From Cohnella rhizosphaerae (lineage in GTDB: Bacteria > Bacillota > Bacilli > Paenibacillales > Paenibacillaceae), in contig NZ_JAPDIA010000003.1 of assembly GCF_029525575.1 (NCBI RefSeq), forward strand, positions 496,001 to 560,000: DNA of 64,000 nucleotides, in the 5' to 3' direction. The notes under the pieces were generated by a model. The model had not been told where the DNA came from, made no database searches, and saw nothing but the letters and a program-made list of their open reading frames with translations. The position numbers were made by a program, and so were the translations under genes. This document shows, one piece after another, positions 1-64,000 of the stretch (position 1 is its first letter; each line of letters starts with the position of its first letter).

Positions 1-138
1 TTACAAGACCAGTTATAGCACGTGTCCGGGTTTGCGATGTTGCGCTTCTATTCGGGTGGCCGGGCAAGCCTTTGGTTGATGGCGGTTATGGCTGATAGAA
101 TGGGATTACAGGACAGCAACCCAGAGGAGGAGACACGA

Positions 139-645
139 GTGAACGAACGAACGCCAGTGGAGATCGTACCGTGGTCCGGAGGCCATCTCGAGCTGCTGCG
201 CCGAATGAACGCGCCGGAGATGACGGAGCATCTGGGCGGACCGGAGACGGAGGCGCAGGTCGCGGAGCGCCACGAACGTTATATGCGGATTGCCCAAAAA
301 GGAACGGGGCGCATGTTCGCCGTCGTTCTGCTCCCGGAGCGGGAGCTCGCAGGCAGCGTCGGATATTGGGAGCGCAATTGGCAGGGACGGCAAGTGTGCG
401 AGATGGGTTGGGGCATTCTGCCGGCCTACCAGGGCCGAGGCCTCGCGACCGCAGCCGTTGCGCAAGCGATCGAGGCCGTCCGCGCGCAGGGCGCCCGTCG
501 CACGATCCATGCGTATCCGGGCGCCGGCAATCCCGCGTCGAACGCCGTCTGCCGCAAGCTCGGCTTCACGCTAATCGGGGAGATCGAATTCGAATATCCG
601 CCGGGCAGCTGGATGCGGTGCAACGACTGGCGGCTGGCGCTCTGA
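139..645 (+). CDS. GNAT family N-acetyltransferase (RimJ/RimL type)
   Basis: A 168-residue protein of the GNAT superfamily, expected to move an acetyl group from acetyl-CoA to an amine; the substrate cannot be told. The acetyl-CoA loop (YQGRGLAT, about residue 97) and the C-terminal NPASNAVCRKLGF segment (about residue 140) are the usual landmarks of the Acetyltransf_3 branch. I chose the GTG at 139 because AGAGGAGG lies just upstream, although the frame stays open further upstream. The racemase-like gene follows 25 bp downstream on the same strand, so the two may be cotranscribed. No signal peptide or membrane segment is seen. Confidence 0.85.
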   Translation: MNERTPVEIVPWSGGHLELLRRMNAPEMTEHLGGPETEAQVAERHERYMRIAQKGTGRMFAVVLLPERELAGSVGYWERNWQGRQVCEMGWGILPAYQGRGLATAAVAQAIEAVRAQGARRTIHAYPGAGNPASNAVCRKLGFTLIGEIEFEYPPGSWMRCNDWRLAL

Positions 646-670
646 CGCTCTGAAAAGGAGGCGCAATGCG

Positions 671-1348
671 TTGGGACTGAAAATCGCTTGTCTGCATGCG
701 CATGAATCGAATATTGCCTACATCGCGCGTATCCGTCTGCCCGCAGAGATGTCCTGGGCGCATTACGTCGATCCGGGATTGATCGCCCGGATGAGCGCCG
801 ACGCTGCGTTTACGGAGGATCGCGCTCGCGACCATGTCGTTCGTCAGCTTGAATGGATGGCGATGGCCGGCGCCGACGCGATCCTGATCACTTGCACGAA
901 CTATATCGCCCTGCTGGACGAAGCGCGGCCGACCGTCCGTCTGCCGATTCTCAAGATCGACGAGCCGTTTTTCGAGGAGCTGTACGGCCGCGAAGGCGCC
1001 CAAGCGCTGCTGTTCACGAACCCGGCCACCGTCGAGGGGACGATGGCGCGGCTGTACGCCCATGCGGAGCGAGAAAAGCGCGCGAGGCCGCAGATCGAGG
1101 CCGTCGTGCTGTCGGAGGCATTCGATCTCGTCATGCGCGGGGAAAAGGAGGCTTATCTGAACGCCGTGCAGGGCGAACTGGACAGTTTGCTCGACGCAGA
1201 CCCGGAGAGGTTCGTCGCCGTCGCGCAGCTGTCGATGGTCGATGCTGCGGAGCGCGCGGAAGCCGCGCGAGGCGTACGGATTGGCCAGCCGCTTCGCCGG
1301 CTTGCCGAAGCCGTGCACGCGCTGTCGCGCGAGCTTGGCGGCCGCTGA
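671..1348 (+). CDS. Aspartate/glutamate racemase family protein
   Basis: A 225-residue cytoplasmic protein of the Asp/Glu/hydantoin racemase superfamily. The N-terminal half carries the cysteine motif ITCTNY (Cys75) that matches the first catalytic cysteine of the family. The second catalytic cysteine is not obvious: the equivalent region reads AQLSM. It may therefore be a non-racemase member, and the substrate is unknown. The start is TTG at 671, nine bases after AAGGAGG; an ATG five bases earlier is out of frame and closes at once. It follows the GNAT gene closely. Confidence 0.75.
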   Translation: MGLKIACLHAHESNIAYIARIRLPAEMSWAHYVDPGLIARMSADAAFTEDRARDHVVRQLEWMAMAGADAILITCTNYIALLDEARPTVRLPILKIDEPFFEELYGREGAQALLFTNPATVEGTMARLYAHAEREKRARPQIEAVVLSEAFDLVMRGEKEAYLNAVQGELDSLLDADPERFVAVAQLSMVDAAERAEAARGVRIGQPLRRLAEAVHALSRELGGR

Positions 1349-1356
1349 TCTTTTCG

Positions 1357-1456
1357 TCGCCAAGTCGCCAAGCCGCAAAGCCGCAAAGCCGCAAAGCCGC
1401 AAAGCCGCAAAACCGTAAAACCGCAAAACCGTAAAACCGCCAAACCGCAAAACCGG
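1357..1456. repeat. 8-bp tandem repeat (GCCGCAAA)n
   Basis: About twelve imperfect copies of GCCGCAAA, drifting to ACCGTAAA and ACCGCAAA, lie just after the racemase-like stop codon. This is a simple minisatellite that probably arose by slippage. No conserved protein is encoded across it. Confidence 0.85.
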
Positions 1457-1539
1457 CAATCGGCAAGAAACCTGGCGCGCGTCTACGTGCTAAACTGGGA
1501 GAGAAAACCAGACTCTTTTAAAGCGAGGAGAGATCGTCG

Positions 1540-2031
1540 GTGACTTCCATTAATCTCAGCCAAGTGCCGGTGGCGACAGCGGAGATGCTCGTGCGCAGGC
1601 CGGTAGAAGAAGTATTCGAAGCGTTCGTCGACCCGTCGGTAACGACGCGGTTCTGGTTCACCAAGAGCAGTGGCCGGTTGGCGGAGGGAGCGCGCGTCCG
1701 TTGGGAGTGGGAGATGTACGGCGCGGCGGCGGAGGTGGACGTCCTTGCGATCGAGCCGAATCGTCGGATTAAGATCCGATGGGGCGACGAGACAAACGGC
1801 TTTACGCAAGTGGAATGGACCTTTACGGACCGCGGGGCGAACGAGACCTTCGTCAGCGTCGTCAACTCGGGCTTCCAGGGCGACGGCGACGCGGTCGTGG
1901 CCCAGGCGCTCGATTCGACCGGCGGCTTCAACATGGTGCTCTGCGCGCTGAAGGCTCTGCTCGAGCACGGTATCGAGCTGAACGTCGTTGCCGACAAGGC
2001 GCCGGATGCGCACGTACGGCCCATCAAATAA
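1540..2031 (+). CDS. SRPBCC / AHSA1-like protein
   Basis: A 163-residue START-like (SRPBCC) protein of the Activator-of-Hsp90-ATPase-homology-1 type, which usually binds small hydrophobic ligands. The family's opening is visible (VRRPVEEVFEAFVDPSVTTRFW), as is the closing helix around GGFNMVLCALKALLEHGIELN. The start is GTG at 1540 behind GCGAGGAG. The gene appears monocistronic because a strong terminator hairpin follows at 2047-2077. A second member of the family lies at 22074. Confidence 0.85.
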   Translation: MTSINLSQVPVATAEMLVRRPVEEVFEAFVDPSVTTRFWFTKSSGRLAEGARVRWEWEMYGAAAEVDVLAIEPNRRIKIRWGDETNGFTQVEWTFTDRGANETFVSVVNSGFQGDGDAVVAQALDSTGGFNMVLCALKALLEHGIELNVVADKAPDAHVRPIK

Positions 2032-2046
2032 AGCCATATACGCACG

Positions 2047-2080
2047 AGACCGCCAGGACACCCTCTCTTGGCGGTCTTTG
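2047..2080 (+). terminator. Factor-independent terminator after the SRPBCC gene
   Basis: Perfect 9-bp stem AGACCGCCA (2047-2055) / TGGCGGTCT (2069-2077) with a 13-nt loop, followed by a short T stretch. Confidence 0.75.
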
Positions 2081-2157
2081 CTCATTCCAGGCGTGGAAAC
2101 TATATTGACATTCGATATATTGCTTTCCGATATGTATGCGATGCGGGGGGAACGAAC

Positions 2158-2493
2158 TTGGACAAATCGAAGCAAATACTGCCGTTGACGGAAGCATTCT
2201 ACTATATTCTGGTGACGCTGTGCGCGGAGCCCTCGCACGGTTACGGCATGATGCAGGAGGTGGAGCGCATGAGCGGCGGCAGGCTCAAGATTGGTGCCGG
2301 CACGTTGTATACCGCGCTGAACACGCTGCAGGGCAAGGGGCTCATCGAGCCGTATCCGGGCGCTGAGGGGACGGACGCCAGGCGCAAGCTGTATGCGATC
2401 ACGACGAGCGGGCGTACGGTGCTGGCTGCGGAGGTCGAGCGGCTGGAGGAGCTGCTGACGGCGGGAAGACATGCGTTGAACGGGAGGGATTAA
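2158..2493 (+). CDS. PadR family transcriptional regulator
   Basis: A 111-residue winged-helix repressor of the PadR family. It shows the typical order: an N-terminal LTEAFYYILVTL helix, the SHGYGMMQEVE turn, the recognition region GRLKIGAGTLYTALNTLQ and the wing with ARRKLYAITTSGR. I chose TTG at 2158 behind a G-rich site; the open frame runs further upstream without a better start. A TTGACA hexamer at 2105-2110 may belong to its promoter, but no good -10 is seen. It is followed 2 bp later by the DUF2812 gene. That pairing is common in Bacillota, and PadR usually represses its own operon. Confidence 0.85.
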   Translation: MDKSKQILPLTEAFYYILVTLCAEPSHGYGMMQEVERMSGGRLKIGAGTLYTALNTLQGKGLIEPYPGAEGTDARRKLYAITTSGRTVLAAEVERLEELLTAGRHALNGRD

Positions 2494-2495
2494 GA

Positions 2496-3053
2496 ATGGC
2501 GCGGACGGAAAAAAGATGGCATGCGTGGATGAGTTGGAACTACGAGAAGGAGGAACGGTGGCTGAACGAGCAGTCGGCCCGCGGGCTGCATATGACGAAG
2601 GGAGGCGCGTTCAGAAGCGAGTTCGAGCGCGACGGGACGGTCCGTTACACCTACGGTCTCTCGATTATCAGGGCGGCCTGACGAAGAAAAACGGCAAGCT
2701 GGACGCGTACATTGAGCTGTACCGGGACATGGGATGGGCGTACGTAAGCTCGTTCAGCGGTGTCTGGCATTACTTTCGCAGGCCTTGGGAACCGGGCGAG
2801 ACGCCGAAGCTGTATACAGACCGGGAGTCTCTGGTCGAACATTACAAAAAGATCAAACGCGTGATGGCGGCGATGCTGTTCGCGAATCTCGTCATTTTGT
2901 TCGCGAACTTCGCCAATATCGTCTCCAGGCTTGAAGCTTCCATGCGATGGGGGGATTACGGTGCCGTTGCTCGCTATTTACGCAATTTTGTTCGCTCTGC
3001 TCGGATATGGGATCGTCAAGATGAACAAGAAGATCAAAGAGACGGGCGGGTAG
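2496..3053 (+). CDS. DUF2812 domain membrane protein (two frame breaks)
   Basis: A DUF2812 protein of about 185 residues: a soluble N-terminal domain (WMSWNYEKEERWLNEQSARG near residue 10) followed by two membrane segments. The frame breaks twice. Near 2655 about one base seems missing, between RYTYG and LDYQGG. At the G6 run 2949-2954, deleting one G restores the second membrane segment (LLAIYAILFALLGYGIVKM) and the stop at 3051-3053. The start is ATG 2496 with GGGAGGG upstream, 2 bp after the PadR stop. The function is unknown; DUF2812 genes are habitually cotranscribed with PadR regulators. Confidence 0.75.
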
Positions 3054-3151
3054 CAGGCACCGCTTGCTCGCCGTTCTAAAGATTCGTGCGACGGTCCGCC
3101 TCGGCCTGCTATACTGGTGAGGACACGATCAAAGCGAAGGAGCGGACGACG

Positions 3152-3602
3152 TTGAAATTCAAAGCGACAGTCGAATTGAACGGCAAGACGGCGACGGGCA
3201 TCGAGGTACCGGCCGAAGCTGTCGAAGCGCTGGGATCGGGCAAAAAGCCGGCGGTATATGCGACGGTTGCCGGCTATACGTATCGCAGCACGGTTGCGGC
3301 GATGGGCGGACGCTACATGCTGCCGCTGAGCGCGGAGCATCGAGGCGCCGCCGGCGTTGCGGCAGGGGACGAGGTCGAGGTGTCGCTTATGCTGGATACG
3401 GACCCGCGCGAGGTGAAGGTGCCGGACGATCTGGCCGCCGCGCTCGCGGGAGCTCCCGCGGCACGCGCTTTTTTTCGACGGACTCTCGAACAGCAACAAG
3501 AGCCGCGTCGTCCTCTCCGTCGAAGGCGCCAAGACCGAAGAAACGCGCCTGCGCCGCATCGACAAGGCCGTGCAAGCGTTAAGCGAAGGCAAAGCCATAT
3601 AG
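3152..3602 (+). CDS. DUF1905 / YdeI-OmdA-like protein (one frame break)
   Basis: A protein of about 149 residues with the DUF1905 fold (LKFKATVELNGKTATGIEVP at the start; GVAAGDEVEVSL near residue 75) joined to a YdeI/OmdA-like helical tail. The frame breaks at the T7 run 3469-3475. Removing one T continues the protein as DGLSNSNKSRVVLSVEGAK and on to a TAG at 3600-3602. TTG 3152 was chosen because AAGGAG precedes it. The exact role is unknown. It ends 13 bp before the next gene. Confidence 0.72.
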
Positions 3603-3615
3603 GGGGGACGATGAT

Positions 3616-4460
3616 ATGAGCGGCATTATCGCAATTACGGGCGCTTCTTCCGGTATCGGACTGGCGACGGCGCTTAAGCTGGCGCAAGAGGGCTGGATCG
3701 TTTACGCGGGAACCCGCCATGTCGAGCGGGACCGGGAGCTTTATGCCGGGCAAGATAACCTGTACTGGGTCGAAATGGAGGTCACCGACGTCTCCTCGCT
3801 GGAGGCTGCGTTTGGGCGGATCGAACGCGAGCGGGGGAACGCTTGACGCGCTATTCTGCAATGCGGGCTTCGGATTTCTCCGTGCATTGGGACAAGCCGA
3901 CACTGCGGATATCCACCGCGTGTTCGATACCAACGTCTACGGCGTCATGCATACGATTCGCGCGGCGCTGCCGCTCCTCCGCCAAGCGGCGAACGGCGGC
4001 TATATCATCGCCACCTCCAGCGTCGGCGGTCTCGTCGGGCAGCCGCTCAACGAGATCTATTGCGCCAGCAAGTTTGCGGTGGAGGGATTGCTGGAGAGTC
4101 TGGCGACCTACTACAAGCCGACGTTCAATATCGACGTCACGCTGCTCGAGCCGGGCGCGATCGCGACCCAGTTCGTGGGCACCGTGATGGAGCAGGTGAA
4201 CGCGACGGGCGGCATTCTCGACGACGAATACAAGCCGGTCGTCCAGCGTTACCTGGACGGCTTCGCAAGCCGCAATTCCGTGCCGCAGACGGCGGAATCG
4301 GTCGCGGACGTCGTAGGGGGAGCTGCTGCAAATGGAGACCAAGCCCCTGCGCATCCGGACCTCCGAGGCCGCCGAGGCGTTCGCGCGCTTCAAGACCAGC
4401 CAGGATCCGACCGGTCTGGAAGGCATGCTGAACACACGGAAGGTTCAGTTGAATCAATAG
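3616..4460 (+). CDS. SDR family oxidoreductase (two frame breaks)
   Basis: A classical short-chain dehydrogenase of about 280 residues. The cofactor motif TGASSGIG lies at residues 8-15, NAGFG at about 80, the catalytic serine in ATSSVGG at about 135, and YCASK with the catalytic Tyr/Lys at about 148-152. Two frame breaks sit on G5 runs (3833-3837 and 4316-4320). Deleting one G at each gives a continuous protein ending at TAG 4458-4460. ATG 3616 has GGGGGGACG upstream. The substrate is not deducible. Confidence 0.85.
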
Positions 4461-4488
4461 GAGCACGGCGAAGAAAGGGTGGATTCGC

Positions 4489-4887
4489 ATGCCTCTCCTG
4501 CCTGCGTCCAAAAGCAAAAGATGGATCGACGTTGGCGCGGCTTCCGCTGTCGTCACTACTTTGCTGCTCTGGCTGATCCGGTTTTCCGTCCTCGGACAGT
4601 CATGGTCCGCGATCCACGCTTTGCGTTATTTCCTCGTCTGTCTCGTCGTGAGCGCCGTCATCGCGCTTTCCGGATGGCTCGGCGCGAGATGGCTGGCGGT
4701 CTCGCTCCTGGCGGGCCATCTGCTCGGCCTGCTGTTCATGGCAATCGCCTCGCGCGGCGCTACGGGGTGGGAGGATCTGGCGAGCCTGCTGATCTATCTG
4801 GAGCTGCTGGCCATCGGCTTTGGGCTCGGCGTCGTGATCGATCTCGCCAGGCTTATCGTGAGCAAGGCGCGGCGGCGCGGCGATTGA
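4489..4887 (+). CDS. Small integral membrane protein, function unknown
   Basis: A 132-residue protein with four predicted membrane helices (about residues 14-34, 44-63, 66-88 and 97-122) and a basic C-terminus (KARRRGD). I do not recognise a family. ATG 4489 follows GAAAGGGTGG. It lies 28 bp after the SDR gene on the same strand and ends at a strong bidirectional terminator. Confidence 0.65.
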   Translation: MPLLPASKSKRWIDVGAASAVVTTLLLWLIRFSVLGQSWSAIHALRYFLVCLVVSAVIALSGWLGARWLAVSLLAGHLLGLLFMAIASRGATGWEDLASLLIYLELLAIGFGLGVVIDLARLIVSKARRRGD

Positions 4888-4920
4888 GCCGAATGGGCAC
4901 GCCGGACCCGCATAAAAATA

Positions 4921-4956
4921 AACCCCGTCAGCGCGCTTGCACTGACGGGGTTTTGC
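4921..4956. terminator. Bidirectional terminator between convergent genes
   Basis: Perfect 11-bp stem AACCCCGTCAG (4921-4931) / CTGACGGGGTT (4942-4952), flanked by A-rich sequence on the left and T residues on the right. It sits between the ends of the membrane protein gene (+) and the stalk-domain gene (-). Confidence 0.85.
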
Positions 4957-5016
4957 ATCACGATTCGAAAAATATAAGTTTTACCTGTACTTTTCTGAAT
5001 CGACTCCGATAAAAAG

Positions 5017-5685
5017 TTATTTGAAATAAGACGTCGTCATCGGAATGAACACCGAGCCGCCGTCGGACGTTTCGGCCCATACGTAGAGCGCATCGGAACC
5101 CCCGATGTCGACTTCGATCGTGACGAGACCGTCGCCCATGGCGATCGGCTTCGTTTTCAGCTCGATATCGGTGTCGCTGTCCTGAACGTTAAACGCCTTG
5201 ATGTCTTTGCCGATCGCGGCGACTTGAATGTACAGCTTCTGGTACTTCTTTTTCGGATAAAGCATGAACGAAGCGCTGCGATCGCCGCTGTTGTTGTCCA
5301 AGAACACGTCCTTGTAGTCCTTCCCGTCGTAGACGGTCTTGGACGGATCCTTCGTGCGATTGTCGCCCTCGAAGCCGGTCGCGATCGAGATGCCGTCGAC
5401 CGTTTCGCCGAGCTGGATGAGGCCTTTGTTGTCCACGTGCACGGCGATGCCGAGCGCGTCGGAGACCGACCGAATCGGCAGGTAGGTCGTATTGTTGTAA
5501 GTAATCGGCGACAGCGTGCCGCCGTTGCCGTCGCGCAGCTGGAACGGTTTGCCGTTCACCTTGAAGCTGAGTCCCCAATTTAAAAAGGCTTTGATCGGCG
5601 TCAGGTTCGAAGCGGCGTAGGCGCCCGCTCCCATACTGGCGACCATGGACAGGCCGATGACGGCCGCGGTCAGCTTTTTCTTCAA
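5017..5685 (-). CDS. Secreted stalk-domain (copper amine oxidase N-terminal-like) protein
   Basis: A secreted protein of about 222 residues. A Sec signal peptide (KKKLTAAVIGLSMVASMGAGAYA) is followed by the stalk domain typical of Paenibacillaceae exoproteins (GKPFQLRDGNGGTLSPITYN, then YLPIRSVSDALGIAV), then a beta-rich C-terminal domain with no clear family. I prefer TTG at 5685: AGGAG lies ten bases upstream of it, whereas the GTG at 5694 is only one base from that site. The stalk fold mediates protein or cell-wall contacts. The role is otherwise unknown. Confidence 0.75.
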   Translation of the reverse strand: MKKKLTAAVIGLSMVASMGAGAYAASNLTPIKAFLNWGLSFKVNGKPFQLRDGNGGTLSPITYNNTTYLPIRSVSDALGIAVHVDNKGLIQLGETVDGISIATGFEGDNRTKDPSKTVYDGKDYKDVFLDNNSGDRSASFMLYPKKKYQKLYIQVAAIGKDIKAFNVQDSDTDIELKTKPIAMGDGLVTIEVDIGGSDALYVWAETSDGGSVFIPMTTSYFK

Positions 5686-5873
5686 TCTGTTCACGCTCCT
5701 GTCGCATTTATTTACGGATATGCCATTCTAGTATAAAAATGAATGGAAAGGCTGCGCAAACGATTTGTATAAAATAGTTCCAAAGACCTTGGCAGCGTGA
5801 GGCCTCGCATAACCGGCGCCCCGATTGGGATACTACTCCGGACACGCATCCAACCGAAGGAGGATCTTCCAAA

Positions 5874-6443
5874 TTGAATCTGGGCAACCATGAAGCGCTC
5901 GAGCTGAGCGAACTGCTGATGAGCTGTACGAACGCCATTCAATCGATGGCGCTGTTCCTGGATCAGGCGAAGGATCCCGAGCTGAAGGAGATGATCGGGA
6001 AGCATTACCCGGTCCACGTTCAGGATTACAATATGAAGATCGAATTCGTGAAAAAAATGACCGGCTCCACGGACAAGCTGAACGTCCCCGGCCTGTCGAT
6101 GACGGCGCTCCTTCCTGTGGCTGCGCCGCCGTATCCGTCCATCGAGCCCCAGGTGAAGCTGTCCGAACTGGACGACCGGGCGATCGCCACTTCGTACTTG
6201 CTGACCTTGAAGCGCGCGGGCCGCGAGTATGCGTGGGCCGCCTTCGAATGCGGGACGCCGCAGCTGCGGGCGTTTCTCGAAGACGCGTTCCGCATGTGCT
6301 CGCATCAGGCTCACGAAGTATGGTCGTATATGGGCCGCAAAAGCTGGTATCCGATCGTGCCCGCGACGGGCAACCTGATGGAGACGATCGGACAGATTTA
6401 CCGGGAAGTGCCGCATCATCAGCCGATGACGGTATACCAATAA
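5874..6443 (+). CDS. CotF-like spore coat protein
   Basis: A 189-residue, mostly helical protein resembling the coat F family: NHEALELSELLMSCTNAIQS at the start, a central FLDQAKDPELKEMI helix, a Pro-rich linker near residue 82 and a second helical pair ending in a Tyr/Pro/Gln-rich tail. CotF-type proteins are deposited in the inner spore coat. Start TTG 5874 lies nine bases from AAGGAGGA. It stands alone, divergent from the stalk-domain gene. A sporulation sigma-factor promoter is expected, but I could not assign one. Confidence 0.75.
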   Translation: MNLGNHEALELSELLMSCTNAIQSMALFLDQAKDPELKEMIGKHYPVHVQDYNMKIEFVKKMTGSTDKLNVPGLSMTALLPVAAPPYPSIEPQVKLSELDDRAIATSYLLTLKRAGREYAWAAFECGTPQLRAFLEDAFRMCSHQAHEVWSYMGRKSWYPIVPATGNLMETIGQIYREVPHHQPMTVYQ

Positions 6444-6539
6444 AAAAAGACGTCCGGACCCCCGGAAGCCGCGACGCCGGGCGAACGAGCGCGCCGGATT
6501 TTTTTAAACAGCCTTCTCAGTAGCAACCCAAGAGACGGC

Positions 6540-6800
6540 TTCACCGAGCGTTTGCCGAAGAATTCTCGGTTAGGAAAGAACGAGTAGACTTGCGCTGTCG
6601 CCCCGCCGCCGAAGTCTCGGTTAGAAACGAACGAGTAGACTTGCGATGTCGCCCCGTCGCCGAAATCTCGGTTAGAAACAAACGGGCCCTCCTGCACCAG
6701 CGCGGGGGCTTCGAAGTTCCGTTTAGGAACAAACGGGCCCGCTTGCGCCATTGAGCGATCGTTGAAGTCTCGGTTAGGAACGAGGAGGAGATCAAGCGCA
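6540..6800. repeat. 51-bp tandem array A (5 copies)
   Basis: Five imperfect units with the landmark TCTCGGTTAG at 6564, 6615, 6666, 6717 (as TTCCGTTTAG) and 6768, a period of exactly 51 bp. The unit also carries GAACAAACG or GAACGAACG. Open frames across it follow from the multiple-of-three period and show no conserved protein. The core resembles the complement of the array at 41530. Confidence 0.9.
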
Positions 6801-6864
6801 TTTGTGCTCGATCTGGACACGGATAACCCGGGAGCTGGGAGCCGCGAGTCGGAAGCCGGGGGGC

Positions 6865-7052
6865 GATAAGTGTTGAAAAGCAGTTAATCGGCGCGCTGAC
6901 CGGGGCTGTGGAGGAAATAAGTGTTCAACCGCATTTAATTGGTTCAAGACCGGGTCAAAACGCGCGAAAGTGGGAATTTAATTGCGCTTTAACACTTATT
7001 TAGGCCAATAACGTCATGACCCAAGAAAATAAATGCGTTTCAACAGCTATTA
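6865..7052. repeat. Four copies of a 25-nt AT-rich motif, two direct and two inverted
   Basis: Motif close to AATAAGTGTTNAANNGCATT with a TTAATT end. Direct copies lie at 6865-6889 and 6915-6940, inverted copies at 6975-7001 and 7028-7052. Spacing is about 50-60 bp. The direct and inverted pairs could form a long cruciform or hairpin. It lies in a gene-free stretch. Confidence 0.75.
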
Positions 7053-7248
7053 CATACAGGCCGCGAGCGCCATGACGTCAAACCCGTCAGGATGCTAAGT
7101 AACCTTAAACCTTCGCGTATTCTGATCGCGCACAGACGCCATTCAATCGAACCTCGCTGGCGGCGGCTGTGGAGGCGTTGGCGCGGTTGGTTGTGCGTTC
7201 AGGCGGTCGCGGGCTGTCCACCGAACGTTGCACGCGCTTGATGCAAGG

Positions 7249-7289
7249 ACCGTCAGGGAGAGCCACGACCTTCCCTGACGGTTTTTTTT
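7249..7289 (+). terminator. Strong + strand terminator with no recognised gene upstream
   Basis: Perfect 11-bp stem ACCGTCAGGGA (7249-7259) / TCCCTGACGGT (7272-7282) with a run of eight T on the + strand. It overlaps the very end of the minus-strand YitT gene, but for that direction the T tract is on the wrong side. The stretch 7053-7248 upstream has no supported gene, only GC-rich sequence with short inverted repeats. Confidence 0.8.
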
Positions 7290-7935
7290 ATCCTGCGGCC
7301 ATCGTGGTAGCGGACGGGGAAGCGGTCTGACCGGGTGCCTGGCGCCGGGAGGCGTCCAGCCGTCCCTTGTACAGCGATATTACCGTGCCGGTGATCGCGA
7401 GCGAGAGCGCGGAGATCAGCGCGCCGCCGAGGGAGATGGCGGACAGGCTCGTCGCAATGACCGCGAGATCGAACGCGAAGCCGGTCTTGCCGGGGTCTCG
7501 CCCGTATTTGAGCTGCAGATAGCGGGCCAATACCGTCGAGCCGCCGAACGACGCGCCGTTTTTGAACAGGATGCAGATGCCGATGCCGACGAGCGCGCCG
7601 CCGGCGACAGCTTCGACCATGAGGGGCATGCCGTATTCGGGCAGCAGCCCTTCGAGCGCGGTCAAGCCGGACAGCAGGCCGATGGCCCCGATCGTCCGGA
7701 GCGTGAACGAGCGGCCCATTTTGACCCAGGCAAACAGCAGGAAGGGCAGGTTGATGAGGATAAACAGCACCGGGAACTTCATATGGAACAAGTAAGAGAG
7801 ACTGAGCGCCAGTCCGGCGCTGCCCCCGGTGACGATCCGGGCTTCCTTCAGCAGCGATACGCCGATGGCCGTGACGATGCAGCCCAGCGCGATGAGCAGC
7901 CATTCCCTGCGTCGCTGATGCATGATATGATTCAT
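7288..7935 (-). CDS. YitT family membrane protein
   Basis: A 215-residue YitT/DUF161 membrane protein with about six hydrophobic helices and the family glycine-rich signature VTGGSAGLALSLSYL near residue 36. It is shorter than the usual 280 residues and lacks the C-terminal DUF2179 domain. Its transport substrate is unknown. ATG 7935 follows GGAGG at eight bases. It is transcribed away from the Lrp-type regulator at 8106, so that regulator may control it, as YitT-like and export proteins are often Lrp targets. Confidence 0.8.
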   Translation of the reverse strand: MNHIMHQRRREWLLIALGCIVTAIGVSLLKEARIVTGGSAGLALSLSYLFHMKFPVLFILINLPFLLFAWVKMGRSFTLRTIGAIGLLSGLTALEGLLPEYGMPLMVEAVAGGALVGIGICILFKNGASFGGSTVLARYLQLKYGRDPGKTGFAFDLAVIATSLSAISLGGALISALSLAITGTVISLYKGRLDASRRQAPGQTASPSATTMAAG

Positions 7936-8105
7936 GACAAACGCCTCCGCTTCTGTTTGCCTACCATGAAGTAATGTTATCTTCCATGATACGCAGCGGA
8001 GAAGCGCCGAGAAAGGTTGAAGTGAAGCTCTTTTGTGTCACTTAATATCACATTGAAACAATAAGCGCCGGATGTCCTGCAATTTGAAGGTGAGGGTGAA
8101 ACGAC

Positions 8106-8558
8106 ATGGATCGCATAGACATCAGCCTGCTCAAGCTGCTTCAGGAGGACGGCCGAATGACGGTCAGCGAGCTGTCCAAGCGGTTGTCGCTCAGCCGCCC
8201 CAGCGTCTCGGAGCGTCTCGCGCGCCTGCAGGAGCGAGGCGTCATCACAGGTTTTTGCGCCGTCGTGTCGGCGCCGGCCGTCGGAAGAAGCGTACAGGTG
8301 ATCATTCAGGTCAGCGAGCTCAAGGTGTCCCCGCTCGTGTTCGAGCGGCGGATCGCGGAAGACAGCGACGTCTTGGAGTGCTATCGCGTGACGGGCGCCG
8401 TCACGTTCATCCTGAAGGCGGCCGTGACGGACCTGAACGCGTTGAACCGTCTCGTCGAACGGCTGCTGCCTTGCGGCATGCTGAATACGTCGGTGATTCT
8501 GTCGTCCCCCGTAGCCGGGCGGGCGGTGTTGCCGCAATCGGAGGCGTCGGACGCCTGA
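8106..8558 (+). CDS. Lrp/AsnC family transcriptional regulator
   Basis: A 150-residue regulator with an N-terminal helix-turn-helix (MTVSELSKRLSLSRPSVSERL, residues 18-38) and a C-terminal RAM ligand-binding domain (about residues 68-140, with VLECYRVTGAVTFILKA). Lrp/AsnC proteins sense amino acids or related metabolites. It is divergent from yitT across 170 bp that probably hold the shared promoter and operator. ATG 8106 has AAGGTGAGGG upstream. A hairpin terminator follows at 8621-8645. Confidence 0.88.
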   Translation: MDRIDISLLKLLQEDGRMTVSELSKRLSLSRPSVSERLARLQERGVITGFCAVVSAPAVGRSVQVIIQVSELKVSPLVFERRIAEDSDVLECYRVTGAVTFILKAAVTDLNALNRLVERLLPCGMLNTSVILSSPVAGRAVLPQSEASDA

Positions 8559-8620
8559 GCGCCGACAGGGCCGGAGCTCGTCAGCCGCTCCGCCGCGGAA
8601 GCGCAAAGCGCATAACCAAA

Positions 8621-8645
8621 AGGCGGAGCTGCCGGCGCTCCGCCT
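8621..8645. terminator. Hairpin between convergent lrp-type and AAA genes
   Basis: Perfect 9-bp stem AGGCGGAGC (8621-8629) / GCTCCGCCT (8637-8645) with a 7-nt loop. T-rich sequence is weak on both sides, so the efficiency is uncertain. Confidence 0.6.
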
Positions 8646-8762
8646 CTTCGCGCTGCCTTGCCCTGCCCTGCGGCGGGCGATCGTTTAAAATGATTGATCT
8701 ATCGCAGCGTTTATCATTAATCGAATAAAGCAAGCGAGTAAAGCGAAGCGGCCTGCGTAAGG

Positions 8763-8870
8763 CTATCGCGCAAAAGTACGCGATTGAGAGCCGCATTCGT
8801 TCGGCGTATCGTCTATCGCGCAAAAGTGCAGCCATACGAGCCTTGGATGATGCGCTTTTGCAGGATCGCA
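8763..8870. repeat. Degenerate 50-bp repeat pair
   Basis: CTATCGCGCAAAAGT occurs at 8763 and again at 8813, 50 bp apart. A partial inverted relative (GCGCTTTTGC) lies at 8852. The 8559-8870 gap otherwise holds only the hairpin at 8621. This looks like a decayed member of the window's approximately 51-bp repeat class. Confidence 0.55.
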
Positions 8871-10205
8871 TCAGTTCCCCGCCGAGAAGCCCACTCTGCG
8901 TCCGGCGCTCTCGGTCATCCACTCCCGGCTCCGTCCTTTGGACAGATCGGTTTTCATGCCCGCGATCAGCCGTTCCCAATCCGTCGATCCGGTCTGATGC
9001 AGCTCGAGCGCGGCCGAGACATAGAGCTCGGCGAGCTGCGCGAAAGTAAATCCCTCCGTCAAACGCGCAATCTCGGGAAGTGCCGTCTCTTCCGTCAGCC
9101 TTCCAGCTCCCTTGTAGACCAGGTAGGCTAGCCGCAGCGGCTCGCTCGGCAGCTTGACTTCGTAGGCGCGGTCGAAGCGCCCGGCCCGGTTCATGAGCGC
9201 GGGATCGATTTTCTCCGGATAATTCGTCGTCCCGATCAGGAAAATGCCCTCTCGCGAGGTCGCTCCGTCCAGCGTGTTGAGAAAGTACGAGCGGCACGAT
9301 TCGGGCATCGAATCGATGTCCTCGACGACGAGCACCATCGGCGCGAGCTTCACGGCTGCGTCGAACACCTGCTGGATCGATTCGCTGCCGGTAAACTCGG
9401 TGATCTGCCAGTAGGCGACCGGCGCGTTGACGGTGGCGGAGATCGATTTGACGAGCGTCGTCTTGCCGTTGCCCGGCTTGCCGTACAGCAGGATGCCCCG
9501 TTTGTAGGGGACGCCGTAGGTTTGATAGAAGCTGCGGTCGTCCGCGAAAAAGGTGTCCACGGAGCGGAAGATTTGCGCCTTCAAAGACTCGTCCATAAAC
9601 ACGCCATCCCGGTCGACCGGGCGCTCCGCAGTCTCGCGGCTGCGCTCGAGGCCGTCGCGGGTGTCCGTGAACACGAGCAGTTGCCGGTCGGCCAGCTGCC
9701 GTTCGCGCATCTCGCTCAGGAAGCTGCCGAGCTGCGCATCGCTCTCCGCGAATATAAGGTCCTCGTACCCCAGCCCGTATTGCGTGAGCCGGGGTACGCG
9801 GGCAAATGCCACGCGGTGCGCCGGATAGACGAACAGGTTGTTGCGGACGGCCATGCGAATGTCGTGCGCGCCGCCGGCGGACGGCTTGCGCGCAGGACCG
9901 GCGTCCGGCTCGGGGTCGGACGCATACTTGAAGCTGCGCGTCTCGACGAGATCGAACAGGCTGGCCGCGTGCTCCACGCCGGGGTAGCCGCCGCGAATGT
10001 CGTCCGCAAGCCCGTCCCAGGCGTCGTCGCTGTCTTCTTGATAATAGAGGTGGAATTCGTAGCCGTAGCGTTCGTCAAGCCAATCGGCAATGCGGCGCAC
10101 GGCCATCGTATAGTCGAAGTAGGCCTGCATGCCGGCAGGCTCCGCTGCATAGTCGTCCCGCCGGATGAGGAAAGGGCGCAGCGCTTTTGGATTCATTAAT
10201 GTCAT
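8871..10205 (-). CDS. AAA family ATPase (BCS1-like), translationally coupled to rtcB
   Basis: A 444-residue protein. The N-terminal 200 residues match no family I recognise. The C-terminal AAA domain has Walker A GKPGNGKTT (about residue 240), Walker B MVLVVEDID (about 290), sensor-1 LIGTTNYPEKID and the arginine finger region MNRAGRFDRAYE. Such ATPases remodel or unfold partners. The gene starts 5 bp after the rtcB stop, and its ribosome-binding site (AAAGGAG) is formed by the last rtcB codons, so translation is coupled. This argues for a function with RtcB, for example loading, remodelling or recycling the ligase; that is inference. Confidence 0.85.
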   Translation of the reverse strand: MTLMNPKALRPFLIRRDDYAAEPAGMQAYFDYTMAVRRIADWLDERYGYEFHLYYQEDSDDAWDGLADDIRGGYPGVEHAASLFDLVETRSFKYASDPEPDAGPARKPSAGGAHDIRMAVRNNLFVYPAHRVAFARVPRLTQYGLGYEDLIFAESDAQLGSFLSEMRERQLADRQLLVFTDTRDGLERSRETAERPVDRDGVFMDESLKAQIFRSVDTFFADDRSFYQTYGVPYKRGILLYGKPGNGKTTLVKSISATVNAPVAYWQITEFTGSESIQQVFDAAVKLAPMVLVVEDIDSMPESCRSYFLNTLDGATSREGIFLIGTTNYPEKIDPALMNRAGRFDRAYEVKLPSEPLRLAYLVYKGAGRLTEETALPEIARLTEGFTFAQLAELYVSAALELHQTGSTDWERLIAGMKTDLSKGRSREWMTESAGRRVGFSAGN

Positions 10206-10210
10206 AGATG

Positions 10211-11635
10211 TTATACTCCTTTAACTGTCGCGAGCGGCCGGCACTTGGCGACGACGGCCGCCAGGCCTGCGCCCGCCACGCTTTCTATAATTTGATCGAC
10301 GTCCTTGTAAGCCTGCGGCGACTCGTCGATGATCGCCTCGAGCGCGCGGTGATTGACGACGACCTCGTCCTCCTGTCCGACGCGCAGCGAGGCCGCGAAT
10401 TCGTCCACGGTGACGAGCTGCTTGGTCGCGTTGCGCGAGCGGACCCGGCCGGCGCCGTGGCAGATCGAGTGATAATTGCGCGCGCCGGACGGTACGCCGA
10501 CCATCAGGTAGGAGGACGTCCCCATCGATCCGGGGATGAGCGCCGGGTGCCCGGTCTCCCGGTACGGCTCCGGATTGTCCGGATGGCCCGGCGGGAGGGA
10601 GCGGGTCGCGCCTTTGCGGTGCACGAACAACGGCTCGCCGTCGTGGCTTTCCTCCAGCGCGTAGTTGTGCATCAGGTCGTACAGCGTGCGCGTCTCCGCC
10701 TGCGGGCCCAGCGTCTCGCGCAGCGCGTCCCTTACGGCGAAGGCGAGCAAATGGCGGTTCGCGACGGCGAAGTTGAGCGCGGCGTACATCAGATTGACGT
10801 ACGTGGCGCCCGCTTCGCTGTCCAGCGGCGCGAAAGCGAGCTTGGGATCCGCGGTGCCGAGGCCGAGCTTGCGCATCGTCTTGACGACTTCGGAGCCGCA
10901 GTGCTGGTTCACGGCGCCGCCCCACGAGCGCGAGCCCGAGTGGATCATGACGATGACCTGCCCGTCGCGCAGCCCCCAGCGCTCGCCGATGTCGCGATTC
11001 GCTTCGTCCAGCGTGACCGCCTGCAGCTCGACGAAGTGGTTGCCGCCGCCGAGCGTGCCGAGCTGGCGATGGGCCCGGTGCCACAAATGCTCGGGAATCC
11101 GGTTCAGCGCGTCTTCGTCGTAGCGGAAGCGGGCATGCTCTACGTGCGTGAGCGAGGTCGCCCTGCGAGGCGTGTAGGCGTCGGGCACGTATTTTCCGGG
11201 CAAGCCGTGGAGGCCTTTGATCAGCACGTCCTCAAGCCGAATGTCGGAGAAGTGCCCGCGGGCGTGATTTTCCGTCGGAATCCGCTTCTCGATCGCCTTC
11301 ACCAGCTTGCGCCGAAGCTTGACGTCCTTCAGGTCGTCCGCGTCCAGGTTCGTCAGGTGCACCCGCATCCCGCAGCCGATGTCGCTGCCGACGATGGTCG
11401 GGGAGACGAAGCCTTCGTCCGCCTGCCAGACGGCCGTCGTGCCGATGCAGGTGCCAACCCCGACGTGGGCGTCCGGCGTGTAGCTCATGTAGCGGATGTT
11501 CGGAATTTGCAGATTGTTGTTCGCAATCTCGAGCGGCTTGGCGCCCATGGCGCGGAACAGCGCGTCTCCGGCGAAGACGTGAAGATCGCCCGCGGGCAGA
11601 TCGATGCGCCGGTAATAAGTTTCGTTCGGTATCAT
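10211..11635 (-). CDS. rtcB: RNA-splicing ligase RtcB
   Basis: A 474-residue RtcB, which joins RNA ends bearing 2',3'-cyclic phosphate or 3'-phosphate to 5'-OH ends using GTP and Mn2+. Metal and active-site motifs are present: GSDIGCGMR with the metal Cys near residue 90, LGTLGGGNHF, MIHSGSRSWG, and NYHSICHGAGR with the guanylated histidine near residue 390. Length and motifs are complete. The preceding 5' region holds a promoter, a structured leader and a terminator (11678-11940). No archease gene is adjacent; instead the AAA ATPase follows. Confidence 0.95.
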   Translation of the reverse strand: MIPNETYYRRIDLPAGDLHVFAGDALFRAMGAKPLEIANNNLQIPNIRYMSYTPDAHVGVGTCIGTTAVWQADEGFVSPTIVGSDIGCGMRVHLTNLDADDLKDVKLRRKLVKAIEKRIPTENHARGHFSDIRLEDVLIKGLHGLPGKYVPDAYTPRRATSLTHVEHARFRYDEDALNRIPEHLWHRAHRQLGTLGGGNHFVELQAVTLDEANRDIGERWGLRDGQVIVMIHSGSRSWGGAVNQHCGSEVVKTMRKLGLGTADPKLAFAPLDSEAGATYVNLMYAALNFAVANRHLLAFAVRDALRETLGPQAETRTLYDLMHNYALEESHDGEPLFVHRKGATRSLPPGHPDNPEPYRETGHPALIPGSMGTSSYLMVGVPSGARNYHSICHGAGRVRSRNATKQLVTVDEFAASLRVGQEDEVVVNHRALEAIIDESPQAYKDVDQIIESVAGAGLAAVVAKCRPLATVKGV

Positions 11636-11677
11636 AAATTCGTTGTGACCTCTTATCGATTTGGATTTTTAGAAAAC

Positions 11678-11710
11678 AAAAAAAGACCGCAAGCCGATTC
11701 GCTCGCGGTC
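11678..11710 (-). terminator. Terminator hairpin in the rtcB leader
   Basis: On the minus strand the stem GACCGCGAGC / GCTTGCGGTC (one G-U pair; plus positions 11701-11710 and 11685-11694) is followed by seven T. It lies about 43 bases before the rtcB start, so it is placed to attenuate rtcB transcription. Confidence 0.8.
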
Positions 11711-11768
11711 CCTGGATACGTCAAGACAACCCCGTGGATTCAACGCTCTTCCCCAGCGGGAACGCGCA

Positions 11769-11876
11769 TTATCCGGGTCTGCCTCTTGGATCGGCCCGTA
11801 GAGGCCGGCGGACATCGAGCGGCATATTCAGTTGGGTCCAAGTGTCGTAGCGGCTGGTGAGTTGAATCGCGGTCAT
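11769..11876 (-). CDS. Possible 35-residue leader peptide ORF before rtcB
   Basis: ATG at 11876 stands about nine bases after AGGAGG and opens a 35-codon frame ending at 11769 (N-terminus MTAIQLTSRYDTWTQLN). The ribosome site and early codons are the left arm of the leader helix, so translation would compete with folding. The C-terminal half is Arg/Pro rich, and I recognise no family. It may be a regulatory leader peptide or chance. Confidence 0.3.
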   Translation of the reverse strand: MTAIQLTSRYDTWTQLNMPLDVRRPLRADPRGRPG

Positions 11877-11905
11877 GTCGGCCGGCCTCCTTTCTGATGA
11901 GATAA

Positions 11906-11940
11906 TGGCTATATTAAGGGGGATAGCCAAACCTTGTCAA
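11906..11940 (-). promoter_or_regulatory. rtcB: Promoter of the rtcB leader with an overlapping inverted repeat
   Basis: Minus-strand TTGACA (11935-11940) and TAATAT (11911-11916), 18 bp apart, form a good housekeeping promoter. An inverted repeat TGGCTAT-N10-ATAGCCA (11906-11912 and 11923-11929) covers the spacer and -10, as expected for a repressor operator. The regulator is unknown. Confidence 0.6.
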
Positions 11941-12096
11941 CCACTTTGATGAAAAAAGTTGATCGGGTCGATTAATATAGATAATCATTCGACTTTTCGA
12001 TAAATGAAATTTTTCATCCATAAAAAATACAATAAATATACATAATTAATGTGGCGATGTATATTGAATTTAACAACAAAAGGAGTGAGAGATCGA

Positions 12097-13213
12097 ATGG
12101 CGAGCGTAACCGGATTGGAGGGCGTCGTGGCGGCGGAGACCGAGATCGGGCACGTCGACGGCGAGCGCGGGCATCTTGTATACAGGGGGGTATTGGGCAA
12201 AAGACCTGGCGGTGAGCCGAGGGTTCGAGGAGACGGCGTATTTGTTGTGGTACGGACAGCTGCCCGGCGAGCGCGAGCTGTCGGCGTTGAAGGAGCGCTT
12301 GGCCGCTGCGCGCGTCCTGCCGGGCGAGCTGAGGCGCCTCCTTGGCGCGCTGCCGGCCGGGCTGCCGATGATGGCCGTGCTCCAGTCGGCGGCCGCCGCG
12401 CTGGCGGACGGAGAAGAGCCTGCTTGGCCGCCGCGGGCGGACCAGGCGGAGCGGATGACGGCGCTGATGCCCGGCATCATCGCCTATCGGCATCGCGCCT
12501 TGCAGGGGCTCGCGCCCGTCGAGCCGGACGCGGAGCTGGATCACGCGGCCAATTACCAGTACATGCTGACGGGCCGCCGGCCCGAGCCCGATCATGCCCG
12601 GGCGCTGACCGCGTATCTGGTACTCGGCATGGAACACGGCATGAACGCGTCCACCTTCGCGGGGCGGGTCGCGCTGTCGACGCAGGCAGGCCTGTACCCG
12701 GCCGTCAGCGCGGCGATCGGCGCGATGGGCGGCCCGCTGCACGGGGGCGCGCCGAGCGAGGTGATCGCCATGCTCGAGGCGATCGGCACGCCGGAGCGCG
12801 CCGAGCCCTGGCTGCGCGACGTGCTGGAGCGGGGCGGACGGCTGATGGGCTTCGGCCATCGCATCTACAAGACCGTCGACCCGCGCGCCGAGGCGCTGCG
12901 CGCGGTGACGCGCGGCCTGACCGGCGACGACCCGGCGTTCGCGCTCGCCCTGCACGTGGAGGAGACGGCGACGCGGCTGCTCGCCGAATACAAGCCCGGG
13001 CGGCGGCTGCACACGAACGTCGAATTTTTCGCCGCCGCCATCATGAAGGCGATCGCGCTGCCGACGGCACTGTTCACGCCCACGTTCACGGCCGCGCGCG
13101 TCGTCGGCTGGACGGCGCACATGCTCGAGCAAGCCGGCCACAACCGCATCTTCCGGCCGCAATCCGCATACGTGGGCGTCCTGCCGAGCGAGACAGCCGA
13201 TAGAATCGGCTGA
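12097..13213 (+). CDS. Citrate synthase / 2-methylcitrate synthase (one frame break)
   Basis: An enzyme of about 371 residues condensing acetyl-CoA with oxaloacetate (or propionyl-CoA in methylcitrate synthases). Active-site histidines are seen in GMEHGMNAST and GGPLHGGAPSE, the substrate loop in GFGHRIYK, and TNVEFFAA stands where many citrate synthases have an aspartate (VDF). My recollection is that the Bacillus CitA type also has glutamate there. The frame breaks at the G6 run 12185-12190; deleting one G joins HLVYRG to YWAKDLAVSRG. ATG 12097 has AAAGGAG upstream. It is divergent from rtcB. Confidence 0.87.
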
Positions 13214-13251
13214 CGGAATCGCCGAGACCGTGCGGGAGCGTAATATAGACG

Positions 13252-13283
13252 GAGAGCCCGGCTAACTGACCTATCGGGCTCTC
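13252..13283 (+). terminator. Hairpin after citrate synthase
   Basis: Perfect 9-bp stem GAGAGCCCG (13252-13260) / CGGGCTCTC (13275-13283), but no T tract follows, so it could be a weak terminator or an mRNA-end structure. Confidence 0.5.
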
Positions 13284-13354
13284 GCGCGGGCCCCCGCGAG
13301 GCTGCGAGATCGCCGCAAACCGACTAATGGGGCTGTGTGCGCCGAACAAGGGTA

Positions 13355-13470
13355 TTTAACAGCGTGAAGTGTGGACGTAGATCGATACTTAGGAGCCCGA
13401 CGCACGATCGCAGCAAAAAGAGTGGTCGTAGATCGATGCTTGGGAGCTGGACACACATTTCGTGCATATC
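13355..13470. repeat. 51-bp repeat, two copies
   Basis: CGTAGATCGATACTTAGGAGC (21 bases, quoted here only as its start CGTAGATCGATA) begins at 13376 and its partner CGTAGATCGATG at 13427, exactly 51 bp apart. Similarity extends over most of both units. No gene is supported in this gap. Confidence 0.7.
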
Positions 13471-13481
13471 ACAGTCTACGC

Positions 13482-13513
13482 AAAGTAAAAGACCGCCAAG
13501 CGTTGGCGGTCTT
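13482..13513 (-). terminator. Terminator after aguB
   Basis: Perfect 11-bp stem AAGACCGCCAA (13489-13499) / TTGGCGGTCTT (13503-13513) with a 3-nt loop; on the minus strand it is followed by TTTTACTTT. It lies 6 bp after the aguB stop. Confidence 0.8.
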
Positions 13514-13519
13514 CCTATA

Positions 13520-14395
13520 CTAGATCGTCGTGCTGCCGTCGTAGGAGGCGATGACGCGGTACAGTTCGGGCCGGCGGTCGCGGAAGATGCCCCACTCGAT
13601 GCGCTGGATCTCGAGTTGGTCGAGGTCGAACTCGGCGGTCAGCACCGTCTCTTCCGAACGGCCTGCTTCCTCGATCATGTTGCCCTGCGGGCCGGCGATA
13701 AACGACGAGCCGTAGAAGTCGATGGACGAATCCTCGTCCTCCTCGCGCCCGATGCGGTTGGAGGCGATGACCGGCATCAGGTTGGAGGCGGCGTGGCCTC
13801 TCATGCACATTTGCCAGTGGTCTTTGGAATCGATCGAGCCGTCCTGCGGCTCCGAGCCGATCGCCGTCGGATAGAACAGCAGCTCGGCGCCCATGAGCGC
13901 CATGCAGCGCGCCGCTTCCGGGTACCACTGGTCCCAGCAGACGCCGACGCCGATCTTGGCGTAGCGCGTGTTCCAAACCTTAAACCCGGTGTCGCCTGGA
14001 TTGAAGTAGAATTTTTCCTCGTAGCCGGGACCGTCCGGGATATGGCTTTTCCGATAGTGGCCGAGGATCTCGCCGTCCGCGTCGATGACCGCGAGCGAGT
14101 TGTAGCGGGCGTAGTTCTTCTTCTCGTAAAAACTGATCGGCAGCACGACCTGCAGCTCCTTGGCCACCGCCTTGAAGTGGTTAACGGCCTTGTTGCGCTC
14201 CAGCTCGGTCGCGTAGACGTAGTAATCCGACTTCTCCTTCTGACAGAAGTATGGCGTCTCGAAAAGCTCCTGCAGCAGGATGATCTGCGCGCCTTGGGCC
14301 GCGGCTTCGCGCACGAGCTTGTCCGCCTTGGCGATGTTCTCGTCGATATCGCTGGAGCAGCTCATCTGGGTAGCAGCCACTTTGACTTTCCTCAT
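13520..14395 (-). CDS. aguB: N-carbamoylputrescine amidase
   Basis: A 291-residue nitrilase-superfamily amidohydrolase that converts N-carbamoylputrescine to putrescine, CO2 and ammonia. The Glu-Lys-Cys triad is visible in LLQELFETPYF (about residue 45), YRKSHIPDGPGY (about 115) and GVGVCWDQWYPEAAR (about 150). Length and motifs fit AguB. I chose ATG 14395 (MRKVKVAATQMSC) because AAGGAGG lies eight bases upstream; an in-frame start six codons earlier has no such site. It lies downstream of aguA on the same strand but separated from it by a 550-bp tandem array. Confidence 0.92.
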   Translation of the reverse strand: MRKVKVAATQMSCSSDIDENIAKADKLVREAAAQGAQIILLQELFETPYFCQKEKSDYYVYATELERNKAVNHFKAVAKELQVVLPISFYEKKNYARYNSLAVIDADGEILGHYRKSHIPDGPGYEEKFYFNPGDTGFKVWNTRYAKIGVGVCWDQWYPEAARCMALMGAELLFYPTAIGSEPQDGSIDSKDHWQMCMRGHAASNLMPVIASNRIGREEDEDSSIDFYGSSFIAGPQGNMIEEAGRSEETVLTAEFDLDQLEIQRIEWGIFRDRRPELYRVIASYDGSTTI

Positions 14396-14431
14396 TCGGG
14401 TAACCTCCTTCATGAATTCGATTTACAAAAA

Positions 14432-14985
14432 GTGACTCAAGGGTGCGTTATGCGGCGGAATCGCATAACTCCCGAGAAAACGTGACTCCAGGGCGCCGTT
14501 GTGCGGCGGAATCGCATAACTCCCGAGAAAACGTGACTCCAGGGCGCCGTTGTGCGGCGGAATCGCATAACTCCCGAGAAAACGTGACTCCAGGGCGCCG
14601 TTGTGCGGCGGAATCGCATAACTCCCGAGAAAACGTGACTCCAGGGCGCCGTTGTGCGGCGGAATCGCATAACTCCCGAGAAAACGTGACTCCAGGGCGC
14701 CGTTGTGCGGCGGAATCGCATAACTCCCGAGAAAACGTGACTCCAGGGCGCCGTTGTGCGGCGGAATCGCATAACTCCCGAGAAAACGTGACTCCAGGGC
14801 GCCGTTGTGCGGCGGAATCGCATAACTCCCGAGAAAACGTGACTCAAGGGCGCCGTTGTGCGGCGGAATCGCATAACTTCCGAGAAAACGTGACTCAAAA
14901 GCGCCGTTGTGCGGCGGAATCGCATAACTCCCCGCAAAACGTGACTCCAGGGCGCCGTTGTGCGGCGGAATCGCATATCTTGCAT
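14432..14985. repeat. 51-bp tandem array B (about 10.5 copies) between aguA and aguB
   Basis: GTGACTC marks unit starts at 14432, 14482, 14533, 14584, 14635, 14686, 14737, 14788, 14839, 14890 and 14941. The first unit is 50 bp and the rest 51 bp. Central copies are nearly identical, indicating recent expansion; edge copies differ. Each unit holds a potential stem GTTGTGCG / CGCATAAC around a 7-nt loop. Frames stay open only because 51 is divisible by three. Confidence 0.95.
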
Positions 14986-15009
14986 CCTACGCCGTACTGG
15001 CCGCTCTGC

Positions 15010-16037
15010 TCAGCCCCGCGCAGGCATCTGCTGCGTCGTGCAGTGAACGTTGCCGCCTTCTTTGATGATCGCCATGCCGTCCACGGTGCGGATGCGGCGG
15101 TCCGGGAACGTCTCGGCCAGGATGCGCGCGGCTTCGCGGTCCGTCTCTTCGGCGGTGCCGCCGAAGATCGGCAGGATGATGCCGCCGTTGACGAAGTAGA
15201 AGTTCAGGTAGCTCAGCGTGAGCCGGCTGTCCTCGAAGGAGGCGAGCGGCGGCTGCGGGAGCTCGACGATCTCGAACTTTCGGCCTTTGGCGTCGGTCGC
15301 CTCGCGCAGAATGCGCAGGTTTTCCTGCGTGATCGCGTAGTTCTCGTCGTCCGGATCGTCGCACACTTGTATGATGACCTTGCCCGGCGCCGCGAAGCAG
15401 GCGATGTTGTCCACGTGTCCGTCCGTCTCGTCGCCTGCGAGGCCGCGGTTCAGCCAGATAATCTTGTCGATGCCGACGTATTGCGCGAGCAGCTCGGCGA
15501 TTCGCTCCCGGCTCAGCTCCGGGTTGCGGTTGACGTTCAGCAGGCACTCCTCGGTCGTGAGCAGCGTGCCTTCGCCGTCGACGTGGATCGAGCCGCCCTC
15601 CATGACGACAGGCGCGTCGAACCGGCGCACGCCCATGCGCTCGAGAATCTGCGGCGCGACCGCGTCGTCCAGATCCCAAGGCGCGTACTTGCCGCCCAGG
15701 CGTTAAAGCGCCAGTTCACGCCGGCCAGCACGCCGTTCGGGTCGACGAGGAAGGTCGGGCCGTTGTCCCGCAGCCAGGCGTCGTTGTGCGCGATCGGCAC
15801 GAGCTCGATGTTGGGCGCGTCCAGATGGCGCTTCGCAAGCGCCAGGTCGGCTTCATTGACAAGCACGCTGACGGGCTCGAATTCGGCGATCGCCAGGACG
15901 ACCTGCGCATAGCCGCCGCAGACGGATTCGTGGTCGTCCGGGTAGACCATGGAGTCACGGACGGGCCAGGACATGAAGGTGCGTTCGTGCCGCGCCCATT
16001 CGGCGGGCATTTTATATTGGAGGTCTCGTGGATACAA
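15010..16037 (-). CDS. aguA: Agmatine deiminase (one frame break)
   Basis: An enzyme of about 342 residues of the peptidyl-arginine-deiminase fold that hydrolyses agmatine to N-carbamoylputrescine. Family motifs are PAEWARHERTFMSWP (about residue 11), HNDAWLRDNGPTFLVD (about 85), VMEGGSIHVDGEG, GHVDNIACF and the catalytic cysteine in GGNVHCTTQQMP at the C-terminus. The frame breaks near 15695-15697, where one G (plus-strand C) seems missing: adding it gives WRFNAWGGKYAPWDLDD. ATG 16037 is the first start in the conserved frame but has a weak ribosome site. A good promoter lies at 16097-16125. Confidence 0.9.
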
Positions 16038-16096
16038 GAGATTCAGCTCGCTTTGCTAAAAATTGAACGGAACGGATGCCGCTTAAGTTCTCCATC

Positions 16097-16125
16097 ATCA
16101 TATACGAATCGGGCCTCGATCTCAA
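16097..16125 (-). promoter_or_regulatory. aguA: Housekeeping promoter of aguA
   Basis: On the minus strand TTGAGA (16120-16125), a 17-bp spacer and TATGAT (16097-16102), each one base from consensus. Transcription would start about 50 nt before the aguA ATG. Confidence 0.6.
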
Positions 16126-16246
16126 TGCGCCGCGTAGAAGCGCGAGGCGCACGGATTTGTTTACGCGCGCGCCGGTTGAGGTAAGTCATTGGAGGATACG
16201 ATCAACGCCGGACAAATACGCAGCTGCATATAATGGAGGCCGCCGA

Positions 16247-17711
16247 ATGGAGCGCAATCATACGATCATGCAATTTTTCGAGTGGCATCTCGAGGCGGAC
16301 GGCAAGCACTGGCGCCGTCTTGCGAAGCTCGCGCCGAAGCTCAAGGACCGCGGCATCGACGCCGTCTGGATCCCGCCGCCCACCAAAGCGGTGTCACCCG
16401 AGGACACGGGCTATGCGGTATACGACCTGTACGACCTGGGCGAGTTCGACCAGAAGGGCGGCGTACGCACGAAGTACGGCACGAAGGAGGAGCTGCTTGA
16501 AGCGATCGAAGCATGCCGGCAGGCCGGCGTAGGCGTTTACGCGGATCTGGTCATGAACCACAAGGCGGGCGCGGACGGAACGGAGACGTTTCAGGTCGTC
16601 GAGGTGGAGGCGGACAACCGGCTTAAAGACATCTCCGGGCCGTTCGACATCGAGGGCTGGACGAAGTTCGATTTTTCGGGACGCGGGGATGCGTATTCGT
16701 CGTTCAAGTGGAGCTTCGAGCACTTCAACGGCACCGACTGCGACGCGCGGGAAGACCGTCAGGGCATCTACCGGATCGTCGGCGAAGGCAAGGGGTGGAA
16801 CGAAAACGTCGACGACGCCTTCGGCAACTACGACTATCTCATGTACGCCAACATCGACTATCGCCATCCGGACGTGCGACGGGAGATGATCGATTGGGGG
16901 AAATGGCTCGCGGACACGCTGGGCTGCGCGGGTTATCGGCTCGATGCGATCAAGCATATCGACCATACTTTTGTGCGCGACTTTACCGAGGCGATGTACG
17001 CCGAACGGGGCGACGCGTTCTTCATCGTAGGCGAGTTTTGGAACAGCGACCCGGGAGCCTGCCAGCAATTCCTCGAGAAGGTCGGCGGCCGCATCAGTCT
17101 TTTCGACGTGCGGCTGCACTACAATTTGCACGAGGCATCGGAAAAAGGCGCCGACTACGACCTGACCAAGCTGTTCGACGATACGCTCGTGCAGACGAAC
17201 CCGACCAACGCGGTCACCTTCGTCGACAATCACGATTCGCAGCCCGGCGAAGCGCTGGAGTCGTGGATCTCGGACTGGTTCAAGCAGAGCGCGTACGCGC
17301 TCATCCTGCTGCGGGAAGGCGGATATCCGTGCGTCTTCTACGGCGACTATTTTCACATCGGGGGGAGACGAAGAGGAGATCGAAGGCAAGAAAATGGCCA
17401 TCGACCCGCTGCTGTACAGCCGTCATCACAAAGCGTACGGCGAGCAGGAGGATTACTTCGACGATCCGCGGCTGATCGGTTGGGTGCGGCGCGGCGTTGA
17501 CGAGATCGAGCGCTCCGGCTGCGCGGTCGTCGTCTGCACGGGCGAGGGCGGCGAGAAAGAATGTACGTCGGCGAGCATCGCGCGGGCGAAGCATGGGTCG
17601 ACTTCACGCAGACGCTGGGCGAAAAGGTCGTCATCGGGGGAGGACGGCTATGGCAGCTTCCCGGCGAACGGCGGCAGCGTGTCGGTATGGGCGCTGCCCG
17701 ATCCGGTATAA
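16247..17711 (+). CDS. Cytoplasmic alpha-amylase, GH13 (three frame breaks)
   Basis: An alpha-amylase of about 487 residues without a signal peptide, of the intracellular AmyA/AmyS type (MERNHTIMQFFEWHL start). Catalytic residues are the nucleophile Asp in GYRLDAIKHID (about residue 234), the acid Glu in VGEFWNSD (about 261) and Asp in FVDNHDSQPG (about 326). Breaks: G6 at 17360-17365 (one extra), AAA at about 17556-17558 (one missing; gives GEK-x-MYVGEHRAGEAW) and G5 at 17636-17640 (one extra; gives VIGEDGYGSF). With these the protein ends at 17711. GGAGG precedes ATG 16247. Confidence 0.9.
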
Positions 17712-17735
17712 GCCGAACGTTTGACGCTCGTATGC

Positions 17736-17767
17736 GAAGAACCCCGCGCGGACGCGCGGGGTTCTTC
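17736..17767. terminator. Strong bidirectional hairpin between amylase and the Hcp-like operon
   Basis: A 15-base perfect inverted repeat GAAGAACCCCGCGCG (17736-17750) / CGCGCGGGGTTCTTC (17753-17767) between convergent transcription units. Confidence 0.75.
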
Positions 17768-17840
17768 GCTCAGCTCGCTCGGCGCGTCCGAACTCGTCCG
17801 GCCGCGATCGATCGCAAAAATCCTCCTGATCGGGAAGGCA

Positions 17841-18680
17841 TTAGTAGGAGCCATGGCCCGTAAACGTACCTTGGTCGAAGTCCATGACGTTGGTCGCCTC
17901 GATGCGGCCGTCTCCGCCGACGGTGTAGTATTCGACCGTATGCGTGTCCGCCGCGTAGATCTCGAACGGCGCCGTATAGTCGATCCAGGCGCCGCCGTTC
18001 ACGCGGTAGCGCGTCTGGGCGGGGGTGTCGCCGACGCCGTCGGCATGGAGCGTAACCGTGAAGCCTTTTACGTAAGCATTGCCTTTTGGCGTGACGGCTT
18101 GTATCGGATCGAAGCGATACTTGGTCAGCACCTCGCCGACGGGATCGGGATCGGTTCCGCCGCCCGGCTTCTCGGGCATGTACTTGAACAGCACGGATCG
18201 CGCGCTCAGCTTGATCGATTCGTTCGGACGCTGGCTGCCCGAGGCGGAACTGTAGCCCGTTATCCTGATGTCCGTTAAATGCACGACCATATAGGTCCGA
18301 CTCTGGCCCGCGCCGCGGGTCTGAAAATAAAGGTAGCCTTCCTTGATGGCCTTGCCGTCCGTCAGCGCGCGCAGCAGCGGCAGCGAGGAGGAATCGAACG
18401 ATTTGGCGATCTCCACCGGGGACGTCTCCGGCTTGCCGGGAGTGCCGCCGCCGCCCGAAGGAGCTTCCGCGGCTACGCCGTAGTGAAAGCTGTTGACGAC
18501 GATCGCGTCTTTCATTTGCTTGTCCTTGCCGTCGAACTCGCCGGGAATGCCCTCCAGCGTCAACAGGATCGAGGGAAGTTCGGTTTCCGCCGCGTCGGCG
18601 GACGGAGGCGCCGGCGAGAGGAACAGCATCCCGGAGACCAACGCCGCGACGAGGACCCGGTTCAATAATCTAGCGAGCAA
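17841..18680 (-). CDS. Secreted Hcp-fold protein with C-terminal beta-sandwich domain
   Basis: A 279-residue secreted protein. The signal peptide (LLNRVLVAALVSGMLFLSP) precedes a domain resembling the Hcp/DUF796 family (type VI secretion tube protein): SILLTLEGIPGEF, KDAIVVNSFHYGV, AIKEGYLYFQTRG, and VVHLTDIRITGYSS followed by ESIKLSARSVLFKY. Residues from about 185 on form a separate domain (FTVTLHADGVG, then YRVNGGAWIDYTAPFEI) like OmpL47/chitobiase-type beta domains. TTG 18680 has AAAGGAG nine bases upstream. It is the third gene of a three-gene operon. An Hcp fold behind a Sec signal in a monoderm is unusual; the function is unknown. Confidence 0.7.
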   Translation of the reverse strand: MLARLLNRVLVAALVSGMLFLSPAPPSADAAETELPSILLTLEGIPGEFDGKDKQMKDAIVVNSFHYGVAAEAPSGGGGTPGKPETSPVEIAKSFDSSSLPLLRALTDGKAIKEGYLYFQTRGAGQSRTYMVVHLTDIRITGYSSASGSQRPNESIKLSARSVLFKYMPEKPGGGTDPDPVGEVLTKYRFDPIQAVTPKGNAYVKGFTVTLHADGVGDTPAQTRYRVNGGAWIDYTAPFEIYAADTHTVEYYTVGGDGRIEATNVMDFDQGTFTGHGSY

Positions 18681-18744
18681 ATCGATCTACTCCTTTATGG
18701 GCTATCGGCGGATGCAAGCGAACGGCTCCGGCATCGGGCCGGAA

Positions 18745-18897
18745 TCAACTGTCCAGCAGCAAGCTGCGCTGGTAGAAATCGTCCTTCGGCGAAAACGCCC
18801 ACAGGCCGCCGTCGTCCATCGTTTCCTTGACGGGCAGCGTCTCGAGCGCCGGCGCCCGCCAGGGCAGCTTGGACTTCTGGTCGATTGTCACGCTCAT
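18745..18897 (-). CDS. 50-residue RiPP-precursor-like peptide between two Hcp-like genes
   Basis: ATG 18897 follows AAAAGGAG by about ten bases and opens a 50-codon frame. The sequence contains WRAPALETLPVKETM, which matches the leader pattern (aromatic-x-x-Pro-x-Leu-x-x-Leu ... Thr at -2) of lasso-type precursors of Paenibacillaceae. The 23 residues after KETM begin DDGGLWAFSP and end LLLDS. That would-be core lacks Asp/Glu at positions 7-9 needed for a lasso ring, and no maturation enzymes are in the window. It lies 31 bp after the first Hcp-like gene and 64 bp before the second. Confidence 0.55.
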   Translation of the reverse strand: MSVTIDQKSKLPWRAPALETLPVKETMDDGGLWAFSPKDDFYQRSLLLDS

Positions 18898-18928
18898 GCG
18901 GCACAACTCCTTTTCGGCAAAAATAAGG

Positions 18929-19492
18929 TCATTTAACGACGTTTTTTCCCAGGTCGTATTCGAAGGTTTGCGGCGGCAGCGGCTGCCCCTTGGCATCGAC
19001 GGCCTGGTAGGTGAACGTCACTTTGCCTGCTTGAAGCGCCAGCGATTCCGAGATCCGGCTTCCATCGCTGCCTGCGCTGTAGGCGTCGGAAGTGACGTGG
19101 ACGTTTTCGAGCTTGATCGTCAGGTAAGGCTTTTTGCCTTGCCCGTTGTAGAAGGCGATCGATCCGCTTTTGATGGCTTTGCCCGTCGTCAGGCTCTGCA
19201 GCAGCGGAATGGACGCCGAATCCTGCAGCTTTGTCAGGACGAACTCCGAATAGATCGGCTTCCCGCCGCTGCCTCCGCCTGGCGAGGGAGCCGCGTTCGA
19301 GGCGCTGAATTGAAAGGACGTGATGTCGATCGCCCCTTTCGCGCCGTCGACTTGGCTGTCGCCGCTGATCTGGTCCAGCGTCAGCAGAATGTAGGATCCG
19401 CCCGCGGCGGAAGCGGACAGGGGAGATGCAAAGGCAAGAAGCGCGAGGGTGAGCAGAAGCAAGGCTGTTTTTGGCATAATGCGTGCGGACAA
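18929..19492 (-). CDS. Secreted Hcp-fold protein
   Basis: A 187-residue protein with a signal peptide (MPKTALLLLTLALLAFASP, then SASA) and a single Hcp/DUF796-like domain: ILLTLDQISGDSQVDGAKGAI, ITSFQFSASN, a Gly/Pro-rich loop, FVLTKLQDSASIPLLQSLTTG, AIKSGSIAFYNGQGKKPY, LTIKLENVHVTSD and ESLALQAGKVTFTYQ. This is the full order of Hcp beta strands. TTG 19492 has GGAG nine bases upstream; ATG at 19477 has none. It is first in the operon. It could be an adhesin-like or tube-forming exoprotein; no other type VI gene is present. Confidence 0.7.
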   Translation of the reverse strand: MSARIMPKTALLLLTLALLAFASPLSASAAGGSYILLTLDQISGDSQVDGAKGAIDITSFQFSASNAAPSPGGGSGGKPIYSEFVLTKLQDSASIPLLQSLTTGKAIKSGSIAFYNGQGKKPYLTIKLENVHVTSDAYSAGSDGSRISESLALQAGKVTFTYQAVDAKGQPLPPQTFEYDLGKNVVK

Positions 19493-19771
19493 AACGATCA
19501 GCTCCTCAGTTATGATACAATTCGTATCGATGATAGCATAGATCGCCAGAGCTGCCTAGAGCCTTGGCAAAAGTGCGTCATTCTAAGACAAGTAGACGGG
19601 TTTATGCGATCTAACGCGAAAATTGGGCGCGGCGGTTCGTCGCTTTATGCGAGAACCAGGGTGTCTCGTATAGAAGATGCGGCACTTTTACGTGATAGGC
19701 AGAACGATGGCGGATGCCGATCTCGATCGCGCCGATTGACATCCCCGTCCGGCTGTCGTATTCTCCATATA
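19493..19771. other. Gene-free stretch between Hcp-like operon and marR-type gene
   Basis: It holds an inverted repeat GATAC-AATTC-GTATC at 19514-19528 close to the Hcp-like start. Two loosely inverted AAAAGTGC segments (19570 and the complement near 19683) flank TTTATGCGA repeats at 19601 and 19644. No open frame with a ribosome site and recognisable family is seen. Confidence 0.5.
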
Positions 19772-19785
19772 GTTAAATATTTAAT
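19772..19785. promoter_or_regulatory. MarR-type operator upstream of the marR-like gene
   Basis: GTTAAATATTTAAT contains the perfect palindrome TTAAATATTTAA (19773-19784). The same palindrome recurs at 20301-20312 before the next gene, so the MarR-type protein encoded between them probably binds both. Confidence 0.7.
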
Positions 19786-19802
19786 CAAATGGAGAAGATC
19801 GC

Positions 19803-20249
19803 ATGGAGGACCTGCAAGGATACGTTTCGGAGCAGCCGCCCAAAGTGCGCGCTTTTTTCGCGCTGGTCGAGACGACGGCGAGCCTGATCGGCGTATCCGA
19901 GAAGTACTGGCAGTCGCGGGGGCTGAACGGCGCGCGCGTCCGAATCCTCGTGGAGCTCGCGAAGGCGGGCGGATCGCTGCTGCCCTCCGCGCTGGCCGAG
20001 CGAATCGGCGTGACCAAGGCGAATATCAGCGTGCTGCTCGTGCCGCTCGCCAAAGAAGGCAGCGTGCGGATCGCCGGAGATCCGGCGGATGGCCGGCGGC
20101 GTCGAGTGACGTTGACGCCGGCGGGCGAGCGGCTGCTGCTGGACGCGCTGCCGGGCAACCGGGACGTGCTGGAGACGCTTATGGGCCGGCTGGAGGAAGC
20201 GGAGCTTCGCCAACTGCTCGGACTGCTAGGCAAACTGACGGGCGGATGA
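19803..20249 (+). CDS. MarR family transcriptional regulator
   Basis: A 148-residue winged-helix protein: dimerisation helices at both ends, helix-turn-helix at LPSALAERIGVTKANISVLL (about residues 60-80) and wing DPADGRRRRVTLTPAGE. ATG 19803 has GGAGAAG upstream. MarR proteins are usually repressors lifted by phenolic or oxidative ligands. The shared operators suggest autorepression and control of the NAD(P)H-binding oxidoreductase that follows. Confidence 0.9.
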   Translation: MEDLQGYVSEQPPKVRAFFALVETTASLIGVSEKYWQSRGLNGARVRILVELAKAGGSLLPSALAERIGVTKANISVLLVPLAKEGSVRIAGDPADGRRRRVTLTPAGERLLLDALPGNRDVLETLMGRLEEAELRQLLGLLGKLTGG

Positions 20250-20299
20250 CGTGAGCGGCGCAACAGACGCTCGCGTCCCGCGCCTTTTTCGCTCATTTG

Positions 20300-20313
20300 G
20301 TTAAATATTTAAC
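20300..20313. promoter_or_regulatory. MarR-type operator upstream of the oxidoreductase gene
   Basis: GTTAAATATTTAAC is a perfect 14-bp palindrome, 26 bp before the ATG at 20339, and shares its 12-bp core with the site at 19773. Confidence 0.7.
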
Positions 20314-20338
20314 TAAAAACGAAAAGGATGTGACAGTC

Positions 20339-21148
20339 ATGAAAATCGTAATGACCGGCGCTACGGGGCATCTCGGATCGCTGGTATTGGAGGAGCTGCT
20401 CAGGCGCATGCCGGCTTCGCGCATCGCGATCGTGACACGGCGGCCGGAGGAAGCGGAGAAGCTGCGTGGCCGGGGCATCGAGGTCCGGTACGGCGATTAC
20501 GACGAGCCGGCATCGCTGCAGGCCGCGTTCAAGGATGCGGATCGGCTGCTTTTCGTCTCGTCGCCGCTGCGGGACGAGGAGGCGCGGCTGCGGCAGCATC
20601 GGGCCGCGGTCGAAGGCGCGGAGGCGGCGAAGGTGGGGCGGATCGTCTACACGAGCATCGCGTACGCCGAACGGGGACGACTGCCGCTGCATGCGACGCA
20701 TCTCGCGACCGAGCGGCTCATCCGCGAGTCGGGACTCGACTACACGATACTGCGCAATGCCTACTATATGGACATCGTCGAGATGCTGGGGTGGCGAGCG
20801 GCGTTGACCGGCGGCGTACTGCTGAGTCCGCCGGGCGACTGGACATTAAATACCGCCGCCAGGGAAGACCTCGCCGCGGCCGCAGCGACGGTGCTGACGG
20901 AGAGCGGGCATGAAGGCCGGGTTTATGAACTCACGGCCTCGCGGCCGTGGCGGCTGGACGATCTGGCCCGCGCGCTCTCCGAAAGGTCGGGCAGGCCCGT
21001 CGTCCATCGCGTCGATCCGGCGATGAAGGGCATGGTCTACGGGCTTCTGCCCCTCTCCGAGACGGCGGCGGTGTCCCCGGATCTGCGGCGGCTCGTCGGC
21101 GCGCCGTTGCGCGGGCTGAAGGATTGGCTGGCGGATCAAAATCTGTAA
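20339..21148 (+). CDS. NAD(P)H-binding atypical SDR (NmrA/QorB-like)
   Basis: A 269-residue protein with the N-terminal dinucleotide motif MTGATGHLGS (about residue 5) and RRPEEAEKLRGRGIEVRYGDY, as in NmrA-like and quinone-oxidoreductase-type (QorB) atypical SDRs. The usual SDR catalytic Tyr-Lys arrangement is replaced by YTSIAYAERGRLPLHATHLATE. Likely a redox sensor or quinone reductase. ATG 20339 has AAAAGGATG upstream. Control by the upstream MarR-type protein is suggested by the shared palindrome. Confidence 0.85.
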   Translation: MKIVMTGATGHLGSLVLEELLRRMPASRIAIVTRRPEEAEKLRGRGIEVRYGDYDEPASLQAAFKDADRLLFVSSPLRDEEARLRQHRAAVEGAEAAKVGRIVYTSIAYAERGRLPLHATHLATERLIRESGLDYTILRNAYYMDIVEMLGWRAALTGGVLLSPPGDWTLNTAAREDLAAAAATVLTESGHEGRVYELTASRPWRLDDLARALSERSGRPVVHRVDPAMKGMVYGLLPLSETAAVSPDLRRLVGAPLRGLKDWLADQNL

Positions 21149-21156
21149 CGCGCCGG

Positions 21157-21948
21157 TCAGCCCAGCCCGCGCACGTAAGTCTCGGGCGGCACGCCGACGA
21201 CGGCTTTGAAGTCGCGGGTAAAATGCGCCTGATCGTAATACCCCAGCTCCATCGACAGCCCGGCCCAATCCTGCAGCTTTTCCTGCCGCATGCGCTCCGC
21301 GGCCTCCTGCAGCCGGAAGCGCTGCAGAATCCACTTCGGCGATACGCCGATATAACGCCCGAACAGCCGCTGCAGCGTGCGGACGCTCATGGCGTGCCGT
21401 TCGGCCATCGCCTCGACATGAAGCAGGCTGCGGTCCGACGCCGCATCCTGCACGATGCGTCCCGCCAGCGCGGCGGACGCGTCCCGCACCGGCGCGAGCT
21501 CCAGCAGCCATCGTTCCATGGCGGCGAGTCTTGTCTCGGCCGCGGGGACGGCCGTCAGCAGGTCGGCCAGCGTCTCCCCGGGCTCGCCGAACATCTCGCC
21601 GAGCGGGACCCTGCGTCCTGTCAGCCGTGCGGCGGACTGACGCCAGAAGGGGAAGAAGCCGCCGGGCCGGAACTTGACGCTGAAACACTCGCCGAATCCC
21701 GTCAGCGTACGGGTGAACGTTCCGCGCGGGACGCCGTTGTCCTTTTCCAGCGTGAGATTGATGCTCGGGTAGGACAGTACCTGCTGGCTGAAGGGGCCGT
21801 CGTCCCGCAGGTCCCAGGCAAGCGTCCAATAGTGCTCGACCCAATCCGCGAGTGCGGGCGACGGCGCATACAGCTTCAGATCGAACTTGCGCGCGGCCTC
21901 CTCCGGTTTGAGGATGGCCTTGTCCAAGGGACGCGAGATGGGCTTCAT
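21157..21948 (-). CDS. AraC family transcriptional regulator
   Basis: A 263-residue regulator with an N-terminal effector region (LYAPSPALADWVEHYWTLAWD, GGFFPFWRQSAARLTGR) of the DUF6597-like type and a C-terminal double helix-turn-helix (AERHAMSVRTLQRLFGRYIG; SMELGYYDQAHFTRDFKAVVG, about residues 180-255). ATG 21948 has GGAGG nine bases upstream; an earlier in-frame ATG at 21984 has none. It is convergent with the oxidoreductase gene and divergent from the SRPBCC gene at 22074, a possible target. Confidence 0.87.
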   Translation of the reverse strand: MKPISRPLDKAILKPEEAARKFDLKLYAPSPALADWVEHYWTLAWDLRDDGPFSQQVLSYPSINLTLEKDNGVPRGTFTRTLTGFGECFSVKFRPGGFFPFWRQSAARLTGRRVPLGEMFGEPGETLADLLTAVPAAETRLAAMERWLLELAPVRDASAALAGRIVQDAASDRSLLHVEAMAERHAMSVRTLQRLFGRYIGVSPKWILQRFRLQEAAERMRQEKLQDWAGLSMELGYYDQAHFTRDFKAVVGVPPETYVRGLG

Positions 21949-22073
21949 GGCAATCGACCTCCGGGTTTTGTCGCGTTTTTCCAATACAAATCGACGATGC
22001 TGCTTTACAATCGATACTAGCAGTCCCCGGCAAGCGCCGCAATTCTAATCGAGCCAGAAAAGAGGGAAACGGA

Positions 22074-22526
22074 ATGGAAGATTTGAAGTACACGATCTAT
22101 ATCGGCGGCAAGCCGGAGCAGGTATGGGACGCCCTTGTCTCGCCGGAAGGCACGCGCGCGATCTTTTTCGGCAGCGTGCTCCAGTCGACATTCGAAGTCG
22201 GCGCGCCTTACGCGTACGTCGGACCGGGCAACGACGGCGACGAGACCGTGCACGTATACGGCACGGTGCTGGCATTCGAGCCCCATCGCTTGATGAGCTA
22301 CACCGAGCACGCGGGACCGTCCTATCGGGAAAATCATGCCGAGCTCGAGACGCGCGTCACGATGACGCTCGAGCCGATGGGCGCAAGCACGAAGGTGACG
22401 CTCGTCAACGACCGGTGGCCGGAGGGGCACCCCTCGTACGAGAGTACGCAGCAGAGCTGGCCGATGATCCTGAGCAACATCAAATCCTACGTCGAGACGG
22501 GCAAGACGTTGGACCTGGGCTGGTAG
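22074..22526 (+). CDS. SRPBCC / AHSA1-like protein
   Basis: A 150-residue START-like protein: DLKYTIYIGGKPEQVWDALVSP start, central YVGPGNDGDETVHVYGTVLAFEP, and C-terminal helix STQQSWPMILSNIKSYVETGK. ATG 22074 has GAGGG upstream. It is divergent from the AraC-type regulator. A 7-bp inverted repeat (GGTCATT/AATGACC, 22533-22548) and a terminator follow. Confidence 0.85.
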   Translation: MEDLKYTIYIGGKPEQVWDALVSPEGTRAIFFGSVLQSTFEVGAPYAYVGPGNDGDETVHVYGTVLAFEPHRLMSYTEHAGPSYRENHAELETRVTMTLEPMGASTKVTLVNDRWPEGHPSYESTQQSWPMILSNIKSYVETGKTLDLGW

Positions 22527-22558
22527 GTATGCGGTCATTGTAATGACCATGATGCAGT

Positions 22559-22593
22559 CCGACCGGCCTCGGTGCCGATCGGGCTCTTTTTTT
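22559..22593 (+). terminator. Terminator after the SRPBCC gene
   Basis: Stem CCGACCGGC (22559-22567) / GCCGATCGG (22574-22582) with one mismatch, followed by CTC and seven T. Confidence 0.75.
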
Positions 22594-22741
22594 CGATGGC
22601 GAATTCGCGTCTTTTCAGTAAATTATAGTTAATGACTATTAACTTTATAAACTATATATATTTCATCAATAGTTCTGGCCGACTTATGATTAGAGCATCA
22701 AATCGATCGCCCGGTCCGCCGGGCCAGGAGACGACCGGATC

Positions 22742-23657
22742 ATGCCATATTTCCATACGTTCGCGAACGTCAGCATCCCCATTTTGATCGCCTGCTGCTT
22801 GGGCTATCTGTATCAAAAGTACAAAACCCCCCGATTCGCGCCTGCTGGCCGATCTCAGCCTGTTCGTGCTCTCGCCGTGCCTCATCGTATCGGCGCTCGC
22901 GGGCAGCGATCTGAAGACCGGCACGCTCGGGACGGTCGCGATCTACACGCTCTTGCAGACGGCGCTCTGCTGGGCGGCTTCCGCCGCCGCGGGAAGGCTG
23001 CTGCGGATGAGCGAGCCATCGCGGCGCGCGATGGAGCTGACGACGATCTTTTCCAACTCCAACAATTACGGATTGCCGCTGCTGCTGCTTGCCTTCGGCA
23101 CGCAAGGCTTCGCGATCGGCGTGACCAACGTCGTGACGCACGTCATTCTCGTGAATACGCTGGGCTTCTATCTGGCGGCGCGCGCGTCCTTTAGGCCGAG
23201 ACAGGCGTTTCTTCAGATCGCGAAGACGCCGCTCGTCTATGCGTCCGCCGTCGGCATCGCGCTGTTCCTGTTCAAGGCGCGCCTGCCGGAGAGCCTGTCG
23301 TCGGGCCTCGAGCTGGTCGGCGGCGCCTACCCGGCCGTCGTGCTGCTGCTCCTCGGCATGCAGCTTCGCAAGACGGACTGGCGCCGCAGCCTGCGCCGGG
23401 AGATCTGGATCTCGCTCGGCCTGCGCATCGCGGTCGTGCCGCTGCTGTCGTATGCCGCGATCGCGATGCTCGGCCTGCACGGATTGACCGCCGCGGTGCT
23501 GTTCGTTCAGTCCTGCATGCCCGCGGCGATCAATTCGCTCGTGCTCATGGAGCGTTACGGCGGCGACAAGGATCTCGTCGCGATGAACGTCGCCTTTTCC
23601 ACCGTTGCGAGCTTCCTGTACTTGCCGCTGCTGGTTCACTTGGCGGTATCGCTGTAA
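22742..23657 (+). CDS. AEC family transporter (one frame break)
   Basis: An auxin-efflux-carrier-type permease of about 304 residues with about ten membrane segments. Family signatures include IFSNSNNYGLPLLLLAFG (about residue 105) and the C-terminal SCMPAAINSLVLMERYGGD. The frame breaks at the C6 run 22827-22832; deleting one C gives YQKYKTPDSRLLADLSLFVLSP. ATG 22742 has CAGGAG upstream at a longish spacing. Substrates of AEC carriers are organic anions; the one here is unknown. Confidence 0.82.
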
Positions 23658-23715
23658 CCGCCGTACTGGCGGCTTCGGTCTCGGTGGTTGACGACGCCGG
23701 GGGCGTCTTCGCCGG

Positions 23716-24093
23716 TCAGCCTGCGCCGACGGTTTTCGATCCCGGCGCGTCCTCGCCTGCGAACTTCTCCCCGTCGGGCTTCCGCCAGCGCAGCGCCCAC
23801 TTCTCCATCTCCGCGAGCGTGGCCTGAAAGTCCAAGCCCTTATCCGTCAGACTGTATTCGACCGTCACGGGCACGGTCGGGTATACCTCCCGCCGCACGA
23901 TTCCGCTCTGCTCCAGATGCCGGAGCGTGTCCGTAAGCGACTGCGTGCCGACGATCGCGACATCCCGCTGCAGCCGGTTGAACCGCTTCGGCCCTTTCTG
24001 CAGCTCCGCGATCACGACGAAGGACCATTTGGCCCCGAGCACTTGCAGAACCTCGCAGATCGGTTTATCCTCGTCCCTTGCTTGTTCGGCCAT
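23716..24093 (-). CDS. HxlR family transcriptional regulator
   Basis: A 125-residue winged-helix regulator of the HxlR/DUF24 type: CEVLQVLGAKWSFVVIAELQ with the near-N-terminal cysteine (Cys14) typical of thiol-sensing members, the recognition helix region GTQSLTDTLRHLEQSGIVRRE and wing PVTVEYSLTDKGLD. ATG 24093 has GGGAGG eight bases upstream. It is divergent from the MFS gene at 24252, which it probably regulates. Confidence 0.9.
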   Translation of the reverse strand: MAEQARDEDKPICEVLQVLGAKWSFVVIAELQKGPKRFNRLQRDVAIVGTQSLTDTLRHLEQSGIVRREVYPTVPVTVEYSLTDKGLDFQATLAEMEKWALRWRKPDGEKFAGEDAPGSKTVGAG

Positions 24094-24172
24094 TGTATAC
24101 GCCTCCCGCACATTAGCTTTATTTAAGTTAGTAAGTCCGTTAATTAGGATTATCCCCAAACGTTTTGCGTTC

Positions 24173-24189
24173 TTACTTTTATATAGTAA
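24173..24189. promoter_or_regulatory. Inverted repeat in the hxlR-type / MFS intergenic region
   Basis: TTACT-N7-AGTAA (24173-24177 and 24185-24189) in the AT-rich 158-bp divergent region, a plausible HxlR-type operator. Confidence 0.4.
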
Positions 24190-24251
24190 CCCGCTTATAC
24201 TGTCGCTACAAGGGCCGCGCGGCTCCCCGACAAACATAAGAGGTGGTTAAA

Positions 24252-25463
24252 ATGAATCGCACGATCTTGTATATGCTTACGCTGGGCACTTTCTTGACCG
24301 GCTTCGCCGAATTGGCCGTCATCGGCATCCTGCCGACCATCTCCCAGGATGCCGGCATCAGCATTGCCCAAGCGGGTCAGCTTGTCACCGCCTTCTCTCT
24401 CGGCTTCGCCGTCGGCACGCCGATCTTCGTCTCGTTGACGCAGCGGATATCGCGGCGGCGGCTCCTTGCGGCCGCGCTGCTCGTATTCGCCGCCGGCAGC
24501 TTGCTCTCGTACTTCAGCGAAGGTTATGCGACGATGATCGGACTGCGCGCGTTGATCGGCGCTGGCGCTGGCGTCTATCTGACGACGGCGCTGGGCGCGC
24601 TCCCCAAGCTCATGCCGGCGGCGCAGCTCGGCCGTCCCATGAGCACCGTCATGATGGCGTTCAGCGCCGCCTCCGTGCTCGGCGCGCCGATCGGCATCGC
24701 GCTGGCGGACGGATGGTCCTGGCAGGCCATGTACCTGTTGCTCGGCGCGGGCGCGCTGCTCGTGATGCTGGGCGTCCTGCGGCTCATGCCCGAGGTGGAG
24801 GGCGACGCCCCCGTCGGCTTCGGCCGTCAGTTCGCCGTGCTGGGCCGTCCTGCCCTCGCGGCAGGGCTGCTGATGTCTCTCCTGTTCTCGTCGGGCATCG
24901 CCCTGCTGAACACGTATTTCGTGCCTTTCCTCCAGGACGTCCTCGGGCTAAAGGCGTCTTTTACAGGGTTGACCATGCTGCTGCTGGGCTTGGCCGGCAC
25001 GCTGGCCACGCGCTTCGGCGGCGGCGCGGCCGACAGACTCGGTCCGCCTGCGGTCATCGTGCGGGGCCTGGCCGCGATGGCGCTGGCCCTGGCGCTGATG
25101 CCGCTCGCGGCATCCGTCTTTTCCTCCGCGGCAGGCGGCCTCTCGTCGGGCATCGCCGTCGCCGCGGCTTGGATGCTGGCCTACTCCGCGGCGATTCCGG
25201 CGATCCAGACGTACTTCGTCCGGATCGCGCCCGAATCGGCGAACATCGTGCTCGGACTCAACACGTCGCTGCTTCATCTTGGCGTCGCGATCGGATCTTT
25301 AACCGGCGGCCTGCTCGCCGACGCATCGTCCACGGTCCGCTATCATCCCTGGGCGGGACTCGCGTTCGCGCTGCTCTCGCTGTCGGCGGGCTTGGCCTCC
25401 TTCGCGAAGAGCGGCGTCCGAGATAACAGGCAGAACGCTGCTGCGGCTGCTTCAAAAAGCTGA
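24252..25463 (+). CDS. MFS transporter (AraJ-type drug/sugar efflux)
   Basis: A 403-residue, 12-helix major facilitator. The first loop SRRRLLAAALLVF and the region ALGALPKLMPAAQLGRPMSTV resemble AraJ/chloramphenicol-resistance-type exporters. ATG 24252 lies after AGAGGTGG. It is divergent from the HxlR-type regulator, a common arrangement for inducible efflux. The C-terminus is Ala/Ser rich (NAAAAASKS). The gene is intact, with a strong terminator at 25488. Confidence 0.88.
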   Translation: MNRTILYMLTLGTFLTGFAELAVIGILPTISQDAGISIAQAGQLVTAFSLGFAVGTPIFVSLTQRISRRRLLAAALLVFAAGSLLSYFSEGYATMIGLRALIGAGAGVYLTTALGALPKLMPAAQLGRPMSTVMMAFSAASVLGAPIGIALADGWSWQAMYLLLGAGALLVMLGVLRLMPEVEGDAPVGFGRQFAVLGRPALAAGLLMSLLFSSGIALLNTYFVPFLQDVLGLKASFTGLTMLLLGLAGTLATRFGGGAADRLGPPAVIVRGLAAMALALALMPLAASVFSSAAGGLSSGIAVAAAWMLAYSAAIPAIQTYFVRIAPESANIVLGLNTSLLHLGVAIGSLTGGLLADASSTVRYHPWAGLAFALLSLSAGLASFAKSGVRDNRQNAAAAASKS

Positions 25464-25487
25464 GCCTTCGCATCCCGCGGCATGCAA

Positions 25488-25534
25488 AGAGGCCAGGCCG
25501 CGGTTTAAATTGCCGCAGCCTGGCCTCTCTTTTC
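25488..25534. terminator. Bidirectional terminator
   Basis: An 11-bp perfect stem AGAGGCCAGGC (25488-25498) / GCCTGGCCTCT (25518-25528) with an inner GCGG/CCGC pair, followed by CTTTTC on + and TTTGC on -. It separates the convergent MFS and FMN-reductase genes. Confidence 0.85.
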
Positions 25535-25539
25535 ATTTG

Positions 25540-26097
25540 TTACGCCCGCAGCGTCTTGAGCGCGCCGCTCCAAGCGACGACCTGGTTCAGCATGTTGTTC
25601 ACGGACGCCTCTTGCTTGGGGCCGGGACGCAGGACGCTGAAGTTCTCGAAGTCATGGAAGAGCGACAGGGAGACCTGCGCCTGAACGTCCGCCATTCTCA
25701 GCTCGCCCGCGATCTGGCGGAGGTGCTCGACCGCCCGCGAGCCGCCCGCGCTGCCATAGCCGACGAAGCCGGCGGCTTTGTCGTTCCACTCGTGGTATAG
25801 ATAGTCGATCGCGTTCTTCAGCGCGCCCGACGTCGAGTGATTGTACTCGGGGGTGACGAACACGAAGCCGTCGAAGCCCTTGATCCGCTCGGACCAGGCG
25901 AGCGTGTGCGCGTGCTTGTAGTTGCCCATGACGGGAGGGATCGGCTCGTCGTACAGGGGCAGGGCATAGTCGGCGATGTCCACGAGCTCGAACGATGCGT
26001 CGTTCCGTTTGACGGCGATCTCGTATACCCACTTGGCGACGTCCTCGGCTTTGCGCCCGGGACGCGTGCTTCCGATGATGATGGCGATCTTGGTCAT
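25540..26097 (-). CDS. NADPH-dependent FMN reductase
   Basis: A 185-residue flavodoxin-like quinone/azo-type reductase. FMN phosphate loop IGSTRPGRKAEDVAKW (residues 8-23), and the family motif TPEYNHSTSGALKNAIDYLYHEWNDK (starting about residue 82) with conserved PEYN and KNAID. ATG 26097 has GGAGGA upstream. It appears to be a single gene. Its 5' side faces gene-free sequence and a 52-bp array. Confidence 0.9.
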   Translation of the reverse strand: MTKIAIIIGSTRPGRKAEDVAKWVYEIAVKRNDASFELVDIADYALPLYDEPIPPVMGNYKHAHTLAWSERIKGFDGFVFVTPEYNHSTSGALKNAIDYLYHEWNDKAAGFVGYGSAGGSRAVEHLRQIAGELRMADVQAQVSLSLFHDFENFSVLRPGPKQEASVNNMLNQVVAWSGALKTLRA

Positions 26098-26320
26098 GTA
26101 TGATTCCTCCAGCCGAGATATGTAGGAGCCGTCTCCCCGTGTTCATGGTGGCTGAAACGATGCGTGTCCGCGGGAGGCGCTTGCCTTGCAAGTATCGTAG
26201 CCCAGACGGCCGGATTGATCAAGCGGGGAACAAGCGGAGGAGGGGTGGGGGACAAGCAGGGGACAAGCAGGTGCCGTGCCGGTGGCCCTACTTCCGCGGT
26301 GCCCGTTTGCCGTTAGTTTC

Positions 26321-26650
26321 GTTTGCGCCTTATCTTGGCCCCCGCAAGCAGCTTGAGCCCGGGGATAATGCCTTTTGCGCCTTATCTCGGCCTCCGCAGG
26401 CAGCTTGAGCCCACGGATAATGCCCTTTGCGCCTTATCTTGGCCCCCGCAAGCAGCTTGAGCCCGGGGATAATGCCTTTTGCGCCTTATCTCGGCCTCCG
26501 TAAGCAGCTTGAGTCCGGGGATAATGCCCTTTGCGCCTTATCTCGGCCTTCGCAGGCAGCTTGAGCCCACGGATAATGCCTTTTGCGCCTTATCTCGGCC
26601 TCCGTAAGCAGCTTGAGTCCGGGGATAATGCCCTTTGCGCCTTATCTCGG
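26321..26650. repeat. 52-bp tandem array C (7 copies)
   Basis: GCGCC marks units at 26325, 26377, 26429, 26481, 26533, 26585 and 26637, a strict 52-bp period. Each unit holds TTATC ... GATAA flanked by GC, giving a stem of about seven pairs. Because 52 is not a multiple of three, no frame stays meaningful. Upstream, 26098-26320 holds only short GGGACAAGCAG direct repeats. Confidence 0.92.
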
Positions 26651-26737
26651 CTGCTCAAGCAGTTGAAGAATGCGGGGTCGCGCCAGTCCTAACAGCAGCC
26701 CAAGCGCATCGCGCCCGGACTGCCGTCGAGCATGCAT

Positions 26738-27550
26738 TTATACGCCGGGCCTCGAATAGATTTTCCGCTTGTGGAAGGAGATCGAGCGGTACTTCCCCGC
26801 GAGTTTGCGCAGCCGTGCCGGCGACAGCGAGGAGAACGAAGTGTGCAGGCTTTTGTTCAAAGCGGACTTCATGACGATGCCGCGGGGATTGCGGCTGTGC
26901 AGGAAGTTGCCGTACGTCTCGAACTCGGAAAAGCCGAACTGCCGGGTCTTGTCGATGCTGCCGATAATCGCCTTGTACCAGCGTTTGCCGTGGCGCGCCT
27001 CGATTTTCCCCTTTAGCTGCCGGACCTTCGCCTTGTTGAACAGCATGTAGTGCGTAACGAAGGAACGGGGGGCCGTAGCCTTGGCGCCCAGCAGCTTGCG
27101 GTACGTGCGGAAGTACTCGCCCTGGCTCCAGCTTCGGCAGTAGAACACCGGCCGCCCGCCCGATATGAAGCGATGTGGCCGAATCAGCACCGTATCCGCG
27201 TCCGCCACGAGGTAGTGACCCGCCGCGCCGAGCTTGCTGCCCGCGAGCTTCAGCAGCTGCTGATAGAGCCAACCCGCGCGATTCCAGCGCTTCGTGCCGT
27301 AGCGGATATCCTTTTTGCCGATCGGCAGCACCGTACGCTCGTCGACGAACTTGCAGCCTTTTCTCCGGCACAGCGCACGGATTCGCTCGCTGTTCGGCGA
27401 GACGATCATGAAGCTGGCGATCGGATGTTTGACCTGCTTGCGGATGCCGTCGATCACGTGGGGCAGGGTGCCCAGATCCTTTTCGATGGCGGGGATCAGC
27501 ACGTCGATTCGGGGACCCGTCTTTCCTGCGCCCGATGGGGTTGAAGCCAT
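26738..27550 (-). CDS. DUF6492 family protein (glycosyltransferase-like)
   Basis: A 270-residue cytoplasmic protein that opens RIDVLIPAIEKDLGTLPHVID and carries a DxD-like motif in YLVADADTVLI (about residue 135), as in nucleotide-sugar glycosyltransferases. RWNRAGWLYQQLLKLAG and FSEFETYGNFL are other conserved-looking blocks. I assign it to the DUF6492 type; the acceptor is unknown. ATG 27550 has AAAGGAG about eleven bases upstream. The C-terminus is basic (KRKIYSRPGV). Confidence 0.7.
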   Translation of the reverse strand: MASTPSGAGKTGPRIDVLIPAIEKDLGTLPHVIDGIRKQVKHPIASFMIVSPNSERIRALCRRKGCKFVDERTVLPIGKKDIRYGTKRWNRAGWLYQQLLKLAGSKLGAAGHYLVADADTVLIRPHRFISGGRPVFYCRSWSQGEYFRTYRKLLGAKATAPRSFVTHYMLFNKAKVRQLKGKIEARHGKRWYKAIIGSIDKTRQFGFSEFETYGNFLHSRNPRGIVMKSALNKSLHTSFSSLSPARLRKLAGKYRSISFHKRKIYSRPGV

Positions 27551-27717
27551 GTCGATCGCCACTCCTTTCCGCTCACGGAGGCCGTTTGCCGGCATTTTGT
27601 GTCCATGTGGTACAGCGTATGAAACTCGCGGCCATCGGCTTGGGCAGGCGACTGGAAAATCACTTTGCCAGCGTTGATAATAAGATAAGGAAGGTTGACA
27701 GGAAAGGGTGCGCGCCT

Positions 27718-29188
27718 GTGGACGACTTGCGAATCAAGACAAGCTCCGGATGGTTGGAGGGGCAAGCCGAGAACGGCGCGAGAACGTGGAAAGGGATTCC
27801 GTACGCCAGGCCGCCCGTCGGCGAGCGGCGATTCGCGGCGCCGGAGCGTCCGGCGGCTTGGGCGGGCGTCAGGCCGGCCGCAACGTTCGGTCCCCCGAGC
27901 CTGCAGCCCGGCGACCCTGGCGAGAAATACGGTCTGTCCGGAGATACGCCGCAGCCAGGCGAAGATTGTCTGTACTTAAATATATGGGCGCCGGCCAAGC
28001 GGACGAAAGGGGCGCTCCCCGTTATGGTCTGGATTCACGGCGGCGCGTTCGTCACCGGCACCGGCGCGGATCCGGTTTATGACGGCGCGGGATTGGCCCG
28101 TCAGGGCGTGATCGCGGTCACGATCAACTATCGGCTCGGTCCCTTCGGATTTTTGCATCTCGCGCCGCTCGGCGAGGGTTTCGTCTCCAACGCGGGGCTC
28201 CTCGACCAGATCGCCGCGCTGTCCTGGATTCGCGCCGAGATTGCCGCGTTCGGCGGAGATCCGGCGCAGGTCACCGTGTTCGGCGAGTCGGCCGGCGCGA
28301 TGAGCATCGCCGCGCTGCTTGCGATGCCGGGCGCGAAGGGACTGTTCGCGCGGGCGATCCTGCAGAGCGGCGCCGCGCAGACGCTGCCGGCGGACCAGGC
28401 CGAGCAGGTCGCGGCAGGCATCCTGCTGCTGCTCGGCATCGAGAGGTCCGACGCGCATCTGCTGAAGACGCTCCCCCGCATCCGCCGTCATGCAGGCAGC
28501 CGAGGAGATGGGGCGCATGCTGGGCGGCGGGCCGGCTATGCTCTTCCAGCCTGTCGTCGAGGCGGCGACGCTGCCGGTCGAGCCGCTCGAGGCGGTTCGG
28601 GCAGGCGCGGCGGGCGGCGTCGCGCTGCTCGTCGGCACGAACAGGGATGAAGGCGAATACTTCATTCGTCCAGGGTCCGCGCCTATGCCGATGGAGGGCG
28701 CGATTCTCGGCGTCGAGCTCATGACGGACATTGCCGACGCGGCGACGCTCGTGCGTTCGTACCCCCATACGGCTCAGGGACAGGCGGACATTATGACGGA
28801 TTTGTTTTTCTGGCGCGCCGCGGTTCGGCTCGCCCACGCGCAGGTCGGCCATGCGCCGGTCTGGATGTACCGCTTCGATTGGACTTCGTCCGCGCATCCG
28901 TCGCTCGCGCGGGCGGTGCATACGCGGGAGATCGCTTTTGTTTTCGGCAGCCTGCAGGTGCTGGAGAGGCAGCTCGGCGTGACGCTGGAGCAGGACGCCG
29001 CGCGCCTGTCCGGGGAGATGCAGGCCGCCTGGCTCGCCTTTGCGAAGGCGGGATCGCCGGATTCGGCGAAGCTGGCGTGGCCCGCCTATGGGGACCCGGA
29101 GCGGACGACGATGATCTTCGGCGAGGCCGGCGCGTCGGCGGCCGTAGCGGATCCGGCCGCGGCCAAGCGCGCGCTGCTCGGCCTGTAG
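27718..29188 (+). CDS. Carboxylesterase, type B (one frame break)
   Basis: An alpha/beta-hydrolase of about 489 residues of the para-nitrobenzyl-esterase type. GIPYARPPVGERRF and the disulfide-region motif GEDCLYLNIWAP are present, the oxyanion loop is WIHGGAF, and the nucleophile Ser sits in FGESAGAMS (about residue 191). NRDEGEYF supplies the acidic region and VHTREIAFVFG the histidine. The frame breaks at C5 28473-28477; deleting one C links LLKTLP to ASAVMQAAEEMGRM. GTG 27718 has AGGAAAGGG upstream. No signal peptide is seen. Confidence 0.87.
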
Positions 29189-29298
29189 CACGACGTGACC
29201 GGCATATATAGGATCGAGAAGAAGCGGCAAGGGCGCAAGGCAAGGGCATGATCGGGTTTAAAGAGCGTCAAATTCGAACATGAGGAGGGGATTGGCTG

Positions 29299-30201
29299 AT
29301 GAAAAAGAATCGATTGGGCGGTTCGGAACTGTACGTCGGCGAGATCGGCCTCGGCTGTATGTCGCTGGGCACGGAGGAGACGAAGGCGGTCGCATTGGTC
29401 GGGGAGGCGCTCGATCGCGGCGTCACGTTGCTGGATACGGCGGATTTGTACGACGGCGGACGCAACGAGGAGCTGGTGGGCAAGGCGATCCGCGGCCGGC
29501 GCGAGCAGGTCGTGCTCGCCACCAAAGTAGGCAACCGGCGCGTGCCTGGCCGGGAGGGCTGGACTTGGGACGCCTCCAAGTCCTATATTCTGTCGGCGGT
29601 CCGGAATAGCCTGAAGCGGCTCGGCACCGACTATATCGACCTGTACCAGCTGCACGGCGGCACGCTGGACGACCCGATCGACGATACGATCGAGGCGTTC
29701 GAGCAACTGAAGCGCGAGGGCGTCATCCGGGCGTACGGCATCTCCTCGATCCGGCCGAACGTCATCCGCGCGTATGCCGCGCGTTCGGGCATCGCGAGCG
29801 TCATGAACCAATACAGCATCGTCGATCGACGGGCCGAAGAGACGGTGCTGCCGCTTCTGGCAGAAAAGGGGATCAGCGTCATCGCGCGCGGCCCCGTAGC
29901 GAGCGGGGCGCTGGCGGAAGGACGCGAGCCGGCGAAAGGCGTGCTCGACTACGAGCTGGACGAGCTGGTCGCGCTGCGCGGCGAGCTGCAGCGGCTGACG
30001 TCGCCGGCGCGCAGCCTCTCGCAGCTCGCGATCCGCTACTCGCTCGGGCATCCGGCCGTCGCCGCGGCGGTTCCGGGCGCCAGTAGCCGCGAGCAGCTGC
30101 TGCAAAACCTAGCGGCCGCCGAAGTGCCGCCCCTCTCGGCCGCCGAGCTCGAAGCGATCCGCGGCGCGAGCAAGGCGAACGTTTACGCGCTGCATCGCTG
30201 A
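29299..30201 (+). CDS. Aldo/keto reductase
   Basis: A 300-residue NADPH-dependent aldo/keto reductase. Motifs: LGCMSLG, the catalytic Asp/Tyr in LDTADLYDGGRNEELVGKAI (about residue 51), the lysine in VLATKVGNR and the C-terminal NADP region VPGASSREQLLQNL. ATG 29299 has GGAGGGG upstream. It follows the esterase gene by 110 bp. Substrate unknown. Confidence 0.9.
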   Translation: MKKNRLGGSELYVGEIGLGCMSLGTEETKAVALVGEALDRGVTLLDTADLYDGGRNEELVGKAIRGRREQVVLATKVGNRRVPGREGWTWDASKSYILSAVRNSLKRLGTDYIDLYQLHGGTLDDPIDDTIEAFEQLKREGVIRAYGISSIRPNVIRAYAARSGIASVMNQYSIVDRRAEETVLPLLAEKGISVIARGPVASGALAEGREPAKGVLDYELDELVALRGELQRLTSPARSLSQLAIRYSLGHPAVAAAVPGASSREQLLQNLAAAEVPPLSAAELEAIRGASKANVYALHR

Positions 30202-30219
30202 CGGGGGGCAGGACTTGTC

Positions 30220-30645
30220 TTTTCCGCGCACTCGCGCGGACCGGTCTAAAAGGTGTTGTAAGGGCACAGGCTCGCGGCACTGTCCAAAAGGAGCTGCAAG
30301 GGCAAAAAGTTACTCTACAGGCTCGCGGCACTGTCCAAATGGTGCTGTAAGGGCAAAAAGTTACTCTACAGCCTCGCGGCACTGTCCAAATGGTGCTGTA
30401 AAGGCAAAAAGTTGCTCTACAGGCTCGCGGACCGGTCTAAATGGTGCTGTAAAGGCAAAAAGTTACTCTACAGCCTCGCGGACCGGCCCAAAAGGTGCTG
30501 TAAGGGCAAAAAGTTACTCTACAGGCTCGCGGACCGGTCTAAATGGTGCTGTTAAGGCAAAAAGTTACTCTACAGGCTCGCGGACCGGTCCAAATGGTGC
30601 TGTAAAGGCAAAGTTACTCTACAGCCTCGCGGACCGGTCTAAGCA
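30220..30645. repeat. 51-bp tandem array D (8-9 copies)
   Basis: CTCGCGG marks units at 30271, 30322, 30373, 30424, 30475, 30526 and 30577 (strict 51 bp) and at 30626 (49 bp after a 2-bp loss), with a partial unit near 30230. Two variants mix: GCGGCACTGTCC and GCGGACCGGTC. All units end AGTTACTCTACAG. Confidence 0.93.
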
Positions 30646-30654
30646 TAGGCCTTC

Positions 30655-30726
30655 TCACTTCATGCCATTTCACTTCATGCCCTCTAGCTTCATGCCCTCT
30701 AGCTTCATGCCCTCTCGCCTCATGCC
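30655..30726. repeat. 15-bp tandem repeat (CTTCATGCCCTCTAG)n
   Basis: About five copies run from the end of array D into the last codons of the AraC-type gene, whose C-terminus they now form. Confidence 0.8.
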
Positions 30727-31560
30727 TTCCCGAACAACCTCCGGTACTCCGTCGGCGTGACGCCCTCATGCGCGCTGAAACGCTTGTTGAAGTAACTCGC
30801 GCTCGGATATCCCGCACTCTCCGCGATGCGCCCGACAGGGAGCGTCGGGTGCTCGAGCAGCCACTGCTTGGCGGCTTGCAGCCGACAGCGGGTGACGAAG
30901 TCCATGGGCGAGAAGCCCATCGCCTGCCGGAACAGCTTGCAAAAATAATGGCGGCTCACGCCCGCGCGCGACGCCCAATCCTCAAGCATGAACGGCGCGC
31001 AAGCTTCCCGCTGCATATCGGGCAGCAGGTCCAGAATGCGGCGGTCGGTTCCCGCAGACTTGACGCCGGAGACGGGAACGGCCTGCTGCACGAACGCCGA
31101 AAACAACGCATAGGTCAGCATCGACAGGCGTACGGGACGCAGCAGCTGATGCGTCTCCGCCTCCTCCAGCAGCTCCAGATGCGCGGCTTCCCAAGCCTCC
31201 CGCTGACGGATGGACCAGACCGCGGACTGATGGAAGCCGAGACGCACCAGGTAGTCGCGCAGTTCTTCTCCGTAAAAGTGAACCCACCGCACGTCCCACG
31301 GCTCGTCCTCGCTGCTATAGTAGCGCTGTCGCTGCAGCGGAAAATACAGGACGGCATCCCCCCGCCCGCAGCTCGTGCACGCCGGTTTCGGTTTCCGCGT
31401 AGCCTTTGCCCGCCGCGACATAATGGATGTTGAAGTTGTTGAGCACGCCGGCCTCCCGCAGGACCTCATGGTCAGGAAAATCGCGGTAGACGCCCACCGA
31501 TTCGGGCATGACGAGATATGGGCTTCCGGCCAGCGTCAGCAGATGCGCTTGTCTTTTCAA
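30720..31560 (-). CDS. AraC family transcriptional regulator (one frame break)
   Basis: A sugar-type AraC regulator of about 280 residues with an N-terminal cupin (NNFNIHYVAAGKGYAETETG, then LRAGDAVLYFP once corrected) and a C-terminal double helix-turn-helix (DWASRAGVSRHYFCKLFRQ; RIAESAGYPSASYFNKRFSAH). The frame breaks at C6 31358-31363 (G6 on the coding strand); deleting one base joins the domains. TTG 31560 lies six bases after GGAGG and suits the family N-terminus. It is divergent from the Gfo/Idh/MocA and aldo/keto reductase genes, its likely targets. Confidence 0.87.
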
Positions 31561-31686
31561 AGCCTGCCTCCAGTATGGCAATATTGTATTAATCGTGATC
31601 AATAAGATGTCATTTTCATTTTAAATCGTTGTTATTATACTGACAATATCATATCAATCCAGCGCAAGCGAGGAGGCGGAGATTTA

Positions 31687-32685
31687 ATGGAACGCAAGTT
31701 GAGATGGGGCATTCTCGGATGCGCGGGCATCGCGGTTCGGGCGGTTATACCGGGTCTTCAGCAGTCGGAGCGAAACGTCGTCGCGGCCATCGCGAGCCGG
31801 GATGCGGACAAGGCGAAGGAGACGGCGGAGCGGCTCGGCATCGAGCGCGCCTACGGCAGCTACGAGGCGCTGCTCGCGGACGATACGATCGACGCGGTCT
31901 ACGTGCCGCTGCCGAACCATCTGCATCTGCCATGGACGATTCGCGCCGCAGAAGCGGGCAAGCATGTTCTTTGCGAAAAACCGATCGCGCTCGATGCGGC
32001 GGAGGCGGCGCGCATGGTCGAAGTTTGCAGGGACAAGGGCGTGCATCTGGCCGAGGCGTTCATGTACCGCCATCATCCGCGCTACCGCATGATCCGGCAA
32101 ATGGTCGAATCCGGCGAGATCGGCGAGGTGCGGGGCATTCACGGCGCGTTTACGTTCAACAACGCCGCCAATCATACGAACATCCGCTACCGGCGCGACT
32201 GGGGAGGCGGCTCGGTGTACGACGTCGGCTGCTATCCGATCAGCGCGGCGCGGCTCGTTCTGGGGCAGGAGCCGGAGGCGGCGACGGCGCACGCGTTTTT
32301 CTCGCCCGAGCACGACGGCGTCGATATGATGGCGTCCGGGCTGGTGGAGTTCGCGGGCGGCGTGGCGCTGACCTTCGACTGCGGCATGTGGGCATACTCG
32401 CGCAATACGCTCGAGGTGCTGGGCACCCAGGCGAGCATCGAGGTGCCTTCGGCTTTCGTCGCCGGGCCGGACGGCGGGTACAACTTCTTCGTCGTCTCCA
32501 AGGACGGCAGACGAGAGATCGAAGTGCCGCGCGGCAATCAATATGCGCTGCAAGGCGACGAATTTGCCGCGACGGTACTGGACGGCGAGACGCCGGCGTT
32601 CGGACCCGAGGACGCGGTGCGCAATATGAAGGTCATCGACGCGGTGCTGCGATCGGCTTCGGAGCGCGCGCGCATCGTCATTTAA
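31687..32685 (+). CDS. Gfo/Idh/MocA family oxidoreductase
   Basis: A 332-residue dehydrogenase with an N-terminal Rossmann fold (WGILGCAGIAVRAVIPGLQ, residues 6-24), the family block KHVLCEKPIALDAAEAARM with the catalytic Lys (about residue 98) and AEAFMYRHHPRY. It acts on polyols or sugars with NAD(P). ATG 31687 has GAGGAGG upstream. It forms an operon with the aldo/keto reductase 18 bp downstream and is divergent from the AraC-type regulator, suggesting a small sugar or inositol-derivative catabolic unit. Confidence 0.9.
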   Translation: MERKLRWGILGCAGIAVRAVIPGLQQSERNVVAAIASRDADKAKETAERLGIERAYGSYEALLADDTIDAVYVPLPNHLHLPWTIRAAEAGKHVLCEKPIALDAAEAARMVEVCRDKGVHLAEAFMYRHHPRYRMIRQMVESGEIGEVRGIHGAFTFNNAANHTNIRYRRDWGGGSVYDVGCYPISAARLVLGQEPEAATAHAFFSPEHDGVDMMASGLVEFAGGVALTFDCGMWAYSRNTLEVLGTQASIEVPSAFVAGPDGGYNFFVVSKDGRREIEVPRGNQYALQGDEFAATVLDGETPAFGPEDAVRNMKVIDAVLRSASERARIVI

Positions 32686-32703
32686 CCAAGGGAGGCTGCA
32701 CGC

Positions 32704-33642
32704 ATGGATTACATCGACATTCCGGGATCGCGCTTGCCCGTATCCCGCCTGATCAAGGGAACCGACTACTTTTACCACGACTCGTACGAGTTGGCGGCGA
32801 CCAACATGGACGCCTTTCTCGCGCTCGGCGGCAACGCCGTGGACAGCGCGCACATCTACTGCGGCGGGCAGAGCGAAGAGGTGCTGGGCCGTTATATGGA
32901 AGAACGCGGCAACCGGGACAAGATCGTCATCTTGACCAAGGGGGCGCACCATGACCAGAACGGACCGCGCGTGAACAAGCAGGCGATCGCGGACGATCTT
33001 CAAGTCAGCCTCGAACGGCTGCGGACGGATCACATCGAGCTGTACGCGCTCCATCGCGACGACCCCGACGTCCATGTCGGCGTCATCGTCGAAGCGCTGA
33101 ACGCGCACATCGAATCCGGCGCGATCGGGGCGATCGGCGGCTCCAACTGGACGTGGCAGCGGCTGCAGGCGGCCAACGAGTACGCAGCGGCGCACGGACT
33201 CGTCGGATTTACGTTCAGCAGCCCGAACCTCAGTCTCGCGAAGGCCAAGGAGCCTTACTGGAAGGACGCGGTCTCCGCGGACCAGGCGACGATCGACTGG
33301 CACGAGAAGCACCAGCTCCCGCTGCTCTCCTGGTCGTCGCAGGCGCGCGGCTTTTTCACGGGGCGCTTCTCCCCGGATGACCGCAGCGACGCCGATCTGG
33401 TGCGCGTATTCTACAACGACGCCAACTGGGAGCGTCTTGCGCGCGCCGAACGGCTCGCCGCGGACAAAGGCCTCACCGCCATCCAGATCGCGCTCGCCTA
33501 TGTGCTGAACCAGCCGTTCCCCGCCTGCGCGCTCATCGGCGCCCGCAACGCGGAGGAGCTCCGCTCCTGCGACGAGGCGATGCGGCTTGCGCTTTCGAAA
33601 GCTGAGATGGACTGGCTGGACTTGAAGCGGGAGACGATCTGA
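32704..33642 (+). CDS. Aldo/keto reductase
   Basis: A 312-residue aldo/keto reductase: SRLIKGTDYFYHDSYE start, GNAVDSAHIYCGGQSEEVLGRYM with the catalytic Asp/Tyr (about residue 45), VILTKGAHHD, the active-site His in YALHRDDPD and C-terminal LIGARNAEELRS. ATG 32704 has GGGAGG upstream. It is the second gene of the AraC-linked operon and ends at a strong terminator. Confidence 0.9.
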   Translation: MDYIDIPGSRLPVSRLIKGTDYFYHDSYELAATNMDAFLALGGNAVDSAHIYCGGQSEEVLGRYMEERGNRDKIVILTKGAHHDQNGPRVNKQAIADDLQVSLERLRTDHIELYALHRDDPDVHVGVIVEALNAHIESGAIGAIGGSNWTWQRLQAANEYAAAHGLVGFTFSSPNLSLAKAKEPYWKDAVSADQATIDWHEKHQLPLLSWSSQARGFFTGRFSPDDRSDADLVRVFYNDANWERLARAERLAADKGLTAIQIALAYVLNQPFPACALIGARNAEELRSCDEAMRLALSKAEMDWLDLKRETI

Positions 33643-33680
33643 GCATCCGGAGTGCCGCGAGCGAACATTAATAATCGTAC

Positions 33681-33718
33681 GGGATGATGCGGGCATATGC
33701 CCGTTCATCCCTTTTTTT
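33681..33718 (+). terminator. Terminator of the Gfo/Idh-AKR operon
   Basis: A long hairpin with GGGATGA (33681-33687) / TCATCCC (33705-33711) and an inner GCGGGCA/TGCCCG stem, followed by seven T. Confidence 0.88.
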
Positions 33719-33824
33719 CGTGAAGACGCCCATCCTCCTTTGATGCGCGGACGCTTGACTATCGTCGTTTACGATTGTAATCTTAATTATCATTTACATA
33801 TGTAAACGAAAGAGGAGGGACGTC

Positions 33825-34206
33825 ATGAGTGAAGACGTACGCATTAGCGAGGCGGAAGGGACGGTCATGAAGCTGTTGTGGGAGCGGGAGCCGCTGTCGG
33901 CGGGCGAAATTATCGATCGGCTCCGGCTGCAGACGGACTGGTCGGACCAGACGATCAAGACTTTTCTGAACCGTCTGCTCAAAAAAAAACGCGATTCGCT
34001 TCGAAAAGGCGGGCCGCAACTACCTGTACTACCCCTTGATCTCGCGCGACCAGTATCTGAAGGCCGAGAACCGGTCGTTCCTGAACCGGGTATACGACGG
34101 AGCCGTCGGCCTGATGTGCGCCAAGTTCCTGGAGGAAGAGCCGTTGTCCGACCGCGACATCGAGCAACTCCGGCAACTGCTGGACAAACGGAAGAACGAG
34201 GGCTGA
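33825..34206 (+). CDS. BlaI/MecI/CopY family repressor (one frame break)
   Basis: A winged-helix repressor of about 127 residues: RISEAEGTVMKLLWEREPLS, WSDQTIKTFLNRLLKK with the recognition helix, then (after correction) FEKAGRNYLYYPLISRDQY and a C-terminal dimer/cleavage region FLEEEPLSDRDIEQLRQLLD. The frame breaks at A9 33981-33989; deleting one A restores the tail to TGA 34204-34206. It lies 4 bp before the M56 peptidase gene, the standard BlaI-BlaR1 arrangement in which the sensor inactivates the repressor. Confidence 0.9.
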
Positions 34207-34210
34207 AGCC

Positions 34211-36513
34211 ATGAGGACGCTGGAAACGATCTTTATTCTGATGCTGCAAGCGTCGCTGACGTCGGCGGCGCTCATCGCGCTTGCGCTGCTGGTCCGGAGA
34301 TGGACGGGCGTACGCCTGCAGCCCCGCCTCATGTCGCTTGTATGGCTGCTCGTGCTGGCCAAACTGCTGATCCCGGCCGTGCCCGCCAGTCCGCTCAACC
34401 TGTATCAGCTAATTCCCGGCCTGCCGCAGCAAGCGCAGGTCGTTCGGCCGGCTTCCGCTCACGCGACGGGCACGCCCCCTCCCGCGGCTGCGCAGGTCGC
34501 TCCGGCCGCAGGAGAAGCGGCGTCCGCGGTTGCGGCGGCCGCCAATGCCGCCCAAGCCGCGACCGGCGTACAAGCTGCCGCCGGTGCCGCTGCCGGCGTG
34601 CCCGCACGGGCGCCGCACACCGCCGCCGGCCTATGGCTGAAGGCCGGCTCCCTCGTCTGGCTCGCCGGCGCCTTGGCGCTCGCCCTGGCCGGCGTCGTCG
34701 CCGCGCTGCGCTATCGCCGGCATCTGCAGGCATCCGTCCCGGCGGATGAGCCGGGCCTCGTCTCGGCGCTGGCGGCCTGCCGGAAGCGGCTCGGCATTCG
34801 CCGTCCGATCGCCGTCTACGCGCACGACGCCATCTCCGGACCTTGCTTGTACGGCTTGGTCAAGCCCGCGATCTACCTGCCCGCCGGCATGACGGCCGAT
34901 CCGGACGAACGCCGGCTCACGCATATTCTGTGCCACGAGCTGGTCCACGCCAAACGCGGGGACTTGTGGCTGGGCGCCCTATGGGGATTCGCGGCCGCGG
35001 TCAACTGGTTTAACCCCCTCGTATGGCTGGCGATCCGGCGGATGAAGGCGGACCGGGAGCTCGCCTGCGACGCCGGCGTGCTGGAGGCGCTCGGCGAACG
35101 CGAGTCCGCCGCGTACGGTCTGACGCTGCTTCAGCTGGCCGCCCGGCCGGCAGGGAAGACGGCGCCCGGCGTTTCTTCTCGCTCTACCCTAAGAAGAGCG
35201 GGGGAGCTGAGGCGAAGGATCGCGCTGATCGCCGGGTTCCGCGCCGGGTCGCGCCGCCTGCCGTTCGTCGCGATCGCGGCGCTCGTCGGGGCAGGCGCGG
35301 TGCTGCTCGCGATGGCGTCCCCGCCGGTCCTCGCCCCCGCGACGGCGGAGGAGCGGCAAACGGCCGGCGGCGGATCGCTCGGCATCGTGCGGCTGATGGA
35401 CCATTACAAATGGTTTAACAGCCTGGAGCGGGCCCGCGCTTACGTGTCCTTCGACTTCAAGGTGCCGGACGATATACCGGCGGGGTACGAGCTGGAGAGT
35501 GTCGAGGTCCGCCAGGGTACTTCCGCCAAGCCTGGAGACGCCGTAACGCTGTCGTTCCACGCCGGCTACGGCACGGACGATGTCAGGCGCTTCACGGTCA
35601 AGGCTTCCGCCCGGGATCTGCGCGCCGAGTACAAGCGGCAGCCGGGAGCGGAGATGCGGACCTTGGCGCCCGCGACCTGGGGGGGCGGCTGCGCCCATCT
35701 CCTACACGCAGGAGCCGGCCGCGTTCGCCGGCATACAGGGTACGCTCGCGACGCAGCTCCAGGCGTATGCCTGGCATCTGCCGGAGCGCGCCAAGAGCTT
35801 TATCTGGCAGGAAGGGGATATTTGGTATGCGCTCGATTACTGGAGCGAGAACCATTCGAGGGAGGAAGGCCTGCCGCAGCATGGGCGGAACCTGACCGAC
35901 GCGCAGCGCGACCGGCTGCTCCGGTCCTTCGTACTGCCGGAGCAGCTCCGGCAAGCGGACTACAGCGGCGCGGGCAACTCGTTTCCCCTTTACGACGAGG
36001 AGGATCTTGCGGAGGCCGAGCGAATCCTCGGGTTCGACGTCAAGCTGACGCGCTCGCTGCTGGACGATCGCCTGCAGTTGAACGACGCGCTGTTGCTCAG
36101 ACCGGACGACCGCAATACGGCCTTCTACTTCCGCCCGCCCGGCGACGCGCTGGAGAGCACGTACCGGGCGCCCTACGACGCGCCGATCGGCGATCTGAAC
36201 GATTACGCGATGCTGTATCAGAGCCGCACGCCCCTCGTCGATATCGCGAAGCTGCCGTCGGCGAGCCGCATTAACATGGGAAGCACCGAAGTGACCGTCG
36301 TGCGGGACTCGCTTCGCTCGTTCGACCCTTACGGCCGCGGGACGGGACAGACGGACGAACGCAGCCATACCTACTATGTTTGGAGCGGGGGGCGGCCTTC
36401 ACTATATGGCTTTTGTCCGAGGGTTGGACGACGTACAGACGGACCTCGTGCAGGCGATGATCGCCGCGAAACGGCAATTGACGGGCGCCGGCTCGGCGCT
36501 AATTCAGCGCTAA
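34211..36513 (+). CDS. BlaR1/MecR1-like M56 metallopeptidase sensor (two frame breaks)
   Basis: A membrane sensor-protease of about 767 residues. Membrane helices lie near residues 6-27, 39-60, 138-165 and 348-372, with an Ala-rich loop between the second and third. The M56 zinc motif HELVH is near residue 243 and downstream ELACD supplies the third ligand. About 390 C-terminal residues are extracellular, and I see no penicillin-binding motifs (SxxK, SxN, KTG) there, so it may sense something other than beta-lactams. Breaks: G7 35679-35685 and G6 36388-36393, one extra G each; the stop is then TAA 36511-36513. Confidence 0.82.
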
Positions 36514-36623
36514 TTCGGCGCTTTACGCAGGCACGCGACGAGGGCCGCGTGCATTTCCCGGCAACCGCTTCCGCACTTTGCGCGTATGTACTCCTATACA
36601 CAACATGGGAGGGGATTGCGCAC

Positions 36624-37683
36624 ATGGAAGTTTTTCAAGGCGGCAAGACGCAGAATACGTACCAGATGCCGCAGCTGCCCAAGCGAACGTGGCGGCTGAT
36701 CTTTCTCGGCATCGTCGCGGTCATCGTCGTCTGGATCGGCTCGACGACGTTCTACACGGTGCAGGAGCAGGAGCAAGCGGCGATTCTCACGTTCGGCAAG
36801 TATACGGCGACGCAGGAGAAGTCGGGCCTGCACTTCAAGCTGCCGTCGCCGATCCAGCGGGTCGTCAAGGTGCCGGCCAACCTGACGCAGAAGCTGCACA
36901 TCGGCTACCGCGAGGACAGCGGCGGCAAGGTGACGCCGGTCGAATCCGAGGCGCTCATGATCACGGGCGACGAGAACATCGTCTCCGCCGACGCGGTCAT
37001 CGAGTGGAAAATAGCCAACATTCGCGATTACTTGTACAATATCGACGATCCGGAGCAGTTCCTGCGGAACTCCGCCAGCGCGGCGATCCGTTCGGTCATC
37101 GGCTCGACCAAGCTGGATTACGCGATTACCGAGGGAAAGACGGTCATCCAGGCGGACGTCAAGAAAAAACTGATTGAGATTCAGGAAAAGTACGGCACGG
37201 GCATCCAGATCGACGACCTGAAGTTCCAGGACATCGAGCCGCCCGAGGGCCAGGTGCAGACGGCGTTCAAGGAAGTCACCAATGCGCGCGAGGAGAAGAA
37301 CACGAAGATCAACCAGGCGCAGAAGTACGTGAACGACCGGCTCCCCAAGGCGCGGGGCGAGGCGCAGGCGCTTATCGAGCAGGCAGAGGCGCAGAAGAAG
37401 TCGCGGATTCTGAACGCGCAGGGCGACGTGGCGCAATTTAATGCCGTTTACAATGAATACGCTAAAAATCCGGAAGTCACCGCCGACCGTCTCGTGCTCG
37501 AGACGCTTGAGCAGATTCTGCCGAACGCCAAGGTCATCGTGACCGACGGCAGCGGGGACACGGTGAACTACCTGCCGCTCGACAGCTTCCTCAAAAACAG
37601 CGGCGCCAAGTCGACGACTTCGAGCGGCACGGGCGGTACGACGACGCAGCCTGAACGCAGGCCAGGGAGGTGCCGGACAATGA
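36624..37683 (+). CDS. hflK: FtsH protease activity modulator HflK
   Basis: An SPFH/band-7 protein of about 350 residues: one N-terminal membrane anchor (LIFLGIVAVIVVWIGSTTFY, about residue 25), FGKYTATQEKSGLHFKLPSPI and a coiled-coil tail (ARGEAQALIEQAEAQKKSR). With HflC it forms the membrane cage that restrains FtsH. As read, the frame runs without a stop into hflC. In the +1 frame a TGA (37681-37683) overlaps the hflC ATG, so I infer one indel near 37650 that removed the stop. ATG 36624 has GGAGGGG upstream. Confidence 0.85.
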
Positions 37684-38552
37684 ACACCCGCAAATGGATT
37701 CTGACCGGCGTCGGCGCGCTGCTGCTCGTCATTCTCCTCTCCGGCTCCATGTTCGTCGTCGGCGAGGGACAGTACAAGGTCGTGCTCAAGTTCGGCGAGG
37801 CGACGCGCATTCACCAGTCTCCCGGCATTCATTTTAAAATTCCGTTCATCGAGTCCGTGCGCACGCTTCCGAAGTATCAGCGCATCTACGATAGCCAGCC
37901 GACGACGATTCTGACCAAGGACAAGAAGCCGATCATCGTCGACAATTACTCGGTATGGCGCATCTCCGACCCGCATCGCTTCCTGCGTTCGCTGCAGACC
38001 GTATCGGCGGCCGAGGGACGCATCGGCGACGCCGTCTACAACGCGGTGCGGCGCAAGCTGTCCGAGATCGAATACGGCAGCATCATCAGCGAGACGACGG
38101 CGCGGGGCGACATCAACGACGAGATCACCCAGATGGTCAAGGACGTCGCGGCGAATCAGAACTACGGCATCGACATCATCGACGTGCGCATCAAGAAGAC
38201 GGATCTGCCGGAGGAGAACAAGCAGAGCGTCTACAACCGCATGATCTCGGATCGCCAGTCGATCGCGGCCGGCTACCTGTCCGAGGGCGACGAGCAGTCG
38301 CGCAAGGTGACTTCCAACGCGGACCGTCAGGCGCAGGAGCTCATCGCGCAGGCCGAGGCGGACGCCAAGAAGATCGTGGCCGAGGGCGAGAAGGAAGCGG
38401 CGCGCATCTATAACGAGGCTTACGGCAAGGATCCGAAGTTTTACAAGCTGTATCGGACGCTGCAGAGCTACACGACCACGTTCAAGGGCGAGCCGGTCAT
38501 CATGCTGCCCGCGGATTCGCCGTATACGCGGATTCTGCTGGGCGAGCGTTAA
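37680..38552 (+). CDS. hflC: Protease modulator HflC
   Basis: A 290-residue SPFH/band-7 partner of HflK with an N-terminal anchor (WILTGVGALLLVILLSGSMF), VGEGQYKVVLKFGEATR, IHFKIPFIESVRTLPKYQRI and the conserved IDIIDVRIKKTDLPEEN block with the downstream coiled coil (QAEADAKKIVAEGEKEAARI). ATG 37680 keeps its own GGGAGG nine bases upstream, supporting a separate gene despite the open frame continuing from hflK. Confidence 0.92.
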   Translation: MNTRKWILTGVGALLLVILLSGSMFVVGEGQYKVVLKFGEATRIHQSPGIHFKIPFIESVRTLPKYQRIYDSQPTTILTKDKKPIIVDNYSVWRISDPHRFLRSLQTVSAAEGRIGDAVYNAVRRKLSEIEYGSIISETTARGDINDEITQMVKDVAANQNYGIDIIDVRIKKTDLPEENKQSVYNRMISDRQSIAAGYLSEGDEQSRKVTSNADRQAQELIAQAEADAKKIVAEGEKEAARIYNEAYGKDPKFYKLYRTLQSYTTTFKGEPVIMLPADSPYTRILLGER

Positions 38553-38615
38553 GCGTTGCGGGGTAGAGCCTTCTGGCATTCGGGTAAATAGACACCATAG
38601 AAGGAGGCGATGCGG

Positions 38616-39570
38616 ATGAGGCGATACGGTGCGATGAGCAAGGCGGTACTAACGCTGCTGCTGGCGATCGGGCTGGCGGTGCCGGCGCCCGGCGGCGCGG
38701 GTATCGTATCGGCGGCAGGGTCCGCCGCGAATGCGGTCGTCGACGGCAAGCCCGTCGCCTTCGCGGAGGCGGCGCCGGTCATCCAGGCCGGGCGCATGCT
38801 CGTGCCCGCCCGCGCGCTGCTCGAAGCGATGGGCGCGCGCATGGCCTGGGACCCGGATGCGCGGATCGTGACCGCGACGCTGCAGGCTGCGCAGGGCGGC
38901 GGGACCGCGCTGCTGCTGAAGATCGGTTCGCCGTACGTGCAGCGCACGGTCACCGACGCGACCGGCAAGGCGTCCGTTTATGTCGTGAAGCTGGACGTCG
39001 CCGCGCAGCTTGCTGTCGGACAGCACGATGATCCCGCTGCGGGCGAGCGCGGAGCTGACCGGACATGCGCTCGAATGGCGGCAGGCGACGAAGACCGCCG
39101 TCATCTCGCAGCCCGACGCGGACGCAGCGCAGGAGATGACGTTTAAGCAGTACGCGCTCTCGGGCGAGCTGTTCAAGCTGTCGAACGAGGAGATCGAGGC
39201 GTTTTTCCGGACCAACGACCTCCGCGCGCGGCACGGCAAGACCAAGCCTTTCGCCCTCAGCGTGCCGCTGTCGCTCGTCGCGCGCCTGAAGTCCGCCGAC
39301 ATGGGCGAGCAGGGCTATTTCAGCCACGACTCGCCAACCTACGGCGATCCGTTCGAGATGATGCGGGATCAGGGGATCAAGTTCCGGTCGGCGGCGGAGA
39401 ATATCGCGGCCGGGCAGGAGACGCCGGCCTCGGTCGTGGCCGCCTGGGAGAACAGCCCGGGTCATCTGAAGAACATGCTCGGCGACTACGAACAGATCGG
39501 CATCGGCTACGCGTACTACACGGATTCCGAGTATCGCAGCTATTGGACGCAGCAGTTTACCCGTCCGTGA
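38616..39570 (+). CDS. Secreted stalk-domain plus CAP-domain protein (one frame break)
   Basis: A secreted protein of about 318 residues: signal peptide (SKAVLTLLLAIGLAVPAPG), stalk domain (VDGKPVAFAEAAPVIQAGRM, VPARALLEAMGA, IPLRASAELTGHALEW) and a C-terminal CAP/SCP domain of the YkwD type (ADMGEQGYFSHDSPTYGDP, GIKFRSAAENIA, WENSPGHLKNML, IGIGYAYY). The frame breaks near 39008 between KLDVAAQL and LSDSTMIPLR, not on a long homopolymer. ATG 38616 is nine bases from AAGGAGG. CAP proteins of this type are linked to spore or cell-wall assembly. Confidence 0.83.
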
Positions 39571-39578
39571 CGAACTAG

Positions 39579-39624
39579 AAAAAGGTGCAGCCTCTCCGAT
39601 CGGTCGAGGGGCTGCGCCTTTTTT
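39579..39624 (+). terminator. Terminator after the CAP-domain gene
   Basis: AAAAAGG-GCAGCC pairs with GGCTGC-CCTTTTTT (39579-39624), a long hairpin ending in six T. Confidence 0.85.
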
Positions 39625-39720
39625 GTGTTTCCGCATGTTTATGGGGCGTCTTGGCCGGGCCGCCGTCGATGATACTGATACCATCCGCGCAAAACCGAGC
39701 GGCACTGCGCCGCGAGACGC

Positions 39721-39758
39721 AAGAAGACCGGTCCCCTTGCGGGCGCCGGCCTCTTCTT
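39721..39758 (-). terminator. Hairpin after the DUF4183 gene
   Basis: AAGAAGA (39721-39727) pairs with TCTTCTT (39752-39758), with CCGG/CCGG inside. It lies 11 bp past the DUF4183 stop on the minus strand; the T tract is poor. Confidence 0.55.
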
Positions 39759-39768
39759 GCTTTTCCGA

Positions 39769-40179
39769 TTATGAGATGACCGTGATCGTCGGAGCCGAGA
39801 TCGTCGGCTGCGTCGTCATCGTCGAGGCGCCGTCGAAGCTGCTGACCTCGAGCAGAACGGGCGTACCTTCGGTCAGGTCCCCGGTCGCCAGCACCAAGCT
39901 GGCTGTGGTCAGCGTCGACAGTCCGCCTTGCTGCAGCGTGCCGTTGACATAGACGTTGTAATAGCCGTTGGCGGGGGGATCCGGCAGCGTGGTCACGGGG
40001 GCGTCGGCGTCGTCGAGAAAGCTGTCTGCCGGTATCGTGGTCACGCCGCCTACGATCATGGCAGCCGTCACCGCGGCGTAGTAGCGGTCCACCGTCGGGC
40101 TGACGGTCGTCGAGATGACGCCTCCGGTCGCTACGGGGTTGCTGGCGATCGCGACGATCACAGGTTTAATGACGGGCAT
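39769..40179 (-). CDS. DUF4183 domain protein (spore-surface type)
   Basis: A 136-residue, Thr/Val/Ala-rich protein with a DUF4183 domain: YNVYVNGTLQQGGLSTLTTASLVLATG and GTPVLLEVSSFDG, the same strand order as the C-terminus of the collagen-like protein encoded divergently at 40446. DUF4183 is found in spore or exosporium surface proteins. ATG 40179 has GGAGGAGGTGAG upstream. No signal peptide is seen, consistent with mother-cell synthesis and outside assembly on the spore. The shared 266-bp upstream region suggests co-regulation. Confidence 0.8.
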   Translation of the reverse strand: MPVIKPVIVAIASNPVATGGVISTTVSPTVDRYYAAVTAAMIVGGVTTIPADSFLDDADAPVTTLPDPPANGYYNVYVNGTLQQGGLSTLTTASLVLATGDLTEGTPVLLEVSSFDGASTMTTQPTISAPTITVIS

Positions 40180-40445
40180 ATCACTCACCTCCTCCGGCCG
40201 AGAGGACTTCTTTCGTAGCCTCGGCCTTCTAACAGTACATGCATCGCGAGCGATTGCGGTACGGCGCTTCGACTGCGTCATCCGGCTCAAATTGCCGAAA
40301 AGGCGGCGCAAATCGCGGGCCTTCCGGCCAACGGCCCAAAGCGGATCGGCCGTCACGGCATATGATAGGCCAAAGGCAAGACGAGACCGCCGGCGTAAGC
40401 GAACGGGAAGCGGTATGCGGCAAACCGCACAAAAGGAGGATTCCG

Positions 40446-41523
40446 ATGGGGATGTCCCTTATCGTTTGCAAGCAGGCTCGAAAGGCAGACGGCCGCGCAT
40501 ACCGGCGCAGGCGCCGAAGCCGCTCTCGCGGCGCGGCCGGCAGCGAAGGCGGCGATTCATCGCAGCCTTCCCGGAAAAAAGAAAAAAGCGGGAAGAGCGT
40601 CCGCAGAGCGGAACGTCTGGGAAGCCCGGAAAGCCCGGAAAGCTCGGAAAGCCCGGAAACCCCGGAAAGCCCGGAAAGCCCGGAAAGCCCGGAAAGCGCC
40701 CGGCTCGAACGCCGGGCGCGCGCAAGCGTAGCGGAGACGGTGCGCGGGGGATGCGAGTCGCTCCCCGATCGCCTGGCCATACAGGGCGCCTAAGCCGGCG
40801 CGGGCTGAAGCGCATTGCGGGGTCGAAAGGCCATCGGGGCGCTCAAGGGGGGGGCTTGGCCGTCAAGCGGGCCAGTTCTGGCCGATCCGGCAGATCCGCC
40901 CGCTCAGATAGATCCGCCCAAGCCGATAGACCCGTCCGATCCGGCAGATCCGCCCGCTCAAGTAGACCCGCCAGATCCAGTAGACCCGCCAGATCCGGAC
41001 GACCCGCCGGCCCAGGCAATTCCGCCGGATCCGAGAGGTCTCGCGGGACCGGCGGGTCCCATGGGCCCCGCCGGACCTGCCGGCCCCGCAGGCGCTGCCG
41101 GTGCGAACGGTCAGCCCGGGATCGCGGGCCCGACCGGCACGAGCGGGCCTCCCGGCCCCGTCGGCCCTCCGGGTCCGCCCGGACCGATGGGCCCCCCCCG
41201 GACCGGCAGGGCCGCTACCCGCGGACATCGCCGTTTTGCCAAGCAACGCGCTGTATCTCGCTTTTCTGGAACAGACCGCGAGCGTCCCGGTCACGATCGG
41301 TGCCGGCCAATTCACGGTAAACGGCGTGCCCGCCGCTTCGTTCGAAGGGCTCGGTCCAAGCGCTTACTCGATGCTGTATTTGAATGGCGTGCCCCAAGAA
41401 CAGAACATCTACACGTTGACGCCTACGTCCGTGACGATCGATCCCGACGGTGCGACGCTTTTCGCAGGAACGCCGATCATGGTGCAGATCGTCAGCCTTA
41501 GCGTCGAGATCACAGGCAGCTAG
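40446..41523 (+). CDS. Collagen-like exosporium-type protein with C-terminal DUF4183 (several frame breaks)
   Basis: Reconstructed protein of about 358 residues: a basic N-terminus ([19 protein letters not shown]), a Gly-Lys-Pro collagen-type stretch (40610-40690), a linker of repeated DPP units, a second collagen-like region of Gly-X-Y triplets (41035-41215) and a DUF4183 domain ([32 protein letters not shown]). Frame shifts fit one extra base at each of A6 40575-40580, A6 40582-40587, G8 40847-40854 and C8 41192-41199. ATG 40446 has AAAAGGAGG upstream. It resembles BclA-like hair proteins. The N-terminal part is the least certain. Confidence 0.62.
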
Positions 41524-41529
41524 GCAGTT

Positions 41530-41990
41530 GGGGGGGCCGCACGAATTCGTTTCCAACCGAGATTACCGGTCCGCCCGCCGCCGCAGCCGCGCAAGTTTGG
41601 TCCCAACCGAGACTATCGGTCCGCCCCGCCGCCGCAGCCGCGCAAGTTTGGTCCCAACCGAGACTATCGGTCCGCCCCGACGCCGCTGCCGCGCAAGTTT
41701 GGTCCCAACCGAGACTATCGGTTCGCCCCGACGCCGCTGCCGAGCAAGTTTGATCCTGACCGAGACTACCGGTCCGTCCCGCCGCCGCCGCCGCGCAAGT
41801 TTGGTCCCAACCGAGACTATCGGTTCGCCCCGCCGCCGCAGCCGCGCAAGTTTGGTCCTGACCGAGACTATCGGTCCGCCCTGCCGCCGCTACCGCGCAA
41901 GTTTGGTCCCAACCGAGACTATCGGTTCGCCCCGCCGCCGCTGCCGCGCAAGTTTGGTCCCAACCGAGACTATCGGTTCGCCCCGACGCC
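41530..41990. repeat. 51-bp tandem array E (9 copies), overlapping the end of the exonuclease gene
   Basis: CCGAGA marks units at 41557, 41607, 41658, 41709, 41760, 41811, 41862, 41913 and 41964. The first step is 50 bp, all others 51. Each unit has TTTGGTCCCAACCGAGA, or a TTGATCCTGACC variant, and the small stem CCGA/TCGG. The last unit supplies the stop codon and final codons of the exonuclease III gene on the minus strand. Confidence 0.93.
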
Positions 41991-42755
41991 GTCCCAGACC
42001 GAATCGTCCAGCTCCAGCAGCACGGGGCAATGATCGCTGCCCATGACGGCGCAGTCGGTCGACGCTTCCCGCACGAAGGGGGCGAGCCGCGCGGATACGA
42101 GGAAGTAGTCGATGCGCCATCCGACGTTGCGCGCGCGGACGCCGGGCATGTAGGACCACCAGGAGTACACGTCGGTCCGGTCCGGGTACAGGTGGCGGAA
42201 CGTATCGACGAACCCCGCGCCCAGCAGCTCGCTCATTTTGGCGCGCTCCTCGTCCGTGAAGCCCGCGTTGCCGCGGTTCGGCTTCGGATTTTTCAGATCG
42301 ATCTCTTCGTGCGCGACGTTCAGATCGCCGCAGACGACGACGGGCTTGATCGCATCGAGCTCGGTCAGATATCGGCGGAAACGATCCTCCCACGCCAGCC
42401 GCAGATCAAGACGCGACAAGTCCCGCCGCGCGTTCGGCGTATAGACGTTGACCAGATAGAACCCCTCGAACTCCAGGGTCAGAATGCGGCCTTCCTCCTC
42501 GGCGTCCTCCTCGATCCCGTACCGCACCGACAACGGCTTGCGCTTCGTGAACACCGCGGTGCCGGAGTAGCCTTTTTGCTTCGCGTAATTCCAATACTGA
42601 CCGTACCGCTCTCCATGATCCACGCTGAGCTGGCCCTCCTGAAGCTTCGTTTCCTGCACGCAGAACAGATCCGCGTCCAATGCGTCGAAGTATTCGCCGA
42701 ACCCTTTATTCATCGCTGCCCGCAGCCCGTTCACGTTCCATGACGCCAGTTTCAT
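41970..42755 (-). CDS. exoA: Exodeoxyribonuclease III / AP endonuclease
   Basis: A 261-residue enzyme of the Xth/ExoA family that cuts at abasic sites in base-excision repair. Motifs: LASWNVNGLRA (residue 3), FCVQETKLQ with the catalytic Glu (about residue 34), YTPNARRDLSRL, VVCGDLNVAHEEIDL with Asp/Asn (about 148), WRIDYFLVSA and MGSDHCPVLLEL with the catalytic His (about 248). ATG 42755 has GAAGGAG upstream. Its last codons lie inside the final unit of a tandem array, so the C-terminal residues after SVWDG are probably array-derived. Confidence 0.93.
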   Translation of the reverse strand: MKLASWNVNGLRAAMNKGFGEYFDALDADLFCVQETKLQEGQLSVDHGERYGQYWNYAKQKGYSGTAVFTKRKPLSVRYGIEEDAEEEGRILTLEFEGFYLVNVYTPNARRDLSRLDLRLAWEDRFRRYLTELDAIKPVVVCGDLNVAHEEIDLKNPKPNRGNAGFTDEERAKMSELLGAGFVDTFRHLYPDRTDVYSWWSYMPGVRARNVGWRIDYFLVSARLAPFVREASTDCAVMGSDHCPVLLELDDSVWDGVGANR

Positions 42756-42837
42756 CGTATGGTCTCCTTCGTCGATCGTCGCTTTTCTACAATTCTACCT
42801 GCTGCCGCCGACCCGTGTCGAATGGAAGAATGCTGCG

Positions 42838-42853
42838 TGTGATAAATGTCACA
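42838..42853. promoter_or_regulatory. Crp/Fnr-type palindrome upstream of the STAS gene
   Basis: TGTGATAAATGTCACA is a perfect TGTGA-N6-TCACA palindrome, the Crp/Fnr box of Bacillota and others. It lies about 100 bp before the STAS gene and about 80 bp before the divergent exonuclease gene. Confidence 0.6.
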
Positions 42854-42955
42854 TACATCCCCGCAGTAACGGTGTATATAAGAAAAAGTTACCTAAATTT
42901 GCCGGTGTCTGTCGGTTCGGATCACACGGCTGTCGACGCCCGCGGGAGGTTCGTC

Positions 42956-43246
42956 ATGAAGTTCGATATCAGGCGAGAGGATGGCACGGTCGAGGTGGTG
43001 CTGTCGGGCAGGATCGGCGTAGCCGAAGCGGTCGAGCTCCGGCACAGGCTGTTCCCTGAGTTAACGGCGGGCGTTCCGGGCGTCTCGCTCCGAATGGACG
43101 AGGTCACGGACCTGGACAGCTCGGGACTCGGCCTGCTGCTGGCTTTGAGGAACCTGTGCGCGGACATCGGAGCGACGTTCGAGATCAGGAACGCTGGCGC
43201 CTGGCTGGAGCCGAAGCTCGACGCAATCGGGCTGCTCTCGCATTAG
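42956..43246 (+). CDS. STAS domain anti-anti-sigma factor
   Basis: A 96-residue STAS protein of the SpoIIAA/RsbV type: RIGVAEAVELRHRLFP, and MDEVTDLDSSGLGLLLALRNL containing the phosphorylatable serine (DSSGL, about residue 57). Such proteins bind anti-sigma kinases and are dephosphorylated by PP2C phosphatases. ATG 42956 has CGGGAGG upstream. It is the first gene of a signalling cluster that runs to 51446. Confidence 0.88.
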   Translation: MKFDIRREDGTVEVVLSGRIGVAEAVELRHRLFPELTAGVPGVSLRMDEVTDLDSSGLGLLLALRNLCADIGATFEIRNAGAWLEPKLDAIGLLSH

Positions 43247-43281
43247 ACGACAGGGGCATGAGGCATCAGGGAGGCATGGGC

Positions 43282-45362
43282 ATGAGCGGATTTTTGGCAT
43301 CGGCGGGCAACATGAAGCATGACAAGACGTTATGGACCCTCTATGCCCGAATTTACCGCGATTCGCAGGAAGCGATCATGATCACGGACAGACACGCCCG
43401 TATTATACAAGTGAATCCGTCCTTTTCCAGAATTACGGGCTACGACGAAGGCGAGGTCGTCGGGCTTACGCCCAGCGTGCTGAAGTCCGACTGTCAGCCG
43501 CCTGAATTTTACGCGCGGATGTGGGCGGCTATTCACCTCGAAGGCAAGTGGAAGGGCGAGATCTGGAACCGGCGCAAAAACGGCGAGGTTTACCCGCAAT
43601 GGCTGTCGATCTCCGCGGTTAAGGACGAGGCCGGACAGCTGCAAAACTATATGGCGATGTTCCTCGATCTCACCGAATACAAAAATGCCGCTTCCAAGCT
43701 CAGACTGCACGCGCAGGTGTTCAGCCATGCCGGAGAAGGCATCATGATCACGGATGCGGGGCTCAGGATCTTGTCCGTCAACAAGGCGTTCACCGCGGTG
43801 ACCGGCTATACGGAAGAAGAAGCTTGCGGGCATACGCCCGCCCTGCTCCGGTCCGGCAGGCACGGACGGGACTTTTACGACCGGATGTGGGCGAGCCTCC
43901 GCGGCACCGGCAGATGGCAAGGGGGAGATCTGGAACCGACGGAAGGGTGGCGAACTGTATCCCGAGTTCCTCTCCATCACGACGCTGCGCGACGAGCATG
44001 GCGAGGTCACGAACTACATTGGCATGTTCAAGGACATCACCGAGCGCAAGCAGTCGGAGGACAAGCTGAAGTATCTCGCCCACTACGATTCGTTGACCGG
44101 ACTGCCCAACCGGACGCTGCTGCAGGAGATGCTCCAGGACGTCATGGAGGGCTGCCGCAGAAAGGGAGAGCGGCTGGGCGTGCTGTTCATCGACCTGGAC
44201 CGGTTCAAGTCCGTCAACGATTCGCTCGGCCACGACGCGGGAGACAAGGTGCTGCGGCAGATGGGAGAACGCCTGAAGCGGGCCGTCCGCGCGGAAGACG
44301 TCGTATCGAGGCTCGGCGGCGACGAATTCATCGTCGTCCTGCGGCGCCTGAAGCGTGCGGAAGAAGCGATGGAAACGTCGCGGCGGATCGCGGAGCTAAT
44401 GGAGCGTCCGTTCGAAGGGGCGGACAACGAGATTTACATGACGGCCAGCATCGGCATCAGCCTGTACCCGGATCACGGCAAGGATCTGGAATCGCTCATG
44501 CGGCATGCGGACCTGGCCATGTACGAGGCCAAGTCGCTCGGCACGGGGCCGCAGGTGTTCAACGAGGGGATCAGCGGCGCTTTTTTTGCGCAAGCTTCGG
44601 CTGGAGCGGGAGCTTCGGTTCGCGGCCGAACGCGGGGAGCTCCGGCTCGTCTACCAGCCGCAGATCGGGTTGGCGAGCGGCATGCTGGAGGGCATGGAGT
44701 CGCTGCTCAGATGGCGGCATCCCGAGCTGGGCGCGATCCCGCCTTCAGAGTTCATCCCGATCGCGGAGGAGACGGGACTGATCCGGGAGATCGGAGGCTG
44801 GGCGCTCGGGGAGGCATGCAGGCAGCTCGGCGAATGGGACCGGCAATCGCGGGCGGTGCCGGCGGTCGCCGTGAATCTGTCCGGCAGGCAATTCATGGCG
44901 CCGGATCTGGCGGAGTCGATCCGCGGCATCGTGCGGGAGGCGGGCTGCGATCCGCGCCAGATCGTGCTCGAGATCACGGAAAGCTTCGGCATCGTCGACA
45001 TGGAGCCTGTCATCGCCGTCCTGCGCGAGCTGAGGGCGGCGGGCTTCCGAATTGCGATCGACGACTTCGGCAAAGGCTACTCGGCGCTGGGGTATTTGAA
45101 GCAGCTGCCGATCGATATTTTAAAGATCGACAAGAGCTTCCTGACCGAGCTGACCACAGATCCGAAAAGCGAGGCGCTCACGCGCGCGATCATCCAAATG
45201 GCGCAGGGCATGGAACTCCGCGTCATCGCGGAGGGCGTGGAGACGCCCGCGCAGATGGACCGCCTGCGGGAGCTGCGCTGCGACATCGCGCAGGGCTACT
45301 ACATCGACCGGCCGATGCCTGCGGCGGAGCTGGAGGCCGGCTACCTGACGCCTGGGAGGTAA
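43282..45362 (+). CDS. PAS-PAS-GGDEF-EAL c-di-GMP turnover protein (two frame breaks)
   Basis: About 693 residues: two PAS domains with C-terminal PAC motifs (about 16-130 and 136-253), a GGDEF diguanylate cyclase (260-426) with intact GGDEF near 345 and an RxxD product-inhibition site (RAED) five residues before it, and an EAL phosphodiesterase (440-683). The EAL motif reads ESL, with the catalytic Glu kept; DDFGKGYSALGYL and AEGVET are intact. No membrane segments, so it is a cytoplasmic sensor. Breaks: G5 43921-43925 and T7 44581-44587, one extra base each. ATG 43282 is seven bases from GGGAGG. Confidence 0.9.
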
Positions 45363-45491
45363 AAATGGGCGGCCGACGCGACGGTCATAAGCGAGTGTAG
45401 CGAAGCGGCAGCGAAGGGCGGTGTCGTTTGTGCAAACTTGGAGACTGACGCCCTGAACGCTCTTCTTCAGTTAGGCAGAAATTCATCACGA

Positions 45492-45524
45492 CCGTCGGGC
45501 TGCATAAGCCGGCGGATTTTTTTT
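45492..45524 (+). terminator. Terminator after the GGDEF-EAL gene
   Basis: CCGTCGGGCT (45492-45501) / AGCCGGCGG (45507-45515) with one bulge and wobble, then eight T. Confidence 0.75.
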
Positions 45525-45540
45525 ATGTTCTATCGGACGC

Positions 45541-45640
45541 TTCGCCTACCTCGGTAGAAATTCTCGAGCAGGAACAAACCGCGCCAGATGTCTCGCCTAC
45601 CTCGGAAGGAAGTCTTGATCGGGAACAAACCGCGACCTGC
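45541..45640. repeat. 51-bp repeat, two copies
   Basis: CGCCTACCTCGG at 45543 and 45594, exactly 51 bp apart; both units end GGAACAAACCGCG, resembling the core of array A. The rest of the 45363-45717 gap holds the terminator and no gene. Confidence 0.75.
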
Positions 45641-45717
45641 GTCCTAGGCTTGCAGGACTGAACCGCGCGACTGTCGAATTAAGCGTTACCACCACCAGGA
45701 GAAGGCGAGATGCTGCT

Positions 45718-47750
45718 ATGAAGTCCACGCTGGGCGAGTTCGTGCGCGAGGCGTTGTCGGGCAATCGGATCGAGGAGGCTGTTATCAAGCTGGAGAACGA
45801 AGCGCTGCTGCGCCGGAGCATAGATCCGGCTATACTGGCCGCGCTGCCGGCGTCGCGGCTTGCCGCTTCACCGTTGCTGCTTAAGGCCCGCGCGGAAAGT
45901 TTGCTGCCGCAGGGCGATCTCGCTGCTGCGGGGGATGCGTTGACGGCTTCGGTAGCGGGTCTTGCCGCAGGCACGCTACGCGAGCCCCTGATCTCCGCGT
46001 TGTCGCTGCTGGCGATCGTTCACGTACGGACCGGACAGCGGCACGAAGCGGAGACGATTTTGCGTTTCCTGCTGGACGAGCGGGAGCACGAAGGCGAGCG
46101 GATGCCGGGTGAGTCGGCCTGGGCGCTGGCGCTCGGTCTCCCGCTGCTCGGGCCCGAGTATGCCGGAGACGTTGAGGAGCAGATGCGCGAATATCGCGCT
46201 GCTGCGACCGCCTTTGATCGGGACGGCAAAGGCGAACGCGCGGCCCTCGCGCTGCTTGAGGCCTTGACGCGGCATGCCGCCGCGATCGGCGACGCCGACT
46301 GGTTCGCGCTGCGTCTGTCGCTAGGGCAGCGCGCATCCATGGGCCGCATCGATGATCGGCTTCTGCTTTACGCCGATGCGCTGCGCGCCGAGCGGCGGCA
46401 GGAGCTTGCGACCGCTGACGCTTGCCTGGCTCGCTGCCTCGGAGAAGGTACCGATACGGAGCAGGAAGCGTCCCAGGGCATGCCGTATCCTTACGATCGG
46501 TTTGCGCGGCTGTTCGACGTGCGCATCGAGTCCGTCTTGCGCGGCGATACCCCGGCGCTCACAGGCAAACTGGACGCGCTGGCAGCGTTCGCCCTGGACC
46601 GTACGGCGGACGTCGAGCTGCGGCTGGCCTGGGCGATCGCGCGAACGTTTGCGGCGGCTGCCCGGCACGATGCGGCCGATGCCGAAGCGAGCTTCGCCGA
46701 AGCCCGCGTAGTCGCGGGCTTCATGCCGATTCCAGGCGCGGATGCGATGCTAGAAGGCGCTGCCCGTCAGCTTGCCGCTCTGGCCGAGCGTCCTGCGCTG
46801 GAGCGGGAGGACGTTGGGACCAGCGTTCAATCGAAGGCTCATGCGTTGGCAGGAGTGCCAGGCGAATCTTCATCCTCCCAAGCTCAAGCTCAAGATCCAG
46901 CCTCCTCGGCCCAAATGCCGGTTCTATCCATAGCCTCGGACCTGGCCCAAGCCCCTGCCCGGTCCGCAGCGCCGCCCGGGCGGCTGCAGCCTTCCTCGCG
47001 TTCGTCCGGCTGGCACGTCCGGCTGTTCGGCGGGCTGCTGTTCACGCGAGAGGACGGCGCGACGGTCGGCGACATCCGCTGGAAGCGCAGCAAGACCAAG
47101 GAACTGCTCCTCTACCTGCTGCTTCAGCCGGAGCGGGCGGCGGTCCGCGAGCGGCTCGTCGAGGACCTGTTCCCCGATGCCGCGGCGGACAAATCGGATA
47201 ACCGCTTTTACGTCGCATCCCATCAGCTCAAGCAGATCATCGCCGAGCGGCTGGGCGAGCCGAACGGAATCGCGGTTCGGGAAGGCCTTGTGAGGCTAAA
47301 GGAAGGACTCGTCGCGGAGACCGACGCCGAACGGTACGACATGCTGATGCGAGTCGCCGCGCAGCTGTGGCCGGCCGACCGGGAGCAAGCGCTGGCGCTC
47401 TATGGGCAAGCCGTCCCGCTCTACGGCGCCTTGGCGCCGGAGCTGCAGTACGTCGATTGGCTGGACCGGCTTCGGGAGACGCAGCTGGAGCGGCAGGGGG
47501 GAAGGCCTGCGCCGGCTGGGGGGAAGCCGCGGCAGCGACAGGGAACGAAGAGGTAGCGGAGAGCTACCTGCGGGAGCGGGTGCGTCTTCAGCCGCTGCTG
47601 GAGGAAGCATACCAGAGTCTGATCGCGCTGCTCGGCCGACTCGGCAGACGCGCCGAGGCGGAGGAGCTTTACAGGCAGCTGGAGCGACGGCTGGCGAGCG
47701 AGCTCGGCATCCGCCCCTTGGACGAGACACTGCGGCTGCTCGGGAGGTGA
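45718..47750 (+). CDS. SARP/BTAD-type transcriptional regulator with helical-repeat N-terminus (two frame breaks)
   Basis: About 677 residues: an N-terminal TPR/MalT-like helical region (1-350), a Ser/Gln/Pro linker (about 380-430), an OmpR-like winged helix (WHVRLFGGLLFTREDGATVG, about 430-508, with IRWKRSKTKELLLYLLLQP) and a C-terminal bacterial transcriptional activation domain (531-677). This is the AfsR/SARP layout without the ATPase. Breaks: G6 47496-47501 and G6 47518-47523, one extra G each, after which AESYLRERVRLQPLLEEAYQ continues to TGA 47748-47750. The next gene's ribosome site overlaps its end, so it belongs to the phosphatase operon. Confidence 0.82.
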
Positions 47751-47755
47751 AACGT

Positions 47756-49436
47756 TTGCCGATAAAGCCCTGGTCGCCGATCATGCTGCGCTTTCTGGCG
47801 CTGTTCGCGTCCGGCGCGGCGCTGGTGCTATGCTGGTCGTTCCTCGAGAGCTACTTCATCAAGCGGCTGACGCTCGCCTTTCAGATGAAGATTGCGATTC
47901 CGCTGACGTCGCTCATCCTGCTTATCCTCATCGCCATGCTCGGCCTCCACGTCTGGCTGCGGCTGAACGGGGCCGCGCGAATCAGCGCATCGGATCCGCT
48001 GGCGAGCAGCGAGCCCGCGGCCGGCCGAAGTCTGTTGCGCCTGCCTTGGGAATTGTTCGTCTGGACGGTGTGCTACGCCGTCTTCGCCATACCGGCCTAT
48101 CATATCGTGCATTACGCGCTCGACGGCCACTCGCTGCTGAACGTAGGGGCGTCGTATTGGCAAAATTTCATCCGCAGCTTCATGTACGAGCTTTGCGTCG
48201 GCACGAGTGCGGCGATCCTGTATTACTCCGTGGGCCGCAGACTGATCCGGCCGGCGCTGGCCGGGATGACGCATGCACAAGGCGCCGGCATCGGCCGTCG
48301 GAGCTTCCTGACGATGTTGACGACGACGTTCGGCGCGCTGCTGATGATCAACATGCTGTCCGTGCTATGGTACGTGTGGGTGGCCGACGCCAAAAACGAG
48401 CCGTTCCGCTGGCCCGTGCTACTGTCGCTCGTCGGATTGGAATGGGGTTTCGCGGGCGCCGTCCTCGGTTTGCTCGCGTCGGGCTTCCGGCGGGAGCTGC
48501 AGCTGCTGGCCGGCGGCTTGCGCGAGCTGCTGCGGGGCGATCACGGTCCCTCGCAGCCGAAAATGCCCGTGCTGGCGGCAGACGAGATCGGCCAACTGGC
48601 CGTCGCGTTTAACCGGCTGCACGATCGACTTGGGCGGGATTACGACGCCGTGGTCAGGGAGCTGCGGCTCGCCCGCGGCCTGCAGCTCAGCCTGCAGCCG
48701 CCTTCGCGCCAGCGCTTCGGAGCCATCGCGCTGGCGGTGCTGAACGAGACGCGCGCCGAGGTCGGCAGCGGCTTCTGCGACGCGGTGCCGCTGGCCGGCG
48801 GCGGGTTGGCGGCGCTCGTCGGCGACGTCGCGGGCGAAGGGCTGCCGGCGGCGCTGCGGATGTCGGCGGCGATGCTGCTGCTCCGGGCGGAGCTGGAGGG
48901 ACAAGACGAGCCGGCGGCTTCGCGCGAATCGGCGCCCGAGACGGCGCTGGCGCGATTCGCAAGCCAGTTGAAGGAGATCTTTCCGGAGGAGGCCGAGCTC
49001 TCCGCGGCCGTCGCGTTCATAGATGCGGCGGGCGGCTCCATCGCGATCGGCATGCAAGGCGGCATGCGAGGCTGGTTGCAGCGCGGCGGCGAGGGGCGGT
49101 CGCTGAAGAGCGGTGACAGCTGGCGTCTTCGGCAGGGCGATCGCGTCTGTTTGTATTCGGAGGCGGCGGCCGAAGCGGCGATCATCGCAGCGTCCGGCGA
49201 AACGGCAAACAGCAAAGCGGCGACTGTCAAGTCGGCAACCGACGAAGCGGACGCGGCTCCAGAGGCCTTGCTGTACGAAACGGCGGGCCGCACGTTTGCC
49301 GGCCTCGATCCGGACGAGCCGCTAGACGGCCAACTCGCGGAAGGGCTGCTGCGCATGCGCTCGGCGGCTTCGACGAAGTCGCGGGGCGATGCGAACGCGC
49401 TGCTGCTCGTCGTGAGGGAGGAGGGGGGAACGATGA
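47756..49436 (+). CDS. Membrane SpoIIE-type phosphatase homologue with degraded active site
   Basis: About 560 residues: six N-terminal membrane helices, a HAMP-like segment (about 255-300) and a SpoIIE/PP2C domain. Metal-binding positions are damaged: the GGDxxD motif reads GSGFCDA (about residue 340), the DG of the YSDG motif reads YSEAAAEAA, and DDRT reads GDANA; only GDVAGEGLPAAL is intact. It is probably a pseudo-phosphatase. TTG 47756 has GGGAGG eight bases upstream. The frame runs into the next gene because of G6 49423-49428; deleting one G gives a stop (TGA 49434-49436) overlapping the next ATG. Confidence 0.75.
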
Positions 49437-50546
49437 GGAAACGTCCTGCGCCGACCTTCATTTTGTCGCTCATGACCGCCTACCTGGGTCTGCTGGCCGC
49501 TTCCGCCGGCCTTCTTCTGCTCTACCTTCGCGTCTGGCACATACCGGGCGATCCCGCAGGCCTGGCGCGGCTGTTCGCGTTCGCGGCCGCCGCGGCCCTG
49601 GCCGCGCTCGCCGCCTTCCGGATCCTCGCCGTCCGATTCCGGCGCCGCCTACGCGCGATGATCGACGGCATGTACGGCATGCTGGAGGGTGAGGACGATC
49701 CGCGTCTGGGGCGCGTCGAGGCGACGGCCGAAGACGAGCTCGGCCAGCTCGGACGGGCCTTCAACGAGCTGCAGGCTTACGCCTCGCGCCGATACGAGGA
49801 TGCCGCCCGCGAGCTGCGTCTGTCCGACAGTCTCCAGCGGGGGCTGCTGCCCGGCGGAGAGCGGGAAGCCGCAGGTTGCCGCATCGCGGCCGTATGCAGG
49901 CAGACCCGCGACGTCGGAGGGGATCTGTACGACATCTCGCCGCTCGGCGACGGGAGAGCGGCCATCCTCGTCGCGGACGTCGCGGGCAAGGGCATGCAGG
50001 CGGCGCTGCTGATGTCCGCGACGATGGCGCTGTTTCGGCGCGAGATCAAGCTCGGGGGGGACGGCCGCGGATACGTTGACGCGGCTGAACCGGTCGCTGG
50101 CCGGAGCGCTTCAGGGTCAAACGTACGTGACGGCGGGGCTTGCGATGATCGACGCCCGGGCCGGCGTCATCGATTATGCGAGCGCGGGGCATATGCCTCC
50201 GTATCTGCTAAACGAGGATCGGCTCGAAGAGGTTGAGGTGTCCTCGCTGCCGCTCGGCGTATCCGCTGCGGTCGTTTACCGCGAGCGCCGCGTTTCTTTT
50301 CCGGCCGGCGCCCGGTTCGTCATGTATACGGACGGCATGGTCGAATGCGCGGGCGCGGACGGGGAGATGCTGGGCTTCGATCGCTTCGAGAAGCTCCTTA
50401 TGACCATGGATGTCCGCCTGGAGCCGGGAGAACAAATGAAGGCGCTTATGGAACGGGTTGACGCCGCAGCCGTCTCGTCCGAGGAAGCTGACGACCGGAC
50501 GATCGTGCTGATCGAACGATCGCGCCGCGCAGCGGGCGATTTGTAA
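49433..50546 (+). CDS. Membrane HAMP-SpoIIE PP2C phosphatase (one frame break)
   Basis: About 370 residues: two membrane helices (about 8-31 and 40-62), HAMP domain (65-125) and a complete SpoIIE-type phosphatase domain with all metal-binding motifs: VGGDLYDI (about 163), VADVAGKGMQAALLMS (about 180), MYTDGMVE (about 297) and DDRTIVLIE (about 352). It should dephosphorylate a STAS anti-anti-sigma protein. The frame breaks at G7 50054-50060 (one extra). ATG 49433 overlaps the previous stop (ATGA), implying translational coupling with the degraded homologue. Confidence 0.88.
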
Positions 50547-50556
50547 GTCATTTGTA
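50538..50556. promoter_or_regulatory. Direct repeat TTTGTAA, 11-bp period, PhoP-box-like
   Basis: TTTGTAAGTCATTTGTAAG overlaps the phosphatase stop codon. On the minus strand this is TTACAA repeated with an 11-bp period, like the PhoP boxes of Bacillus. A similar pair lies at 51440. Confidence 0.3.
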
Positions 50557-50627
50557 AGGAACGGGGTGATAGGGTGGGTGCAAACGGCGCGGGCCCCGCG
50601 GGGGCGGCCGACGGAGGAGAGAGCCGA

Positions 50628-51077
50628 ATGGGCGATGCAGAGCTGCTTCGCGAATGGATTGTGCCTAGCGAGCTCGGCCAAGAGGCGGAGTTGCTGCGGG
50701 AATTGTCCGAGACGCTGGGCCGGGACGACCGGCTGCGGATCCGCCGCGAGGAGATCGTCACGGCGGTCGCGGAGGCGTGCCTGAACGCCATCGAGCACGG
50801 CAACGGCTGCGACCGCGAGCTGCCCGTCACGGTGACGATGTGGGCGCGCCGGGGCGGCTGCGTATTTCGCGTCGCGGATTGCGGCGCGGGCACCATTCTG
50901 GCAACCGGGGAGCCTCCCCTTCAAGCCGCGGACAAACTCGATTGGGAGCAGCCGCGCGGCTGGGGGCTCCGGTTCATGCGCGAATACGCGGACGAGCTGC
51001 GGGCGTACCGGCTCGAGAACGGCTTTTGCGTCGAGCTGGCGTTCGCCGGCCGGGGCGGAGAGGAGGAGTCGACGTGA
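50628..51077 (+). CDS. Anti-sigma regulatory factor (RsbW-like serine kinase, HATPase_c)
   Basis: About 149 residues of the GHKL ATPase fold used by SpoIIAB/RsbW kinases: N-box VAEACLNAIEHGNG (about residue 48), G1 box VADCGAG (about 85) and G2 region RGWGLRFMREYADE (about 111). It would bind a sigma factor or other target and phosphorylate a STAS protein. ATG 50628 follows GGAGGAG; an in-frame GTG at 50574 is an alternative. The stop overlaps the GTG of the STAS gene. No sigma factor gene is adjacent. Confidence 0.88.
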   Translation: MGDAELLREWIVPSELGQEAELLRELSETLGRDDRLRIRREEIVTAVAEACLNAIEHGNGCDRELPVTVTMWARRGGCVFRVADCGAGTILATGEPPLQAADKLDWEQPRGWGLRFMREYADELRAYRLENGFCVELAFAGRGGEEEST

Positions 51078-51446
51078 ACGAAGAGCTGACGATCGCGGAG
51101 CGCCGGTTCGGAACCGGGCTCATCCTCGATTTGGCGGGCAATCTGACGCGGCAATCGGAGGAGGCGCTGCTCGGCCGCAGACGATGGGACGAAGGGCTGG
51201 CGGAAGGGCGCAACCTGGTGTTGAACTTCGGCGGCGTGCGCATCGTGAACAGCGCGGGCATTGCGCTGCTGATCCGCCTTGCGCACGCCGGGCAGAAGGC
51301 GGGCTTTCGAATCTACGGCATCGGCGTGAGCGGGCATTATCAAAAAAATGTTCCGGCTGATCGGCCTGACGGAATTCATCCTGCTCTATCCCGACGAATA
51401 TTCGCTCATGCTGCGCCTTTCCGAAGACGAGAGAGGCGGTTTGTAA
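51074..51446 (+). CDS. STAS domain anti-anti-sigma factor (one frame break)
   Basis: A STAS protein of about 123 residues: LILDLAGNLTRQSEEALL, LVLNFGGVRIVNSAGIALLIRL with the candidate phosphoserine in NSAGI (about residue 59), then GFRIYGIGVSGHYQK. The frame breaks at A7 51342-51348; deleting one A continues as MFRLIGLTEFILLYPDEYS to TAA 51444-51446. GTG 51074 overlaps the kinase stop, and GGAGGAG lies upstream. It is the likely substrate of the kinase and the active PP2C in this operon. Confidence 0.87.
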
Positions 51447-51459
51447 AAAAGTTTGTAAG
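51440..51459. promoter_or_regulatory. Direct repeat TTTGTAA upstream of the SLH protein gene
   Basis: Two TTTGTAA copies 12 bp apart at the STAS stop codon, about 12 bp before a TATAAT (51471-51476) that could be the -10 of the giant SLH gene. This is the second copy of the motif found at 50538. Confidence 0.3.
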
Positions 51460-51514
51460 TCCCGCCCCCGTATAATGCCGGTATTACCTAGGCGTTATGA
51501 TGGAGGGAAGCGCG

Positions 51515-54500
51515 TTGAGAAAAAGTAGAATGAGGCTGACGCCTTTATTGGTAGTCGCGGGGTTGGCAACGAGCTTGCTGACGCCGGCCTCGTACGGCCA
51601 TACCGTCGCCGCGGAGACCGAGCCGTACTGGACGATGCAAGAGCAGGTGCACCGCGCCCTGGACGGGGAGCTCGCATACGGCAGCATGCTGGAGAGCGTG
51701 GATATCACGCCGGACGGCAGGTATGTCGTATTTGAGTCTGCGGCGCAAGCCATGTACGCGGACGAAGCAGGAGAGCCCGACTATACCTCCCATGTTTACG
51801 TGCATGATCGGCTGCTCGGCCGGACCTCGATGATCGATACCGAAGCGGACGGCACGCCGGCGAACGCGAGCAGCCGTAAGCCTGCGATCAGCGACGACGG
51901 GAGCCGGATCGTATTCCAGTCCCAGGCGACCAATCTGACGGACGACCCGTCGATCCGCAGCCTCTCGCCCCAGGACGTGGATAATTTCGACCGGATCTAC
52001 GTCTACAGCAGAACCTCGGGGGGCCTACGACCGGAGCGCGGACGCCGTCGATTTGGCGAGCGTCGATCCCGCCGGCGATCCGGCCGACGCCGGCAGCTAC
52101 AATCCCGACATTAGCGGGGACGGCGGCACGATCGTCTACGAATCGTCGGCCGATAACCTGGCAGAGCCCGCAGAGGCATTTGCGTTTTATTCGATATATG
52201 CCTACAAGCGCGAAGGAGAAGAGATCGACGTCAAGCGGATCAGCGATCCGGAAGCGGGAAGCGCGTACACGCCGGCCGTCAATCGCACAGGGGACGCGGT
52301 CGCCTACACGGTCGAAGCGTACCGCGAGCACCCCGAGGATACGTCGCTCTCCCGTTTCCTCCCGGATTTTTATTTGTACGCGGCCGGCGCGGGACAAGGC
52401 GGCGGGGATACGCGCACGCTGCTGAACGCGGAGCCTGACTGGGGCTGGGATTCGGGCGTTTATCCGGCGCCTGCGATCAGCGCGGACGGCACGCGGGTCG
52501 TTTTCGCGTCGTCGGCGGACCAACTGGGGGACGGCGCGGCAGGCGTCAAGTCCAACGTCTATCTGTTCGACGCGACCCGTGCCGAACAAGACGCGCTTCA
52601 GTTGGTCAGCCGCGGCGCCGGCGGCGCTTCGAACGGCGACAGCTACGAGCCGGACATCAGTCCGGACGGGAGGCATGTCGGCTTCGTGTCCGATGCCTCG
52701 AACCTGAGAGCGGGTTTGGTTAAAAAGTTTACGTACAATCCGGCCGTGCTTTATTACGCGGATGTCGAAACGGGCGGCCTGACGAATCTCGGCGGCCTTC
52801 AGAGCGCCGCTTACGGCCGGCACCCCGCCTTGTCGAACGGCGGCTTCGCCTATACGGAAACGTCCGCGGTCGCGGTGGCGCTGAGTCCGTCGGATGCGCC
52901 GGCCTGGCCGGCCGGCAAGTCGCTGAACGCGTCGGAGACGGCCGGAGGCCTTGTACTGAACTGGAGCGGCGCGACTCCTGCCGGCGCGGTGCGCTACAAG
53001 ATCTATCAGATCCAGGCGAACCCGCTGCTCGGCTCCTACTATACGATCGAATCGCTGATCGGCAGCACGGCGGATACGACCTATACCGTCGCGCAGCTGC
53101 CCGCCGACAAGACCAAGCTTTCGTATCGGGTCGAAGCCGTGAACGGCGCGTACCAGACCAGCGCGAACGGCCCGGCGTACGAATACGGCATCGACGCGGG
53201 CGAAGACGTATCCCCGCCTTCCTGGCCGTCCGGCGCGGCAGGCGAACAGACCGCCCGCACGGCGAACGGCGTCACGTTGGCCTGGCCGGCCGCCGCGGAC
53301 AACCGCGCGGTAACCGGCTATCGCGTCTACGCGTCCGAACCCGGCGCGCCTGGCGCCGTCTACGCGGAGACCGCCGCGACGACCTACGCCGCCGATGGTC
53401 TGACACCGGACACAGACTACGTCTATTACGTCACGGCCGTCGATGCCGCCGGCAACGAGAGCGCCGCGCTGCCGCCGATCCCGGCCAGAACCGCCGCTTC
53501 CGGCGATCCCGCGGGCGGCGAGCTGTCGGCAGCCGCGCAGCAGGACGGCAACGTGGTACTGACTTGGCAGGCCGGCGGCTCGGCGGAGCGGTACGCGGTG
53601 CTCGACGAGACGGACGGATCCGCGCCGCGCGCGATCGGCGAGACCGACGGCGACACGACTTCGTTTACCGTTCGGGGGGCTGAAGCCCGCCACGATATAC
53701 AAATTCCGGGTCGTGGGTTATGTCGGCGCCGACGTCGCGTACGAGACGCTCCCGCGCACCGTGACGACGCCGGCCCGCGCGGCCGCCTACGTCTCGATGA
53801 GACGCACGGGCGTCTATGGCGGCGCGGTCCCGATCGGCGATACCGAGACGATCCGTCTGTCCGGCCAACCGGGCCTTGCAAGCGTGGCGACAGTCACCTA
53901 TGCCACATGGGAAGCCGCGGACGGCTCGGGAACGTATCTGGGCACGCCGCGCGAAGCGACCATGAATATCCCGCTGACCGAGAGCGCGGACCAGCCGGGC
54001 TTGTATCTCGGCGCCTTCACCTTCTCGGAAGGCATCGAGCGGCTGACGAAGGTGGAGGCCCGCCAGACGTACGGGGACGGCTCGCAGACGCCGGCCGCGA
54101 CGGCCTACGGGCTGCCGGTCCTCAGCCAGGCCGCGCTCGCGCTTACCGTCGATTCGACGCTGAACCTGTCGGGCTACAAGGTCAACGTCGCCGGCGCGGG
54201 CGGGAGCTTCGCGCAGATGAAGGCGATCGCCGGCGAAGCGAATCCGGCGGTGCTGACGTTCGACAGGCTGAAGGGCGGGCAGCCGTATAATATCCGGCTG
54301 CTCGATCCCGAGGACCGTCTCGTTCAGGAGGTAGCGGGCATCGGCGCGCGCGCAGGTCTCGTCGCCAAGCAGAGGATCACCGTCGATCCGCCTCGCCGGC
54401 TGAAGCTTCGACTGCAGGATGCCAATGGACCGCTGGCCAATTTGCGAGTCAAGCTGACGGCTGCATCAGGCTTGACGGCATGGGATGATACGGATCAAAA

Positions 54501-57500
54501 GGGCGAGACGACGTTCATGAGCTGGCCATCCGGCAGCAGCCCGATTCGCGTGACGCCGGAGGCGCCGGCCGGACGGTACCGAACGGACAACGTCCCGAGC
54601 GTCGAGCTCGCGGGAAGCGAGACCGTGCGGACGATCAAGCTCGAACCTATGCCTGAAGGCACCGTGCAGGGCCGGGTGACCCGGACGAACGGCAAGCCTG
54701 CGGAAAATGTCAACGTCCGGCTGGCGATCGAATTTCCCGAGGGGCAAGCGAGCTATTCGGCCGTCACGGACGCGAACGGCGCTTACAGGCTGAAGACGCC
54801 TGCGGCGTCCGGCGTGCTGACGTTCACGGGCGAAGGGGATCTGTCCGCGCGGCAGAACGTCACGGTGAAGGAAGGCGACACGGTCGTGATCGACCGTACG
54901 CTCGACGTGCCGCCCATCCAGAAGATCAAGATTAATCTGTATACCCGCTATGCGGGCGGACAATGGCAGGGGCCGCTGCCGATCGATTGGACGACGGGCA
55001 TTCATCTGCATATTCAAATTAACGGCGCTAATGTGACCTCGGAGACGACCGTCGTGCGCGCCGAATCCGGAGAGACGGTCGTCGTCTCGGCGGACGGCGG
55101 AGAAGGCGGACTCGGCGCGGACAAGAAAGTCATCGTCCTGGGGGGAAGGCGTCAACGAGGTGGACCTGCGGCTGGGCCAGATCGGGCAGCAGCTGGTCGG
55201 CACGTTGAAGTCGCCTGTCGGAGAGAGCTCCGCATATATCGGCGTCTGGCAGGCGACGCTGCAGCAGCTGGACGCGAACGGCGATTGGCGGCAGCCTGCC
55301 GAATGGCGGGGCGGCGGCTCGGGCTACGGCGACAAAGTCAAGCTGAGCTTGCCTTCCGCGCCGGGCCAGTACCGGTTGACGATCGACAACTGGCTGGGCC
55401 GGGCGTCCAAGACATTTACGACGGACGGGCAAAGTATCGTCGATATCGGTACGCTTCAGTTGAAGAGCGCGGCCGGCGCGTTCGAAGGGCGCGAGGGCTC
55501 GGGCATGACCGCGTACCCGCCGGCGCTGTCGCCAGGGCAGACGGCGAAGCTGAAGCTGACCTACCAAGCGGGCGAAGCGGCAAAAGACGTCGTCCTGCTG
55601 GCGGACGTGCCGCAAGGCGCCGAGCTCGTGCCGCAATCCGTCTCGCTGAACGGCAGTCCGGCAGCGTACAATCTCGACGGGACGGTGTTGTCCGTCTCCG
55701 CGGGCAGCCTGGCAGCGGGCGCTTCCGGTTCGCTAACCTATCAGGTGAAGCTGCTGCCCGGCGCGCCGTCCCGTCTCTCGTCGACCGGTCAGGCGTCGTA
55801 CGGACCGGCCGGCGGCAGGCGCACGGAGCTGCTCGGTTCCGCAGAACTGTCGAATGAGCCGTTGACGCTCTCCGCGCCGGGCTCGGTCACGGATTTGACC
55901 TGGTCGCTCGGCGGACGCGCGCCTGCCGGCGCCGTCGTGAAGGTGCTCGCCTCCGGCGCGCCGATCGGGGAAGCGACCGCGAGCCCCGGCGGCTTCTGGC
56001 AGTTGAACGCGACGGCGCCGGATCCCAAGGGGGCCAAGACGTTCGAGCTGCGCGCCGAAGCGTCATGGGACGGGGAGACGCTGACGACGCCGGTCGCGCC
56101 GGTCGCCTACGACCCGGACCGTCCGACGATTCGCAAGCTTACGCTCGAACAGAGCGACGGACGCAGGGTCGAGCTCGACGTATCGAACGGCCCGATCCGT
56201 TTTCCGTACGTGGTCGTGCCGGGCAGAGACTTCCGCTTCGAGGTGGCGTTTAACCGGCCCGAACGCGTCGAGCACGTACAGGTGCATCTCGTGGTGAACG
56301 GCCGGGACGTGGCGGCCGACGCGGAGCTTAAGGACGGAATATACATCGCGGCGATGAACTTCTCGGGCACGATATCGGAGAATATCTACGTGACGTACGA
56401 CATCAAGCCGGCGGGCGTGAAGCAGATCGGCAGCGAGCGGGAATTCAGCGAGGCGCTCCCGCCAGGCATGCGCGGCTACGAAGCGGACGCGTCCAGCGCG
56501 TTCAAGACGGACGGGGCAGGCATCCTCCGCGGGTCCGCCGATATCAAGCTGCCGCAGGCCAGCGATCTGGCGATGCACGTCGATCTGTCGCTGCAGTCCG
56601 GGGCGTCCTATACGCCGACGGAGGAAGAGCTGCGGCGGGCGCAAGCCGACGGCGTCGAGGCTTATGGCGTCGAATACGCGTTCGAGCAGGGCGACAAAGG
56701 CGAGATGAGCGTAACGTTTACCGCCTATGTACCGGAAAACCTGATCGGCGGATCGGACCGGACGCTGGCAGCCATCATGTCGGCGGCTGCGGGGAAAGGG
56801 CAATCCGCTTCTGCGAAGGGGGCCTCCGTTCGTATCTCGAGTCTGGCGAGCGGCATCGGCAGCCTCGTCAAGGTGGGCGCCAAGGTGCTGTGGAACGAAA
56901 AGGATCTCGCGGGCCAGGCAGGCAAGGGCGCAGCTTCCATCTACGATACGAAGAGCGCGGTGGACGGCCGCGGACAGGTCGCTGACAATATGGCGGCCCT
57001 GGGCGATCTCGCGGACCGGATCGCGCAGTGCAACCCGGCGATGGCCGGCTATTACGGCGCCAAGATCGACCAGCTGGCGACGCATGCGATCGCCGTCGAA
57101 GGGGCGAAGTGGGGCATGATGATCGCGGGCGCCGTGCTTGCGCCGGCTACGTTCGGCGGCTCGCTCGCCCTGATGGGCGCCAGCATGGCGATCGGCGCCG
57201 CGCTGGACGCCAGCGTCAGCCACCAGACGGAGCAGCTGACGAACCTGGCGAACAAGTCCGGGAAAGGCGAATGCGAGCCCAAGGACCCGGACGGCAGCGT
57301 GTCGGAGACGCATCTGGGCAATCCCGTCGCCACGCCGGTATGGATCTACGATCCAAGCGGGTACGTTTACGAGACATTCCCGGACAACCGGATCGCAGAC
57401 GCCAAGGCCACCGTCTATTATCTGGATCAGGTCTCGGGCGGCTACTTGCCTTGGGACGCCGAATGGTACGGACAGGCCAACCCGCAGACGACGGACGCCC

Positions 57501-59620
57501 AGGGCAAATACGGCTGGGACGTACCGCCGGGCAAATGGCAGGTCGTCTACGAGAAGGCGGGCTACGAGCCGGCGAAAAGCGCGGAGCTCGACGTGCCGCC
57601 GCCGCAACTCGAGGTGAACGTGCCGATGGTGTCCTACGCGGCTCCGCGCATCGAGGCGGCGCCCAAGGCGACCGTGTCGACGGACGGCGGCATCGTCATC
57701 GTATTCCGGACCGACAAGTACGTCTCCGCAGGCGCGTTGACGGATGAAGGCGTCAAGGCGACCGTCGGAGGCGAGGCGCTCGCGGGCACGCTTGAGGCGG
57801 TCGACGCGCGCGTCGGAGACGACGGCGTCGCGCTGGCGCGAACGTTCCGGTTCGTGAGCCCGATCTCGGTGCCGGCTGGCGAATCGGTCGGACTTTCGGT
57901 GAACGCGGCCAACGTCGTCAGCTATTCGGGTACGGCCATGGCCGAGAACTATGCGGCGAACGTCCTGGTCGCAGCGCCGGATTTGGCAGGACCGGGCGCG
58001 ATCTCCGCTATCGCTTCCGCGTCGGGCGCAGTCGTCACGCTGAGCTTCGACGAGGACCTGGACGTATTCGCGCCCGTCTCGAAGGGCAGCTTCGCGATCG
58101 AGGATGTCCCGGTCGCCGTCATGGGCGCCGACTACGGCGCCGACGGCCGATCGGTCCGCCTGACGCTGTCCGCCAAGCTGTCAGCGGGCGTTAAGCCCGC
58201 GCTCTCCGCGGCGCCGGGGGCGGTCCGCGACCGCAGCGGCAACGTCTATGCCGGCGGCACCGCGCAGATCGACAATCCGCGCCTGTCGTCCGACGCGTCG
58301 CTGGCATCGCTTGCCGTCGAAGGCTATGCGCTGTCTCCGGCCTTCGCGCCGGAGACGACCGATTACCGCGTCACCCTCCCGGCAGGCGTCGCCGCGATCG
58401 CCGTCAAGGCATCGCCTCGCGGCGCGGGCGCGACCGTTCGCGCCAACGGCGTCCCGGTCGGCGAAAATACGGCTGTGGCCGTGCCGATCGAAGACGAAAC
58501 CGTGCTGTTTGAGGTCACGGCGCCGGACGGCGCAGCCAAGCGCTACTACGAGATTGCGGTCGAACGCGGCGACACGGGCGGACCAGGTGGCCCTGGCGGA
58601 CCTGGCGGACCAGGCCCCGGCGTGCCGACGGACGCTTCAGGAGGCGGCGAGCCGGTGACCGCCGACGGCGTCCTCGACGTCCCGGCCGGCCGCGCCGGCA
58701 AGCTGACCTACGGCGACGAAGCCGTCGTGACGCTGCCTGCGAACGCGCTCGATCAGGCTTACCGCGCGACGATCGCCAAGCTTGAGGTTTATCCGCAGGC
58801 GCCAGCGGGCGCCGCGCTGATCAGCCCTGTGTTCGAGATCGGCAAAAGCGTGCCGGGTTCGTTCAAAGCGGCCGTCGAGCTGCGCTTCAAGCTGACGAGG
58901 CAGCCGATCGTCGGCGAGACCGCCGCGATCCATTATTTCGACGAAAAGGCGGGCAAGTGGATCTCCCTTGGCGGCAAGCTGTCCAAAGACACGATCGTCG
59001 GCGAGACCGACCACTTCACGAAGTTTGCCGTATTCGCCTCCGCGCAGGCGCCGCAGGAGCCGACGGACATCGCGGGCCATTGGGCGGCGGCGCTGATCCG
59101 GGACGCGCTGAAGCTGGGTATCGTGTCCGGCTATCCGGACCGCACCTTCAAGCCGAATGCGACCGTCACGCGCTTCGAGTTCGCGGTCATGCTGTCCAAG
59201 GCGTTGGGACTTGCGCCTGAAGCAGGGATAGCGGCGTCCGCGAAGCCGGACGTTTCCGGCTTCGCGGACGCCGCTTCGATCCCGGCTTGGGCGGCCCCGC
59301 ACGTTGCGGCGGCTGCTTCCAAGGGGCTCGTCGGCGGCTACGCGGACGGCGCCTTCCGCGGGGGACGGACGATCACGCGCGCAGAGCTCGCCGTCATCGT
59401 CGCACGCGCGCTGGGAGAAGACGCCGGCCTTGACGGCGGACAGCCGGACTTCGCGGATGCCGGCGAGATCCCGGATTGGGCGAAGGAGCAGACGGCGCTG
59501 GCCGAGCGGGCGGGTATTTTACAGGGCCGCGGCGGCGGCAGGTTCGTGCCGAACGGTCAAGCTACGCGCGCGGAGGCGCTCAAGATCGTGCTCGCGCTCG
59601 CCGAACTTCAGAAAAAATAA
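51515..59620 (+). CDS. Giant S-layer-homology surface protein (three frame breaks)
   Basis: About 2,700 residues. A signal peptide (about 1-30) is followed by WD40/PD40-like propeller repeats (about 50-455; ITPDGRYVVFES, AISADGTRVVFAS, DISPDGRHVGFVS), three fibronectin-III domains (about 462-750), carboxypeptidase-regulatory-like beta domains (about 950-1110), a long middle region with a hydrophobic patch near 1865-1900, a cadherin-like beta-sandwich (about 2255-2348), a Gly-Gly-Pro linker and three SLH repeats (about 2515-2700) that anchor it to cell-wall polymer. Breaks: G6 at 52018-52023, 53674-53679 and 55140-55145, one extra G each. TTG 51515 has GGAGGG upstream. Confidence 0.88.
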
Positions 59621-59642
59621 ATCGCGAAGCAGACGTTAAATT

Positions 59643-59683
59643 AAGCCGTTCGCGGGCTCGCCGACGCCGGGAACGGCTTTTCC
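59643..59683 (+). terminator. Terminator after the SLH protein gene
   Basis: AAGCCGTTC (59643-59651) / GAACGGCTT (59671-59679), 9-bp perfect stem, followed by TTCCC. Confidence 0.7.
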
Positions 59684-59827
59684 CATCTCGCAGCTTCACA
59701 TGCAAAATTCCGTTTGCGCCTCGCTGCCCCCGTCGTTGAGACCGATTGTGTGACGTGTCCGGATATGTTACGTTCAAGCCATGAGGAAATGTCCGATGCT
59801 TATACGCCGAAGAGGAGGAATTCTCCC

Positions 59828-60253
59828 GTGGAATGGAACTATTACAACACCTTTATCGCCGTGTCGGACGATTGCCCCGTCGAGTACGGCGCGGTGCCGC
59901 CGGACAAGGCGGCCGGCAAGACGAAGCCGGGCATCGAGTACGATATGATCGCCGGCGAGCCCTACGCGCACACGCAGGAAGAGATTTTGTACGAGACCTA
60001 CGTTCGCCACAAGCAGCTCTCGCCCGAGGAGCGGCAGGCGCGGGAGGCGGAGATGCGGGCTGAATTTTACGGCAAGCCGAAAGCTTGCATGCGGGCCTCG
60101 ATGCTGCCGAAGAAGTACGGCTGGGGCCTGCACTTCAACGCCGAGGGGAAGGTTGCGCTCGTCCCCAAAGAGTCGGAGGACTACGGCCGGTTCGCGGACG
60201 GCGAGGTCGAGGGCGTGAAGGTGCTCAAGGCGATGCGCAACAAAAAGGCGTGA
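59828..60253 (+). CDS. DUF6157 family protein
   Basis: A 141-residue protein: VEWNYYNTFIAVSDDCPVEY start, KPGIEYDMIAGEPYAHTQEE, and the C-terminal GWGLHFNAEGKVALVPKESE with KVLKAMRNKKA. I assign it to DUF6157; its function is unknown. GTG 59828 lies nine bases after GAGGAGGA. The frame is open further upstream, but no better start is seen. It is a single gene ending before a strong terminator. Confidence 0.78.
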   Translation: MEWNYYNTFIAVSDDCPVEYGAVPPDKAAGKTKPGIEYDMIAGEPYAHTQEEILYETYVRHKQLSPEERQAREAEMRAEFYGKPKACMRASMLPKKYGWGLHFNAEGKVALVPKESEDYGRFADGEVEGVKVLKAMRNKKA

Positions 60254-60302
60254 CTGGGCGGCGGCGAGTTGCAGCTTCACCGGAGGGAGTCGCATAAGAA
60301 CA

Positions 60303-60343
60303 AAAAAAAGGCTTAAGCCGGTTTGCGGCTTGAGCCTTTTTTT
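60303..60343. terminator. Bidirectional terminator
   Basis: A long near-perfect hairpin: AAAAAAAGGCTTAAGCCG (60303-60320) / CGGCTTGAGCCTTTTTTT (60326-60343), with A and T tracts on both sides. Confidence 0.9.
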
Positions 60344-60780
60344 AAACGATCGGAATGTATAAGTTCACGCAGAAATCGCAGGCTTCTCTTGCTAACCTCG
60401 CGGCGAAGATAGGCGGAAAGGCAAGCGGATAGCTGCAAATGAGAACTGTGTGAAGAAGTGGAAGGCAGTTGGGCGGTCGGACAGCGGGCACAGGGCATCG
60501 GACCCAGGACACGCTATTTGGTAAAAAACAGTCCAAATGCGAGAACTTTGGACTGGAGGGACATTATTACCCCAAGTTAAGGCTAAACAAGGCCGGAAAT
60601 TCCGCCATAACGGCCTCTGAGTCCGCGAGCGGTCCGCGAATCGCGATAGGGTCAAGGATAACGGCTCCTCTGTCCGCATCTGTCCGTCCGCTACGCGCTT
60701 ATTGCAAACCAAAGACCGCAGGCGGCTTTCTTGTCGCATGCGAAGCGAAACGACCCGTCAGGCTATTACGGATATAGCGG
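60344..60780. other. Gene-free stretch with a hairpin and a 51-bp repeat
   Basis: It contains a perfect inverted repeat CAGTCCAAA (60529-60537) / TTTGGACTG (60547-60555) with a 9-nt loop, and a repeat pair starting ATAACGGC at 60607 and 60658, exactly 51 bp apart. Open frames here lack ribosome sites and resemble no family. Confidence 0.65.
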
Positions 60781-61683
60781 TCAGTCAGCGTCGTCCGCGT
60801 TCTGCTCTGCGGCATCCGTCTCGACGTTCTTTGCGCCAGGCGCTTCGGCGTCGGCGTGCGTCCCGATTTGCCGCCCTTCATTTTCCCGGCTTGCGCCTTG
60901 ACGCTCCGCGCTTCTCGGCTTGGGCGGCTTAGGCGGCTTCGCCGTCTCCGCCTCGAAGTAGGCCTTCAGCTCCGCCGCCTTGCGCGGATCGGAGAGGTCG
61001 ATCTTGCCGGCGAGCACATGCTCCGTCAGCAGCTCCCAATTCATCGCGAACTTCTGCGATTGGGCCAGCCGGATCGCGTTCTTGACCGTGCGCCGTTCCT
61101 TGGCGTTGCTGAAGGTGTCCTTGTACTGCTTCGCGTCCTTCTCGGGATCGAGCTTGGCGAACGTCTTGCGGAAGATTTCCGCCGTCATCCGCGCGTCGTC
61201 CAGCGCCCGGTGAGCCGAGCCTTCGGACGGAATGCCGAGCTCCTCGAGCGCCGCCTCGACGCTGACGTCGTTGGTGAGCCCGCGGCTGCGCAGATATACC
61301 TTGAGCAAGTCGAAGTAGACGGCGGACATCCAGTACGCATCGTCCAGCTTGTGCATGCGCGTATCGAGCACGATCCGCTTGAAGTCTTCGCCGCCCCACG
61401 TGACGAAGCGGCAAGCCTCGCTGCGTCCGAGCCACGCCTGAAACGCACGGATGACCGGCACGAAGCCGTCCGCGCGATCGATATCCTCCTGCGGAATGCC
61501 GGTTTTTTTCTTGATGAAGCTGTTCAGCTTGGAAAAGTAGACGGGCTTGATGAGCGCCGAAAACTCGTCGACCGCCTCCAACGCGTCGTTTAGCCGCACC
61601 GCGCCGATCTCGATCACTTCCATGGGCAGCTCGCTCGCGAATTTGCGTCCGTTGAATTCGATATCCAATATGATGTAGTCCAC
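60781..61683 (-). CDS. 3'-5' exonuclease of the DEDDh (DnaQ) superfamily
   Basis: A 300-residue protein. The exonuclease fold occupies residues 1-175: ExoI DIEFNGRK with Asp7/Glu9, ExoII in FVTWGGEDFKRI and ExoIII AHRALDDARMTAEIF with the DEDDh histidine (about residue 160). A C-terminal low-complexity extension is rich in Pro/Lys then Ala/Glu/Asp. This is the KapD/Eri1-like group, processing RNA or DNA ends. GTG 61683 has GGAGG upstream. It is divergent from the TetR gene. Confidence 0.88.
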   Translation of the reverse strand: MDYIILDIEFNGRKFASELPMEVIEIGAVRLNDALEAVDEFSALIKPVYFSKLNSFIKKKTGIPQEDIDRADGFVPVIRAFQAWLGRSEACRFVTWGGEDFKRIVLDTRMHKLDDAYWMSAVYFDLLKVYLRSRGLTNDVSVEAALEELGIPSEGSAHRALDDARMTAEIFRKTFAKLDPEKDAKQYKDTFSNAKERRTVKNAIRLAQSQKFAMNWELLTEHVLAGKIDLSDPRKAAELKAYFEAETAKPPKPPKPRSAERQGASRENEGRQIGTHADAEAPGAKNVETDAAEQNADDAD

Positions 61684-61806
61684 GTCAGCGACCTCCGAAT
61701 TGTCCAGATACCTTTATCTTATCAAAAATCCGAAAGCAAAGCCCTCCCGTTCCGCCAAAGCTTTTTGGGAAGCAAATGCATTGACAGGGAATGTCCTGAC
61801 GTGATA

Positions 61807-61825
61807 TTTATTAATCAATAAATAA
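61807..61825. promoter_or_regulatory. TetR-type operator upstream of tetR-like gene
   Basis: TTATTAATCAATAAATAA (61808-61825) matches the palindrome TTATTTATCGATAAATAA at 62495 in 16 of 18 positions. It lies about 23 bp before the regulator's ATG. Confidence 0.7.
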
Positions 61826-61847
61826 ACTTGATTTGGAGTTGCGGAAC

Positions 61848-62378
61848 ATGACACCCAGAGACGATGCAGCCACGGCAACGCGCAAAGCGCAAATCCTCGA
61901 CGCGGCCGCCGAGCTGTTCGCGCATCACGGCTTTTACAAGACGACGACGGCGCTGGTCGCGAAGTCCGTGGGCGTGACGCAGCCCTACGTGTTCCATTTC
62001 TTCAGGACGAAGGAGGAATTGTTCCTGGCCGTGCTGGACCGCGGTTATCGCAGGCTGGTGCACGCCTTTTCCGCCGTGGAGAGTCCGCCCGAGGAGCTGG
62101 CTCACCGGATGGGCTGCGCCTTCAAGGATTTGCTCGATACCCATCGCAACGAGATCCTGCTCCTCATGCAAGCCTATTCGATCCCCGAGCCGGCGATTCG
62201 GGACGAGGTGAAGTCGAAGTTCGACGAGATTCATCGGACGGTCGGCAACCGCTTTGCGCAGGCGGGCATTCCCGATGCGTCGGGCGAAGCCGGCATGTTC
62301 ATCAGCGTAGGCCTCCTCATCGCGCTCTCGCAAATATTGGAGCTGCCGAGACTGCTCCCATGGTACGGGCAAGAATGA
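61848..62378 (+). CDS. TetR family transcriptional regulator
   Basis: A 176-residue repressor: N-terminal helix-turn-helix (ILDAAAELFAHHGFYKTTTA, VAKSVGVTQPYVFHFFRTKEELF, about residues 15-58) and a helical ligand domain. ATG 61848 has GGAG nine bases upstream. Nearly identical palindromes before it and before the DHA2 exporter gene 146 bp downstream imply that it represses itself and the exporter until a ligand binds. Confidence 0.92.
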   Translation: MTPRDDAATATRKAQILDAAAELFAHHGFYKTTTALVAKSVGVTQPYVFHFFRTKEELFLAVLDRGYRRLVHAFSAVESPPEELAHRMGCAFKDLLDTHRNEILLLMQAYSIPEPAIRDEVKSKFDEIHRTVGNRFAQAGIPDASGEAGMFISVGLLIALSQILELPRLLPWYGQE

Positions 62379-62494
62379 GGCAGCGCAAGCCGCTTGCCGA
62401 TCTCCGGAAGCGCAAAAGATGCCGGAACGGCCAGCATAACCGATGGCTGTAACCGCCAGGCTTGGAGGCTTGGCGGCTGTTTTAGGGAATTCAT

Positions 62495-62512
62495 TTATTT
62501 ATCGATAAATAA
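62495..62512. promoter_or_regulatory. TetR-type operator upstream of the exporter gene
   Basis: TTATTTATCGATAAATAA is an 18-bp perfect palindrome that abuts and partly overlaps the AAGGAG ribosome site of the exporter gene, so binding would block expression directly. Confidence 0.75.
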
Positions 62513-62524
62513 GGAGTGGAAAAG

Positions 62525-63962
62525 ATGATGTCAACGATGTCAACTTCCCAAAGGAACCGGATGCTGGTCGTCGTCTGCCTGGCGCTGTTCATGGTCATGC
62601 TGGATACGCTGGTGCTCGGCGTGGCGCTGCCGTCGATTCAAAAGTCGTTCGATGCAGGTCTCGCGGATCTCGAATGGTTCACCAACGGCTATACACTGAC
62701 CTTTGCGGTGCTGCTCATTCCCTTCGGCATGCTGGGGGGAACGGTACGGACGCAAAAGGATGTTTCTGCTCGGCATCGCGATATTCACTTTAGGCTCGCT
62801 CGCCTCCGCGCTCAGCACGCATGCGCTGGGCCTCACGCTGGCAAGAGCGCTGCAAGGCATAGGCGGCGCGGCCATCACGCCGATCAGCCTTACGCTGGTC
62901 AGCGCGGCGTTCCCGGCCAAGTACCGGGCCGCGGCGATCGGCATCGTGTCGGGCGTCTCCGGGCTTGGACTCGCCATGGGGCCGCTTGTCGGCGGACTCA
63001 TCGTGAACGGCTCGCCCTGGCAGACGATCTTCTGGATCAACGTCCCGGTCGGGGCGCTGGCCGTCGCGTTCGGCTGGCTCTGGATCCGCGAATCGAAAGG
63101 CGAAGAGAAACGGCTCGATCTGTTCGGCTTGGTACTCATCGCGGCCTCGATGCTCGGCATCGTATTCGGTCTCGTTCGCGGGAACGAAGCGGGCTGGGGA
63201 GAATTCGAAGTGTGGGGGCCGCTCGCGGGAGGCTTGCTGCTGCTCCCCGCTTTCGTCGCCTGGGAATGGCGCCATCCGCACCCGCTGCTGTCGCTCCGCC
63301 TGTTCAAGAGCCGCGACTACTCGGCGTTGATCGTCGCCGGATTTTGGCTGTACGCCGGCATCTTCGGCGCGATCTTCTTGCTCACGCTGTTCCTTCAGCA
63401 AGCGCAGGGCTACTCCGCGCTCGGCGCAGGCATCCGCGAGATGGTGTGGACCGGCGCCACGATGGTCGCCGCGCCGCTGGCGGGGCTCGTCATCGGACGC
63501 CTGGGCACCCGCCGCGTGCTGCTCGCCGGCCTGCTGCTGCAGACGGCCGCGCTGATCTTGTTCGCGATCCTCATCGTCGCGAACGGCGCCGTATTCTCCT
63601 TCGCCTACCTCGCGCCCGCGATGGTGCTGGCGGGACTCGGCATGGGGCTCAGCATGACGCCGCTGTCCGAGGGCGTGCTCTCCGCCGTGCCGGATTCAAG
63701 CTCCGGGGAGGCGAGCGGCGTCGCCAACGCTACGCGGGAGCTCGGCGGCGTGTTCGGCATCGCCATCGGCAGCCTCGTGTTCCGGCAGGGCGGCGAGATC
63801 GCGACGCCGGACCAGTTCGGGGCGCATCTGACGCCTGTGCTATACGTCTACGCCGCCATGCTCGGCGCCGCGTTTCTCGCGACGCTGCTCTTCTACAAGC
63901 GTTCGAGACAGGGAGCCGGCGAATCCGGCAAGGTCCTGCCGGCGGGCGCTGCCGTGGAGTAA
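62525..63962 (+). CDS. DHA2 family MFS drug exporter (one frame break)
   Basis: An EmrB/QacA-type exporter of about 478 residues, expected 14 membrane helices. The first helix holds MVMLDTLVLGVALPSIQ with the family's Asp; the loop is GERYGRKRMFLLG once corrected, and motif C-like GVSGLGLAMGPLVGGLI follows. The frame breaks at G6 62735-62740 (one extra). ATG 62525 has AAGGAG eight bases upstream. It is controlled by the adjacent TetR-type repressor through the palindrome at 62495. Confidence 0.9.
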
Positions 63963-63975
63963 GGGGAAAAGATTC

Positions 63976-64000
63976 GATGCTGGATGCTGCCTATTTCAGT
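63976..64000 (+). CDS. Possible start of a further gene, cut by the window end
   Basis: ATG 63976 lies eight bases after GGGGAAAAG and opens MLDAAYFS to the window edge. It could be a third operon gene after the exporter. Too short to identify. Confidence 0.25.

What the first reader, a model, noticed from the sequence alone, without database searches (positions are those of the whole stretch)
6540..60680. A 51-bp period shared by unrelated tandem repeats in most gene-free gaps
Arrays at 6540 (5 copies), 14432 (about 10.5), 30220 (8-9) and 41530 (9), and two-copy remnants at 13376, 45543 and 60607, all have a period of exactly 51 bp. Array 26321 has 52 bp, and the pair at 8763 has 50. Unit sequences differ, yet the period is constant. 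Ordinary slippage should give varied periods. Some units share a core (TCTCGGTTAGGAAC or its complement), suggesting one fast-evolving family. 51-52 bp is close to five DNA turns, so phased protein binding, a fixed-length copying mechanism or a transcribed hairpin element are possible. I know of no description of such a family.
Basis: seen in the sequence. Interest (0 to 1): 0.8.

Follow-up and report, generated by a model that had tools for sequence, protein, structure and literature searches.

The report
Palindromes spaced by whole helix turns
In the gaps between genes of this bacterium and its relatives, short DNA palindromes are repeated in rows whose spacing (about 51, 62, 72, 83, 93 or 105 bases) is close to a whole number of turns of the double helix, so they likely all face one side of the DNA and would serve as docking sites for a protein that assembles along it.

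Summary
In 864 kb of this genome 28 non-coding arrays have periods of 49-52 bp (21 at 51); over 2.54 Mb including 14 relatives, 61 of 73 non-coding arrays of period 35-130 are 49-53. The class is in print (52-nt repeats of Bacillus and Paenibacillus, PMC8161180), its size unexplained. New here: (1) units are a conserved core, often an imperfect palindrome, plus a free linker. (2) Linker sequence turns over, length does not: orthologous arrays in a sister species share the core, match at 15 of 29 linker bases, and are both 51 bp. (3) The period is not one number: two other palindrome families in the genus form arrays at 62, 72-73, 83, 93-94 and 105 bp, near 6 to 10 turns of 10.4 bp; one stem sequence has all but 62. 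One array steps 94, 94, 105, 126, 105. So 51 bp looks like the five-turn member. (4) Arrays favour convergent gene ends and avoid divergent promoters. This points to duplex DNA with same-face protein docking; protein and function are inferred. A few arrays (43, 44, 47, 55 bp) do not fit. Slippage, RNA hairpins and REP/RAYT mobility fit less well.

The parts
6560..6785 (+). Family A array: five cores (GAAGTCTCGGTTAGGAACRAAC-like) at exactly 51-bp steps
   Evidence: core starts 6560, 6611, 6662, 6713, 6764; TRF 6560-6684
6871..7045 (.). Family E quartet: two cores on +, two on -, 51-bp step inside each pair; same kind of quartet at L037 9024 and 15250 (51 and 50 bp)
8763..8835 (.). Two-copy pair, 50-bp step (CTATCGCGCAAAAGT)
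13376..13453 (.). Two-copy pair, 51-bp step (CGTAGATCGATRCTTRGGAGC)
14427..14977 (-). Family D array, 10.8 copies of 51 bp; core on the minus strand GAGTTATGCGATTCCGCCGCACAAC; single copy at the same place in relative G012
26312..26666 (+). Family G array, period 52, 7 cores (GATAATGCCYTTTGCGCCTTATC); 52-bp array at the same place in G012
30236..30639 (+). Family B array, period 51 (GCTGTAARGGCAAAAAGTTACTCTACAGC)
41545..41991 (-). Family A array, nine cores, period 51 (first step 50); array at the same place in G012 keeps core and length, not linker
45551..45641 (+). Two family A cores 51 bp apart
60600..60681 (.). Two weak copies 51 bp apart
   Evidence: 18 of 31 bases

Best explanation
These are rows of short palindrome-like cores whose spacing is close to a whole number of DNA helical turns (5 turns = 51-52 bp in this window; 6 to 10 turns in other families of the genus), so the cores likely sit on one face of the helix as docking sites for a dimeric DNA-binding protein that would assemble side by side along the row. 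Shown by sequence: conserved cores that are palindromic in many units, freely changing linkers of guarded length, spacing classes about 10.4 bp apart, and placement at gene ends. Inferred: that a protein binds, that binding is cooperative, and that the row works as a local architectural element (an insulator, read-through block or supercoil buffer) between converging genes. Change in copy number and turnover are presumably ordinary unequal recombination; selection would remove linkers that put a core on the wrong face.
For: Family K: 36 arrays with a modal core spacing of at most 115 bp, in 5 genomes, have modes 62 (18), 63 (1), 72-73 (3), 83 (5), 93-94 (8), 105 (1); resultant at 10.4 bp 0.97; five classes this close to multiples of 10.4 have P about 0.0001 (comb fixed at 10.4) or 0.009 (comb period free 8-13, best 10.35). 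In this genome alone K has 62, 72, 83, 93, 94 and 105; one array steps 93.5, 94, 104.5, 126, 105, 105, 105, 104.5. Family J: 46 arrays, modes 72-73 (43), 62 (2), 83 (1). Linker length is guarded: 99 of 107 indels inside 49-53 arrays are 1 bp, against 63 of 114 in orthologous intergenic DNA of G012 (Fisher 1e-10); arrays at one place in G000 and G012 are both 51 bp with linker identity 15/29. Palindromes: inverted-repeat z mean 1.13 over 61 arrays, t-test 2e-8. Gap type: convergent 25 of 58 gaps with arrays vs 261 of 1584 other gaps; divergent 3 of 58 vs 281 of 1584.
Against: No protein, binding or expression data. Only 17 of 61 arrays have an inverted repeat that passes p<=0.05 singly; families A and G are weak palindromes, and none of the window's own five arrays passes. 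Five other non-coding periods are off the comb: 43 (2), 44, 47, 55; all 12 periods outside 49-53 together give only R = 0.58 at 10.4. Off-phase single spacings: K 40, 56, 57.5, 99; J 69, 70 and, over a missed core, 159; B 158 and D 59. With the comb phase left free the best period is 10.5 (all 36 K arrays) or 10.7 (without the 62 class) rather than 10.4. The 62-bp K and J arrays have a different outer stem from the 72-105-bp ones; for the four classes with the same K stem the free-comb P is only 0.07. Several core families per genome would need several proteins or a shape-reading one. Family D stems covary, which also fits a folded strand. Arrays within a spacing class are partly related by descent, and the six genomes with J and K are relatives.
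Confidence: 0.6

Rival explanations
1. The fixed spacing is mutational: the process that duplicates or homogenises units (recombinase synapsis, hairpin-driven replication switching) only works between palindromes that are in helical phase; no selected function.
For: Copy number is highly dynamic (G000 10.8 copies, G012 one copy at the same place) and linkers are homogenised within arrays. Off-phase K spacings (99, 56, 57.5, 40) occur but each was seen once.
Against: Cores stay while linkers turn over, and the gap-type bias asks for some selection. I know of no enzyme that would do this (recall, not searched).
Confidence: 0.18
2. The arrays act as RNA: tandem hairpins transcribed from gene ends (small RNAs, protein sponges or mRNA 3' ends), as Subirana & Messeguer discuss.
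For: Transcription of the repeats in B. coagulans is reported (PMC8161180 text, PMC8625621 abstract). Family D stems show paired changes: 165 of 220 cells Watson-Crick paired vs 145.3 +- 4.1 shuffled. Arrays lie near 3' ends.
Against: RNA gives no reason for spacings about one B-DNA turn apart. No Rfam match in the window at gathering score. In tandem gaps arrays are only weakly nearer the 3' end (20 of 30, p = 0.10).
Confidence: 0.11
3. Neutral slippage plus shared ancestry: all arrays descend from one 51-bp ancestor and simply keep its length.
For: Families are dispersed and cores are shared. The rate of indel events per substitution in arrays is only slightly below background (0.082 vs 0.107-0.153).
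Against: Linkers diverge strongly while length is kept; indels over 1 bp are depleted; related cores appear at lengths about one turn apart.
Confidence: 0.06
4. REP-type mobile palindromes spread by a RAYT (Y1) transposase.
For: Extragenic, palindromic, dispersed, high copy, at gene ends, stem variants.
Against: Pfam Y1_Tnp (PF01797) has 0 matches in this genome (91.5% complete) and matches in 12 of 37 genomes of the genus; of the six genomes with J and K cores only G013 has one. [quoted passage not shown]
Confidence: 0.05

Closest known systems
52-nt (51-53) and 20-21-nt fixed-size tandem repeats of Bacillus/Paenibacillus (Subirana & Messeguer, PMC8161180)
   Same: Non-coding, constant unit size, variable sequence, several families per genome, short conserved signals whose reverse is often in the same unit, only partly conserved between strains.
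   Different: They report two main fixed sizes (and a few of 40-41 nt, which they relate to the 20-21 class) and see no obvious explanation, though they note that 20-21 nt is two helix turns. Here the unit is resolved as core plus linker, and further sizes (62, 72, 83, 93, 105) suggest whole helical turns as the rule; their 20-21, 40-41 and 52 also fit 2, 4 and 5 turns.
F-plasmid parS/sopC centromere (twelve 43-bp repeats with ten 16-bp inverted repeats bound by ParB; PMC6238139, passages)
   Same: Tandem units each with an inverted-repeat site for a DNA-binding protein; large nucleoprotein assembly.
   Different: One centromere locus of a plasmid; here many chromosomal arrays of many families, binding protein unknown. 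43 bp is 4.1 turns.
REP/BIME elements
   Same: Extragenic palindromes in high copy.
   Different: No Y1 transposase match in this genome; head-to-tail arrays of strict spacing, where HH and TT dimers predominate in REPs (PMC3733652, passages).
CRISPR arrays
   Same: Palindromic repeat alternating with a second segment at fixed period.
   Different: Linkers are near-copies of each other within an array, not unique spacers; many arrays per genome. Leader and cas genes were not looked for.

Membership tests
Fixed-size 52-nt bacterial tandem repeats (PMC8161180) | Unit of about 51-53 nt dominates non-coding arrays | tested here: met
   61 of 73 non-coding arrays of period 35-130 are 49-53, of which 59 are 51 or 52
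Fixed-size 52-nt bacterial tandem repeats (PMC8161180) | Unit sequences differ, several families per genome, short shared signals | tested here: met
   Families A, B, C, D, E, G, H in G000
Fixed-size 52-nt bacterial tandem repeats (PMC8161180) | Non-coding | tested here: met
   28 of 28 G000 arrays of 49-52 overlap no predicted gene by more than 40 bp (home-made gene caller); in relatives 2 such arrays fall in predicted ORFs
Fixed-size 52-nt bacterial tandem repeats (PMC8161180) | Only two non-coding unit sizes (20-21 and 52) | tested here: not met
   62, 72-73, 83, 93-94, 105 in the same genus and (K) the same genome
REP/BIME with RAYT | Y1 tyrosine transposase in the genome | tested here: not met
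   0 PF01797 matches in G000; genome 91.5% complete
REP/BIME with RAYT | GTAG or CGTC tag beside the stem | not tested
   No systematic scan made
sopC-like ParB centromere arrays | Tandem repeats each with an inverted-repeat site | tested here: inconclusive
   Clear in families C, D, H, J, K; weak in A and G; 17 of 61 arrays pass p<=0.05 singly
sopC-like ParB centromere arrays | Bound by a ParB-family protein | not testable with these tools
   needs binding data
CRISPR | Unique spacers between identical repeats | tested here: not met
   Linkers are near-copies within each array
CRISPR | Adjacent cas genes | not tested
   -
Known structured RNA | Rfam family match | tested here: not met
   0 matches at gathering score in the window

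The most novel reading that the evidence does not exclude
A general phasing rule: fixed-size bacterial 'satellites' (20-21, 41, 51-52, 62, 72-73, 83, 93-94, 105 bp) are one class of element, rows of palindromic docking sites held at whole helical turns, on which a still unknown DNA-binding protein builds a one-faced, chromatin-like filament that insulates converging genes.
Probability: 0.36. Interest if true: 0.9.

Novelty: new variant of a known kind. Interest (0 to 1): 0.72.

Why it matters
The published puzzle is why unrelated repeats in many Firmicutes share one unit size while their sequences differ. Spacing in whole helical turns would answer the 'why this size' part, says that the working form is likely duplex DNA, and makes it testable: shifting a linker by 5 bp should break it, by 10 bp should not. 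If a protein is found, it would be a new kind of locally phased bacterial chromatin at gene ends, with many sites per genome.

Tried and rejected
Inverted-repeat test on consensus units: only 7 of 28 G000 arrays reach p<=0.05 (none of the five in the window) and 17 of 61 in the larger set; I therefore do not claim a strong hairpin in every family. Covariation: family D exceeds shuffles (0 of 1000 reach it), but the 20 rows were picked by eye, one per array or solo copy, are related, and G003 L125 was left out because its pairing register differed; family J (42 sequences picked from the listings) shows no excess (226 of 1000 shuffles reach it). The wobble asymmetry in D rests on two or three columns, so I draw no strand conclusion. 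Indel rate: array copies have only slightly fewer indel events per substitution than orthologous intergenic DNA (0.082 vs 0.107-0.153); the strong signal is indel length, and TRF may favour regular arrays. Comb test: the periods 43, 43, 44, 47 and 55 do not fit. From the modes 123 (2), 124 (3) and 249 (1) were dropped for the strict test (6 of 42 clusters), because the one-mismatch pattern misses intermediate cores. K listings are incomplete for G000 (125 matches; 'only the first places' listed), as are B listings (100 of 290). The profile scan gives shifted duplicate hits for B (spacings 19 and 32) and many weak single hits for D and G; I used only the clustered ones. A partner protein was not sought beyond PF01797. 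Paper searches; none of the titles or abstract starts listed there names helical-turn spacing of such repeats; (Cohnella) was too loose to tell. The authors' earlier J Bacteriol paper is not held (the DOI was from recall), so I know it only through PMC8161180. Rfam and tRNA scans of the window gave nothing.
Full report
Observation. The window holds four tandem arrays of period 51 (6560, 14427, 30266, 41553) and one of period 52 (26322), five family A cores at 51-bp steps from 6560, and two-copy pairs whose best shift is 51 bp (13376, 45551, 60600) or 50 bp (8763). In 40 systematic 20-kb stretches of the same genome (G000, 8.5 Mb) plus the window, 28 non-coding arrays have period 49-52: 21 at 51, 5 at 52, one each at 49 and 50. 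Coding arrays, counted over the 14 genomes then sampled, are mostly multiples of three (18, 21, 24 most often) with a single 51. Over 2.54 Mb from G000 and 14 relatives, 61 of 73 non-coding arrays of period 35-130 are 49-53; the rest are 41, 43 (2), 44, 47, 55, 62, 72, 82, 83, 104 and 125. By genome, the 61 lie in G000 (28), G046 (10), G013 (6), G012 (5), G018 (5), G003 (4), G016 (2) and G010 (1). None was found in the samples of five other same-genus genomes (G004, G005, G006, G014, G015; 60-100 kb each) or of two genomes of other families (G019, G023; 60 kb each).

Prior art. Subirana and Messeguer (PMC8161180; [quoted passage not shown] They see no obvious explanation for the size and discuss nucleoid proteins or small RNAs.

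Anatomy. In many arrays a stretch of about 20-29 bp is conserved between copies and the rest varies. Cores sort into families: A, B, C, D, E, G and H in G000, J and K across the genus. Many cores are imperfect inverted repeats; over 61 arrays the mean z against shuffled units is 1.13 (t-test 2e-8), though only 17 pass p<=0.05 singly. Family K cores are near-perfect (for instance GAACCGCACA-TTTTT-TGTGCGGTTC, with loops of slightly varying length), as are J cores (GAATAGCGC-AAAAAT-GCGCTATTC). Family D stems vary between arrays in a paired manner (165 of 220 cells paired, shuffled 145.3 +- 4.1; 20 hand-picked rows). Family E appears as two plus and two minus cores, in the window and at two places in L037.

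Length is guarded, sequence is not. At window 41553 the sister species G012 has an array at the same place with the same core (20 of 22 bases) but only 15 of 29 linker bases in common, and both units are 51 bp; at 26322 both are 52 bp (unit sequences chosen by eye). Inside 49-53 arrays 99 of 107 indels are 1 bp, while in orthologous intergenic DNA of the window 63 of 114 (G012), 60 of 111 (G013), 24 of 43 (G005) and 35 of 71 (G018) are (Fisher 7e-7 to 5e-11). The rate of indel events itself is only slightly lower. In G000, spacings between adjacent listed cores up to 220 bp are 51, 52 or their multiples (within 2 bp) for 72 of 73 family B pairs (the other is 158) and 64 of 65 family D pairs (the other is 59) (for B 100 of 290 matches were listed).

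The period looks like a number of helical turns. Family J (271 listed cores in 6 of 37 genomes of the genus) forms 46 arrays with modes 72-73 (43), 62 (2) and 83 (1); departures of more than 2 bp from these modes are 53, 69 and, over a missed core, 134 and 159. Family K (200 listed cores in the same 6 genomes) forms 42 clusters of two or more; 36 have a modal spacing of 115 or less: 62 (18), 63, 72 (2), 73, 83 (5), 93 (4), 94 (4), 105. The resultant length at 10.4 bp is 0.97 for all and 0.955 for the 17 outside the 62 class; with phase left free the best comb is 10.5 and 10.7; over all 42 modes it was 10.35. Five spacing classes this close to multiples of 10.4 have P of about 0.0001 under uniform spacings (0.009 if the comb period is free; best 10.35); with the 51-bp class added, 5.5e-5 and 0.0018; with the four classes of the same K stem alone (72, 83, 93, 105), 0.001 and 0.07. 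In G000 the sub-family with stem GAACCGCACA...TGTGCGGTTC makes arrays at 72, 83, 93, 94 and 105 bp, and one array at C4:197500 steps 93.5, 94, 104.5, 126, 105, 105, 105, 104.5, i.e. about 9, 9, 10, 12, 10, 10, 10 and 10 turns. The 62-bp arrays have another outer stem. The off-phase K spacings (40, 56, 57.5, 99) were each seen once. With 10.35 bp per turn, five turns are 51.75 bp, the window's 51-52, and two and four turns are 20.7 and 41.4, the published 20-21 and 40-41 classes. Against this, non-coding arrays of 43 (2), 44, 47 and 55 bp do not fit, and all 12 periods outside 49-53 taken together give R = 0.58.

Place. Of 58 gaps with arrays (periods 49-53, 41, 62, 72, 82, 83, 104, 125), 25 are convergent, 30 tandem and 3 divergent, against 261, 1042 and 281 of 1584 other gaps (Fisher 3e-6 for convergent, 0.012 for divergent). 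In tandem gaps arrays are nearer the upstream gene's 3' end in 20 of 30 (p = 0.10).

Turnover. The gap at 14427 has 10.8 family D copies in G000 and a single D unit in G012; G013 and G005 instead hold two pairs of unrelated repeats 50-51 bp apart and G018 one such pair (for G018 the printed 53 is between two different motif starts, and the shared GCAGTT is 51 apart). The gap is only 28-43 bp, flank bases included, in G001, G003, G004 and G015. The block 6498-7283 (A array plus E quartet) is absent at the same place in G012, G013 and G018.

Mechanism. Helical-turn spacing of palindromes is what same-face binding of a dimeric, side-by-side assembling protein needs (general knowledge of phased operators, not tested here); it is not expected for RNA hairpins, slippage or a single fixed-length copier. 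I therefore favour phased docking arrays (0.60), with the caveat that a phase-sensing recombination or replication process without function remains possible (0.18). The binding protein, cooperativity and the insulating role between converging genes are inferred. No Y1 (RAYT) transposase matches were found in G000 or in four of the five other genomes with J and K cores, which speaks against REP mobility. The nearest working analogue is the F-plasmid sopC centromere, twelve 43-bp repeats with ParB-binding inverted repeats (PMC6238139, passages).

Verdict. A known class of fixed-size repeats, with a new candidate rule for its size that can be tested directly.

Noticed in passing
window 6498-7283: A roughly 785-bp block (family A array plus family E quartet) absent at the same place in three relatives; a similar A-plus-E composition occurs at L037 14978-15430, so the block may move as a unit.
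   Followed up: partly
L037 9024-9200, 15250-15430; window 6871-7045: At these three places family E cores come as two plus, two minus cores, a large palindrome of palindromes resembling a miniature transposon end pair.
   Followed up: no
window 30649-30726: Five 15-bp repeats (GCCCTCTCGCTTCAT) directly beside the 51-bp array.
   Followed up: no
window 40622-41101: 9- and 18-bp repeats upstream of the 41553 array; look like a coding, collagen-like stretch (not tested).
   Followed up: no
L136 4820-5173, L189 14375-14541, L095 11837-11968, L108 6584-6795: Non-coding arrays with periods 43, 43, 47 and 55 that do not fit whole helical turns.
   Followed up: partly
L045 2053-3071: A 274-bp tandem unit containing several TAGCGG/CTGAGTCC-like stretches, resembling the window's 60607 pair.
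   Followed up: no
L199 958-1031: A perfect 37-bp linker duplication that puts one family K palindrome about half a turn out of phase (99-bp step); seen once.
   Followed up: partly
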